Assembly (NCBI RefSeq): GCF_003711515.1
Contig: NW_021167083.1
Coordinates: 2,758,201-2,822,200, forward strand
DNA from: Sodiomyces alkalinus F11
Lineage: Eukaryota; Ascomycota; Sordariomycetes; Glomerellales; Plectosphaerellaceae
Reading direction: 5' to 3'
Length of the DNA stretch: 64,000 nt
Numbering within the stretch: the stretch's first letter is position 1; every line of letters begins with the position of its first letter. Position numbers and translations under genes: made by a program. Of this stretch, positions 1 to 64,000 are shown piece by piece. Below the pieces are notes generated by a model. The model was not told the DNA's origin and did not search any database. It saw nothing but the letters and a program-made list of their open reading frames with translations.

Positions 1-700
1 GCTTTTCGTGACTTTCGTCCCTTCCGCTTGTCCGATATCTTGAAAGATCTTCAAAAGTAAAGACTAGCCTTTATTAATAAGGCCTAGCTATGCCAGGTAC
101 CGGGATATATAGGAATACCTGGTAATAAGAGGGTAGACGAACTATATAATATAGAAGATATATAGGGGGTATTACCGGTGAATAAAAGGCCGACCTAGGC
201 GAGCGTTAAGGGATAGACTATAGAACGCTATAGAACTAGGCTTCGAAAGTGGTATAATAAGAACCGTCCCCGCGGTTACTCGACGACGCTATAGAAGAGG
301 CTAGGCTTTAGTAGGCGGGAGCCCGAAGAACTCCGCTTACCTTATAGAATACTAATGCATCTTCTATAGGTATATACTAGGTATAGAGATTTTAATAAAT
401 ATTACTGGTAATTTTATTACGAAGATTATATCGCGGACTATAGCTACGGTTATAAGAAGACCCGAGAGCACTTCGCTTACTGCCGTAATATTAGAAACGC
501 CCGTAAATAGCCACCCGAGCTATAGTACTATAATAGGAACGGGAATCGGACCCTCCGATTTAACACCGAAAAGACCCTTACGGAGATCCTCACGAACGGG
601 GCGGCGTTCGCCGCCCTTAACGATATAACGGGCTTCCTGAAAAAGATATACCTATTACCCTTAAGGAGGGGCGTACCTATAACCTAAGGGTATAGGTGCT
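1..700 (+). pseudogene. 3' end of a RIP-mutated LINE: RNase H and C-terminal Cys/His region
   Basis: A plus-strand frame, broken only by TAA/TAG at expected Gln codons, runs from the window edge to about 690. Near 90-130 it reads VPGYIGIPGNKRVDEL, the end of the RNase H domain of fungal LINEs (usual form VPGHxGIxGNExAD). At about 425-515 it reads YGYKKTREHFAYC, which matches the Cys-rich C-terminus (CxCGxxxxxxEHxxxxC) with Cys changed to Tyr. The catalytic and reverse transcriptase parts lie outside the window. It is not LINE D, E or F as far as I can compare by eye. The ORF2 assignment is firm; the family is not. Confidence 0.7.
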
Positions 701-991
701 AGAGAGAACAATATAAAGACCTCCGAGGGTATATAGCGAGATAATAAGATTCCCTTTATTAGTTCACTAACGTTTTATCTTATATACTATTTTAATAGCA
801 TAGTGTAGAATTTATCTTATTTTAGTGGAAAAAGATTATAGAGTTAAGCGCTTGGCACTGTATGGTCTTGGCACATATGCACAGAATCCGCACCGCCTAA
901 TACTCTAATAGGGGGCGCGGTCCTAGTATTTACTAGGCACTGCCAAGATGTTAAATAGAGACACACAAACATATATACACATAACTCTATA
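701..991. other. Spacer with a weakly RIPped patch
   Basis: No gene recognised. Positions 701-840 are AT-rich and RIP-like. From about 845 to 985 the sequence is rich in CA and TG (for example cactgtatgg and cacatatgcacag), unlike the flanks, and ends in an A/C-rich run near 960. It could be the 3' untranslated end of the upstream LINE, an LTR remnant or unique DNA. The boundary with Copia A at about 992 was set by comparison with copy 2 near 31895. Confidence 0.4.
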
Positions 992-1384
992 ATATATTAA
1001 CGATTAGAAAACGCTATATAAAGGCCTACACGGCCGTTAACCTAACCTTATACACTTATAAGTATACGGCTATAAAGTCTTTATAAAAACGCGTAATACC
1101 TAAGCTAAAAGGAACTGCCTATAGAGGCGAGAACCGAAGGCATAGATCGGTTATTACATTACATACTATTCCTTGAATAGCTTCTATATATAGCTACTAT
1201 ACCTAACAGATATTATTACTATAAGAGACGTAATCTTGAATAAAGATAAGACCTTTAATAGTAAGATTAAAACGCTATAAGCTATAGCTTCCGCTAAGGA
1301 AATTAGAGAATGCCTATAATCGATCCGTATTACCTAATCTAATAATATAACGACCGCGAATAGGCTACTATTAAGAGGCATAGC

Positions 1385-1823
1385 TGATATGCCCTGTCTA
1401 GGCAAATCCCTGACCAGCCAGTATTTTTAGACCCAGGGCTTCTAGGGTTTGAAAGGGCGACCTTTACTCTAGTATATAAGGGTAGAATAAAGATATCTTA
1501 GTCCAACTAAGGGGCGAAGCCCCGGATTAATATATTTATAGGGGAACCCCAGGGATACTCCGGCTTTCTAACTATAGCCCGGTAATACCTGGTTCCTACT
1601 AGGTACTTCTATAGTATACCGGTTTTACGGTATACCCCCGTGGAACACGGTTCTCACGGTATACCCCCGTGGAACACGGTTCTCACGGTATACCCCCGTG
1701 GTACCTAGTATCCGCGGTATACCTCCGTATAACGCGGTTTTGACGGTATACCCCCGTGGACTATAGTTCTCATAGTATACCCGCGTAAGGGGGGGTTCTT
1801 ATAGTGCGCCGTGGGGCGTATTA
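1385..1823 (-). repeat. Solo LTR of the Gypsy B family, with expanded minisatellite
   Basis: Copia A copy 2 (near 32262) runs straight through where copy 1 has these 439 extra bases. They are flanked by a 5-bp duplication ATAGC (1380-1384 and 1824-1828), begin TGATATGCCC and end GGCGTATTA (expected CA, changed by RIP). The first half matches the reverse complement of the Gypsy B LTRs at 13608 and 28466. No internal sequence remains, so this is a solo LTR left by recombination. It is longer than the 350-bp Gypsy B LTR because of a tandem array at 1627-1800. Confidence 0.85.
1627..1800. repeat. About six tandem ~29-bp units in the solo LTR
   Basis: The unit starts acggtatacccccgtgg and recurs with decay about six times. 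Each unit holds a short palindrome-like pair (cggtatac and ccgtgg). The Gypsy B LTRs hold related but fewer and less regular units (13640-13740 and 28490-28580 on the other strand). Confidence 0.75.
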
Positions 1824-1859
1824 ATAGCCGTAGATATATTAGATCTTAAGTCGGAAGAC

Positions 1860-2225
1860 TCTAACGTTACCGCTATTCCTACGGGTAAAGGCGACGCTAC
1901 CGCTATTACTACGGATTAAGGCAAGGCCGTCGCTATTACTATAAGAGAGGCTATTACTATTACTATAGACGAGGTTCTAAATCTATAGCCTAATACCTAG
2001 GCTATAGATTTAGAACCTCGTAACTCTAACACTACTGCTATTGCTACGGGAAAGGCTACTACTATTACTATAGACTATAACACCGCTATTACTACGGGCA
2101 CCGCTATTACTACGGGCACCGCTATTACTACGGGCACCGCTATTACTATAGATACTACTATTACTACGGGAGAAGACTATACCACCGCTATTACTACGGG
2201 AGAGGCTACCGCTATTACTATAGAC
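1860..2225. repeat. Imperfect minisatellite in the Copia A integrase-RT linker
   Basis: The 18-bp unit accgctattactacgggc is repeated perfectly three times around 2097-2150 and imperfectly on both sides. In the pol frame it codes for a Thr-Ala-Ile-Thr-Thr-Gly repeat. The same linker of copy 2 (32300-32640) has a shorter, differently arranged array, so it evolved by slippage within the coding region. It lacks the direct-repeat and unique-spacer pattern of a CRISPR array. Confidence 0.8.
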
Positions 2226-4481
2226 ACTTCACGGTTCACCACTATAAGGTTTAAACCGTTTCCCACGCCTTTAATATCCCCGGAAGATCCCGCGCACGCG
2301 TTCCTTATAGTGTTAGCGGTGGTTGGGGGCGCTAAGGTAGAAGAACACGATAACCACTAACGGATAGCTATAGATACACCTAGGGGGTGCCTATTAGCCG
2401 TACGCTTATCGGCCGCGCGACTATCTATCGCGAGAACTATTATAAGCCTATACACGACCGAGAAGGTGTAGAATAATAATACCTAAAAGGCGTTCTTTAA
2501 CGCTAGAAGGACTTATAACCCTATACGCTGGAGGAAGTAAGCTATTAACGATAATAACGTTATCGGCGCTAGCACTATAGATCTCTCTCCCTCTAACGCC
2601 TCCTTATCGCGTCTAACTCACGAGGATCTCCCGCCTCCGCTAAACTACTACCGCGATATACGTATATACCCGTTACGGGAGCGGTGGTTATAGGCCGAGG
2701 GGGAATACCTTAAGGGCTATTAATAGATAGGCTACTAGTAGGAGGTAAGCAGTGATTAGGCTAATAAGTAATAAGTCCTCGCCTATAAATAAGTATTATA
2801 AGGATGGCACCCTCCTTAAGTATATGGCACGCCTTATAGTATACGGGGACTAATAAAAATGGTTAGAGACTAAATATAACTACGCTGCTATGCTAGTATC
2901 GCGGTTATTCCGTATACTAATAGTAATCGCCGCCTGATTTAATCTAAAAATAAGGTAGTTCGATACCGTTAACGTGTTCATTAACGCTAGCCTTAAAGAA
3001 GAGGTGTTTATAAAGATACCGTAAGGCTATAAGGTACTAGGTAAGGTCCTACTACTACGGAAAGCTCTCTTCGGTCTAAGGGTATCGCTACTACTATAGT
3101 AAGAGGAACTTAGCGGCACGCTATAGAAGATAGGATTCACGGCTATACTTAATAACCCCTATATTATAATCCGCGACGGTTTCATCCTATTCTTCTACGT
3201 CGACGATATCGGACTTATATATTATAAAGACCGTAAGATTAACGCTAAGGACCTTAAGGCCGTCCTTAAACAGAGCTATAGGCTATTAGGAGACGAAGAA
3301 ATCCGCTGGTTCCTAGGAATTAAGGTCTTAAGGGATAGAGTCACCCGTAGGTTATAGCTATTATAATCCTCCTACGTGGAGAAGATCGCGGTTAAATACT
3401 ACGTAGATATACTCTGCTAAAAACCACTAAAGGTCCTATTATCTATAAAGCCGTTAATACTATATAACGGTATACGCGCGTTAATTCCCGAGGTCCGTTA
3501 GTATTAGGGTATAATCGGTTCTATTCTATATACCGCTATTATAATAAGACCCGATATTGCGTTCGCCTATAACGTTAACCCCTCCTTTAATCACCTTAAA
3601 AGGGCTTAATAAGTACTACTATTCTTATACTATATAAGGCACTATTATCTGGAATTCGGTGGGGATAGACTCTTCCTAGCTGTAAGCGACGCGTCCTTCG
3701 GGGATAATCTAGACCGTAAGAGTTTATAAGGATATACGATAAAGCTTTTCGGTGGCACCGTTAACTAGAAGGCGGGTAAGTAACCGACGGTCACGACGTT
3801 ATTAATAGAATCGAAACTACTCGCTCTTATAAAGGCCGCTAAAAAGACGTTATTCGTTAATCGGATATTATGGGATTTAGAGCTTCGGCTAGATTAATAA
3901 TAGCTATAGCTATACTACGATAATTAGCAGACTATTAACCTCGTTAATAAGAAGGCATAACGCCTACGGATAAGGCTATAGCAAGTCGATATATATAACT
4001 AGTAGGCGCGCTAGTCAGTATAATAAGGTCTTTTTAAGGTTATATACGTTAATACGAAGGAGATAATCGCGGACGGTTTAATAAAGATATTACTAGAGGC
4101 GGGGATTAAAAGATTATAGTAATAGCTTAATTTAACGGATTAAAAGGATCGTATCGAGTAGTCGAAATAACTACACGAAAAGATTAAACGCGCTAAAGCC
4201 GTAGCTAAAGCCGTGGCCGTAACGATAATGACAGCCTCCAAGGGTATAGTAGATCCGATAGATATAGATCCGATTAAGTAAATCCGGCTACTTAGGATTA
4301 AGGAACTAATCAAGATAGAATTAAATTAAACGGTTAAATAGGGCGGATTTAGATCCCTTTTACAAGGGCGTTTTTCCCTTAACTATTAATTTTACGATAG
4401 AAAAGCTAAGAGCGTTTAGTTTAAACAGAAGCCTCTAATTAGTTAGTTAACCTAGAAAAACCCACCTTAACTAAGGGGGTA

Positions 4482-4756
4482 TATCGTATAGGCAGGACCA
4501 CGATATAGTCTATAGGGGATTTAGGGGGGATCCACTCCCTAACTAAGGGCTTCGGGCCTTAGGTATCAGGATATAACAGGGGCGGATACCAGAAAAGACC
4601 GGATAGGATCTAAATAATATAGTACCCATAACAGAGTCTTCACCACCTAAATTAAGGGCATAAGAGACTCACACAGATATAACTTAACATAATACACACA
4701 CACGAGATTTCTGCTCTACTAAGTTGATCATCTAAGTGCTATTTTAACGTGCGACA
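4482..4756 (+). repeat. Copia A 3' LTR (copy 1)
   Basis: The LTR is 275 bp, starts TATCGTATAGG (TGTCG before RIP) and ends GTGCGACA, so the intact ends are TGTCG...CGACA. The same 275-bp unit occurs at 7488-7762 (inverted), 28832-29106 and 41501-41775. It contains an A/C-rich stretch (aatacacacacacgag) near its right end. Confidence 0.95.
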
Positions 4757-5090
4757 AATAGTGTCCAAATACCTAAATACCTTAAGGTACCTAGGCAGCA
4801 TTGGCCCAGGTCATAGCGATAAGCCGACCGACCCCCCACTCTTGAGGTCTGGACGCCGAGAGTTTAGAGACGACGATTTCCGCCTGAATCAATTTGATCT
4901 ATAGACAATTACTCCTCTCCTCGTGTCTTCCGTCAATAGTCGAAGCTTTCTCTGCCCGTGGTGACGGGTGCCTCTTATTACGATCGAAAGGCGATGCTTC
5001 TGTGACCTGGTCGTCTGAATCTCCAGTCAAACACTTAGCGCCACTTGTCCACTCAATCCTACGACGAAGGCAAGTCAAACAAATATAAAG
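4757..5090 (+). promoter_or_regulatory. SGF73 upstream region
   Basis: Base composition changes at the LTR edge: CA and TG are common again, as expected of single-copy DNA. Only 334 bp separate the Copia LTR from the SGF73 start codon, so the promoter and 5' UTR must lie here or within the LTR. A pyrimidine-rich run (ctcctctcctcgtg) lies near 4911-4924. No TATA box is convincing. The bases before the start, aaag, give A at -3 and G at +4. Confidence 0.5.
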
Positions 5091-6610
5091 ATGGCAACAG
5101 ATACAGAAAAAGGTGCTGGAGTCCTTAAATCATGGCGACACTAGGAATCGTTTGCTTACGGAGTCCCAGGTGACGAAGAGACCATCAAAGTGGCCTCGAA
5201 GAAAGTCACCAAAGACAGATCACACGGAGTGATTAAACTTAAGAAACCAGTGCCAAAGCATAACAAGCCTGGTGTTTGGAGAGATGGCAGCGCCATTGAC
5301 GGTATAGTCCCAGTCGCAAGCGAGACCGGCTATACATGCGCTGCGAGAAGCTGACTATACATGCATCACTGAAGACGAGAAACGAAAGAGGGAAAATGCC
5401 AGCACAGACCTACCGTCTCCCGGGCCCGTTGTCAATCCTTTTGACGATACTGCAAGAGAGGCATTTACTACCGGGAGACCGCTCGAAGATAATCCAGACT
5501 TGCAACAATGCAAGCATTGCCGAAAGAGTATTCTCAAAACAGCAGCCAAGGCCCACGTTACTCAATGCCTCCGATTAAAGAAAGAAAAGGCTCAAAGGAA
5601 AAAGGAAGCAAGAGAAGCAAGGGAACGAGCTAGAGAAGCTGCGAGAGAGGAGGAGGCGAGGAGGGCGGGCGAGGAAGCTGACGGTAAAGGCGACGACGAC
5701 AGCGATGGCGACGACGATGCGGAGAAGAAAGGTGCGGGTGGGGGTAAGAACGCAAAGAAAGCCACGGGAAGAAAAACAGATGAGATTGCCAAAGGAAAGA
5801 AACGGAAAGCAGAAGGTGATGCAGATAAGGGACCCAAGCAGAAGAAGAAAAAGGAGGAGTCGAAAGCCAAAGTCCCCAAACCCAAAGGTACTGAGGATCT
5901 CACGCACACGTCCATCATACCGATTGACAAGGACACGAACTAACTATAGCCTCTTAGGGCCCGTCGATGTTGAGCGCCAATGTGGTGTACTCCTTCCGAA
6001 CGGGATGCCTTGCGCCAGGTCCCTGACATGCAAGAGCCATAGTATGGGCGCCAAACGTGCCGTAGCAGGACGGTCGTTGCCCTATGACATGCTGTTAGCA
6101 GCGTACCAAAAGAAGAATCAAGCGAAACAGCAGAGTACGTCCACCGTCTTCTGGCTTGGGTATAGCCCTGTTCCTCGCTGACCATCTGTTCCCTGTGCAG
6201 AGGCTGCCCTCGATGCAAACGCCCCCCTCGAGGATGACGACGAGGCGAATGCAGGACCCGTCGATTCGGACGAGGAGACGACCGTCGTAATGACGGCCTT
6301 GGCACATTGGGCACCGCGTCCCCCAGTACCTCAGCCGATTATAAATCCCATTAAGCGAAACTATCAACTTGCTCGGCTGCACGAGCAATTACAGATGGCC
6401 ACAAATGGAGGACGCACCAACATTTTCCGCGTTGTCGGCTATGGATCCCAAAAACTGGCGGACGGGCATCAATGTTCTGATACGGACTTGGATGATGCGC
6501 CGGGAGAATCAGACTCGGCGGTCGTGGGTTTCAATGCAGGGAGGAGGCCATCGAGTCTCGGCATACAAAATCAGCATCAGAGCCGACCGCCCGTGGCAAG
6601 TCGTGGCTAA
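5091..6610 (+). CDS. SGF73: SAGA-associated factor 73 (ataxin-7-like), four exons, premature TAG at codon 18
   Basis: Exons are 5091-5301, 5375-5887, 5958-6134 and 6201-6610. The introns (73, 70 and 66 nt) are GT-AG and frame-consistent, with branch sites such as gctgac and ctaac. The model is 436 aa. Sgf73 anchors the Ubp8/Sgf11/Sus1 deubiquitinase module to SAGA in the nucleus. Visible domains: a basic N-terminus with KLKKP...NKPGVWRDG; a zinc finger C116-X2-C119-X11-H131-X3-C135; a Lys/Glu/Asp-rich linker (about 138-240); and the SCA7 domain with C250-X9-C260-X5-C266-X2-H269, reading [16 protein letters not shown] and [19 protein letters not shown]. Codon 18 (5142-5144) is TAG after CAC. 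A CAG-to-TAG change in CpA context would explain it, and no in-frame ATG follows within exon 1. The identity is firm; whether full-length protein is made is doubtful. Confidence 0.88.
5142..5144 (+). other. In-frame TAG in SGF73 exon 1
   Basis: The frame from ATG 5091 hits TAG here and then stays open, in the right frame for the conserved basic segment and exon 2. The base pattern C-C-A-G to C-T-A-G is a CpA-to-TpA transition, the RIP signature of the neighbouring repeats. No upstream exon with an ATG and suitable donor was found that could splice past it: the only donor between ATG and TAG would make an intron of about 33 nt, too short. Confidence 0.7.
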
Positions 6611-7487
6611 ACTATATTTCTGTTTTTTTCTTATTTCCTTTTCTTCCCCCCCTGCCCAATACATTATGAGGGCAGAAAGAAGTTCCCGAGACCTTTTACT
6701 CCCGCCACGCTGTCTGCCAGGACGGATAGCTTCTTGAACTTGGCTGGGTAACCACATCATTAAACACGCGGAGCCATTTTGGTTCGACACGCGGTGTTTC
6801 TCTCTCTGAACGACATAACCATGCCAGCTAGCACTGGTTTCCCCTTTCGTCTTCTTCTTACCCGTAATACAGTCCACATTATGCTGCTCATTTACGAATC
6901 ATGTCAGTTGGCCAGGCCCAGGTTTCTTCACCTCTGGCGCTGGGATATTCTTTCGTTAACAGGAGGGCCACATAAGTTCTATCCGGTTTCACCTCAGGCA
7001 AGAATCACGAATGCCATCCATCATGGCATTGAATAACAGTATAGAATTGTATCTATCTCAGTTAAGTGCTGGAATCTGCTGTGGTGATAAAGTGTGCCTG
7101 TGATTCTGATGTTATACGTGTATATATGGTCGGAATTATACGTAGCCTTATGGCGGTATGGGAAGACCTACGGAGACAGCGGCCTGACAAAAGGATCGAA
7201 GCACTTTAACGAAGTACACCGCGTTTTGCGCGGTTTATATCACGGACATACTAACCACGGGACGATAAGATACATCCAGCTTACTAGTGTAGTAGTAGCA
7301 GATATACGACGAACTAATAGATCGTTAATCTAGTACTATCTTAATCGTATAGCTAAAGGAGAATAACTATAAAAGGCATCTTTATAATCTAGAAAGGTTA
7401 AGGCTATTAGATAAAGCGTAGTCAAAAACGTTATAAAATAGGTTTAATTTGATTAACATAATTATATATAATTATAACTGTGTAAGG
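6611..7487. other. SGF73 3' flank grading into RIP-like sequence
   Basis: From 6611 to about 7090 the DNA has normal CA/TG content and is probably 3' UTR and spacer. Short frames on both strands show no codon structure or known motif. From about 7100 to 7487 TpA rises and CA/TG fall, suggesting RIP spread from the flanking LTR or an unrecognised old repeat. I see no gene. Confidence 0.5.
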
Positions 7488-7762
7488 TGTCGTACTTTAA
7501 AATAGCACTTGTATAATTAACTTGATAGAGCAGAAATCTCCTGTCTGTGTATTATATTAAGTTATATCTATATAAGTCTCTTATACCCTTAATTTAGGTG
7601 GTAAAGACTCTATTATAGGTACTATGTTATTTGGATCCTATCCGGTCTTTTCCGGTATCCGCCCTTATTATATCCTGATACCTAAGGTCCCCGAGATCCA
7701 AAGCCCTTAGTTAGGCATATAGCCCCTTAGGACTATATCGTAGTCTATATACCTATACGATA
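7488..7762 (-). repeat. Copia A LTR (copy 3)
   Basis: This LTR is 275 bp, the same length as the other three. On the plus strand it begins TGTCGTACTTTA and ends CTATACGATA. The left flank is TAAGG; no partner duplication can be found because the other end of the element is gone. Confidence 0.95.
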
Positions 7763-7929
7763 TACCCCCTTATTTAAAGTGGGTCCAGCTAGTTTAACTA
7801 ACTAATTAGAGGCTTCGGTTTAAGGTAAAAGCTCTTAACTTTTCTATTATAAAAATAATAATTAAGGGAAAACACCCTTAGAAAAAGGATCTATATCCCC
7901 CTTATTTAACCGTTTAGTTTAATTCTATT

Positions 7930-8980
7930 ATACTCGGTTCCCTATTACTAACTAGCTTAATCGGATCTATATCGATCGGATCTACCATGCATTTAAGGGC
8001 CTTTATTATCGTTATGGCCGCGGCTTTAGCGCGTTTAATCTTTTTATATAAGTAACTTAACTACTTAATAAGATCCTTTTAATCTATTAAAATAAGCGAT
8101 TATTATAGTCTTTTAATCCCTGCCTCCGGTAACACTTTTATTAAGCCGTCCGCGATTATATCCTTTATATTAATATATATAACCTTTAAAAGGCCTTACT
8201 ATACTAACTAGCGCGCTTACTAGTTATAAATATTAATATAGCGTAACCTTATTCGTAGGCGTTAAGTCTTCTTATTAACGAGGTTAATAGTCTACTAATT
8301 ATCGTAGTATAACTATAGTTATTATTAATCTAACCGAAGCTCTAAATCTCTTAATATCCAACTAACGAATAACGTCTCCTTAATAGCCTCTATAAGGGCG
8401 AGTAGTTCCAATTCTATCGATAATATTATAGCCGTCGGTTACTTACCCGCCTTCTAGTTAATAATACTGCGAAAAAGCTTTATCGTATATCTTTATAAAC
8501 TCTTACGGTCTAGATTATCCCCGAAGGACGCGTCGCTTACGGTTAAGAAGAGTGTATTCCTAACGAATTCTAGGTAGTAGTGTTTTATATAGTATAGGAA
8601 TAGCAGCACTTATTAAGCCCTCTTAAGATAATTAGAGGAGAGATTGACGTTATATTAGGAAAGCTTCGAATAGGCGAACACGATATCGGGTCTTATTATA
8701 ATAACGGTATATAGGATTAAACCTATTATACTCTAATACTAGCGGACCTCGGGAATTAATACGCGTATACTATCACGGGGTATTAGCGGCCTTATAGATA
8801 ATAATAATAGAATGTTTAGTAGTTTTCGATAAAGGATATCTACGTAGTATTTAACCGCGATCATATCTATATAGGAGGCTTATAATAACTATAACCTACG
8901 GGTAGCCCTATCCCTTAGAATATTAATCGCTAGGAACTAGCGGATTTCGTCGCTTTTAGGTTAACTATTATCGTTCTTAT
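7930..8980 (-). pseudogene. Copia A copy 3 pol remnant (RT end and RNase H)
   Basis: On the minus strand the frame matches Copia A copies 1 and 2 from the EEIR.FL..N.LRDRATRR segment (8970-8890) through the RNase H to the KEIIADGLIK region near 8150. Stops are TAA/TAG at Gln codons. RT catalytic residues and everything upstream are absent. It has diverged more from copies 1 and 2 than they have from each other. Confidence 0.8.
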
Positions 8981-9269
8981 AACTTACGTGGGGGGACCTA
9001 CGTTTTACACGGAAACGCCCTAAACCACTCGAAACCTATATTAATCGAAGCTCTTTTTAAGTTCTATACGCCTATCTATGGCCCTGTATCGTGTAGGAGC
9101 TAGTCTAGGGGTAGAATGAGTGCGAAAACGCCTAGAAATAGGCTTGCGTCTGCCCCGCGTGCGGGGGAAAAGTCTAACATGGCCCGTGCGCCCACGCTGA
9201 TAAAGCAGCAAGCCTACCCGCACAGAGCCGCACCCACAATCTCCACGCAACCCCAACACTATAAATAAT

Positions 9270-10830
9270 AACCTACTAGCCATAACGCTAGCTATAAAAA
9301 CGCCTCTAAGGTCTCTAATGCCCCTAAACCGGCCCCAAGGCCCCTATAACTATAAAGGGCCTAGGGGAGGTAGCTATAGGTAATACCACTAAAAGTATAG
9401 AGGATTTACCCCTCGCTACGTCCTATAATTGGAAAAGGCACCTTAGCCCTTTTACACTAACTCCTAGACGTTTTTCTAGGCCCCGGATCGAATTCCCCTC
9501 GGACTCGGAGGCCGAAGGCGTTTTCGAAACGCTTTCTAGAGCCGCCCGCGCTAAAGACCCGAGCCTTTTAGGAACTAGATAGGCTAAAAAAGCACCCGGA
9601 ATGGCTAGAGCCTCGGGAAAACCCTTAGTTACGCGCTAGATGTGGACTAGTTCGGCTAGTAAAGTATAGGCTAAGGAACTACTTAAATAGGCTCTTTAGC
9701 TACTTTAATAGGCCTATTACCCTCCACCCTGCCCCCTAGATCAAGGCCCTATTAGTAGGGCTTAAATCTGCTATTAACGGAGTACTAGAAGCCTCCTAGC
9801 CCCCTATACTCGAATTGAAAATTAACGAGCTAGCCTACGTAGTTCGTAGGCTTATAGAATAGCCTAAACTCCTTTATAGCGAGGCTTTAAAGGGGAAAAA
9901 AGGCCCTACCTAAGCCCCTACCCAGGCCCCTATTTTAGGGGCCTTAGCATCTTTAGCTCCTACCCCCCCGGCACCCCTACTAACCAACCCTAAAAAGGTT
10001 CCTAAGGTTATTCTTTAACCTATAGTAGGGGCCCGGCTTCCTAGGGAAGATTTTAACCCCCTCGAGCTCCGAAACAGGCTTAATAAGGCCTTAAAAACCC
10101 CTGTAGTTACGGCTGTTAGCCTATTAACTAATAGAAACCTTATTCTAACCCCGGGGCCGAAATACAGCGTTTAATAGCTCCTAGACTCGTAGAACCAGTG
10201 GTTTAAAAAGCTAAACCTGCCCCTCTAGCCCCCCTGGCCTATAGGCGACTAGTATAAGCTTATTATTAAATAAGTGCCTAGCAGACAGTTTAGGGGTGGC
10301 GATACCCTGATACCCGACCCCTCCAACCCCTCCGAACCACTATAAGAGGCCCTTAACCGAAGCCTATAATAGAGCCTAGATCTATTGGACCTAGTCACTA
10401 AATTCGACACCTTTAACCGTGTTAGGGTAGTAGGAAAGCCTTGGTGGCTATGGGCTCCGAACGCATTTTACGGCACGGTGGTTATTTCCGTGCCCACCAC
10501 TAAAGAACAGAAGTACTACCTGAAACAGGGGCTCTATATAGCCGGCTAGCGGCTAAAGGTCTATAAATATAAACCTATAATGTCCAGGACCTAGTACTCT
10601 AACTACTAGAAATTCGGGTATACCCGAGGGACTTATAAGGGCCTAGTTACCAACCCTATCTACGCTATCAAAGGACACAGGGAAGAATACCACTACTATA
10701 ACGAGTATAAAGAATACGGAGACTGCGAATATAAGACCTATAAGTACTATAACTACGAGGGAGAGCACCCTATCTATAGTAAAGACTACGAGATCTTTAA
10801 GCTATAAAACCCTAAATTCTATAAATAAAG
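9270..10830 (+). pseudogene. LINE F ORF1 (gag-like, zinc knuckles)
   Basis: A plus-strand frame with scattered TAA/TAG carries proline-rich sequence, then a segment near 10180-10600, and ends at about 10680-10800 with closely spaced Cys or Tyr residues (YHYYNEYKEYGDCEYKTYKY, then YNYEGEHPIYSKDYE). With Tyr restored to Cys in thought this is the CX2CX4HX4C arrangement of LINE ORF1 nucleic-acid-binding knuckles. TGC-to-TAC changes are what RIP on the other strand produces. Exact ends are uncertain. Confidence 0.7.
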
Positions 10831-10834
10831 GGCC

Positions 10835-12702
10835 TTTTAGTTCTAAAGATATCCGGTTTATTTAATATAACGTCGATAAACAGGCCCTGGTATAGGAAGC
10901 TATCCTAGAATAGGCTTTAGAAGCTTCGACTGATATAGTCCTTATCCAGGAACCTGCCTACGTCTCGAAACTAGAAGGGTAGTTTATTCGGAACCACCCT
11001 GCTTTCTATACCGTTACACCTATATCCTAAAAACCCTAAGTTTTCCTTATTAAGCCTAGGGTCCTTACTTATATAGGAAAGGGCTCTAGGATCGACTTTT
11101 TATACCCCGACGACCTTCTAGAAGATATAGACGCGTAGAGTATAGAGCTTTATTATCTATAGACCTTTTATATTCTACACGTTTATAATTACCTAGAATA
11201 GGACCCCGAAACAATAGGCCGAGGGTGCCCCCTAGCCCTACCCTTTCTACCTCTTCCAGTTTTACTTCTTCTTCTTCTTTTCCCTCTTTTTCAGGCCCTA
11301 GAATCCGGCTCTGGTCCGGCGATCGAGTGCTATAAGGCCTATAGGTCCCTAAGTCTACCCTTATTTTAGTGGACTTTAACAGGAACTACTGGCAGTGGAA
11401 CGGGGCTGCTACTAACCAGGCTTTTATTAGGACCTAGGCCCTAGTAGACTAGTTAGATAGCCGCGGAGCTACCTGTTTAGTAGATTCTGAAGAGGTTAAC
11501 CTGAACGGCCGGACTTTTTTTAGGTCTAATCTTCGTTAAGAGTCGGTTATAGACCTCGCCTTTTACACGCCCGGCTTTGATCGTCTTCGCTTCGATAAGT
11601 GGGAATATATCGATAATATTACCTCCCTATACCGCGCTATTCTACTTTTAGCTTCCGTTTTAGGCTCCGAAGGTCCTATAAATAAATCGCTTCCGCCGGC
11701 TTATGACTATAAGCTAGCAGATTAGGACCTATGTTCTAGTACCCTAAAGAGCCTAGAACCTAGCCTTAATTAGCAGCTTCGATAGGCTATCGACTCTTAA
11801 ACTAACTGTATAGGCTACTATCTTTCGGATACGATTACCCTCGCGCTTAGGGCTTTAGTGCCTGAGTTAAAGATAGTAGAGTGTTTAAACCTGTGGTGGA
11901 CGAAGGAGCTAAAAGCCCTACGAAAAATATCTGGCAGGGCTTTTAGGGTATTTCGAAAGACGGCTAGAAAGGGGGCCTTGGCTACCCGACTAGCGTTTTT
12001 AGAAGCCTCCTAGAAAGAAGCTCGAAACCCCTATAAAGCAAAAGGCCTACGCCTTCGAAGATAAAAATAACCCCCTACTTTAGACCGTTTTTCTAGCACC
12101 CTCCGCTACCGATATCCCCGAAGCCCCTGTATTTATAGGCCCTGCGGGGGACTTAGACCCCTCCTACCCCTTTAGCGGTCCCTAGAGCCTAACTAGATTA
12201 CGTAGTAAGGGCCTTAGAGGACCGTGGGAGTGGCCTAGCCTATAGGTTATAGAGCTATAACGCGCGACCTTCAGAGCTGCTAAAGGCAAGGCCCCTGGAC
12301 CTAATAGAATAGGCCTAAAACCGATCCAAGAGGCCTATAAGGCTATTTCCGGGTTCTTTTTATAGGCCTACTTAGCACTCTTTTCCGTAGGATATTACCC
12401 TGTCTGCTAGAAAGAAGCCCTCGAGGTTATTCTGCCGAAGCCAGGGAAGAAGGACTATTTAGACCCTAAGTCTTATAGGATTATAGCCCTTCTAAACTAT
12501 TTAGGTAAAGTACTCGAACGGGTTATAGCAACTAGGCTTAGCTTTCTATCTAATACCCGCGACGAACTTTTATACCCTAGTTAAATAAGGGGTAGGAAAT
12601 AACGCTCCGCTATCGATACGGCCCTTCTCCTCCTTCACTATATTAAGAAATAGCGTAAAGTATACTAAATTTTAGTAGTTTCTACGCTGTTTTTAGATAT
12701 TA
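10835..12702 (+). pseudogene. LINE F ORF2, first part (endonuclease and RT start)
   Basis: The frame opens with I.YNVDKQAL and DIVLIQEPAYVS, the start of the apurinic-endonuclease-like domain of Tad1 LINEs (NVxK...IxAIQEP). DFNRNYWQWNG (about 11370) is its central motif, and VIDLAFYTPGF (about 11550) is its end. The RT begins with LPKPGKKDYLDPKSYR-like sequence (about 12430) and RLSFLSN..., then the frame stops at LFLDI, where LINE D inserted. The conserved next residues (K.AFDYIARP) lie at 50650. Stops are TAG/TAA at Gln/Trp codons. Confidence 0.88.
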
Positions 12703-13607
12703 CTATTAATATTATTATTAATCTTACTCCGCTATCCTAACTAATCTATAGGAGCCTTCCTAGGCTATGCGGTCTTTCTCGGGTAGCTATAGAGGGGAAA
12801 ACCCGGGGAAAACCCGGGGAAAACCTCTATATACTTTCTTAGGTAGAGAGATGCCGCTATAAGGCCGCTATAGCCCCGGTTTATCCCTATTATATATCTG
12901 GATCTTACCTTTAGGCTAGTAGCTAACGGGAAGTGTGGTAGGCTAGTAGTTAGGTAAGTTAGCCTAAGCTAATCTTTATCGGTGGAGCGGGGGCCGAGGG
13001 GGCGTTACCGCGTTTCCGCTATACGGCGGCTACGGCTTTTTATCCTCGGTCTCCCTACGTCCGTTAAGGATTATGCCTTTTATTCCTTCTATTCGGTTAA
13101 TAAAAAGAGTAGGGGAGGTAGGCGCCTCCTACCTCCCCTAGGTAGGTAGGTAAGGGGATAGGGCCCTACTCTATTATAAGAATTAGATAGTTAATATCCC
13201 CCGAGGCCTTTATACCTTAAATATCCCTTTTCCTCCTATAACACTAGCGAGTTTATTTTAGGTTTTCCTCCCGATCTATTCCCGCTTATAGTCCTATCGG
13301 CTTATCGTTCCGACTTATACTAACTAGTAAACCCTTTTAGTTTTCTTATCGTATTCCTATTATAGTTTTACTATAAGTGTCTCGTGGGTAGCGTTGTGGT
13401 AGCGTAGTGGCGTGGGATTAACTAGGTAGTATAGTATTGATTTATATATATAAATAAGTCATTAATAGTGGTAGTATAATATAAGTTCTTTTCGTGGCGT
13501 AGCGGTGCCTTAGTAGTAGCGTGCTAATAATCGTAGATATTATCTCCTAATAATAATAATACTACTAAGAATAACCGCTATTACGAGTATAGCGTAGTTC
13601 GTGTTAT
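12703..13607 (-). mobile_element. LINE D copy 1, segment 1 (3' tail and 3' UTR)
   Basis: LINE D lies on the minus strand, so its 3' end is on the left. The segment begins with an ATT-rich tail and matches 33145-34065 of LINE D copy 2 (shared cttactccgctatcct, and ggaaaacccgggg-type repeats). It is broken at 13607 by Gypsy B. The 16-bp duplication bordering the whole element is at 12687-12702 and 50635-50650. The remaining pieces are 28821-28831, 41781-44640 and 47906-50634, about 6.5 kb in all. Confidence 0.9.
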
Positions 13608-13965
13608 TAATACACCCCAGATTCCACCGGGAATACCAGGGCGTACCACGGGGTACCCTAGCGGTACTATAGTATAAGCCGTGGCACCCACGGGGTATAC
13701 TATAGGTACCTTTAGGGTATACTATAGCCTCCTTAGGGTACGATTAGTGAATGCCGGGGAATCCCCCGGGTTCCTATACATAGAAACCGAGGATTCTACG
13801 GGGTTTACCCGTGGATACTTAAGTCCAGGGGGCGCGCCCCCTTAGGTTAGATAGATTATCTTTATTACACCTCTTTTACTATAGTAAAGGTCACCCTTTA
13901 AATCCTGGGTTCCCTAGGTCTGATAGTACTAGCTAGCTAGAGTTATACCCGGATAGGGTATATTA
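13608..13965 (+). repeat. Gypsy B 5' LTR
   Basis: It begins TAATACACCCCAG and ends GGGTATATTA, and aligns with 28466-28815. A second copy of the LTR end follows directly (13966-14031), so the LTR may be read as 358 or 424 bp. It contains imperfect ggtatac/ccgtgg units and a GC-rich palindrome (gggggcgcgccccc) at about 13828-13842. Confidence 0.85.
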
Positions 13966-14031
13966 AATCCTAGATCCGTCTAAGTCCTATAATACTAGCT
14001 AGCTAGAGTTATACCCGGATAGGATATATTA
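13966..14031 (+). repeat. Tandem duplication of the LTR end
   Basis: Positions 13900-13965 and 13966-14031 carry the same end block (actagctagctagagttata, then cccggatagg and atatta). The 3' LTR at 28466-28815 has it once. The duplication probably arose in the 5' LTR after insertion. Confidence 0.7.
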
Positions 14032-14699
14032 AATAGTAGTAACTAATACTTTTAGATAAGGTTCGCCTACTACTATCTAGTATAACCTATAAGGACCGCG
14101 ACTATATAGACTACGCGGGTTTTCTAGCGAACCCGCTAGCGCGCTAGGCGAAGACGCCTCCCCTTTACTAGGCCTAGGCGTAAAGTATATAAGGAATCCA
14201 CGGTCGCTAGTTATAGTATAGAAAAGGCGACTTACCGACCTATACTAAAGCACCTACTATACATCCCTAGCTTCGATAGTATAACCGATATAAACCTTCC
14301 TAATAATCGTCCTCCCCTCCCGCGAAATATAAGGGGAGCCTAACCTCTCCTAAAGTTTAGTAAGGACTACCTATACCTTATAGAAAACGTTTTCCTCCTA
14401 GAGTAAATCACGCTACTCGTTATCCTCCGATCGGCTATAAATATACCGGGGAACCCTAAAGCTAGTAGCGTAATAACCCTAAAGGGAAGAGTGTAGAAGC
14501 TAGTTATTATACTAGAGGGCGTGTATCCGAAGATCTAGGTAACTAATCCTAGTCGTTTCGCCGTAGCATTCGAAAAATAGCTTATCTATAAGCCGAAATA
14601 CCGGGAGATCTTAGTAAGCTTAGATAGAATCGATAAGAAGAAGGGTAAGTAAGTCGCTAAAGCGCTTACTATTAGTTCGTTATCGCCGACTACCTCGGA

Positions 14700-16400
14700 T
14701 AAGCTAAAGGACGGACTAGCGGAATATAGTCTAACCGGGATAAGTCCTACTAGACCTATCTCCGCTATACCCTTCGCTAATTAAATAGCTATAGCAGGAC
14801 CTAATAGGTTATTACTCGACTTAGCGGCTTTAGGTAAACCTCTGTTTAGTTATATAGAACCGACCACGCTCCCTATCTATTCTACTATAAAGATAAAGGA
14901 TAAGGAACCTACTATTAAGGAAGAGGAACTAATATACTCCCTAATCGCGCTTTCTCGGCCGACTACCCGGTTAATACTAAGAGTATAGCGTTTAGTATAG
15001 GCGTACCCGGACCTAGCCACGCTAACGCCTGCTAGGACTGCGGACTACCTGATAAAACGCCTCCTCCTCCAGCGCCGACCTAACCGCCCCCTACGGGCAG
15101 AGACTAAACGTATATATGCTAATCCGACTTACTCGTTATTATCGGAGAGCTTTAGCGCGGATTATAGCCGTAATAGTCCTAGGTCCGCTTTAAGGCGGAT
15201 AACCTCGGATATTTCGACCCGCCAGAGTATTTTACCGTTACTTAAGACGATGGCATGGAAAGAACTAAGCTTATCTTCCTCGATATATTACGTTTCACGG
15301 ACGCTATAGAATAGTATACTAGTATAAGCCCCGGGTATCGCGAAGCCCTTATACACGGTATCTTCTATTACCTCTTAGGAGAAGCCTCTAAATAGTTAAT
15401 GACTATAAACCTTAGACTTTATAAGTAGTATAGTAAGAAAGCTACTCTAAAGGATTAGAAAGACGGTCTAAAAAGCTAATTCCGGCTCCTGCGCGAAGAA
15501 GCCGAGTATAGACTATATAAGGAAAGATATACCGTAAAAAACGTCGTAAACCGCTATAATATCCGCGTATTCGCTAATAGAGTAATCCGACTTATTAAGG
15601 CCTTGAATAAACCTAAGGAAAAGTAAGCCGACTTTATAAACTCCCTGGCTAACCTTATACTAGAGTAGTACCGGAACTATACCTAAGGTATATAAAAGTA
15701 TTATATTAACTAATATAGCCTAGCCAGGGTTAACTAAGGAACCCGCGGATCTTATAGTTCTATACCGCCTATCGTAGTAATATAGTAACCCGTTCTAAAG
15801 TACTATAACCGCCGGTCTAGTCCTATACCCGAGCGATATCGTATACTATAGCCGGACCGCTATTCCCCTAGCCCTAACTAATTCCGTCACTAAAGCGAGA
15901 ACCGCGCCCTGCCTACGCCTAATACTAACCGCTTTACTAATAATAAGGGTTAACGACTCCTAACTTATACCGCTAACGAATAATCTAACCGTCGATACGG
16001 GGACCGTCCTAGGGACCGCCCCTAAGACTAGGTAAATGCCTCCGCTAAAAAGACCGCCGCGGAACCTATATCCGGAGATAATACTAATATAAAGCCTAAG
16101 AACGAGTACTACCACGCCGAGATAGACTCCGAGGGTTCTATAGATTCCGAGGATAATAGTAGCGCGGGTAACGGATAGAGTAATTAACTATACTAGGTCG
16201 CTAATAGACCCGGATTCGTACCTAAGTATTCTAATCTCTACTAGGTACGCCGATAGTATAGTAAATACTATTAACCTATAAGATCTAATAATAAGACCCT
16301 TTAAAATAAGAAGAAATACGCCTAGCTATACCGACTAGCAGCGTAGGATAAATAGGACTCGACGCTAATTTATAGTGCCTTCTAGGAAGTAAAGGATCTA
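14700..16400 (+). pseudogene. Gypsy B gag remnant
   Basis: From about 15240 a frame reads FLDILRFTDAIEQY and YLLGEASKQLM, then LEQYRNYTQGIQKYYI near 15660. This resembles the retrotransposon gag matrix/capsid segment of fungal Gypsy elements. A polar Pro/Arg/Asn-rich tail follows to about 16350. A zinc knuckle is not clear. Stops are again TAA/TAG. The true start is not visible because the upstream 14040-14700 frames are heavily broken. Confidence 0.6.
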
Positions 16401-16429
16401 TTTAGCGAACCTTATAACTATATATACAC

Positions 16430-18061
16430 CTAGATCTAGGCCTATAGCACGCTAATAGGCGCGCTATTCGGAATTTACGTTAACTCGGGAGCCTCCCGCT
16501 ACGTAGTAAGCTAGCACCTCCTAAGTCGATTCCCTGATAAGTAGGTTAATCCTACTAAGTAGGCTATGCTATATAGCATAGGATCGATAAAAACCCTAGG
16601 ATAGGCTACCTTTACCGTACTAGTCTATAGTATAGTAGGTAATAACACGAAGATCGGCCGACTATATATCAGAGCCTAGGTAGTTCCGAGGCTTAACGCC
16701 GGTCTCCTCCTCGGATAAGAATTTAACTACCTAAACGGCCTAGATATTCTTAATATATAGGACGTTATCCGAATTAGAGTATACTAGGACCTTTTTCTAC
16801 TAGCTCGAGTATTCGCTAAGCGCTCCCCGATCCGGGGGAAGATTAAAGCTACCGGAAAGACCGTGATTCCTCTGCGGTAATATAGGTATATACCTATCTA
16901 GAAACCCGATATTAACCTTATATCTATAAAGTTCTCCCCGGATATTAAGGGTTCCCCGAATTATCTCCTTAACGACTAGAGTATAGTATTAATCTTTAAT
17001 ATAAGTAACCGCCTAATAGTTATTCCTAAAGGTATTAGGCTAGGATATATCGAACTATTTTATGCTAACGGATACTTCTATATTAAATAAGATAACGCCC
17101 GGGATATCCTAATAAAGCGATTGAAGACCGTAAAGCCACCGGCGGATAAAATAACCGGTAATATTTTCCGGGGGTATATAATATCTAAGGGTAAACTCGG
17201 TATCGCTAAAAGCCCTAACGCTTTTACTTAAACTATTAAGGAAGGCGTAATAATCTACTACTGCGAGGCTAAGGTTATCCGCTATTTCGCTAAGATTATA
17301 GAAAAGTACCCTAAGGTTTAGACCGACTAAGGCGTTATCGATATATCCTATAAGGAATATATACGGATTCTATTAGTTAACGGATAGTATAACTAGAAGA
17401 TTAGCTAAAAGGTATACCCGCTTAGTCGTGATAATAAGCAGTTCTTAGATAAGACCCTTAATAGGCTATACTAGTAGGGACATATAGAATAGCTGATATA
17501 ACCCACGCCCTTTAAAGCGCCCGTGTTTATTATATAGCGTACTATAAATAGTAAGCATAAGGACCGGATAGTAGTCGATCTCCGTGCTCTAAATAAAGTT
17601 ATTATCCCCGATATATACCCTATACCTCTATAAGACGAGGTTATCCGGTATCTCCGTAGAAAGAAGTTTATTTCCGTGGTAGATACTAGGGCGTTTTTTT
17701 ATTACCGTATTAAGAACGGTTTACTATCGTTTTATACCGGGGATAAGAGCGCTCTAAGGTTACCCTAATAGGTTTTTATAATTCCCTAGTATATATCTAA
17801 TAGTATATAGATAAGCTCCTCCGCCCGTATAAAAGCTTCGCCGCCGCTTTTATTAATAATATCGTGATCGTTTCGGATTCCGAGGATAAGCACGCCGGCC
17901 ACCTAAATACTATATTAGCCCTATTTAACCGTAAAAGGATCTCTATCTCCTCTAATAAGTCCTTTATTGTATACCTATCGGTTTAGCTTTTAGGATTCGA
18001 GGTTAACGCCCTTAGCCTATTAAATATTAAGGAATATATAGCGGCGCTTTATAAGGTATTA
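16430..18061 (+). pseudogene. Gypsy B protease and reverse transcriptase remnant
   Basis: GIYVNSGASRYVV (about 16468) is the aspartic protease active site (DSGA expected; Asp is now Asn). RT motifs follow: KDRIVVDLRALNKV (about 17550), PIPLQDEVI, and FISVVDTRAFFYYR. FINN at 17849-17860 stands where FVDD is expected, both catalytic Asp now Asn by TpG-to-TpA changes. LLGFEVNALSL and EYIAALYKV lead to 18061, where unrelated DNA begins. The family is the fungal Gypsy type whose RT ends IAALSRI...LxxYLGLTGWL. Confidence 0.85.
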
Positions 18062-18410
18062 TAACTGGATGAAGACGTAGTGGCACCAGATCGTCAAGAC
18101 AAAGATCAGACAAAGAGGTCAATCCAGCGAAACCACGATGCATAACCAAAACATAACCAACACCGCTACAACCTTCAGCGAAGAAGTAGATCGGTAGTCA
18201 CTATTCTGATCAGGGCAACGCAAGTTAAACTGGCAAGATACCTCAAACGTAGAACAAGCAATTGCAAAAGAGGATGATGATTGTGTTTTTTTGTCCCTCA
18301 ATGGGGACGTCCCGAGCCTGTCCTTAATATACATATGGGCAGCGGATCCAGCGGCCTTGAAAGGGGGGTCATGTGACCGTCTGCCGAACCACTCCAACGC
18401 CGCATCTGCG
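18062..18410. other. RIP-free insertion inside the Gypsy B pol gene
   Basis: About 350 bp rich in CA and TG interrupt the RT frame between YKVL and PPKSLQTLE...ITGWL, which are adjacent in related elements. It holds ordinary-looking sequence (for example catatgggcagcgg and gtcatgtgacc) and no recognised gene. The edges show tataac (left) and gttata (right), a weak inverted pair, with GTAT next to both. That would suit a small non-autonomous DNA transposon, but it is only six bases. It could equally be captured host DNA. Confidence 0.6.
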
Positions 18411-20290
18411 CGGTTATAGTATCGCCTCCAAAATCTCTATAAACGTTAGAATAGTGGATTAGTATAACGGGCTGGCTTTAGCACTTTATTCCACGGTTCT
18501 CCTACCGTATCGGCCCTTTATAATATCGGACGACTGCTCTTCTAGCGGAGGCACAGAAGCTTAGGAAGGATATAGGCTAGGCCTATAAGGCGTATACTTA
18601 ATACGCCACGTTTAAACTAATTATCGAGGAGTTAGCCGTGTTTAGGCATATCACGGACATTCTTATATCTAATATTTACCTCTTTTACTACGATCCCTTT
18701 AAGATTCTCTTTATTTAGCTTAACATATCTAAAGAACTCGGCTTCTCCGCTATACTATTCTAGCTTATCGATAAGTCCGAATAGCTTATTAAGGGAATTA
18801 TTTATAAGACCTTAGTATACCCGGTGCTTTATATGAGTAAAGGGCTAAATACCGCCGAGTAGAAGTATTAGCTAACCGAATTAAAGGTTACCTGCCTTAT
18901 CTAGGCCGTCCGAAAGACCCGGACTATTATTTAATCCGCCCGCTGGAATCCGACTATTATCCTAATAGACTACGCGGCTAACATGGGAATTATAAAATCT
19001 ATAGCACTAGCTAGTATTAATAAGACCCGGTTAAATATACAGCTTATCCTCTTCTCTGAATTCCTTAGCTAGTTTTAGCTAGACTACCGCTATATTTTTT
19101 AGTAAGACTACTATAATAGCTAACGCCCTTTTACGGCTCCCTACCATCGATACGGTAGAAGAGGGAGAATGGGAGCTTAAGAGAATTTAGTGCGATTAGG
19201 CGGTCTATTACTTTAGCGAGCTATAGATGGATCTGGATATACGATAAAGGATCTATAAGGGTTACGTTAAAGACTCACGGTAAGGCCTTATACTTACCTA
19301 GATAGAAGACTGTACCTCCCAGATTAAGATCCCCTTTAAGTTAGATAATAGTCTACTATACTATATAGAATAGAATAGTAAACACCGTCTTTAGATCCCC
19401 TTCGCCCTATAGTAAAAGTTTATCCGCGCCGTCCACGATAAATGCTATTACTTCGGCGTTAAATATACTTAGCATAATCTTATTAGCCGATTCGCTATCC
19501 CTAAGTTACGTAGGGAGGTAAAGTCTTATATCGCTAACTACTAGGTCTACGCTATTAACTAAACTAACCGCTAATACCCCCTTAGCGAAATATAGCCTAT
19601 CCTAATACTATTAATCCCCTTCTATACTATCGCTATAGACTTTATTATTAGTCTACCCGAGGTTCCCTTAGCCGGTTCTCCCTAGTAAAGGGAGGGCTTC
19701 CCTTTATTCGATTCGCTTTTAACCGTCACCGATAAGTTTACTAAGGCTATATTACTTATTCCGGGCTATAATACGTATACCGCCTAGGATTAGGCTTTAT
19801 CCTTATTTTAGGCGTTTTAGCTCGGGAACTAAGAAATTCCCTAATCTATTATTTCTAACTAGGACCCTAAGTTCCTCTCGGACTTCTAGATAATACTATA
19901 GAAGGCTACTAGTACTACCCTTAGATTCTCCACGGTATAGTATCCCTAAATAAACGGCCTATCCGAGCGAGAGAACTAAACAGTAAAGATCTTTATTCGT
20001 ATATTCCTCGCCTAGAACCCCGAGGTTCTATAGCCGAAGGTTATCGTATTGCTATAATTTAACCTTAATAATACCTTTCACGAGATACTCGGATATGCTC
20101 CGAATAAGATACTATACGGTATAAGAACTAATAGCCCGCTTAACCTCCTTAGGGAAGCTAGCCCGTAGCTCTTACACGAGATACTCTAGGAAGACGCTAA
20201 GCTTATTATCGTTATAGCGTAGATATATATAAAGCGGCTATACGATAAGGAGCACCGTAATATACGGTTCGCCCCCGGCGACCTTATCTA
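18411..20290 (+). pseudogene. Gypsy B RNase H and integrase remnant
   Basis: ITGWL.HFIPRF (about 18460) continues the RT/connection. LFYYDPFKILFIQL and YMSKGLNTAEQKY (18680-18870) are the RNase H region. The integrase shows IANYQVYAINQTNRQYP (19530-19580), the core FYTIAIDFIISLP (about 19620), SNQDPKFLSDFQ (about 19855) and INGLSERENQTVKIF (about 19950), so the D, D and E of the DDE triad are all recognisable. LNNTFHEILGYAPNKILYG completes the domain. The frame is interrupted only by RIP-type stops. Confidence 0.88.
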
Positions 20291-20573
20291 TATCTAACTC
20301 GGCTAGGGATATAATCTACCTAATAAGCTATCTACTACGATTAGTTAGTAACAGATAGGCCCCTTTAAGATCTTAGAGTAAGTAACGCCGTTAGCGTACC
20401 GCTTTAACTTACCGGGTATAATAAACGTCTATCCGGTAATTAGTATCGCTTAATTACTACCGGCTAAGAACCTAAGTAAGGACCTATTCCCCGGATAGAA
20501 CGCTAAGGTAGGCCTGGTTAATACCGGCGATTAAGATAACGACTAATAGCGTAACCCGTATAAGCACTATAGG

Positions 20574-20766
20574 TGTTAGATACCATAGCCACCTTATCGG
20601 GGTATAACAAACTATATTATGTTAGACGTGTGGAGTACCTCGCTCCTATATATCCACCCTTATTTCCCCTGCTTTTTCCGTATAGTTAGATATCCCTACA
20701 AAGTATTATAAACTTCACTTAGATAAATACATATATAATTCCGCGTACCTTATTTATATTCTAATA
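20574..20766 (+). repeat. Copia C 5' LTR
   Basis: 193 bp. It aligns along its length with 26303-26493. Nearly all differences are C-to-T or G-to-A in CpA/TpG context, for example TTAGATACC here against TCAGATGCC in the 3' LTR. Confidence 0.92.
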
Positions 20767-20780
20767 GATATAAGCCCGGC
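20767..20780 (+). other. Copia C primer-binding-like site
   Basis: The sequence right after the LTR reads gatataagcccgg, sharing taagcccgg with the Copia A leader. It suits pairing with the anticodon arm of initiator tRNA-Met (GGGTTATGAGCCC expected; TGA is TAA after RIP), the half-tRNA priming known from Copia elements. The tRNA match is from memory and is an inference. Confidence 0.5.
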
Positions 20781-21019
20781 GTTCTAATAAATAAAGCTAT
20801 TCCGATCGATGCTATAGCTTCTAGGCTAGTAAAATCAGCCTTAAGTCTATAGCGGGTAGTTTAGTATTATTAGTAACGTCCGCCTACTTTAGTTTTAATT
20901 AATCATTTTATCGTTTTAATCGCACTATCGTTTTAAGCGTTCAGTACAGTTAATTAACCTTTCCGTTTATCCTATTCCACTGCTTTTTATTAGCATAACG
21001 ATGGCTTCTATAGTAGTAG

Positions 21020-22290
21020 TGCCCGTTATAGGCCTCGTAACGCTCACCTCTCCGAAAGACTAGATGCCTTGGATTAAAGCCGTGATAATTATCGCGCACT
21101 CCCACGATATCGCCGACCTCGTTAATCCTAACCTTAAAGAAGCTAAACGGCCGAAGCGTCGTATTCGAATAGATCCACTAACGCCTCTAGCCTCTACTAA
21201 AGGAAGAGGTAATTAGGATATATAGTTTAAAATCTAGTAGGTGGAAAAGGATCGGTATAAAGCTGAAAAAGGGGGATCTAAGCACTCCATGACTATATCG
21301 CGAAGATAGTTAGCCCTGCTTTAAAGGATTAGTACGCCGGCTATATGGAAGTAAGGGATATATTAAAGGCCCTAAAGATATACCTTAAGCCGACGAACGC
21401 CGCCTAAAAGTTATTAATTAAAAGACGCTAGGATAAATACCTCTAAAACGTTAGGCGTATACCCTATAAGCGCTGGCTAGAAGACTTTATAAAGCTATGC
21501 CGCAACGCCGAGACGTATAAAGTTTAAGAATACGATACTAAGGAATAATAGATAGGCGGCTTCTTTAACGCTATCGGCTACGTAGTACTAGAGTAGTTAG
21601 AAGGACGTTTTATATAGCTTATCCGGTTAGAAGAGGAAGACCTACCCTTGACTTAATCTATTATAGAGGAATATACGATATAGCTTCGTCGCCGTTACCC
21701 GTACCGACTCGATAAAAAGCCTATTATAGTATCCTTTTATACGGTAACCTTCCTAGGTAAGGATAAAGAAGGTAAGGATTAGCGGGCATAATTGGGATAG
21801 TAAGATAATTAGTAGTCCTCTTTATAGTAAAAGAAAGAGTGGCTTTACGACTACCGTAATAAGAAGAGGAGTAAATATAATTATAAGCCTTTATAGAAGT
21901 GCCTAAATATAAACGAGGCGCGTAGGAAGATGGGATATACACCTTTAAAAGAGATCTTAGAACGCGTTAACCGTATTATAAAGGCCTAGGATAACGAACG
22001 ATAAAAGAGATTCCGGGAGAATATCGAAAAGGACGCTAAAAGCCTGAAAACTAGTGCTAAAAACGACTCTTAGAAGTTATAGCCAAAAGAATCGTTAAAG
22101 AAGGCATCTAATTTCGTGGATAACCAGGATAAGGATTCCGATAACGAGGAATTCTATAGGATATATTCCCTTCTATAGCTAAACGGCAACGTTAGCAGTA
22201 ACCTCTTTAATTAACTACTAATCGACTCCGGCACCTTAAGGTATATTATTAACTAATAATACCTATTACAGAACTTCGAGCCTGCTATTA
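21020..22290 (+). pseudogene. Copia C gag remnant and protease region
   Basis: Frames between 21020 and 22130 encode a charged gag-like protein (for example MPWIKAVIIIAHSHDIADLV near 21068), with Lys/Arg/Tyr-rich sequence near 21780-21910 where zinc knuckles would lie. At about 22190-22260 LINYQSTPAP-type sequence and, in the neighbouring frame, IDSGTLRYI suggest the protease active site D-S-G. Frames are scrambled by stops and at least one shift, so limits are approximate. Confidence 0.6.
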
Positions 22291-22599
22291 AAAAGCGTCG
22301 TTTTTAAACGGGTAGTGGAGAAACTAAGCTAGTTAAGGATTATAGCAGATTATAATTAAAAGTGGACGACGAATATAGTAATCCTTTGATTTTAGTGCTA
22401 AATCGCGTTGCTTTTATATAAGACTACCCAATAATCTTAATCGCGACTAGAAGATTAAAGGAGTAGGGTATCGTTTTTAATTCCGGCCTCGAAGTGCTAA
22501 ACGTAGAGGGCTTGGTAGCCCTACTTCTAAATAACGTTAACGATTAATACGTTCTTATTCTAACGGATCGTTAATAGCACCTACTAAGCAGCTTCTTTA

Positions 22600-25500
22600 A
22601 TAGCTCTATAGCATTAATTATAAGCGTAGCTAACGCTTTTTTATAGTATAAGAGGCTAAGGCACGCCGGCGCTACTGCCCTCGAAAAGATAGGGAATACG
22701 CTTACCGGTGGCGTTATTAAAGGAAAAGGTCCTCTTATAGTGGACTATAAGGCCTACGCCCTTAGTAAGGTTAGGAGGCTAGTATCGAGGAGGCCAACCA
22801 CGCAACGGCCGATTAGGCTATAGTAGAGGGTAGAGGTTAATTTCTTTAGCCTTAACGAGGTCTATAACGGTATAAAGTTTACTACCCTGTTTTCGGATCT
22901 ATATATATACCAGATCGTTATTAGACTCCTGTGTAACGCTAAATTAGTACTCTAGATAATAGCGAACTTTAAGTCTTCCTGTGGCCATAATATAGCCTAA
23001 AGATTACTATAATCCGCCTAGATAGAGAAAAATCACTTTAGAAAGGTCTTAACGAGTAGGCTAAAGAACGGGGTATCTTACTAGAAAGGTCTACACCGTA
23101 TACGGATACCTAAAATCCTCGAGCAAAACGCCACGGCGGCGTCGTCTTTACTATCGCGAGGACCCTCGTAACGGCCTTAGGTATTTAATAGGATATATAG
23201 CCAGAGATCCTGGCTACTATAGTATACCTATATAACCTAATTCCTCGTAAAGACCTTTAGTTGAAGTCTCTAAAAGGGTAAATAGAGGATTAGATTAAGA
23301 AATAAGGCCTAAAGAAAATCCTCTCGAAGCCTATCGTTAGCCACTTAAATATGTATAGTTATAAGGCCTATCCTCTAACCGCTAACTACTAACAAGGTCG
23401 TAACCTTAATGCTAAGTTAGCCGAAAGAGTATATATCGGCTATTTAATCGGGTATAAAAGCACTAATATATACCGGATTTAGGTGCTAAAATCAGAGAGG
23501 ATTCTACGTATAAGGGACGTTACCTTTAACGAAAAACTGCTATATAAAGATCGCGATGTAAAGCCGCCGGTTACCGAAGAGGTCTTCGAGTAATTAAATC
23601 TGCTAGTGGATTATTAACTCCACGATCCTCTCGCTATTACTACTAACGTTACCGATCTTCTGCTGTAACTACTGCTAGAGCAGAATACCACGAGGGAGGC
23701 TATAGCGGAGGCTACTACTACTACTACTACTAATGCTTTTAGGGGGGTAGATAGAGGTGTAGGTTTAATAGCCACTACAGAATCTATAGAAGAATAATAA
23801 TAGTAGGAAGATTAACCTACTAATTAGGAGGTATAGAAGGCACGTGGAATAGGGTAAATAAGCCCTATAACGCCTTCTACGCCTCCGGTAGCACCTGCTT
23901 TAATACCGCCTTCTATAATTACACCTATAAATACTCTTCTAATAACTAGAAACGGCCCTCCTACACCACTAACCAAAACTACGGATCTACCGCCTATTTT
24001 TAAACGATCTAACAAGGGCAACGATACCGTAGATTAATCTAACAGTACGGCCATAACCGGCGATACCGTCGCGATAGGATTATTATCCCCTAACTAATCG
24101 GTTCTTAAAGAGGAATTAACTACTACTACTACCGCTATTAATCCGGTATCCACGGCTCCTACTAAGTCTTTATAACACTTTTCTTCCACTACTATAGCTA
24201 ACTAACCTGCTCCTATAAGCAGAAGAGACCGCCCTCCTGTTATTCTAACGGCCGCTACCGACCGGCCTACCCGTAGTAGGCGTCTAACCGACCGTTATAC
24301 CCCTCCTTCCTTTTACACCTTCTATAATTAGATGAAGATATCGAAGAAGCCGCTACTACGCCGCGATATACCTAAAGAGCCTCTAAACTGGCCTTAAATA
24401 TTAAATAGTTCCTATAAATTAGAATGGATCAAGCCCGCCTTATAGGAGGTCGGCACGTCTAGGTTAATAGGCACCTTTAAACGGTGGGAATAGTCCTACT
24501 AGCAGGGGCACGGCTCGAGACTACCTAAATCAGTTCTAAGGCCACTAGACCTTAAATGGGTTTTTAAATATAAGGTCGATCCTACTAGTTATATTAATAA
24601 GTTTAAGGCACGCCTATACGTTCGAGGGGATTAATAACCTAATAACCACCTTAACGCCTACGCCTCTACCCTCGCTGGAAGGACCTTTAGGTCCCTGATA
24701 GACATTATAGCCCACTTCGATCTCGAGACTCGGTAACTTAACGTAGTTAACGTATTCACTAATACCCTGCTTAATGAAAAGATCTATATTAAGGACCCTC
24801 CTAGTTAGCAGTTACTCTAATCGGCTACGGCCCTTAAAGCCCACGATCAGCTTAAGGACGTTTTAAAGTAATCTATATATATCCCTAAATAACGTAGAGG
24901 GATTTAAAGGCTACGCCGAGCGTTATATAGCCTCCGCCGTTCCCTAAAGCTATAGCATTAATAGCTCTCTTCCGTACTAGGTAAGTACAGTTTAAAGCAA
25001 TTAACCGAAGACGATTACGTTTTTAAGAATAAGTCCTGATTACTTTCTTTTACGTTAACGATACTATCCTAATCTACCGTAAGGAATATTAATCTGCTAC
25101 TAATAACCTAGTATAGTAGATACAGAAGAGCTTCTAAATCAGGGATCTAGGACCACTTAAGTGGTTCCTTAGAATCCGCGTAGGATATAATCGTTAATAA
25201 CGTAAGCTATAGTTATCGCTTAATAACTATATCACCGATAAAATAAAGGCGTTATAGGTGGATTATAGAGATCGTAGGGTTAAAAGCCCTCTTCCTTATC
25301 CTAACGTTTTAGAACTATCTACTACTGACTAATAAGCCTCCGAAGAGTTAATCTATCTATATCTTCGGAAGGTCGGTTCTATTAATTACGCCGCCTATTA
25401 GACCCGGCCTAATATCTCTAAAGCCGCTTCGAGGCTTACCGAATTCAGCACTAACCCTTTAAAGCAGTATTATAACGCTACGGACAGGTGCCTAAAGTAC

Positions 25501-26080
25501 CTCGGCTCGATAAAGACTCTATGCCTCTACTTCGGACCACGTAAAGACCACTAAAAGCCTATACTCTTCTATACCTCCAACGCCGCCTTTACGGACGACC
25601 GTAAAGCCAGGTATAGCTCCTAAGGGTATACTACCCTGCTATTCGGGGATCCTATAGACTAGAAGGTAAATAAGCAAATAGGCGTCGTGACCTCTAGTAC
25701 TAAAGCAGAGCTTATAGCGCTTTCTGCTACTACTAGGCAGTATATCGCGACGAGGCGCTTAATACAGGACCTTACCCTTACCTTTAAGGAGGAACCACTA
25801 ACTATATACTATGATAATTAATAAACTAAGTAACTGCTAGAGTCGCCGCGGCCTTAGGTTACCTTAAAACTAAAGTATCTCGATATCCACGCTCTTTAGA
25901 TCCGATAAACCGTTTAAAAAGGGACCGTCTCGATTAATTAGATCGCTACTAACGATATAGTCAGCGATAGCCTTATAAAGGTACTACCCCCGCAGAAACA
26001 CAGTGCGCTTATATATCTACTTAGTATAGAGGTCCCGCTAAGATAGGATTAAAGTAATTAACAGGGACGACGTTCTTCTA
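22600..26080 (+). pseudogene. Copia C pol remnant (integrase, RT, RNase H)
   Basis: The GAG-pre-integrase motif LW.KRLRHAGATALEKIGN lies near 22645. Integrase sequence follows, with TLFSDLYIYQIV (about 22885) matching the conserved core. RT runs from about 24540 (LKWVFKYKVD, KARLYVRGD, RQLNVVNVFTN). YVND at 25051-25062 replaces YVDD. LGPLKWFLRIRV and VGSINYAAYQTRP mark the RT end. RNase H is seen as SNAAFTDDRKARYSSQGY, SSTKAELIALS and YDNQQTKQL. The end motif NDIVSDSLIKVLPPQKH corresponds to the ADxLTKxLxxxKH signature. A linker rich in Thr/Ala codons lies at 23640-24160. Confidence 0.85.
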
Positions 26081-26302
26081 TTACGTTCTAATTAAAGGAA
26101 AACAATTAATTAGATCGTTATTTTAAGTGTTTTTTATACCCTATAGACTATTATTTAGGTGCTACTTTTAACACTTTTTAACTGATTTTTAGCTTTAACG
26201 CCTTTAACACCGTTAATTGATATCTAGGCCTATTTTACCCTAGATTTACAGCTTTATATTAAGCAGAACAGTCAGGATTAATCCTGCAGTTCTGGGGGGT
26301 TG

Positions 26303-26493
26303 TGTCAGATGCCATAGCCACCTTATCGGGGTGTGATAAACTATATTGTGTAGACGTGTGGAGTACCTCGCTTCTATATATCCACTCTTATTTCCCCTGT
26401 TTTTTCCATATAGTTAGATATCCCCATGAAGTATCACAACTTCACTTAGATAAATACACACATAATTCCGCGTACCTTATTTGTGTTCTGATA
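26303..26493 (+). repeat. Copia C 3' LTR, weakly RIPped
   Basis: It starts TGTCAGATGCC and ends GTTCTGATA. It keeps many TG and CA dinucleotides lost in the 5' LTR. The stop-free frame through it (26302-26526) is an accident of low RIP, not a gene. Confidence 0.92.
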
Positions 26494-26640
26494 ATAGGAT
26501 TGAGACGATCCTGGATAAAGGGATAATATAAGGGGCGATCCACGGACCGAGTACCTAGTATAATAGAAGGGATAGCCCGCTTACTAGAACGTTTAGATAC
26601 CGGAGGAAGCTATAAAGGCTTAAGAGTTAGTTAACGCCTT

Positions 26641-27119
26641 TAAGGAGACATAAAAGACCTGAGATAATCTAAGGATAGCCTTAAAGAAAACAGAAGCCCC
26701 TAAGGTGCTATAACTAGGGGACGTCTAAGAACCACGGGATATATAGCGGAACCAGAAAACTATAAAGGGGGTACGAGGCGCCTCGGCGACGCGATATAAA
26801 ATAAATATCCTTATTACTTTAGGTAACGCCTATAAACCCTAGGGAATAGCAGGAATAAAAGAACTACCGTTTATATATACCTTCTACCGGCCGCTATAAT
26901 AACCACGATTACCACGGCGCTTTACTAGGCACTAGAAAAAATAATATCGCGTTTATAATACTCTATTTCCGCCTCTCTCCTTCTTTTATTAACTATTACC
27001 ACGATCGCTTATATCGCCGTCGTAGTCTCCTATCATTTTCCCGTACTCACCGCCTAATATTATCGTCTTAGCACGCTTCCCTATTATCTCTTAAACTAAC
27101 CACTCCATACTCTTATTAT
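26641..27119 (+). other. Gypsy B sequence between chromodomain and extra ORF
   Basis: The sequence continues with Lys/Glu-rich pol-tail frames (for example KGVRGASATRYKINILI near 26770) to about 26900, then C/T-rich sequence with scattered stops. No domain is recognised. Confidence 0.4.
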
Positions 27120-28222
27120 ACCTTAATATATATATTCCCTTTATTTCCCCCTAACGCTATCTTCCTATACCACCGTCTAATATATACTACGCGGTCCGCT
27201 TCCCTAGCTCCTACTAGCCGTTAAAAGACGTCGAATACCGTGATACGTTTAAGAAAGCCTTTAACAACGCTAAGAGGGCTAGGCACGGACTTACTAAGGA
27301 AGGCTATCTCCGCGCTATCACGTTATATAGCGGTGAGGAAAGACTTAAGTATAAGCTTTCTACCCTTAGTATACGCTTTAGTGTATAGAAAGAGACGTAT
27401 AAGGATAAGCTTAAGGAATTCCGCCGCTTCGCGGAGGACTAAGGGTATGATTATCCTACTACCCGTGACCTAGACCGTATAGTTTTCGTGCCGGCCGAAT
27501 ACCCTAAGGTAAACCAGGGTATTACTAATATTAAGGCTAAAGAGATTATTAAGTAATATCCCTAGCCAGAGTATATACTAAAAACTGCTTATAAACACGG
27601 TTGTGCACTACGGGGCCTAGTTATATAAAAGAACGCGTAGCCCTCCTTCTATACTATTACTAACGGTAACTAAGATCTTATTATAGTCTACTAGCGTGGT
27701 TATAGAACTATACTATTAATCCTAGCGAGTAGATAGCTCTACGCTATAATTAAGGATATAATCACCCTTAGCGCCGCGTAGAATACCCTAGACCTTACTA
27801 TAGTAGTGCGCTACTTATATATAGAAAAGCTAGTATACCTTAGACCCCTTAGGACCGACGGTAAACTATTAGCCGCCTGTAGAGAGTAGCTCGCTAAGCG
27901 TATCACGACCGACTATAAGTTAGTAATCCGTATTATCGCGGCGTACGCCGTGCTTAAGCGATAGCACGCCGGCTATACTTACGCCGGACCGATAGCGTTA
28001 AATAACCTCGACCCCGTTAACCTACCCGAGCTCGCGAACGCGATAATATTCGATAAGGTATCTACTATCCTAGAGGTTAATACTAACCTCTAGGGCTTCC
28101 CGGATAAGGTGTAAGTCGTGACGGATATAGAGGACGATAACGGCGTGACTATTTTAGAGTAACTATAGGAGATAGCGCGAAAGGTTTATAGCGTTATAGG
28201 AATTTACCAGGGTATACCGTGA
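27120..28222 (+). pseudogene. Unrecognised extra ORF downstream of the Gypsy B chromodomain
   Basis: One frame stays in register from at least 27200 to a TGA at 28220-28222, about 330 codons, interrupted only by about 16 TAA/TAG that all fit RIPped CAA/CAG. Near the start it reads LKDVEYRDTFKKAFNNAKRA and LTKEGYLRAITLY; in the middle RYLYIEKLVYLRPLRTDGKL; near the end VQVVTDIEDDNGVTILEQLQ. It looks like a soluble, mixed-charge alpha-rich protein without membrane segments. Its codon pattern matches the surrounding element and it is on the sense strand. I do not recognise the family. It may be an accessory gene of the retrotransposon or a captured host fragment. Confidence 0.55.
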
Positions 28223-28465
28223 AGATAGGACGCCGCGGTGTTAGTATATTCCTTTTGTATTTTCTTTTTTCTTATCTCCGCTTAGCTAGGTAATAGGTAG
28301 TAATAGCGGCGGTTATAATAGGGCACCGCCACGTAAGAATACTCTTTTTCTATCCTCCCTAACTACGCCGCGGTTTACTAGTATAACCGTAACGCGCCTT
28401 AAGTAAGGCTATCGTAGTTACCGGGGAAAGCCTATAGAACGTAGGGCTTTATCGCCCGGGGTATT
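28223..28465 (+). other. Gypsy B 3' untranslated stretch
   Basis: About 240 bp between the TGA of the extra ORF and the 3' LTR. It opens with T-rich sequence (ttccttttgtattttctttttt, 28250-28271) and then RIPped DNA. No clear polypurine tract was identified before 28466. Confidence 0.45.
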
Positions 28466-28815
28466 TATTACGCCCTAGATTCTAGCGGGAATACTAGGGC
28501 GTACTACGGGGTATCCTAGCGGTACTATAGTATGAGCCGTGGCACCTACAGGGTATACTATAAGTACCTTTAGGGTATACTATAGCCTCCCTAGGGTACG
28601 ATTAGTAAATACCGGGGAATCCCCCGGGTTCCTATACGTAGAAACCGAGGATTCTACGGGGTTTACCCGTGGATACTTAAGTCCCGGGGGCACGCCCCCT
28701 TAGCTTAGATATAATTACATCTCTTTGACTATAGTAAAGGTCACCCTCTACATCCTGGGTTCCCTAGGTCCAATAGTGCTAGCTAGCCAGAGTCGTGCCC
28801 GGATAGGGCATATCA
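28466..28815 (+). repeat. Gypsy B 3' LTR
   Basis: 350 bp aligned with 13608-13965. It ends GGGCATATCA (unRIPped CA), followed by the duplication GTTAT at 28816-28820. It keeps more CA/TG toward its right end than the 5' LTR. Confidence 0.9.
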
Positions 28816-28820
28816 GTTAT

Positions 28821-28831
28821 ACCGTATATAG
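28821..28831 (-). mobile_element. LINE D copy 1, 11-bp segment 2 between two insertions
   Basis: The sequence accgtatatag is all that separates the Gypsy B duplication from the Copia A copy 2 LTR. It matches gccgtatatag at 34069-34079 in LINE D copy 2. Its last five bases, TATAG, are the Copia A target duplication. Confidence 0.85.
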
Positions 28832-29106
28832 TATCGTATAGGCAGGACCACGACATAGTCTATAGGGGATCCAGGGGGGATCCACTCCCTAACTAAGGGC
28901 TTCGGACCTCGGGCATCATGATATAACAGGGGCGGATACCGGAAAAGACCAGATAGGATCTAAGTAATATAGTACCTATAACAGAGTCTTCATCACCTAA
29001 AATTAAGGGCATAAAAGACTCACACAGATATAACTTAACATAATACACACACACGAGATTTCTACTCTATTAAGTTAATCATCCAAGTGCTATTTAACGT
29101 GCGATA
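28832..29106 (+). repeat. Copia A 5' LTR (copy 2)
   Basis: 275 bp, starting TATCGTATAGG and ending GTGCGATA (TGTCG...CGACA before RIP). It is preceded directly by TATAG. Confidence 0.95.
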
Positions 29107-29119
29107 GTTATAAGCCCGG
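29107..29119 (+). other. Copia A primer-binding-like site
   Basis: Directly after the LTR, gttataagcccgg. The expected complement of the initiator tRNA-Met anticodon arm is gttatgagccc, and TGA-to-TAA is a RIP change. The same 13 bases occur at 58284-58296. Confidence 0.55.
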
Positions 29120-29279
29120 TTTATAACGCCTAAACGATAGATATTAATAAGGCTACCCCTATTCCACTATAAAAAGTAATCACGTCTATATAAGTACTCT
29201 TAAATAACTACTATTAACCTAATTAGAGTAATTAAGAGATTAATTAACCTACCTATTAATTAACTAACCGATAAATAAT

Positions 29280-30760
29280 AAACTAGCAAAGATATCTTCT
29301 AATATATCTAATACCGAATAAAAGGCGGCCGCTACTACCCTTATTAATTAGAGGGATTAGGTAGTATAGAAGCGCGCTATACACGGTAAATCTACCTCCT
29401 ACTAGGATAACTATCTTAATCTAAAGCTAAGTAATAAGGAGGCTAACGCCTACCTCCTCCCTATACCTATACCGCCTAATTTCGTAAATATAAAGCCCTC
29501 GCTATAGACCCTAACACGGAGGAGGCCACGGCTATTACCGTTACGGCTACTCCATCTTCCACTATCACGCTAAAGGGCGATAAGGACGCTACGGACGCCG
29601 CTACTATCACGGCGGCCACGTCTATAGGTAAGAAGAAGACGGCTACCCGTAGGAAGGCCACGGCCGTAACGAAAGAACTACCGACCAGGGCGCCTATATT
29701 TATCGATAACCTCTCTAAAAAGGAGTATACGCGCTACCTATAAGATCGCCGCGTATACCGCGAGGAAAAAGCAGACTATAACGCGTAGTAAAAGGAATTT
29801 GATAAAGTATACTCCTATATCGAAAGGACTATTTATAGCACGTTATATAGCCTCCTCGCCTAGCTATAGGACGATACCGTAAATGACCCACGGGCTTAGA
29901 TTACTCTCCTACACGCGCACGCAGGACTAACCCTTATAGACCTCCGTAAAGAAGCCCTAATCCTATACCAATAATACACTACGCCTATAAGGGCTATACC
30001 TAAGGATATAAACGCCTAGGTAGTAAGCTAGAAAATAGCGATAATATACTATAAATATATAGGCGTTTTAGAGCTATTAAGCGCGGACTATTAGGCGGAA
30101 AACGCGTTAAAAGCTATTAGACCTATCGCCCAGGAATAGAGTAATAACTACCTAGTAAATAACTACGATAAGATTACGGAAAATAAGCTAATAATTAACG
30201 ACTTCGTAAAGGCTCTATATACGGTTTTTAGTAATATAAAGAGCCTATAATCCTCTACTATAAAGCCTAGAGTCGGGAGAGGCACCTTTAATACTCTTAG
30301 GAATCTCCCCGATACTAAGGATACTACTAATAATAAAGATAATAAAAAGCGTCCTTATAGCGATATATCTGTAAAGGCTATCCCTCCTATAATAAAGAGG
30401 CCTTACGAGATTTATAAGAACCTCTATACTACCACCGCCTATTAGTATATAAGGCCGGATATAAGCCTTTATATCTAACGCGGCCGCGAAGATATTACAA
30501 AGGTTATAGAAAAGAAGATATATAACTGTAGTTTTAAAAGCCGCGTAAACACCGCGATATAGAAAAGGCGGGAAGCCTTAGGGGCTATTACCGCTAATAA
30601 GATAGAGGAAGTCTAGGAAGATTAACTCTATAATACTACGCCTACTACTATAATAATTCATAAGGACCTGTCTGTTACCGCGATAGGACTAGGAGCCTAC
30701 CTAACCTAGGGGGTAGCGCGTCGTTGTACGATAATACTATTAAGATTATAATAAGAATAA
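29280..30760 (+). pseudogene. Copia A gag remnant
   Basis: From about 29290 the frame gives a Thr/Ala/Pro-rich N-terminus. From 29730 it reads RYL.DRRVYREEKADYNA, IDLRKEALILYQQY and ELLSADYQAENALKAI (29930-30110), a helical gag/capsid-like protein. It ends with Lys-rich sequence near 30330-30560. Interruptions are TAA/TAG at Gln positions. No zinc knuckle is clear. Confidence 0.6.
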
Positions 30761-30799
30761 GGGGTATCCCTTTCTATTAACTAAGCCAGAGCGCTATTA

Positions 30800-33144
30800 C
30801 ACTACGCGATCCTAGATTCAGTATCGTTAATCTATATCTTTAATAATTAAGGCCGTTTTATAGCTGTTAGGCTACCTATAAATACTTTATCTCTATCCCT
30901 TTAAGTGGGTATTTATAAGGCTTTTATCCTCGGATACGGAGATATTAAGCTACGTGTATAATCCCTATTAGGCACGAAGAGGCTACTACGCCTTGATAAT
31001 ATCGTATACTATAAGGAATTCGTTACTAATATCGTCTCGGAACGCTAGCTCCGCCTATAAGACTATCGCTAGGATACCGTAAACAATACTATTATTAGCT
31101 CCGCCAATAACTGGCTTATCTATAAGCTATTAGATATCCACGACTAGTATCTAATCGAGTGCGCGGAAGCCACGGCTACTACTATATTCGCGGTCTCGGT
31201 AAGGCACCCCCGCGATAACCCGTATAGAAGATCACGATAACCGCGGTAACTATAAAAGACTATAGTATAGCGGTAGTATAAACGCCTTAGCCACTATAGC
31301 ACCGATACACTTATAAGGATCGTTAACGCTACTTCGGGGGTAAAGATAAAAGGACCTCGTATAACGGACTATAACGCGTATAGGTAATTGTAAATACCTA
31401 CGTAGACCCGGCGGATACTATCCCTTTACCCGTTAAAGCCCGGAGAGGCCCTGACTATTAATTTTTATAATCTAAAAGAGGCGGAGTCCTTAGCGGGCGG
31501 CCTATATAAGTCTATTATATTCGTTATAAACGTGTATATAGGTTATACGTAGGATTACTACCTATAAAAAAGAGACTAAGGCTCTATCCTACACACGTTA
31601 AAAGACGTTTTTACCCTGCTTAAGACCTAATTCGATATCCGGCTATATATCCTATAAGCCGATTCCGAGATATTTAGCACCCAGAAGTCGTTGCTTTCCT
31701 CGCTGCTAAGGGGGTAAAAGGCTAGCCGTCGGTATTATATTTATAGGATTAAAATAGCGTTATAGAATAGATTAAAGGTATTATTAAGAGAAGGGTAAGG
31801 GCTATAAGAATTAGAGCTAATCTGCCTATATTTATCTAGTCTAAGATCTTTAAGACTGCTATATATCCATATAATAGGACGCACGATATATTAAGGACTA
31901 GCGAACGCTATACGAAGGCCTACGCGGCCGTTAACCTAACCTTATATACCTATAAGCTTACGGCTATAAAGCCTTTATAAAAACGCGCGATACCTAAGCT
32001 AAAAGGAACCGCCTATAAAGGCTAGAACCGAAGGTATAGATAGGTTATTATATCGGATACTAATCCTCGAATAGCTTCTGTATTTAGCTACTATACCTAA
32101 TAGATATTATTACTATAAGAGATATAGTCTTTAACGAAGATAAGATATTCCATAGTAGGATTAAAACACTATAAGCTATAGCTTCCGCCGAGGAAATCAG
32201 GGAATACCTATAATCTATCCGTATCACCTAATCTAATAAGACCGCGAATAGGCTGCTAGTAAGGGGTATAGCCGTAGACATATTAGATCTTGAGTCGGAA
32301 GACTCTAACGCTACCGCTATTACTACGGGTAAAGGCTACGCTACCGTTATTACTACGGACGAAGGCGAGGCCGTCGCTATTACTATAAAAGAGGCTACTA
32401 CTATTACTATAGATAAGGTTCTAAATCTATACCCTAATACCTAGGCTATAGATTTAGAATCTTATAACTCTAACGCTACCGCTATTACTACGAGAGAGGC
32501 TACTACTATTATTATAGACTATATTACCGCTATTACTACGGGCACTGCTATTACTACGGATACTACTATTATTATAGGAGAAGACTATACCACCGCTATT
32601 ATTACGGGAGAGGCTACCGCTATTACTACGGATACTTTACGGTTTACTACTACGAGATTTAAACCGTTTCCCACGCCTCTAATATTCCCGGAAGATCCCG
32701 CGCGCGCGTTCCTTATAGCGTTAGTAGTAGTTAGGGGCGTTAAGGTGGAAAAACACAATAACCACTAACGGATAGCCGGGGATACCCCTAGGGGGTGCCT
32801 ATCGGCCGCGCGCCTATTACCCGCGCGCCTATCTATCGTAAGTATTTATAAGACCGAGAAAGGGCAGAACGATAACGCCTAAAAGGCGTTCTTTAACGCT
32901 AGAAGGACTTATAACCCTATACGCGTAAGGAAGTAAGCTATTAACGATAACGTCGGTGCTATAGATTCCCCTTATACCTTCTAGCCGCTATCGCTATCGT
33001 ATATAACTCGCGAGGATCTCCCGCCTCTACTAAACCACCACCACGATATACGCGTCTACCCACTACGGGAGCGGTGGTTATAGGCTAAGGGGGAATACCT
33101 TAAGGGGCACCGATAAATAGGCTGCTAGTAGGAGGTAGGTAGTA
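30800..33144 (+). pseudogene. Copia A pol remnant, 5' part (protease region, integrase, linker)
   Basis: LDSVSLIYIFNN at about 30810 suits a protease (D-S-x). NQLIYKLLDIHDQYLIEC (31100-31160) is the GAG-pre-integrase region, and ITDYNAYRQLQI (31368) its Cys-X2-Cys pair with Cys now Tyr. FVINVYIGYTQDYYL (31520) fits the integrase core. 31920-32250 repeats the integrase end also present in copy 1 (RDIVFNEDKIFH-like). The Thr/Ala linker runs to 33144, where LINE D copy 2 begins. Domain limits are approximate. Confidence 0.75.
32300..32640. repeat. Minisatellite in the Copia A linker (copy 2)
   Basis: Imperfect 18-bp-type units (ctaccgctattactacggg). The set is shorter than in copy 1, which has three perfect extra units. 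It encodes Thr/Ala/Ile repeats. Confidence 0.75.
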
Positions 33145-34480
33145 TTATTATTATTATTATCTTACTCCGCTATCCTGACTCATCTACAGGAGCCTTCCTA
33201 GGCTACGCGGTCCTTCTCGGGTGGCTATAGAGGGGAAAATCCGGGTAAAACCCGGGGACAACCTCTATACACTTCCTTAGGTGGAGAGGTGCCGCTACGG
33301 GGCCGATATAGCCCCGGTTCTTCCCCGTTATATATCTGGATCTTACCTTTAGGCTAATAGCTAACGGGAAGTAAAGCAGGCTAGTGGTTAGGTAAGTTAG
33401 CCTAAGCTAATCTCTATCGGTAAAGCGGGGGGCTAAGAGGCGTTACCGTGCTCTCGCTATACGGCGGCTACGGCTCTTTAGCCTCGGTCTCCTTACGTCC
33501 CTTAAGGATTATACCTTTTATTCCTTGCGTTTAGTTAATAAAAAGAGTAAGGGGAGTAAGCGCCTCCTGCCTCCCCTAGGTAGGTTCCTGCTATATCCGG
33601 CGGCAGGTAAGGGGGATAAGGCTCCACCCTATTGTAGAAATTAGATAGTTAATATCCCCCGAGGCCTTTATACCTTAATCCTCCCTCTTCCTCTTATAAC
33701 GCTAACGATTTCGTTATAGGTTTCCTCCCGATCTATTCCCGCTTACAGTCCTATAGGTTTATCGTTACGGCTTATACTAACTAGTAAACCCCTTTAGGAT
33801 TCTCGTCGTTTTCCTATTATAGTTCTACTATAAGTATCTCGCGGGTGGCCCCGTGGTGGCGTAGTGGAATAGCGTTAACTAGGTAGTATAGTAACGATCT
33901 ATACATATATATAAGTAAATAATAGTAGTAGCTTAATAAAAGTTCTTTTCGTGGCGTAGTGGTGCCTTTACGGCAGCGTGTTAATAATGGTAGATATCTT
34001 CTCCTAATAATAACGCTAATACTAATAATAATCGTAACCGTTATAAAAAGGGCTTAATCCGTGTTATGCCGTATATAGACCCCGGGGGTATTAAGGCGGT
34101 GCCGTAATAGCTAATTTGGGGTAGTTATATTCGTTATAGTAAACGCTTAGGTATATACCTAGACGATATAAAGGCCTGCTTTAATACTATAGAAACTAGT
34201 ATAGCCTTTTTTTAATATACTAATAGCCGGCGTTTATATAAGGATATAAGTCGTGCTAGTACCGCCGTAGTACCGCGGGTATACCGTAGTGGTATATCCT
34301 AATCGTCTCGATAAGTCCCCTCCGCTACTAAAAAATAGTAATAGCGTCTTATAGATCTCTATAACGCGTATATAGCGGTAAAGGCCGTTAGTAGTACTAG
34401 TATCGCTACTATACGCGTCTCTTTTCGGTGCCGTGGTAATCCCCTGCTAATAAGTTTTTAGGCTAAAGAGCGCCTAAGGA
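33145..34480 (-). other. LINE D 3' UTR (copy 2)
   Basis: No coding frame is seen. It holds short GC-rich repeats (aaacccgggg type near 33235-33260) and two similar gtggcgtagtgg motifs (33858 and 33953) that look like half of a tRNA A box but have no B box. It holds the empty target site of Gypsy B and Copia A (34061-34080). Confidence 0.6.
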
Positions 34481-37400
34481 TAGCGTCCCGGTCTTTTAGC
34501 CGGGCCCTAAATCGGGCGTTACCTTCCGGCCGCGGCCGCGGCGGCACCGTGTTAGCGGAGGTATAGGAGTTATCTTACTAGATAAGACGTTTGGAGGGTA
34601 AGATAAACCTGATTTTAGAATACTTTATAGGTAGCCTCCTTTTAGTCCTGTTACGGCCCCTAGCGGTAGTACTTAGCTAATTAGTCCTTATAGGACCTTA
34701 AGTATATTAAGAGTGGTATTAGCGCTACCGAGGGCGATAAAGACGATCATAATTAATAGCGCCCCGTTAATACCGAGCTAATACTACTAGGGTCCCGGCT
34801 TATAGGACCCTTATTAATAATCCACTAGTTTACTATACCGTTCCGTCCCCGCTCCAGTCTCGCTTCGGTATCGTCTCTATTTTCGTAGGCCTCTATAACT
34901 TTAAGGGTAAGGCGAAAGTCCTTAAGCCTTGTCTATTATAGGAACCACTTAGCTATTATTGCGGCTTTAGTGTTATAGTCTAGTGCGTCGTATAAATCTC
35001 CTTTAATCGTGAGTAGTCTCCTTACGGCGCCGAAAAGCTTTTTACGCTTTTCCTCGGCTATATCCTAGCACTAAAGTATTATATACTCCGCTATTTCTGC
35101 CCCCCCGTTACTATAGGGGCACCTTATTATCGGAAATCCCGGTACCCTCGCTTTTACTAAGAAGGCTTATAGGCCTAGCTTTTCTAATCTAATTTAGGTA
35201 AGTGCGGCACTTTATAGCTTTAGGAGTCCTTTATATTTCCGGAGGGAGCGTTATATCGCGGGGCGGCTTAGTACCGCTATAGCGTAGGTATAGGGCCTCT
35301 ATACCTCTACCTAGGTTTAACCCTATTCCCTTATAAGGGCTTTCCTCGGGGCCGTGTTTCCGGCCCAGGTTATTAGGGCGTTAAATTAGGCTATCCACGT
35401 AAGGGCCGCGTGGGTTCTATAATACCGATTCGGTGCCGCTAGAGCTCTCGCTAAGGCGTATACTCCGGCTAATATCTTATCTTCGGTTCCCTCCTCTTAT
35501 ATCCGGTGGACCTTCTAGGCACTTAGGCTTAAGAGGTATAGGTTAAGGGGGGGGGATAAAGGTCTCTTTTTCGAGGACCTTAACCGGTATAGCTTTATAG
35601 GCTCCGGCTATTAACCGGAGGCACCGGTTCTATACCGTTATAAGTGCCGTTACGGGGCTATACTGGGGGCCGGCCCCTATCTTATAGACGGTTAAGGCGT
35701 AATAGGCGATTACTAGTGGTATTACTACGAGGTATAGTCTTTTTACGTCTATAAAGCTATACCCCCACGCTACTGCGCTAAGCTTTAAAAGGGCGTATAT
35801 TTAGGTAGTTAGTCGGCTCTTTACCTTTTTAGTATTTTATTAGAAGTCGAGCTTCCTATTAAGCTAAACGCCTAAAAGCCTTATCGCCTCCGCCGCCAGT
35901 ACCGAAGTAACGCTAAGGGGAAGCGGGGTAGGTAAGGGTTAGTATAACTTCATAAAAGGGATATAGATATACTTAGCTAGTTTAAATTATAGTCCGCTCA
36001 CTATCTCCTAGTCTAAGTATATCCGCTACGTGGCGGTAAGGCGGTACCGTATTTATACCTTTATCCTGCTAAAGGCGATAATATTCGTCTTATCGGTATA
36101 ACCTACTACCGTTATTTTAGGGACCCTTTCTAATTCTTCGTATAGGGTAAAGATATAGAGGATAAAGAGGATAGGAGAGACCGGGGAGCCTTACGGTACC
36201 CCCCTAAAAGTACCGCGGGGGGGCCGTTTCGCTATCGAGTAGTAGCTAGGCTATACGGTCTTATAGGAAGCTACTAATTAGGGTAGTAAGCTACCGGGGG
36301 AAGCCTTTCCTTTCGAGTACCTTAAGGAGCCGAGGGTAGGGGATAGTATCGAATACTCCTTTAATATCTAGTTAGAGTATTAAAGTAATACCGCTATAGG
36401 CCTAACTCGCCTTTATAGCCTTTATAACTCTTTATACTACCGTTTTTATACTTCGCCCTATCCGGTTACCTATCTATCTCTCCGGGAGGAGCCGATACTC
36501 CTCTATTACGGTAGCGATCCGGTCGGCTAGTATCCCCTTAAAGACCTTACCTATCGTGCTAAGGAGTGATATCGGTTATTAGCCCTTTACTATCCTATAG
36601 TTGGCCGGCGGCCGGCCTTCCTTCTTAAGGACTATTACGGTAGCGTGTCGGCACCTTTTCGGGTAATAGCTCGCTTTAAGGCACGCTATAAAGATAGCAC
36701 TAAGTCTTTAGTATAGGGGGGGTCTATACGCTTTCAGAAGCCCTGCTTGGAGTCTATCAGGTCCTAATACTACTTAGGGTTTAGTCTTCTTAAGGCGCCC
36801 CTATACGTCCGTTACGGTAACGTCGCGGCGGACGTCCTACCCCGGGGGGAATTCCGCGCTTAGGGGCCTAAGGGCGGTAAGGAGGGTGGTTAGGAAGAAT
36901 TTCTGGTTAAGTACTTCGGCTTTCTCTATATATATAGTTACCGGGTTATCGCTATTATCTCGGTATAGTAGTAGCACTAATAGGGGGTCTGGCGGAGCTC
37001 CCCCGTTAGTTTATGCGTATTTTTATAGCTGCTAAAGGAGGCTATCGTCCTTCCCGGTTAAGTAAAGTAGGTATTATTAGTATAGCCGCTCTATTACCGC
37101 CACGGCCTTATCTTAGCACCTCTCCACTTCCTAGAACTCGTCCTATCTGTTCCGGGACTTCCTAAATATATATCTACGGTAAAGGCGCCTCGCTTCCTAG
37201 GTAAGGGCGGTTAGCTCCGTACTCTATTAAGGGGTGGATAGGCGTTTAAGGGTACCCCCGCGGCGGCACGGTATAGCCTTATCGGCTAGCGTTATAAGGG
37301 CCTATATTAGGTTATTTAGTACTAAGTTAACATCTCCTAGTATTATAAGGGGGCCGGTCTACTATAATTACGTAGCGGCGAGCTAGGGGACCTATAAGGG

Positions 37401-38145
37401 GTCGAAGTCTTTCTAGACCTAGCGGGGCACGGATAGGTCCCGCGGTAGTATTATCGCGGTAAACGGCGTAGTATCCGTCTCTATAAGGATTCAGGCTATC
37501 TATAAGTAGTAGTCTAACCCGATAATAGTCGTATCTAGGCCGCTAAAATCGTAGCGGAGCCCCTATATTACCTATATAAGGTTAATAGTGCTAGCACGCC
37601 GGCCCGGGCAGTGCTATATAGTTATTCTAGGGGGGGTTATTAGGTCTAGGTTCTACCGGGTTATAAGGGTAAGTAGGGTATTAGCTCGGGGGTAATACCG
37701 CGGTGGCTAAGACTATAGAAGGTACTATAAGTTGAAGTCCCCTATAAGGACGTATTGGCCCCGTAGCGGTACTATATTAAATATATCCTATAGGGGCGTA
37801 TTCTAGGGGATCCTAGCTAACTAGTAGTTCTTTAAGGAGATCGACTAGATTATAAGGGTATTATCTCCGGTTCCGAATATAACTATACAGATATCGCGGT
37901 AGGCCCGCTACGTCCACGTGTATAGCGGGTATCTCTTATAGATATATAGAAGGGCACGGCCTCCTCCTTAAATTAGCCGGTATATCTCTTAGAAGGGGTA
38001 AGCGGGGCTTTTTGTGAAACGGTTAAGGCCGGGTTCCTATATCGCTATCACGTTATACTCGGCGACGTACCGGAGCGGTAGCTCCCGCCACGCCTAACTC
38101 CTCCCTATATTCCACGAAAGGACATGGATTTCTATTAAGAGGGGG
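34480..38145 (-). pseudogene. LINE D copy 2 ORF2 (endonuclease and RT)
   Basis: On the minus strand ORF2 opens near 38130 with VLSWNIGRS..WRELPLRY and YNVIAI.EPGLN, the start of an endonuclease/exonuclease/phosphatase-fold domain. The RT motif GVP.GSPVSPILFILY lies near 36190-36240, followed by GYTDKTNIIAFS near 36100, the (F/Y)xDDT motif with Asp lost. Downstream, PYSNGGAEIAEYIILQC (about 35090) is the Cys/His C-terminal region with CP..G.xET.xHxLxxC degraded. Stops are RIP-type. Confidence 0.82.
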
Positions 38146-38149
38146 GGGG

Positions 38150-39580
38150 GGTTAAGACGACGTGCCCGGTATAACCAGGGTCTAGCTTTAGGGTTCCCAT
38201 TACGGTGCCTTACCGGCCCCGCGGGGGACTATATAGGCGCTTATCGGGCCTAGTATCGGGGAGCCCTCCTATCCCCTAATCCTTTTCGCGGACCGACCCC
38301 TACCTTTACGGAGGGGGCGGTCCTAGTCCTAGGCGATAATAATCAGGGGGAAGATCTACGGCTACCGCGGGTATACCGCTTCGGTCTAACGGGTAATATC
38401 GAAGTCCCTGGTTCGGTACTTATACGCTTCGCGGGTCTTCTTAGCCTTTTTCTTTAGTAGTCGGTATAAATCGTTAAAGGTATTATAATCTCCGGTATAG
38501 GCGGCGTAGCGGCGGGGGCGCCTAAATACCGTAGCTTTATAGTATCCTAGGCCTTATAGGTATATCGACTTAGGCTTAGCGTAGTAACGGTATACCCTCT
38601 CCGCTATAGGGTAGCCGTTCGCCTAGTAGCCGAAGTATAGGCACTTATAGTACCTTAGGGGGCTAAAATTAGGATCGTATAGCTTATAGATATAGCTGCC
38701 CCCCTTAAAAAGGAGGGTATTCCGGATAAGGCTTATTACCCCTTCCGGCGGAGCTAATTCGATAAGGAGAAGCGCTACCTTACCGGTACCGTAGTGGGGT
38801 ACCCGCTATTATACTCGGATAATTTTTACCTCAGGGTTTATATCTTATAAGGATACTAGTAGGTCTTCTTCGGATAAAGCGTTAAGGGCCTCCCGGGGGA
38901 TAGCCTTAACTAGTATAGGGTAGGTATATACGGCTAGGGTAACTCCTTTACTAAAGGCCTTCTTAACCTATTATTCTTTATAGGTGGCCTATTACTATAC
39001 CCGTTTAGTAAAGGTAAGGTAGATATCTCCGTTTAGTAGCTTTTATACTACTACGGTATCGTGTCGGGTAATTATAGCATTTATAGCTTAGATAATTTCC
39101 TTTAGGGTCCTAGCTTTAAGGGGCTAGTCTTCGGGGAGGGTTCCTTAGCGGATAATTAGTTCCCGGTAATACCTAATAGGGATTATTTTAAGGGGGGCGG
39201 GGTCCCGCGGCGGTACCGCTATAGGAGCCTGGGCTATAATATTAGCCTAGGTCTTTTTCGTACCGCTTATTCCTTTTCGGAGTTCCTCTCGGATAACGTA
39301 ACGGATAGCAGCGTATAGGTATACTAACGGTATCGCGCCGGCGTTCTTACGGGTACTACGTATCGTGATTAATTCCTTTACTAGCTCCACGACCTATTCG
39401 GTCGTATTCCTATTAGCTAGTAAGGCCTGAATTTCTGCCTTAATCTTAGTTACTCTTAGTTCCGGGGGGCGCGATAATCCCCTTTCGGTCTTATATCGGT
39501 TCCGCGCTATATCCCGCCACGGGCGAGGGGGGGAACACTTATATTATGAAAAGTGGGTCTATTACGAATTCTGCGTGGTC
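38150..39580 (-). pseudogene. LINE D copy 2 ORF1 (gag-like with zinc knuckles)
   Basis: On the minus strand 38500-38700 reads LRYYKYLYFGYRAN.YPV and VYRYYAKLES-type sequence: two CCHC knuckles with Cys and His changed to Tyr, as RIP does to TGC and CAC codons. Upstream lies a Leu/Glu/Lys-rich region (38760-39470) of likely coiled-coil character. Limits are approximate. Confidence 0.7.
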
Positions 39581-39762
39581 GAGGTCGGGGTCGGGGCGAT
39601 ATTATCCCACGTTTCTTCCGGCTATACCGTAGCGCCGGTATTGTAGTATCGCTGCGATAATATCCCGGGAAGGAGGCGGTAGTTATAATCTCCGTCTTAG
39701 TGGTTTTATCAATTTTACTCCTATTACGCGCCCGTGGTTAATAGGCGTAGAAGTAGGTAGTA

Positions 39763-41360
39763 ATTAGGCTAATAAGTAATAAGTCCTCGCCTATAGGTGG
39801 GTATACACCTATAAATTTAATAAGGAGGGCACCCTCCTTAAGTATAAGGGACGCCTTATAGTCCGAGGGGATTAATAAAAACATTTAGAAACTAAAGATA
39901 ACTACGCCGTAACGCTAGTATCGCGGTCCTTCCGTATACTAATAGCGATCGCCGCCCGATTTAACCTAGAGATAAGGTAGTTCGACGCTATTAACGCGTT
40001 CGTTAACGCTAGTCTTAAAGAAGAGGTGTTTATAAAGATACCGTAAGGCTATAAAGTGCTAAGTAAGGTATTACTACTATAGAAAGCCCTCTTCGGCTTA
40101 AGGGTATCGCTACTACTATAGTAAGAGGAATTTAGCGGTACGCTATAAAGGATAGGATTCACGACCGTGCCTAATAACCCCTATATTATAATCCGCGACG
40201 GTTTAATCCTATTCTTATACGTCAACGATATCGGACTTATATACTATAAAGACCGTAAGATTAACGCCGATAACCTTAAGGCCGCCCTTAAGCGAAGCTA
40301 TAGGTTATTAGGAGGCGAAGAAATCCGCTGGTTTCTAGGAATTAAGGTCCTAAGAGATAGAGCTACCCGTAGGCTATAGGTATTATAATCTTCCTACGTA
40401 GAGAAGATCGCGGTTAAATACTACGTAGATATACTCTGCCGAAAACCACTAAAGGTCCTATTATCTACGGAGCCGGTAATACCCCGCGACGCCACCCGCG
40501 CGTCGATTCCCGAGGTCCGCTAGTACTAGGGTATACTCGGTTCTATTTTATACACCGCTATCGTAATAAGACCCGATATCGTATTCGCCTATTCGAAGCT
40601 TTCCTAATATAATATTAATCCCTCCTCTAACTATCTTAAGAGGGCTTAACAAGTGCTACTATTCCTATACTATATAAGACACTACTACCTGGACTTCGGC
40701 GGGGATAGTCTCTTCCTAATAGTAAGTGACGCGTCCTTTAAGGATAATCTAGACCGTAAAAGTTTATAAGGATATACGATAAAGCTCTTCGGGGGAACCG
40801 TTAACTAGAAGGCGAGTAAGTAACCGACGGTCACGACGTCGTTAATAGAATCGGAACTGCTCGCTCTTATAAAGGCCGCTAAAGAGACGTTATTCGTTAG
40901 CCGGATATCAAGGGATTTAGAGCTTTAGTTAGACTAATAGTAACTACAGCTATACTATAATAATTAATAGACTATTAACCTCGTTAATAAGAAGGCATAA
41001 CGTCTACGAATAAGGCTATAGCACGTCGATATTCATAACTAATAGGCGCCTTAATCAGTATAGCAGGGCCTCTTTAAGGTTATATATGTTAACACGAAGG
41101 AGATAATCGCGGACGGTTTAACGAAGACACTACTGGAGGCAGAGATTAAAAGACTATAGTAATAGCTTAATTTAACGGATTAAAAGGACTGTATTAAGTA
41201 GTCTAAACGACTACACGAAGAGATTAAACGCGCTAAAGCGGCCGTAACGAAGGCCCCCGAGGGCGTAGAAGATCCGATAAATATAGATCCGATTAAGCAG
41301 ATCCGGCTAATCAGGATTAAGGAACTAATTAAGATAGAATTAAATTAAACGGTTAAATAG
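39763..41360 (+). pseudogene. Copia A copy 2 pol remnant, 3' part (RT and RNase H)
   Basis: Resumes exactly after the LINE D target duplication with RT sequence parallel to copy 1 at 2750 onward. A stop-free part at 40167-40379 includes LYVNDIGLIYYKDRK: the catalytic YVDD is YVND (40218-40229). LRDRATRRL.VL, VRQYQGILGSILYTAIV and RPDIVFAYSKLS follow. RNase H shows SDASFKDNLDRKS, ESELLALIKAAKETLF and VNTKEIIADGLTKTLLEA. The end motif is better kept than in copy 1. Confidence 0.9.
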
Positions 41361-41500
41361 GGCGGATTTAGATCCCTTTTATGAGGGCGTTTTTCCCTTA
41401 ACTGTTAATTTTACAATAGAAAAGCTAAGAGCGTTTAGTTTAAACCGAAGCCTCTAATTAGTTAGTTAACCTAGGAAGACCCACCTTAACTAAGGGGGTG

Positions 41501-41775
41501 TATTGTATAGGCAGGACCACGACGTGGTCTATAGGGGATCTAGGGGGGATCCACTCCCTAACTAAGGGCTTCGGACCTCAGGCATCAGGATATAACAGGG
41601 GCGGATACCGGAAAAGACCGGATAGGATCCAAATAATATAGTACCTATAATAGAGTCTTCACCACCTAAAATTAAGGGCATAAAAGACTCACATAGATAT
41701 AACTTGATATAATACACACACACGAGATTTCTGCTCTACTAAGTTGATTATCCAAGTGCTATTTGACGTGCGATA
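41501..41775 (+). repeat. Copia A 3' LTR (copy 2)
   Basis: 275 bp, preceded by the polypurine tract aaggggg and followed by the duplication TATAG. It keeps more unmutated bases (gacgtggtc, aagttgatta) than its 5' partner. Confidence 0.95.
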
Positions 41776-44640
41776 TATAGGCCTTAGTAGCGTCGGAGTA
41801 GTATTATAGCGCTAATATAGGGTAGTTATATTCGTTATAGTAAGCGTCTAGGTATTTACCCCGATAACGTAGAGGCTTACGCTAATACTATAGTAATAGG
41901 CGTGGCCTATTACTAGTACGCTAATAGTCGCTATTTATATAAGAATATAAGTCGCCTCGGTGCTATAATAGTGCCGTATATACGTTAAGGTGGATATAGC
42001 TAATATCTTAATAAGTCCCCTCCGCTACTAAGAAGTAATAATAATGCCATATAGATATTTACTAAGCATACGTAGCGGTAAAGGCCGCTAATAATGCTAG
42101 TATCACTATTATAGGTATCCCCCTTCGGTGTCATAGTAGTCTTATACTAATAAGTTATAGGCTAAGGAGCGCCTAGGGATATCGTCCCGGTCTTTTAGCC
42201 GGGCCCTAAACCGGGCGTTACCTTCTAGTCATAGTCGCGGCGGTACCGCGCTAGTAAAGATATAGGACTTATCTTATTAGATAAGACACTTAGAGGGTAA
42301 AATAGATTTAATCTTAGCTTACCTTATAAATAGCTCCTTATTAGTCCCGCTACGGCTCCTTAGCGGTATTAGCTAGCTAACTAGACTTAGTAGGGTCTTA
42401 AGTATATTAAAAGTAGTGTTAGTGCCTCTGAGGGAGGTAATGATAATAAGACCTAGCCGGTACTATAATAGTACTATGTTAATACCGCTAGGGTCCTAGC
42501 TTATAGGGCCTTTATCCTAATAATTAATTAATTATCGTGCCGCCTTATCCTTACTTTAGTCCCGCTTCGGTGTCCCCAGTATCTTCGTAGGCCTCTCTAA
42601 CTTTAAGGGCCAGGCGAAAGTCCTCAAGTCTCTTCCGTTATAGGAACTATCTTATAGCTACCCCGGCTATAGCATTATATTTTAGTGCGTCGTATAAGTC
42701 TCCTCTAGTTACAAGTGGTCTCCTTAGTTACCTCCTAGTATTAGAGTACTACGTGCTCCGCTATTTCCGCCCCTCCGTCCCTATAAGGGCACCGCGGTAA
42801 TAGGAAGCCCGGTACCCTTATTTTAGCTAGGAATACTCGTAGGCCTAGTTTTTCTAATCTAATCTAGGTAAGTGCGGAGCTTTATAGCTTAAGGAGCCCT
42901 TTATATTTCCGGAGGGAGTATTATATTAAGGGGCGGCTTAGTACCGTTATAGCGTAGGTATAAGGCCGCTATACTTCCGCTTAGGCTTAACCCTATTCCC
43001 TTATAAGAGCTTTGCGCGGGGGCGAGGTTCTAGTCTAGGTTATTAGGGCGGTAAGCTATACTATCTATATACGGGCGGCGTAGGTCCTATAATACTAATT
43101 CGATATTATTAAGGCTTTTACCGCGGCGTATACTCCGGCTAATATCTTATCTTTAGTCCCTTTTTCTTATATCCGGAGGATCTTTTAGGCGCTTAGGCTG
43201 AAGAGGTATAGGTTAAGGGGGGAGATAAAGGTTTTTTTTTAAGGACTCTAACCGGTATAGCCCTATAGGCTCCGGCTATTAATCGGAGGTATCGGGTCTA
43301 TATCGCTATAAATACCGTTATAGTGCCTTACTAGGGACCGGCCCTTATCTTATAAATAGCTAAGGTGTAATAGGTAATTACTAGTTTTACTATTATAAGG
43401 TATAGTCTTTTTATATTTACGAAGCTATACCCTTACGCTATTATACTAAGCCTTCAAAGGGCGTATATTTATATAGCTAGTCGGCTTTTTAGCTTTTTAG
43501 CGTATCGCCGGAAGTCGGGTTTCCTATTAAGCTAGATGCTTAGGAGCCTTATTACCTCCGTTACCGGTATTAAAGTAATGTAAAGGGGGAGTAGGGTAAA
43601 GGAGGGTTAGCGTGATTTTGTGAAGGGGATATAAACGCACTTAGCTAGTTCGAACTATAGTTTACTCGCTATCTCCTAGTCTAGGTAAGTATACTATACG
43701 GCGGCGAGACGGTACTATATTTATACCTTTATTCTGCCAAAGGCGATAATATTCGTATTATTAGCGAATCCTGCTATTATTATTTTAAGGACCCTTTTTA
43801 GCTCCTTAAAAAGAGTAGAGATATAAAGGATAAAAAGGCTAAGGCAAATTAGGGAGCCTTATAGTATACCCCCGCGGAGGTGCCGCGGGGGGGCCGTTTT
43901 ACTATTAAGTAGTAGCTAGGCTATATAGTCTTAGAAGAAGCTATTAATTAGGGTAGTAAGCTATTAGGGGAATCCTTTCCTTTTAAGTACCTTAAGGAGG
44001 CGGGAGTAGGAGATAGTATTAATAGCGCCTTTAATATCTAGTTAGAGTATTGAAACGGTGCTACTATAGGCCTAGCTCGCCCTAACAGCCTCCGTGACTC
44101 TTTATCTTACTATCTTTGTACTCCGCCTAGTCCGGTTATTTATTTATCCTTCCGGGAGGAGCCGATACTCCTCCGCTATAGTAATAATATAGTCGGCTAG
44201 TATCCCCTTAAGGACTTTATCTATTTTATTAAGGAGTAATATCGGTTATTAGCCCTTTACTATCTTATAGTCGGCTAACGGCCGGCCTTCCTTCTTAAGG
44301 ACTACCACGGTAGCGTAATAATACCTCTTCGGGTAATAGCCCGCTTTAAGGTATACTATAAAGATAATACTTAGTCTTTAATATAAGAGAGGTCTATATA
44401 CTTTAAGGAGCCCTGCTAGGAGCCTATCGGGTCCTAGTACCGCCTAGGGTTGAGTCTTCTTAAGGCGCCCCTATATATTCGCTACAGTAATATCGTGGCA
44501 GATATCCTATCTATGGGGGAATTCCGCGCCTAGGGGCCTAAGGGTAGTAAGGAGGGGGGGTAGGAAGAACTTCCGGTTAAGGACTTTAGCTTTCTCCATA
44601 TATATAATAGCTAGGTTATCGTTATTATCTTAGCGTAGTA
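41776..44640 (-). mobile_element. LINE D copy 1, segment 3 (3' UTR part and RT region)
   Basis: Parallel to 34076-36966 of LINE D copy 2. Minus-strand RT remnants include the GSP-type motif near 43850 and the degraded Cys-rich C-terminus near 42760. It is interrupted at about 44640 by LINE E. RIP is at least as heavy as in copy 2. Confidence 0.88.
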
Positions 44641-44782
44641 TTATTATTATTATTTATTACTCTGCTCTCGCTTAGCTAAGCTAGGCTAGCCACCTAAGTA
44701 ATAGTCCTTCTCTAATTCTCGAGGGGAAACTGTTAATACATAAAAACCCTGCGCTCTCATTATATAGGTAAGTCTATCGTAT

Positions 44783-45082
44783 GTGGCCGCTACGGTATCG
44801 CTCCGCGGCCCTGTTTTTATCGCTATTCGAAAACCGGATCTCACCTCCGGGCTAATAGCTAATAGGGGTCGGCTAGTTAATTTAGTAGGTACCGTGTTAG
44901 TCTCACGCGCCCTCGGTACGCTATCGCTACGGTCCCTTACCGCCGTCCTTTCCTTTATTCCGGATCCGGCGAGGTTATTCTTCCCTCGCCGCAGCACCTT
45001 TTATGTCCTCCCTCCCTTCTATAAGGGGGGGGGTATACCTGCCCCCCCCCTTACTCCTTCCTTTATTTATTATTTATTCTAA
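44783..45082. other. Open but probably non-coding part of the LINE E 3' UTR
   Basis: Overlapping stop-free frames occur on both strands (103 codons minus, 99 codons plus). The DNA is less TpA-rich here. The predicted peptides show no motif, and the position, between the ORF2 stop and the tail, fits a 3' UTR. Confidence 0.4.
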
Positions 45083-46299
45083 AACCTCCTTTATATACCT
45101 ACTATTTAAAATAGCCCTTATTTAGTTATATACCTCCCTTACTCGCGCTATATAGGCTCTCCGGGGTAAGCGCTATAGTATAGGCCGGGCGTGGCTACTA
45201 TTCCCTAGAAGGCGTGGTGACTTATAGGGCTAATCTGCCGCTCCCTTTTCTTATAACCCTCCCTCTTTTCCTCTCTTTTCCTCCCTTCCTCTTTTCCTCC
45301 TTTAAGCTATCGTTCTTAAGGTAAGTTTTACGTGGTCGGTGCGATATAAGTACGGCCCTAGAATTCCTATACGGGATCCCCGGTACTATTCGACTATATA
45401 ATAGGGGATCTAATAGGGTCCCGGGTCGTGCTATCCTTACGCCGCCCTTACTCCGCTCCCGTAGCGCCCGCCTTAGTCTAACTCTCCTACCACTCTAGAT
45501 ACCTAGTAATAAGACCTCTATTACTAAAGGGGGAGCCGGTGCCGGCGCCTATAAGGGTAAAGGGCTGGCTATCCCCTAGCCTTCTACTATAAGTTCCCCG
45601 CTCTATTATCGTCGCGCCCGCTTTACGCCCCCGCTTTATATTCTAACCCGGTATAGTCCGCCGCTATCCCTACTATCCGCTTATCGCCCTACACCTTATA
45701 CGTTATATCTCTAGTATAAGATTACTAGGCTATACCCTACTAGAACTATCCTAGTATATAGTCCTATTATATTCCCGCTATACCCCCGCGGCGCCCCCGC
45801 TCTATACCGTATTTACTAACCCGACTTAGGAGCCGGCGCCCGTTATATTAAATATATTAATAGTAATCGTAATAGTAGCTACGACGCCCCGGTTTATCCC
45901 CGCTATGCCCTTACTACGCTCTTACTCCTTTAATCCTCCTATTAAGTCCCCCCCCCCTATAATAACGCCGCTACTACCCTTATCGCCGCTGCCGTCCCCG
46001 CGCCCCTATAGAGTTATAGTAGTAGCTACGCTCGTAACGGCGAGATATTAGAGCTTATCCTTACTTACCTTATAAGTTACCCCGCACTAACCCCGCGCCG
46101 ACCCCGCTACTAACGCGTATTATAAGGTATCCTTATCCCTTTATTGGGAGATCCTATAGCCTCGGCCACCGAGGATAAGGGTAAAGGTAAGGATAAGGTT
46201 ATCCTAGTAGATAGTAGAGCGATTAGCTCCGACGATAACAATAACGAGTCCAATAAGTATATAGATAAGGAGTAAACGTAGCGCGCCCGTAGCGTGGTT

Positions 46300-47900
46300 A
46301 TATAGCGGCTATTAATAAATATCTTACTCTCCTTTTACTTATTCCCTTTATAGTCGTCTTTACCTCCCTTCGTAGTCGTCTTTACCTCCCTATATCTATA
46401 CCCGAGGTTTTAGCGCTACGGGGGCTGTACTACGCCTCCGCTTTTAGTTATTATACTAGTCGGAAGTCTAGGAGGCGCCCGGTTTATAGGAACTACTTCG
46501 CGACCTTCCCCGCGGTCTCCTTACTCCGGAACGCTAAGAGCTAGTCCTGTTTTATTAGTAGGCGCGCCCGTATCGGCCGTGAGGCGCTTTTATATCTCTC
46601 TTAATATATCTCGGCACTATAACACGATATATTCCGCTATCTCCGGCCCTCCGTCGGCGTATTAGTAGCGCGGCGTTACCGCTTCCGGTATACCTTTTAT
46701 AAAGAGGAAGTAGCGAAGGCCTATTTTCTCTATTCGAATCTAGGTAAGGATAGAACTCTATAGTTTTATAAGGCCCTTATACTTCCTAAGTGCTATATAG
46801 TCGAATTAAGGTATCTACGCTATAGCCACGCTACTATATTAGCGTAGTAAGGTATGCTTTACCGGTACGCCTATTTCTCTTAAAGGCGTTAGGCTAATTC
46901 CCTCCCGAGGAGCTAGGACTTAACCTCTTACTTCTATACCCCCTAGGACTTTAGGTAGGGCCTAACCCCTCCCCCGCGTTTTCTACGCTACGTGGCCGCT
47001 TCGGCTACTTATCGCACCTAAAGTATCGCTTACTTTATCTAAGTATCCTTTACCCGTAGTACCGCTTATACGGTTAAGGCGTTATAGTATAAGTTAAGGG
47101 GGGGGACCCCCGCCTTTATCTTAATTACCTTCGTAGTAATAGCCCGATACACGCTGGTAACGATATATAGGTATTATATCTACTTACTAGCTAGTCCTTT
47201 AAGAACTCCGCTCGGCTTCTCCCCTTTTCTCGTTATTATATAGAAAGCCGGGGCCGCGTATAGTATAGCGCTCCGGACTACTATTTAGTATAGTTTACGC
47301 GTATCCCCGATATAGTAGCCCTATACTAACGCTATAAGGCATATAAGGGCGTATTTCTGGGTAAGGAGTTTAGCTTTAAGTTTCCTAATATAGGGACGGA
47401 ATATAAGCTTCTAGATAAGGATAACCCCTAGGACCTCTATCTCTTTAACTTATAGCGCCGGTACGCCCTCGAGGCGTAGCAGGAGCGGTAGCGGTTCTTA
47501 TTTTCTCGTAAAGTAAAAGAGCTCGTATTTCTGTGGCTTAAATCGTAGTCCGCTCCTCCGTAACTAGCTCTAGCAGACTTACTATACCCGTTTAAGGTAC
47601 GCCCGTAGTACGGCCTTATTACGTCTAAAGGCCACGATATTCGTGTTATCGGTAAAGCCGATTACCGCGACCCGCGGTATCCGGATTAGCTCTAGTAGAG
47701 CGTCCTAATAAATAGTATAAAGAGGATTAGGGAGAGGGGGGATCCTTAGGGGACTCCCGCCTGGATTTCTACCTAGTGCGCCGTGTCGCCATCGAAGCGT
47801 AGGCGCGCCGTGCGCGCTATAAGGTATGACTGGGTCTCTTAGTGTAGTAGCGGTACCGATAAGGGGTTTAGCGGTACTCCCGTTTTTATTTATACCCATT
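46300..47900 (-). pseudogene. LINE E ORF2 remnant (RT and C-terminal region)
   Basis: On the minus strand about 47740-47680 reads GVP.GSPLSPILFILF, a LINE RT motif 4. GFTDNTNIVAFR follows near 47640 as the catalytic (F/Y)ADDT motif with Asp changed to Asn. A Cys-rich C-terminus (ALLYADGGPEIAEYIVLQC) lies near 46620. The endonuclease and ORF1 are missing, so this is a 5' truncation typical of LINE insertion. Confidence 0.75.
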
Positions 47901-47905
47901 TCTAT

Positions 47906-50634
47906 AATCGCTAGAGGAGGTTATTATTCTTCTTAGTCTTATATAGTAGGTGCCGCTAATATAGTCGCTTCGCTACCGCTACGGCCTTATCGCGGCGCCT
48001 CTCCGCTTCCTAGAACTTATCCTATTAGTTCCGGGACTTTCTAGACATATATCTACTATAAAGGCGCCTTACTTCCTAGGTAAGAGGGGTTAGCTCCGCG
48101 TTTTACTAAGGGGTAGGTAGGAGTCCGGGGGTGCCCCCGCGGTAATATAGTATAGCCTTATCGGCTAGGGTTATAAGGTTCTTAATTAGGTTATTTAGTA
48201 GTAAGTCGATATTACTTAGTATTATAAGGGGACCGGTCTACTAGAGTTACGTGGTAGCGAGCTAGGGGACTTATAAGGGGTTAAAGTCCTTCTAGACCTA
48301 ATAGAGCCCGCCTAGGTCCTGTGGTAGTATTATTTTAGTGTCCGCCGCGGTATTTATCTTTATATAGATTCGGGCTATCTATAAGTAATAGTCCGACCCG
48401 ATAATAGTCTTATCGGGGCCGCTAAGGTGGTAGCGGAGCCTTTATATCGCCTATATAAGGTTAATAATACTAGCACGCTAACCTAGGCGGTGCTAGGTAG
48501 TAGTTCCGGGGGAGTTATTAGGTCTAGGTTTTACCTAGTTATAAGGGTAAGCAGAGTATTAGCCCGGGGGTAGTATTATAGTAGCTATAACTATAAGGGG
48601 TGGTATAGGTTAAAGCCTCCTATACGGACGTGGCGGCCCTATAGCAGTACTATATCGAATATATCTTATAGGGGTGTATTCTAGCGGATCCTGGCTAACT
48701 AGTAGTTCTCTAAGTAGATTCACTAGATTATAAGGGCCTTATCTCCGGTCCTAAATATAACCGTGTAGGTATTATAGTAAGCCCGCTATATCTATATATA
48801 TAGCGGGTATCTTTTATAGATATATAGTAGGGCGCGGCCCCCTCCTTAGATTAGCCGTTATACCCTTTAGGAGGGGTAGGCAGGGCTTTTCGTGAAAGGG
48901 TTAAGGCCGGGTTCCCATTATATTATACTTGGCGTGGTATCAAAGCGGGAGCTCCCGCCACGCCTGACTCCTCTCTATATTCTATAAAAGGATATAGATT
49001 CATATTAGTTAGTAGGGGGGGGGGGTTAAGATAATATACCCGGTATAACCGGGGTCTAGCTCTAGGGTTCCTACTACGGTAACTTATTAGTCCCGCGGGG
49101 GACTATATAAGCGCTTATTAGGCCCGGTACCGGGGAGCCCTCCTATTCTCTAGTCCTTTTCGGGGGTTATCCTCTACCCCTATAAAGGGGTTAGTCCTAG
49201 TCCTAGGCGATAATAATAGGGGGGAAGATCTACGGCTACCGCGGGTATACCGCTTTAGTTTAGCGGGTAATATTAAAGTCCCTGGCTTAGTACTTATATA
49301 CTTCGCGGGTTTTCTTAGCCTTTTTCCTTAATAGTCGGTATAAATTATTAAAGGTATTGTAATCTCCGGTGTATACGGTATAGCGGCAGGGGCGCCCGGG
49401 CGCCGTAGCGTTATAGTATCCTAGACCTTATAGATACGCCGATTCTAGCTTAGCGTAGTAGCGGTATACCCTCTCTACCACGGGGTAGCTATTAGCCCTA
49501 TAGCCGAAGTATAGGTATTTATAGTACCTTAGGGGGCTAAGGTTAGGATTATATAGTTTATAGATATAGCTACCCCCCTTAAAGAGGAGGGTATTCCGAA
49601 TAAGGCTTACTATCCTTTCCGTCGAAGCCGATTCGATAAGGAGAAACACTACCCTACCGGTGCCGTGGCGGGGTACTTATTATTATACGCGGAGGATATT
49701 TATCTCGGGGTTTATATTTTATAAGGATATTAGTAGGTCTTTTTCGGAAAGCGTATTAAGGACCTCCTTTGGGATAGTCTTCGCGAGTATAGGATAAGTG
49801 TATACGGCTAGGGTAGCTCCTTTACTAAAGGTCTTCTTAACCTATTATTTCTTATAAGTGGCCTATTACTATACTCCTTTAATAAAGGTAAGGTAGATAT
49901 CTTTACTAGGCAGTTTCCGTGCCGCTATAGTATCGTGTCGCGTAGTCGTGGTATTTATAGCTTAAATAATTTCCTTTAGAGTCCTGGCCCTAAGGGGCTA
50001 GTCTTCGGGGAGGGTTCCTTAGCAGACAATTAGTTTCTAGTAATACTTAGCGGGGATTACTTTAGGGGCGGCGGGGTCCCGCGGCGGTGCCGCCGCGGGG
50101 GCTTAGGCTATAATATTAGCCTAGGTCTTTTTTATATTGTTTATCCCTTTTCGGAGTTCCTCTCGGATAATATAGTAGATAGATACGTATAGGAATATTA
50201 GTAGTAGCGTGCCGGCGTTATTACGGGTACTATGTATCGTGATTAATTCCTTTACTAGCTCTATGACCTGCTTAATCGTGTTCCTATTAGCTAGTAAGGC
50301 CTGAATTTCTGCCTTAATCTTAGCTATTCTTAGTTCCGGGGGGCGCGGTAGCCCCCTTTCGGTCTTATATCAGTTCCGCGCTATTTCCTGCCTTAGGGGG
50401 GGGGGCGCTTATATTACGAAAGGTGGGTCCGTTAGGAATTCTATATAGTCGAGGTCAGGATAACGCTATCCTATAACTCTTCCGGCTATAGAGTAGTGCC
50501 GGTATTACGGTACCGCTATAATAGTATCCCGGGAGGGAGGCAGTAGCTATAATCTCTATCTCGGTGGTTTTATCGATTGTACTCTTATTACGCGCCCGTG
50601 GTTGATGGGCGTGTCGAAATCCGGTCGTGTGTGT
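47906..50634 (-). mobile_element. LINE D copy 1, segment 4 (ORF2 start, ORF1, 5' UTR)
   Basis: Parallel to about 37030-39752 of LINE D copy 2. It ends at 50634, where the 16-bp duplication ctgtttttagatatta (50635-50650) starts and LINE F resumes. Confidence 0.9.
49020..50450 (-). pseudogene. LINE D copy 1 ORF1 remnant
   Basis: A stop-free minus-strand stretch at 49428-49649 reads LRYYKYLYFGYRANSYPV and ERVYRYYAKLES: the two zinc knuckles with Cys/His changed to Tyr. The rest parallels copy 2 (38150-39580). It cannot bind zinc as encoded. Confidence 0.75.
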
Positions 50635-53040
50635 CTGTTTTTAGATATTAAAAGAGCCTTCGATTATATCGCCCGCCCCTAGCTACTTAGGACCTTTTAA
50701 GGACTCTAACTACCCTTAAACCTAGTTAAATAGGTAGCCTCTTTTACAGAAAATAGACGTATTTAATTAGCCTTCGAGGGGTAGGTTTAATAGCCTACCC
50801 CCCTAAATATAGGGGTTTTATAAGGCTCTCCGGTTTCTCCTATCCTATTCCTGAATTATATTAGGAAGGTTATAGCGGGACCCGATTTTCAGAGTCTTTG
50901 GCTCTTCTATATCGACGATTTTTAGCTATCTATAGCGTCTACGTCAACTAGGAAAAACTTTCAAACCCTTAAAAAAGCCGTAGCCTCTCTTTTCGACGTA
51001 GTAAAAGTTAACTAAGTCCTTTTCGACCACCGAAAAACAGAGCTTATTCACTTCTATCAAAGACGCTCTAAAGAAGACGCCCCTATTACTATAGGGGGGT
51101 ATGTACTTAAACCTACGCTAGGTGCTATTAGGTGACTAGGGGTCTAGTTTAATCCTAAACTATCCTTTGAGCCCCACGCCGAAAAACGCCTAAACTTAGC
51201 TTTAGCAGCCCTAAACAGGTTATATAGGCTAGCTAGCTCGTAGAGGGGCCTTTCTTTTAAGGCCCTAAGGCAGCTATATATAGTCTATATCGTATTATTA
51301 GCTGATGTTAGCTTATAGCTCTGGTAGGACTCTAAATCCTCGAAAAAACACCTCGTGGACCGCCTAGAACGTCTATAATACGGCGCTCTTGTTAGGGCCC
51401 TGGGTGCCTTTAGGGGGGCCCCTTTGCGGCCTCTAGAACTCGAAGGAGCAGTGACCCTAGCGGGGGTTCGGTTAACTAGGTCTAATAGGCTTTATGCCTT
51501 TAGGACCTTAAAGTTCCTACCCAACTACTCTATTAAACGCTAGCTCCTAGGCAGTGAAAACCACCTCGCCTAGTTATAGAACCTACTACCTACTATATAA
51601 CTACACAGGCTAGGCCTAGAAATAGTGGCTTTAGCAGGTTAGTCTTAGGATATTAAGGGTCCTTCGGCTAGGTGGGAGGCCCCCTGGGCTTCGGAACCTA
51701 TAGCGGATCTAAGACCCTTTTTCTCTAAAGACCGGCCTATAATAGCTACCGACCCTAACCCTGGCCCTAAAACCCTTGTTTAAACAATAGCTTACCTCGA
51801 AGCCCGCGCTGAAATATAATAAAACCTAGGCGAATAGGCCGCTGTTTTCTATACCGACGGATCCCTAGGCTATCCTATAAGGCTCTTTATAGGGCCCCCG
51901 TAGGCTATAGCCGCTATAATATAGTGGACTAAGACCGGAAGGCCCTGTAAGGCTATAGGCTTTAACCTAGGGTCCGCTGCCGAAGTCGCGGACGCTAAAT
52001 TATACGCTATCCTTTAGGCCCTCCACGCTGCCCTAGAGCAGACGCCTAGGCCCCTGGAGTACTATATTTTCAGCGATTCACAGGCGGCTATTTAGAAGCT
52101 TTAGCGCACCTTATAGTAGGCTATAGAAGCTAAACCCCTTATCTTACGCCTTAAATAACTAGGCATTTCGGTTTCTGTATAGTAGTGCCCCTTATAGATA
52201 GGGATAGAGGGTAACGAACCAGCGGATAAAGTGGCTAAAAGGGCGTTAAACCCTAAAAAGGCTACTAAATCCGTTAGCTTAGTTACCCTTAGCCACCTGA
52301 AACGCCGGGTAAATTAAGCCCTTATTTAAGACTAGAAAACTCTATAGAATAACGAAGAGAAGACGGAAAAAAGAGGTAAATCGGTTCGATTAAGCCGCCT
52401 ATATAGGCGCCTAGTCCGCGATAACCTCCGTTTCTCTCAAAAACCACTACGAATATAACGTCTTAGGGAGGTAAAATAGGCTTTTACGTAGTTAAAACCC
52501 GGCTTCGGATACCTAAAAACCCACTAAAAAAGGACCTAAAAATACGGTAATGACCGCTTTTCCTATCCCGGCTCCTCTATACAGGATATAGTATACCTTA
52601 TTCTCTCCTGTCCTTTTTATAAAAACGAACGAAAAGCCCTACGAGAAAACCTAGTAGGCTAACCGCTATCTTTACCGCTGTTATTCGGTACTAAAAGAGG
52701 AATACAGGCCTTATAGGCCTATCTTTTAGCTGCTAAAATAGCCTTGGCGGAGTGGTATAGGGCGTAAACCATAAGTCCTGCGGTCTAGTTATTTTGCTTT
52801 GGTTTTTTACCTATTAGGTCTATTAGGCAGACTATTATAGAGGATTTCCTTTGTTATTACTACGCCTTATTTTACTATACCTAGCTTCTGATAGCCTTTG
52901 GCCCTTAGGGCGATAGACTCCGCGCTATAGCTTTAGGGCTGTATACGCGTAATGAATTAAACAAAAACCCCTTCTATCACGATGCCGAAGCAATAGAATA
53001 TAGAAGTTAGCTACCTTACTTTACCTTACCCACCTTATAT
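50635..53040 (+). mobile_element. LINE F copy 1, 3' segment
   Basis: It continues LINE F from 12702 after LINE D copy 1. The similarity shared with LINE F copy 2 (57428-58245) ends near 53000-53040, taken as the 3' end. No tail of simple repeats is obvious. A target duplication with the left flank near 8985 was looked for and not found. Confidence 0.85.
50640..53010 (+). pseudogene. LINE F ORF2, second part (RT, RNase H, C-terminus)
   Basis: Opens with LFLDIKRAFDYIARP, the continuation of RT motif A. GVLQGSPVSPILF (about 50815) and intact YIDD at 50908-50919 follow. LGAIRQLGVQFNPKLSF (51118) is the RT end. RNase H shows FYTDGSLGYP (51848) and IFSDSQAAI (52070), with the expected Glu apparently Lys in ADAKLYAI (51990). 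PL.IGIEGNEPADKVAKRAL (52190-52250) is the RNase H end. A Cys-rich tail with ILSCPFYKNERKAL follows at 52600. The frame is long and well preserved, with only TAG/TAA at Gln codons. Confidence 0.9.
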
Positions 53041-53469
53041 ATAGTCATTCACTAACTATTTAACCGATATATCGCGAATAAATAAAATACTACCTAGTAG
53101 TAATATTAAACACACGATAACAGGTGTCTTTTATAGTAACAGTGTCTACTCTAAGTATTTATATCTTCTACTATAATATAATAACGGCTATATATCTTAA
53201 CCTAGACGTATATTAAACATTAAGATATATATTCTTTAGAATACGCTACGTTATTATTATAAATAATCGTAAAATATATCGAGCGTGGTTACCGCGTTTT
53301 CCCGGTAACTATATATTATATAAGATCTGCTATATATAAGATACGTCCTTTAAGATATAATCATACTATATAGATATAGTTTTACCGTATAACTGACTTT
53401 CTTTAAGAGATATTTATCCTAATAACATATATTATAATCGCAATAAACGTATAGGCCTTATATAACGGT
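53041..53469. other. AT-rich spacer
   Basis: About 430 bp of TA-rich DNA (repeated tatatatt and atataag tracts) with no coding frame. It may be the LINE 3' flank, an old RIPped solo LTR, or spacer hit by RIP spreading. The composition switches sharply at about 53470 to normal gene-flank DNA. Confidence 0.5.
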
Positions 53470-53681
53470 GGTTACGGAGGACAGTGTCTTCACACCCAAC
53501 ACGCTGTCTCGGCAATGTCGAACCCCCCAAACCCGGGTAGGCATGTTTTAAAGTCTTATCCTTATCTCCTTATCTATTAGCTGGGAAACCTGCCCAACCC
53601 AAATCTGTCTGGGTCGTCATCGATGGTCCTCATACAGAACCACTTCGCGACCCAGGTCTGCGGCTTGCGCATTCTTTCTCC
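53470..53681 (+). promoter_or_regulatory. KAP122 promoter and 5' UTR
   Basis: A CA/TG-rich, unRIPped 210-bp stretch upstream of the gene, with pyrimidine tracts (cttatccttatctccttatc at 53556-53575) common in fungal housekeeping promoters. No TATA box is convincing. The repeat block begins immediately upstream. Confidence 0.5.
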
Positions 53682-56600
53682 ATGGAGGAACTGCCGCTCC
53701 CCTCAACATCCCAGGAGGCGGAGGCTGTAAGTTAAACTCTGGACCTTAATCGCTCCGAAACTGCACTTCCTCTCCCCACCCGCTGCACTCTCTTTCGCCG
53801 CCCAGGGGCTTTTTTATTTCTTTTTTAAAGAGAACTGTTTCCATGCCTCTAACCAGGGATATCCATCTCCATATAGCTGGTCCTGGCCCTCTACGAACCC
53901 TCAGCGCCACGGAATCTCAAACAGATCCAGGAAACCCTATCTCGTCTTCAGAGATCTCCTTCAGGCTGGTGGATTGCGCGTGACTTGCTCTCGAGCGGAG
54001 ACGATAAGGTGAAGTTTTATGGGGCCTTGACGGTGACCGTAAAATTAAACACGGAAAGGCACGTTGGCGATCCTGTGTTTCATCAACCACACCCCGTTGC
54101 TTACTCGCTGCCAGCGGCTCTCTGTCTCAGGACGACTCCCTAGAGCTCCTCCACAATCTCACGCAGTGGATCGTGAGGTCACTGAAGGATGGTTCCGGCA
54201 TCATAGTCATCAGGAAGCTAATATCTGCCCTGGTGACCTTCTTCCTACACTTCCCTAACCAGGGTCGGCTCCTCATAAGACATCTATGTGTGTCTCTCAG
54301 CTCACCACAGGCACAATACCCGCTCTGCAGCATCGGCACATCAGTTGGCATCGATGCTGTGTTGCGCAAGCTGGAACTACAACAATTACGCGCCGCATTA
54401 TGGCTTACGGGCACCCTCGTCGAGGAAGCTGGGAAGACAGACCTGAACACCAGTAAACAGTAAGTCCTGTCCCAGGTCTTGCCTCTGAAACTTCTTCCCT
54501 AGGGCGGTGGAATGATGCTCATAATTTCTGCGCAGCTCGGAACTCTATGAAGCGACCCTTGTCAATGCACATGATGCTGTCTCGGTGATGTCGTATTGCT
54601 TTGCATCTGGACTTGAATCGCATGATCTTTATATTGACTGTATCAAATGCCTACAGGTATGTCGTACCATTCTTCATCTAAACTCTTGCCTTTCCGAGCA
54701 TGTACCTCTCGTCTGTTTTGGAATCACCACCTCCCAAGAACGATGCGTCGCCTTGGCTTTCTTTCAACGGAGTCTGGGCTTATTCGTCCTCGCACAGTCA
54801 TGGATCTGGTTTTCGCAACGTGTCTCCCTTCCGAGCCGCGAAGTCATCAAGCCCCTTCGCACATTGACCGAACGTGTCTTTGAATCGCTCGGCAGCAGCG
54901 ATCTTTTTGAGATTGCTGGCGAACTAGTCTACGATCTTCTTTCCAACTACCCGAGTTTCTTGGTCGACTCGCACTACCAGTTGCTTTTTTCGCTCCTCAA
55001 TAGCCAGTGGGGTCACGAAAGGTATCAAGGACTAATTAATGGGGATTTTGAATTCGAATCTGTCCTATTTGGACAGATTATTCTCTCCTTAGGAGAAGCT
55101 CGAGCTCAGGAGCTTCTAGAGGAGGTTAGCGAGCAGAGTCAATGGTTTCTCTCGAAGCTTTGCGGCCTGACCGCAGCCCGAGGGTATCCTGTTGCCGATG
55201 ACAGGATATTTGTTCCTGCCATTGAGTTCTGGTCGACGTTCACCGAGACAATCATCGACAAAAAATTCTCGGACGAAGCCGTACAGCCATGGATAGCTCC
55301 GGCAACTTCGCATGTCCTCCAAGTCGCATCAAATGCGTGGCGAAAGGCCTCTTTTCCACCAATGGAAGTTTTCCTTAGCTGGGACTCGTCTGACCGCATG
55401 GCGTTTGGCGACGCCAGGAAAGACGTCGCTGACTTCCTCCAATCTACCTATGCGGTGACAGGGCCGCAGCTCGTGTCTACTTTTGCAGACCTTGTGCTTC
55501 AACAGCTGGCATTGGAAGACTGGTGGGGGTTAGAGGCAGCGGCATTCTGCCTTAGATCCCTTGCCGATTGCGTGGCTGATGATACTTGCGACGGACCACT
55601 GAAACTTGTGTTTTCTTCGTCTTTATTTGACATACTTCAACGACCTGGTGGCGCCTTGCCTCCCCGGGTACGTCAAACTTGCCTGTCTTTGATTGAGCGG
55701 TATTCCGACTATTTCGAGAGAGAGACTGCTAGTCTCCCGGCAGTCCTCAACCTTCTCTTCTCCGTGCTACCAGACGCCGCTCTGGCGTGCCCAGCTGCCC
55801 GGTCTATTCAGCGGCTCTGTTATTCATCTCGGCGCATTTTGGCCAGTGAAGCAAATGCTTTCTTGGGCCAATACAACTCATTATGTGCCCAGTCTCAAGT
55901 GGACTGCCTAGCAAGCGAGAAAGTAATAGGCGGTATTGCTTGTGTGCTGCAAGCAATCGCAGATGACCGAACAAGGCTGGAGCACCTTGAGGTCCTCCTC
56001 AAATTCGTCCAGCACGATGCTGCGAAATCCCTACTGCTAATAGAACACCCTGAGCTGGCTGACAGTCACAAGTGTCTACTAAGTACAGACACGTTGGAAA
56101 TATCGGAACATGTCGCCTTGAAGGCTCTGAGATGCCTCGCCAGCATTGGCAAGGGCATGCGGTCCCCTGTCGAGATTCCTGTTGACCTGGATACCGAAGC
56201 TAGTCTAGCGTATCCTGACCAGACAATTTTCCTCACACAAATTCAAGCCGATATACTGGGCGTCGTTCAGCAGATTCAGGAACACTTCCCCCGCAGTGGT
56301 GAAGTGGTTGATTGTATCTGTGATATTCTTCGAACTGGCTTTTCGGAGCGTGAGACTGGGCCCTTCGTCTTCCCGCCAGAGAAGGTGGTAGGGTATTTGA
56401 CACGCCAGAATCATCCCTGTCCAAGGCTCGGCCTCTTTGTGAGTGCCGCGTGCTCTTTTATGAGCGCGTTGAGTAACTTCCCAGGCGCAGAAAGGGTCAA
56501 TCTGTGTGGGGACCTCCTGTGTTGGGTGGCCAATCTGTTACAACTTCTTCCCGGTAAGGCCTGCTGATTATTCTTCTTAAAAAGCCTTGATTCTCACTGA

Positions 56601-57286
56601 ATGCGTACCATATTAGAGCCAGAGACGGACCCGGAATTGGCACAGAACTGTATTGACTTTACCAATCGATTGCTCGTCAAATATCCTGCGGTATTTTTTC
56701 GCGGCGAATCCACCACCTCCGTCGAGATACTTTTTGTCTTTGCTCTCAGAGTCCTCGAAGGGCGGGAGCCGTTGCCAAAGGCTGCGGCTGCAGAGTTCTG
56801 GGTCAGCCCCTTCTTTCCTGTAACACTCGATGTCTTCTTTACAGCTTGCTAAAACCACACAGGCATCGTTTGTTTTGATCAGTAGTAACGATCCATCGGT
56901 GCAAGCTTTGGCTGAGGAGGCATTAACCCAGCTTGGTCCTTCGTTGGCATTCTCCCTTATTCGAGGCATCGGCGGAAACGCTGCCAGGAGTGAGCTTGAT
57001 AAACTGTGCGAACCACTCAAAAAGTTGGTTAGTCGACATGCTAAGGCACAGGTTTGGCTTTCGAGTGCGCTGTTTGACCAGAGCTTCCCTGGATACCAGC
57101 TATCACAGGCGGACAAATCTGTGTTTCTGAAAAAGGTCATCAGGTAAGCATTCCGCTAGTCCCTCTACAGTTACCGACACGTCTCTGATGCCATTCGCTA
57201 GTCTCCGAGGGTCGCGGGCTACTAACCAAGTCGTCCGCGATTTCTGGCTCGCATCCAGGGGCTCAAAATTTGCATATACATCGTAA
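53682..57286 (+). CDS. KAP122: KAP122/PDR6-like importin-beta (importin-13 family), eight exons
   Basis: Exons are 53682-53726, 53877-54058, 54115-54459, 54536-54656, 54798-56553, 56617-56801, 56845-57143 and 57202-57286. All junctions keep frame and give 1005 aa, the usual size for this family (about 960-1080). Kap122/importin-13-type karyopherins carry cargo through nuclear pores with Ran-GTP. The N-terminus has ALYEPSAPRNLKQIQETLSR, SGWWIARDLL and YGALTVTVKLNTE, typical of the importin N-terminal HEAT repeats. ELYEATLVNAHDAV precedes the central helices. LPEPETDPELAQNCIDF and LIRGIGGNAARSELD lie near the end. The C-terminus ATNQVVRDFWLASRGSKFAY is strongly family-like. Intron 2 is GC-AG, intron 4 is stop-free and intron 6 is only 43 nt. 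No nonsense codon is seen, so the gene appears intact. Yeast cargo roles (TFIIA, Toa1/Toa2) are family knowledge. Confusion with Mtr10/transportin-3 is possible but less likely. Confidence 0.9.
54059..54114 (+). other. GC-AG intron 2 of KAP122
   Basis: The donor is AAAG|GCACGT and the acceptor CTGCCAG, with cttac as a likely branch site. 56 nt. It is the only solution found that joins the LNTE frame to the LSQDDSLELL frame. A GT donor in phase was not found nearby. Confidence 0.7.
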
Positions 57287-57427
57287 GATAGTCTTTGCGA
57301 AGCACTAAGAGTTTAGCCTTGAACTTAGGGTCACTGGTAGCCTAAAGATAAGCGATTCGGCGATAGGCAAACGACTAGCGTCTACGATAAAGAAGTTATC
57401 GTATAGACCTTCCCTAGGGTAGAATAA
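57287..57427. other. KAP122 3' flank
   Basis: Only about 140 bp separate the stop codon TAA from LINE F copy 2. The sequence becomes RIP-like after about 57340. No terminator or polyadenylation signal is certain. Confidence 0.4.
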
Positions 57428-58245
57428 CCTAATAGCGGTACTCCTTGTATATAGGGATAGAAGGGAACGAACTAGTAGATAAAGTGGCTAAAAGGGCGTT
57501 AAACCTCGAAAAAGCTACTAAGTCTATTAGTTTAGTTACCCTTAGCTATCTAAAATACCGGATAAATATAGCCCTTACTTAAGACTAGAAGACCCTGTAG
57601 AATAACGGAAGAGGAGGAAAAAAGGGGTAAATCGGTACGGTTACGCCGCCTTTATAGGCGCTTAGTCCGCGATAACCTCCGTTTTTCCCGAAAACTATTA
57701 CTAATATAAGGCGCTAGGTAGGTAAAGTCGGCTTTTATTTAGTTAAAAACCGGCTTCGGTTACCTAAAACCCTACTAAAAAGGGCCTAAAATAGTGCTAA
57801 CGACCGCTATTCCTGTCCCGGCTCCCCTATACAGAATACAGTATACCTTACTTCTTTCCTGCCCCTTTTATAAAAATAAACGAAGAGCCCTGCTAGAAGC
57901 CCTAGTATGCTTACCGCTATCTCTGCCGCTATTGTTCGGTACTAAAAGAGGAATATAGGTTTTAAGGCCTATCTTTTACCTACTAAAATAGCCTTAGCGG
58001 AGTAGTATAGAGCGTAAACGTCGGATTCTATAGTCTAGTTACTCTGTTTTGGTTTTTACCTATTTTATAGGTCGATTAGGCAGATTATTATAGAGGATTT
58101 CCTTTATTTATTACCGTGATTTACTATACTTAGCTTCTACTAGCCTTTAACCCTAGGGGCGATAGGCGCCGCACTATAGCTTTAGGGCTATATATATCGT
58201 ATTGAATATAAGCACTTAAATAAACCCTATGTATAAGACTTGGGA
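57428..58245 (+). mobile_element. LINE F copy 2, 5'-truncated
   Basis: It matches the last 820 bp of LINE F copy 1 from GIEGNE(L)ADKVAKRALN (57452) to near the element end. It holds the RNase H end and the Cys-rich C-terminus (LLSCPFYKN region, 57850). The 5' truncation is typical of LINE insertions. Both copies are RIPped and differ mainly by C-to-T and G-to-A changes. Confidence 0.85.
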
Positions 58246-58249
58246 ATTC

Positions 58250-58600
58250 CCTTTTGGCGTAGTGGTATCTTTTTAATACGATAGTTATAAGCCCGGTTTA
58301 TAATGCTTAAAGCTCTCCTTTTTACTCTTCCACTGCAGAAGCAACCACGTTATAAGCACTTAATCGACTATTATTAGTCTAATCAGGGCAACCTCTTTAA
58401 TCAACCTCTTTAATCAGACAACTCCTCTAGTTACCTTCCTACTATTTAAGTTAAGTTAACGCCTTTAACGTTTATAAGTAGGAAGCTATAGCTAGGGTAC
58501 CTTAATTAATAAGGCTACAGCTAAGGAGCCCGTTAAAGAAGAAGAATATCCCTTTGGGATAGGAAATAATACCCACGCAGAGAGATACCTTTACTCCTAT
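58250..58600 (+). repeat. Leader fragment of a further Copia element
   Basis: At 58284-58296 the sequence is identical to the primer-binding-like site of Copia A (gttataagcccgg), and the next 150 bases resemble 29120-29290. The preceding bases end ...ACGATA like an LTR end, but the sequence before that does not match the Copia A LTR, so it may be a related family. A 13-bp direct repeat (aacctctttaatc twice) lies near 58399-58425. The element breaks off before Gypsy G. Confidence 0.55.
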
Positions 58601-58618
58601 TTTAGTAGAAGACACCTT

Positions 58619-58920
58619 TGTTAGGTGCCTGCAGCAGTGGTCATAATGGGTCCCCAGTGTAAACCTATAGGGGTCCAGGTATACCTAGTCCGAGACCCCT
58701 TAAGGCATAAACAAAGCAAGTTATCACACAGTAAACAGAATAGTCCCTCGAAGCAAATAAGGCAGTCCCCGAGGAAGTAAATAAGCAGCCCTTAAGGAGT
58801 AGAGCGTAGTCTTAAGGAGCGAGGGAGCCTCCCCCTTTAAAAGGGGAGGCTAGCGATTAATCTAACTCTTTAGCTATACCCACGTTCTAACCCTATTATA
58901 ATCCTATCGTGATTATACCT
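58619..58920 (+). repeat. Gypsy G 5' LTR (right end uncertain)
   Basis: It begins TGTTAGGTGCCTGCAGCAG. The first 150 bases are rich in CA/TG (little RIP). Near 58735-58800 there are three imperfect copies of a block like agtccctcgaagcaaataag. The right boundary, perhaps near 58915 before cctggttccttac, could not be confirmed without the other LTR. Confidence 0.55.
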
Positions 58921-59029
58921 GGTTCCTTACTTAACCCTACCTTTTCACTCTTTACGACTACCTATTTAATATTTGAATCACTTTACCCTCTAAGGCGCGA
59001 AGACCGTTAAGGAGAGTCACTAAGATATC

Positions 59030-60480
59030 TAACTATTATAAAATAAATAATCCTACCTTCGATTTCGATAAGGCTACTAGCCAGTTTAAGCGATAGCTAC
59101 GTGATAGCGAAACCGCCTTTATCAAGGACGCCGATAAGGAATACGACGGGAATATATTAGGAATTAATACTACTCCTACTACTCCTACCTCTACCACCGT
59201 ACCGGTACCTATTCCTGCCCCTATACCTACTCCTATCGCTAGCATTACCTCTACTACTACCTCTATCACCGTCCCCGTTCCTCCTATAACTATAATAGGA
59301 CCCGTACGGGATCCTAACCGGTTAACTCAGCTATACTAACGGATAAATAACTAGATAAACGCATTAAATAGATAGAGGTATAGAACCACCGTAAGCGTAA
59401 GCTTACTTATCTTACTAAGCTAGAAGCGGATACTACTACCGTCGCTACTACCGCTACCGCCTTTATTAATCCCGTTATCGATTCCTACTAGGCCGATATT
59501 ACCTACTATCGTATAGCTAAACCTCGATATCGTACTATCGTAACCCTAACAGGATCCTAGTATACCTATAATATATCCACGATATTATCCACGCACGGAT
59601 CCGCTATATAGGCTAAGTTTAATTTCCCCCTACCTAAGTAGGATAGTATATCCTAGGCTAAGTATCGTACGTTTATCTAGGAGACTAACTAGCGGTTCGA
59701 CCTGGATTCTTAATCCTTTCCTACGGATACTATAAAGAACTACTTCGTTATATCGTGCCTCCTCTACCACCTTAAGGAACGCTAGCAGGCTAAACTACGA
59801 TATAAGTATAATAGCGACTCTAATAGGGTTACCTAGGCCGCCCTATAAGCCTGGCTATCCTATTAGGTTAACGATAATGATACCCGCCTAAGAGAGGTAG
59901 CGGTATAGATCCAGAGTAAATCTATCTTATCCTAGAGAGAGGGAGAGACCTACGCTAAGTTTATATAACGGTAGGAAGCCCTAGAGTCGGAACTACTAGG
60001 CGAGCTCCTAAACTAGTAGAGAATTTAGATAGTACTAATAAGGGTGCTTCCGCCTATTCAGGACTATATAGTGTCTATAGGGGTTCCTAAAGACTATTAG
60101 GATCTAGCCCCGGTCTATCGTAGGGCTAAGGCCTTAACTATTACTAACGGACTAGCCGGCGCTCGGATAGACTTTTAGTCTACTACCTAATAATGTTATC
60201 TTCGCTCGCGTGCGTATAGTTATAATCCCTACGCTCCGGCCACCTATAATTCTACTAGTAGCCCTCTTTATACCCCTGCTTCTGCTTCTATTTCTACCCT
60301 TACGCCTACCCTAACCTTTACTCCTACCTACCCTATACGCCCTAGACTATTATCGTACCTCGACTCTATTACTTACTATAACTATAACTTAAAGGGGTAT
60401 TACGCTACTATATACCCTAGCCCTCGGGTATAGCGCTTAAGGAATAGTAACCCGAATGCCTAACCGGTGTCTATATCCCG
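59030..60480 (+). pseudogene. Gypsy G gag remnant
   Basis: KINNPTFDFDKATSQFKRQL starts near 59032, followed by a Thr/Pro/Ile-rich repeat region (59165-59290; the minus-strand frame 59036-59269 is its shadow). The capsid-like region is at 59560-60100 with heavily broken frames. A zinc knuckle, expected near 60230, is not legible. Confidence 0.55.
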
Positions 60481-60559
60481 CCCTATAGTCGGCCGTGTCA
60501 CGGGCGAGGTGCCTTAGGAACTATACCCGCCTCGGACTACCCCTACTACTATACTAGTA

Positions 60560-63500
60560 AAGGCACGCGTGTCCCTTCGCTAAGATAGGGAATAGGTGTA
60601 GATAACGGCTCTCCTTAACGGAGGCGCCGATATTAACGTTTTAGACCGGTCCTTTCTAGGGCCTAATTAGGTCCCCGAGGGGCCCCCGGTCCCGGTATCC
60701 TGGATTACGGAAGGATATATAAAGGCTACTACTCTTAGGTCTACCTATAGGATCATCGTCGCGATAGACTATTAAGGTCGAAAAAGGGTATAACGCGCCG
60801 AGTTCCACGTTATAAATCTTACGGGCGTGAAGATTATCCTAGGGAGACCGTGGCTTATAGCCGTTAACCCTAATATTAATTAGTAGTATAGCACGTGGAC
60901 TTACCCCTTAACCTACGCGGAACTTAGTATAGTTATATTACCGAGAGAACTATATAGGGTAGTTAGATAAGCTAAGTCTATCTTACCTTAACCTATATAG
61001 GTTCTACGCGGGGCCTATATATCGGCTATATTAGCCTAGCGGAAAACCCTTTAATGGGATATAAAGATAAATTCTTAGAAGCCGGGGCACCCGCTAGCAC
61101 GCTACCGGAATAGTATTAAGATTTCGTTAACGTTTTTAACGTTAAGAACGCCGGGAGGCTACTAACGTATTAGTAGTAGGATTACGCTATTAAGGTCGAG
61201 GAAGGGAAAAAGCCCCCCTACGGCCCTATTTACCCCCTCGCCGTATAAGAGCTTAAGGTACTACGCTAGTATCTATAGGATACCGTTATAAAAGGGTGGA
61301 TTAGACTATCCACTAGTCCGGCCGGCGCCCCTATCCTGTTTATCCCTAAAAAAGGTGGTAAGCTACGTTTATATATCGATTATAGGGGATTAAATAAGGT
61401 AATAGTTAAGGACTATACCCCCCTGCCCCTAATGCATAAAATCCTAGATTGGTTATTATCGGCGTAGTACTACACTAAGCTAGATCTTAAGGATATATAC
61501 TATCGGCTCCGTATACGAGCTAGGGATAAGTGGAAGATAGCGTTCCATATAAAATACGGCTATTACGAGTACCTTATTATACTATTCGGGCTAACTAACA
61601 CGCCCGTAAGCTACTAGCGGTATATTAACTAGGCGCTAACGGGTCTTATCGACACTATCTATATAGTCTATCTAGATAATATTCTTATCTATAGTAAAGA
61701 CCTAGCTACCCACCGCGTATACGTCCGCGAGGTCCTTATAAGGCTTAGGCAGTAGTCCCTATATACTAACCCCGATAAGTATAAGTTTAAGACTAGAGAC
61801 GTGGAATTCCTCGGGTTTATCTATAGCCTAGATAGGGTACGTATAGACCTATCCCGCGTTAAGGCAATCCGCGACTAGGAACTCCCTAATAGTGTTAAGA
61901 AGATATAGGTCTTCCTAGGTTTTACGGGGTTTTATAGACGTTTTATTCGGAACTACTCTAAAGTAACCGCCCCTCTTATAGACTATCTTAAAGGAGACTA
62001 TACTAAAGGCTATACTAGCGGCTATACTAGGGGCCACGCCGGGGTCCTTATACTTTCTTAGTAGGCCTAGGCCGCGTTCGAAGAAATAAAGCTACTATTT
62101 TAGAAAGCGCCCGTTTTACGGTATTTTGACCCTGCTCTGCTAATACGTATCGAGCTAGATACCTCCGCTTTTATAATTAGGGCCGTTATTAGTTAGCTTA
62201 AGGATATTATCAGCTATAAAGACCTATCGTATTTATATCCCATAAACTACATAGCACCGAGCTTAATTATAGTATACCCGATTCTAAGCTTATAGCTATT
62301 ATTAAGTCTTTTCGGACGTAGCGCCACTACGTGGCCTATAGTCAGAGCCCTATAGTGGTCCTAACAGACTACCTAAACTATCGTTATCTACTAGATAAGC
62401 CGAAGCTTAAGGGCTAGCACGCACGGTGGCTTAAGGAGCTCGCCCTATTTAATTTTAAGATTCGGCACCGCCCGGGGATATTAAACCCCGCGGATAGGCT
62501 ATTAAGAAAGCCCTAGCACGCGCCCTATAAGCGCGCCCTGGTTACTAACCGGGCTAAGGCGGTAGAGTCTTTTTCGAAGCGTTTTATCGTAGGGCGTATT
62601 AGGAACTAGGATAATTCCCGTGCTATCCTAATTTCTATTCCCGCTCTTAACTCCCCCTTACCGAAGGTAGTAGAGGTATAGGCGGATAATCTCTCTTTAG
62701 AGCCCTTATCGAGGCGTCTTATTTTAGGCTATATCGAGAACCAGTATAGTTCCCGTAATAGCCCCGATTATAATTTTCCCGCTCCTCCTATCTTAGTAGT
62801 TAAGACGTAAGCGGATAACCTTTCTTTGGAGCCCGCCCCTCCTATTTTAGTGGTTAAGACGTAAGCGGATAATCCTTTTTTAGAGCCTATATCGAGGTAG
62901 TTTATTTTAGGCCTTATCGGGAAATAGCGTGGTTCCCGTACTACCCCTAATCGTGTTCCCGCTCTTAATTGCCCTACTTTACTAGAAGAGGAAGCAGAGG
63001 CGTAAGCGGATAACCCTTTTTATACTAGGTAGCGTAAAGCCCACGGTAATAATACTATATACGGATAATAGTCTAGGAGTAGTAGTATCCTTTGTTTTAA
63101 GAATCGCGTTTTTATACTAGACTACTCTGGCCTCCGATAAAAGGTCCTATAGTGTTTCTATAACGGACCCAGCGTGGGGCATTATAGGGTCGTAAGGACT
63201 ATTAAGAGGATTTCGGACTTCTACTTTTAGGATTATTTGCCTAGGGATATCCGGTAGTTTATACCCACCTATACTATCTATTAGCGCACTAAGCCGCGGT
63301 ACTATAAGCTATATAGCGAGCTAGCGAGTCTTTTAGTGCCTTAGCGCCCCTTTATAGAGATATCTATTAACTTTATTATAGGCCTACCGCCGGTTTATAG
63401 CACGGCTATAAACAGGAAACAGGATATTATCCTTATAGTGGTATACCGCCTAATAAAGTACTCGATTTATATCCACTTAAGTAGTAGCCTAATAGCAGAA

Positions 63501-64000
63501 GGATTTACTAAGTCTTTATAGTATCACGTCTTCCGCACTTTCGGCTTACTTAACGGTATTATCTCGGACTAAGGCTCGCTATTTATAAGTCGTTTTTAGG
63601 TAACCTTATATCGGTGCCTCGGTACCGTATAACGCCTATCTATAGCGTAATACCCGTAGACGGATAGATAGATAGAGCGATAGAATTAGAACCTCGAGTA
63701 TTACCTACGTGTATTCTATTCGCAGGAATAGGATAACTAGGTTAACCGACTACTACTCGCAGAATTTACCTATAATATAGTATAGCACTCTACGATACAT
63801 TATACCCTATCCGATACCCTAATAGGCTATAACCTAAGGGGACCTAATAAAGTATAGCTTCCGAGGGTAGGCGAGGTCCGCGCCGCCGAAGCTAAGACCT
63901 GGGCGGAATACCTTATAGCCTAGCGCCGGTCTATTTTAGATCTTATTAAGAGGGTGTAGGCCTCCTACGAACGGTATTATAATAACGGCTATGCTTAACG
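60560..64000 (+). pseudogene. Gypsy G pol remnant (protease, RT, RNase H, integrase)
   Basis: LLNGGADINVLDRSF (60610) is the protease active site with the first Asp changed. [22 protein letters not shown] (61295), [13 protein letters not shown] (61365), YYTKLDLKDIYYRLRI (61470), FGLTNTPVSYQRYIN and YLDN at 61669-61680 (YLDD expected). EFLGFIYS and FLGFTGFYRRFIRNYSKV (61915) lead to RNase H. An integrase zinc-binding region lies at 63150-63310, then FIEISINFIIGLPP (63357), LNGIISDQGSLFISRFQ (63550) and QIERQNQNLEYYLR (63670), so the DDE core is complete except that the first Asp is Asn. The frame runs to about 63999. Confidence 0.88.
62670..63020 (+). repeat. Tandem blocks between RNase H and integrase of Gypsy G
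   Basis: A block beginning gtaagcggataa and followed by ...ttagagccc recurs about five times with variable spacing. Two adjacent copies about 54 bp apart (near 62784 and 62838) also share cctcctat.ttag. The region is coding in other Gypsy elements, so this is a slippage-prone spacer. Confidence 0.6.

What the first reader, a model, noticed from the sequence alone, without database searches (positions are those of the whole stretch)
8986..53040. A Russian-doll nest of at least seven retroelements whose order can be read from target duplications
LINE F is split by LINE D copy 1 (16-bp duplication). That is split by Gypsy B (GTTAT), Copia A copy 2 (TATAG) and LINE E. Gypsy B is split by Copia C (ATAGG) and by a small RIP-free segment. 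Copia A copy 2 is split by LINE D copy 2 (gtaggtagta). Each outer frame resumes in register: LINE F ORF2 stops at LFLDI and restarts at LFLDIKRAFDY. Removing the inserts gives sensible lengths (F 6.1 kb, D 6.5 and 6.6 kb, Gypsy B 8.9 kb, Copia C 5.9 kb).
Basis: seen in the sequence. Interest (0 to 1): 0.75.

Follow-up and report, generated by a model that had tools for sequence, protein, structure and literature searches.

The report
Eight nested retroelements between two genes
A stretch of fungal DNA between two ordinary genes holds eight dead jumping elements inserted one inside another, four layers deep; the order of insertion can partly be read, but such nests are already well known in fungi.

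Summary
In a 43.4-Mb fungal assembly, LINE F (about 8970-52967) is split by LINE D1. D1 is split by Gypsy B, Copia A2 and LINE E. Gypsy B is split by Copia C and by a short segment, and Copia A2 by LINE D2: eight elements in four layers. Each of these seven insertions also has an uninterrupted relative: 24 of 24 fetched LINE F copies, 24 of 24 Gypsy B copies (Copia C site), 5 of 5 Gypsy B copies (short segment), and D2 and Copia A1 in the window. The 'small RIP-free segment' is a 359-bp solo LTR of another LTR family. Corrections: LINE F ends near 52967, not 53040; F has no convincing duplication of its own; only a partial order can be read; RIP severity does not follow the layers. Random insertion into a small intergenic block reproduces such a nest (37% of runs; depth four commonest). 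Nested clusters of this size and depth, and solo LTRs that escape RIP, are both in print. Ordinary: a well-resolved new example of a known kind.

The parts
8970..12702 (+). LINE F, 5' part (endonuclease and start of reverse transcriptase); outermost element, layer 1
   Evidence: In one search the matches of 29 of 39 other listed copies begin at 8966-8970 (the other 10 at 8963-8996); Exo_endo_phos_2 E=3.1e-4 and RVT_1 profile 3-67 E=0.0031, both under the curated cut-off
12687..12702 (.). 16-bp target duplication of LINE D1, left copy (right copy 50635-50650)
   Evidence: 24 of 24 fetched LINE F copies contiguous with 12-16 bp overlap, exactly 16 in 17 of 24
12703..50634 (-). LINE D1, layer 2, in pieces 12703-13607, 28821-28831, 41781-44640, 47850-50634; simple-repeat tail at the left end
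   Evidence: Collinear with D2; empty sites in D2
13608..28815 (+). Gypsy B, layer 3, LTRs 13608-13968 and 28465-28815, TSD GTTAT
   Evidence: RVT_1 just over the cut-off; RNase H, Integrase_H2C2 and Tf2-1-like SH3 downstream, each slightly under its cut-off
18060..18418 (+). Solo LTR of another LTR family ('G'), layer 4, TSD GTAT
   Evidence: 246 first-look candidates, 40 scored; ends and flanks of 24 copies; 5 of 5 fetched Gypsy B copies lack it
20574..26493 (+). Copia C, layer 4, LTRs 20574-20766 and 26303-26493, TSD ATAGG
   Evidence: 24 of 24 fetched Gypsy B copies lack it; SH3_retrovirus over and RVT_2 under the cut-off
28832..41775 (+). Copia A2, layer 3, LTRs 28832-29106 and 41501-41775, TSD TATAG
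   Evidence: RVT_2 E=2e-22 after the D2 insert; SH3_retrovirus before it, slightly under its cut-off
33145..39752 (-). LINE D2, uninterrupted, layer 4, TSD GTAGGTAGTA; also the empty-site comparator for D1
   Evidence: Copia A1 (992-4761) is its empty site
44641..47836 (-). LINE E, most likely 5'-truncated (only the last part of RT seen), layer 3, 13-bp TSD 44628-44640/47837-47849
   Evidence: D2 shows the empty site (gap 2 bp, as expected with one duplication); no Pfam match in six frames
50635..52967 (+). LINE F, 3' part (rest of RT and A-rich 3' end)
   Evidence: RVT_1 profile 71-194, E=1.1e-8; 3' boundary from 39 other listed copies and two copies read

Best explanation
This is an ordinary nested cluster of retroelements in the intergenic space between two host genes, in a fungus with RIP. 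Each element arrived by its own normal route: target-primed reverse transcription for LINEs F, D1, D2 and E (10- to 16-bp duplications for D1, D2 and E; A-rich or simple-repeat tails), and integrase-mediated insertion for Gypsy B, Copia A2, Copia C and the G element (4- to 5-bp duplications; LTR ends TG...CA, of which six of eight termini now read TA, as RIP would leave them). Element G later lost its inside by LTR-LTR recombination, leaving a solo LTR. RIP then mutated CpA to TpA in everything long. Shown: layout, duplications, empty sites, most element classes, CpA loss. Inferred: the transposition and recombination steps, the class of E, and that insertions in neighbouring genes were lost by selection.
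For: Self-comparison. Seven duplications at exact positions. Empty sites: 24/24 LINE F copies, 24/24 Gypsy B copies at the Copia C site, 5/5 Gypsy B copies at the solo-LTR site, D2 and Copia A1 in the window. RT, RNase H, integrase zinc-binding and Copia RT domains, several of them under the curated cut-offs. RIP signature: (CA+TG)/(AC+GT) of 0.19-0.41 in the element bodies against 1.19 and 1.31 in the flanking gene stretches. LTR transversions 7/350 in Gypsy B, 1/276 in Copia A2, 0/192 in Copia C, in the direction expected if Gypsy B is older than Copia C inside it (Fisher p=0.055). Random insertion gives an all-nested result in 37% of runs and depth four in 53% of those, for 2.4 kb of other DNA.
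Against: LINE F, the base of the nest, has no convincing target duplication: the best is an 8-bp match that starts 85 bp beyond its 3' end. Its left neighbour is a truncated Copia A piece and its right neighbour is DNA with only two weak matches elsewhere, so one flank may have been lost. RIP severity does not increase outwards (F 0.41, D 0.22-0.24, E 0.20; unmutated base composition not controlled for). The transversion order rests on few changes. LINE E has no Pfam match. No sequencing reads were available.
Confidence: 0.95

Rival explanations
1. Assembly artefact: repeats from elsewhere were joined wrongly, giving a false nest.
For: LINE F, LINE E, Gypsy B and LTR family G are repeats with 75 to 264 first-look candidates each, 40 scored; LINE D, Copia A and Copia C were not searched genome-wide as DNA. 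No reads were available.
Against: Seven insertions each have a matching duplication and an uninterrupted relative in register; a misjoin does not create duplications. The copies compared within the window differ by 7% to 24%, which makes collapse unlikely.
Confidence: 0.03
2. Targeted nesting: the elements integrate preferentially into RIP-mutated heterochromatin, so the nest reflects targeting rather than chance plus selection against gene hits.
For: Seven of eight insertions landed inside other elements; targeting is known for some LTR elements such as Ty5 (passage of PMC4522978). In the simulation the all-nested result becomes rare if much other DNA was open to insertion (6% at 8 kb, 0.4% at 20 kb).
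Against: Random insertion into a block with 2.4 kb of other DNA reproduces it in 37% of runs, with depth four most common. No integrase chromodomain was seen in Gypsy B (weak evidence, as the frames are full of stops).
Confidence: 0.12
3. The short RIP-free segment is an independent short mobile element (MITE or SINE-like) that moves below the RIP length limit, not a recombination product.
For: Many copies (246 first-look candidates); the three least mutated of the copies read are all unattached.
Against: 19 of 24 classified copies, the window's included, are attached on one side to a shared internal sequence, as 5' or 3' LTRs are (13 and 6); ends TGTAAC...GTTACA with 4-bp duplications fit an LTR. 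Against certainty: the internal sequence gave only one weak, uninformative Pfam match (DUF7708, E=0.026).
Confidence: 0.1

Closest known systems
Nested TE clusters of Zymoseptoria tritici (Mycosphaerella graminicola), PMC4522978 (abstract, passages and section 8 seen)
   Same: 78 nested clusters of 7.5-63 kb with 2-7 different elements each, LTR and non-LTR elements inserted in one another, duplications verified in 35 of 49 clusters with an LTR base; a 47-kb cluster holds only class I elements; one cluster of Table 4 has three bracket levels inside its base element; lower GC in the repeats and a RIP-like mechanism.
   Different: Here the base is a LINE, and eight elements of seven families are placed, with an empty-site comparison for each of the seven inserts. 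The species is not identified.
Solo LTRs of crapaud in the Podospora anserina complex, PMC10787394 (start of abstract and passages seen)
   Same: [quoted passage not shown] the authors propose LTR-LTR recombination before RIP, or gene conversion.
   Different: Another LTR family; here only 5 solo and 19 attached copies were compared, from a biased sample.
Non-LTR (Tad1/I-like), Ty3/gypsy and Ty1/copia elements of filamentous ascomycetes (recalled)
   Same: Domain content and duplication lengths fit these groups.
   Different: No clade assignment by tree was made, and no repeat library was on hand.

Membership tests
Nested TE cluster | A base element interrupted by others, each insert flanked by a target duplication and absent from other copies of its host element | tested here: met
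   Seven inserts, seven duplications, empty sites for all seven
LINE (D1, D2) | RVT_1 reverse transcriptase, no LTRs, variable-length target duplications, simple-repeat 3' tail | tested here: met
   RVT_1 in D2 in two frames, one of them over the cut-off; D1 collinear with D2; 16- and 10-bp duplications; (TTA)n-like tails
LINE (F) | Endonuclease and RVT_1 reverse transcriptase, A-rich tail | tested here: met
   RVT_1 over the cut-off after the insert; endonuclease and first part of RVT_1 under their cut-offs; A-rich end
LINE (F) | Its own target duplication | tested here: inconclusive
   Best candidate 8 bp (TAACTATT, 8962 and 53053), away from the 3' end
LINE (E) | RVT_1 reverse transcriptase | tested here: inconclusive
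   No Pfam match in six frames; stop-masked frames show pieces resembling the RT of LINE D (G-V-P-x-G-S-P-L-S and F-T-D-N-T-N), motif recognised from recall; 13-bp duplication and (TTA)n tail fit
Ty3/gypsy (Gypsy B) | LTRs with 4-6 bp duplication; RT and RNase H before integrase | tested here: met
   LTR pair, GTTAT, RVT_1 29.8 bits against cut-off 29.6; RNase H then Integrase_H2C2 downstream, slightly under their cut-offs
Ty1/copia (Copia A, Copia C) | LTRs with 5-bp duplication; RVT_2 downstream of the integrase region | tested here: met
   RVT_2 (over the cut-off in Copia A2, under it in Copia C); retroviral-polymerase SH3 domain upstream, but the integrase core itself was not matched; TATAG and ATAGG
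Solo LTR (18060-18418) | One LTR with target duplication on both sides, while other copies flank an internal sequence | tested here: met
   GTAT duplication, 5/5 empty sites, 13 copies as 5' LTR and 6 as 3' LTR next to a shared internal sequence
Solo LTR (18060-18418) | Superfamily of the parent element | tested here: inconclusive
   Only one weak Pfam match (DUF7708, E=0.026) in about 1.5 kb of adjoining internal sequence from each of three loci

The most novel reading that the evidence does not exclude
In this fungus LTRs are systematically spared by RIP compared with the insides of their own elements, and solo LTRs are spared almost completely, so that many short unmutated LTR islands persist inside RIP-mutated nests, where they could seed recombination or keep promoter activity.
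Probability: 0.35. Interest if true: 0.35.

Novelty: new member of a known kind. Interest (0 to 1): 0.18.

Why it matters
The nest is a cleanly resolved record of how the space between two genes grew to about 46 kb by successive insertions, with an empty-site comparison for each of seven insertions. It suggests that nesting order and RIP severity are separate clocks: by the dinucleotide index the outermost LINE is the least mutated of the LINEs. As a phenomenon it is known; its value is as an annotation example and as a pointer to the RIP sparing of LTRs.

Tried and rejected
LINE E was first suspected of being a non-autonomous passenger, because Pfam gave nothing in six frames and pairs of matches lie mostly about 3.4 kb apart. 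Reading the frames with stops masked showed what looks like the end of a LINE RT, so that idea was dropped. RIP severity as an age clock was rejected. A duplication for LINE F was sought; the best candidate, TAACTATT at 8962 and 53053, starts 85 bp past the 3' end and no second A-rich tail is visible there, so it is left open. The idea that LINE F sits inside Copia A3 (7488-8953) was not supported: the DNA to the right of F (53041-53560) had only two weak matches elsewhere in the genome and no match to Copia A in the self-comparison. No tRNA (bacterial settings) and no Rfam family at gathering scores was found in the window. The species was not identified and no tree was built. Papers were searched; passages of four papers were seen and one section of one of them; PMC9910759 is not used.

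Full report
Setting. The window is C5:2758201-2822200 of a 43.4-Mb, 22-contig assembly. Two genes flank the nest: one with an SCA7 zinc-binding domain near 6.0 kb, and one with a transportin-3/importin-13 domain near 55.7 kb. The stretches taken for them (4900-7200 and 53560-57150; gene limits were not predicted) have (CA+TG)/(AC+GT) of 1.19 and 1.31 and GC of 0.51, while the element bodies between them have 0.19-0.41, the mark of CpA-to-TpA RIP.

Layout. Self-comparison and junction reading give: LINE F about 8970-12702 and 50635-52967; LINE D1 12703-50634 inside it; Gypsy B 13608-28815, Copia A2 28832-41775 and LINE E 44641-47836 inside D1; Copia C 20574-26493 and a 359-bp segment 18060-18418 inside Gypsy B; LINE D2 33145-39752 inside Copia A2. 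That is eight elements in four layers. Gypsy B and Copia A2 entered D1 only 11 bp apart, and their order cannot be read.

Duplications. Seven inserts have them: D1 16 bp, Gypsy B 5, Copia A2 5, Copia C 5, solo LTR 4, D2 10, E 13 with one C/T difference. The base element F has none that convinces.

Empty sites. In 24 of 24 other LINE F copies fetched (of 39 other matches listed, 186 first-look candidates) the two flanks of D1 are contiguous and overlap by 12-16 bp, exactly 16 in 17 of them, which is the duplication in single copy. In 24 of 24 other Gypsy B copies fetched (of 39 others listed, 78 candidates) the flanks of Copia C are contiguous: in 8 the aligned flanks abut or overlap; in 16 the right-hand alignment starts 29-50 bp further in, and the distance in the copy is only 7-9 bp longer than in the window without the insert. 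In 5 of 5 Gypsy B copies fetched (of 39 others listed) the short segment is missing: gap 2 bp in four; in the fifth the right-hand alignment starts 28 bases later with a gap of 30. LINE D2 is the empty site for the three inserts of D1: it carries GTTAT and TATAG once each between flanks 65 bp apart (67 expected), and at the E site the flanks lie 2 bp apart, as expected with one duplication. Copia A1 at 992-4761 is the empty site for D2 (flanks overlap by 9 bp).

Domains, read with stops masked and not across an insert: RVT_1 in D2 and in both parts of F, endonuclease in F; RVT_1, RNase H and integrase zinc-binding domain in that order in Gypsy B; RVT_2 in Copia A2 and Copia C. Several of these matches are under Pfam's curated cut-offs (first part of F, RNase H and integrase of Gypsy B, RVT_2 of Copia C), as expected for frames full of stops. 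In F the RT profile stops at position 67 before D1 and resumes at 71 after it, in the same frame. LINE E gave no Pfam match; masked frames show what looks like the end of an RT like that of D (motif recognised from recall), so it is most likely a 5'-truncated LINE.

The RIP-free segment. It matches a repeated family (246 first-look candidates, 40 scored). Of 24 further copies read, 13 are followed by one shared internal sequence (5' LTRs), 6 are preceded by another (3' LTRs), 4 have neither and show matching 4-bp flanks by eye, and 1 runs into N. The segment is therefore a solo LTR. Its RIP index is 1.18. Solo copies (5, the window's included) average 0.91 against 0.57 for 19 attached ones (one-sided Mann-Whitney p=0.005; without the window copy 0.84, p=0.016). 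Two of the five solo copies (0.68, 0.59) are no different from attached ones. The sample is biased: it holds the copies closest to the unmutated window copy. In 24 of 25 loci the LTR has a higher index than both flanks; in one of these the right flank is all N, and the exception is L051. Copia A, Copia C and Gypsy B LTRs are also less mutated than their insides, Gypsy B's only moderately so (0.36 against 0.19). PMC10787394 reports that RIP targets LTRs of full crapaud copies but largely spares solo or fragment copies (passages), and PMC3562529 states the RIP limits of 400 bp and 80% identity (passage).

Order and age. Transversions between LTR pairs, which RIP does not make, are 7 of 350 (Gypsy B), 1 of 276 (Copia A2) and 0 of 192 (Copia C). 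Fisher tests: Gypsy B against Copia C p=0.055, against Copia A2 p=0.084, against both p=0.024. This agrees with Gypsy B being older than the element inside it but is thin. RIP severity does not follow the layers.

Chance. In the simulation F comes first and the other seven arrive in random order at random points. With 2.4 kb of other DNA (about 1.7 kb to the left and 0.6 kb to the right of the nest) all seven fall within the nest in 37% of runs, and depth four is the commonest outcome (53% of those). With 1 kb of other DNA the figure is 65%, with 8 kb 6%, with 20 kb 0.4%. So no targeting is needed if the available space was small. Copia A2 was entered with 5.9 kb instead of about 6.3 kb.

Known or new. 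PMC4522978 (section 8) lists 78 nested clusters in one wheat pathogen, 7.5-63 kb, 2-7 different elements, with verified duplications, and its discussion names others in L. maculans, Epichloe, F. oxysporum, N. crassa and M. grisea (passage). The present nest is a new member of that kind.

Noticed in passing
window 4482-4756, 28832-29106, 41501-41775, 20574-20766, 26303-26493, 13608-13968, 28465-28815: LTRs of Copia A, Copia C and Gypsy B are less RIP-mutated than the insides of the same elements.
   Followed up: partly
window 20574-20766 and 26303-26493: The two LTRs of Copia C differ in RIP: of 16 RIP-type differences the mutated state is in the 5' LTR 14 times and in the 3' LTR twice.
   Followed up: partly
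window 1385-1823: Copia A1 carries about 440 bp absent from Copia A2 at the same place, including tandem 29-bp units near 1570-1815.
   Followed up: no
window 7488-8953: A truncated Copia A piece on the minus strand ends within about 16 bp of the start of LINE F; its other half was not found beyond LINE F.
   Followed up: partly
window 57432-58207: A second copy of LINE F's 3' end, without the 5' part, lies beyond the importin gene.
   Followed up: no
window 61342-61821: A further RVT_1 reverse transcriptase on the + strand with four TAG stops lies downstream of the nest.
   Followed up: no
window 53041-53560: AT-rich DNA (GC 0.28-0.30 from 53001 to 53500) with a RIP-like composition but only two weak matches (67-68%) elsewhere in the genome.
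   Followed up: partly
window 13898-14034: A tandem duplication of about 70 bp spans the end of the 5' LTR and the leader of Gypsy B.
   Followed up: no
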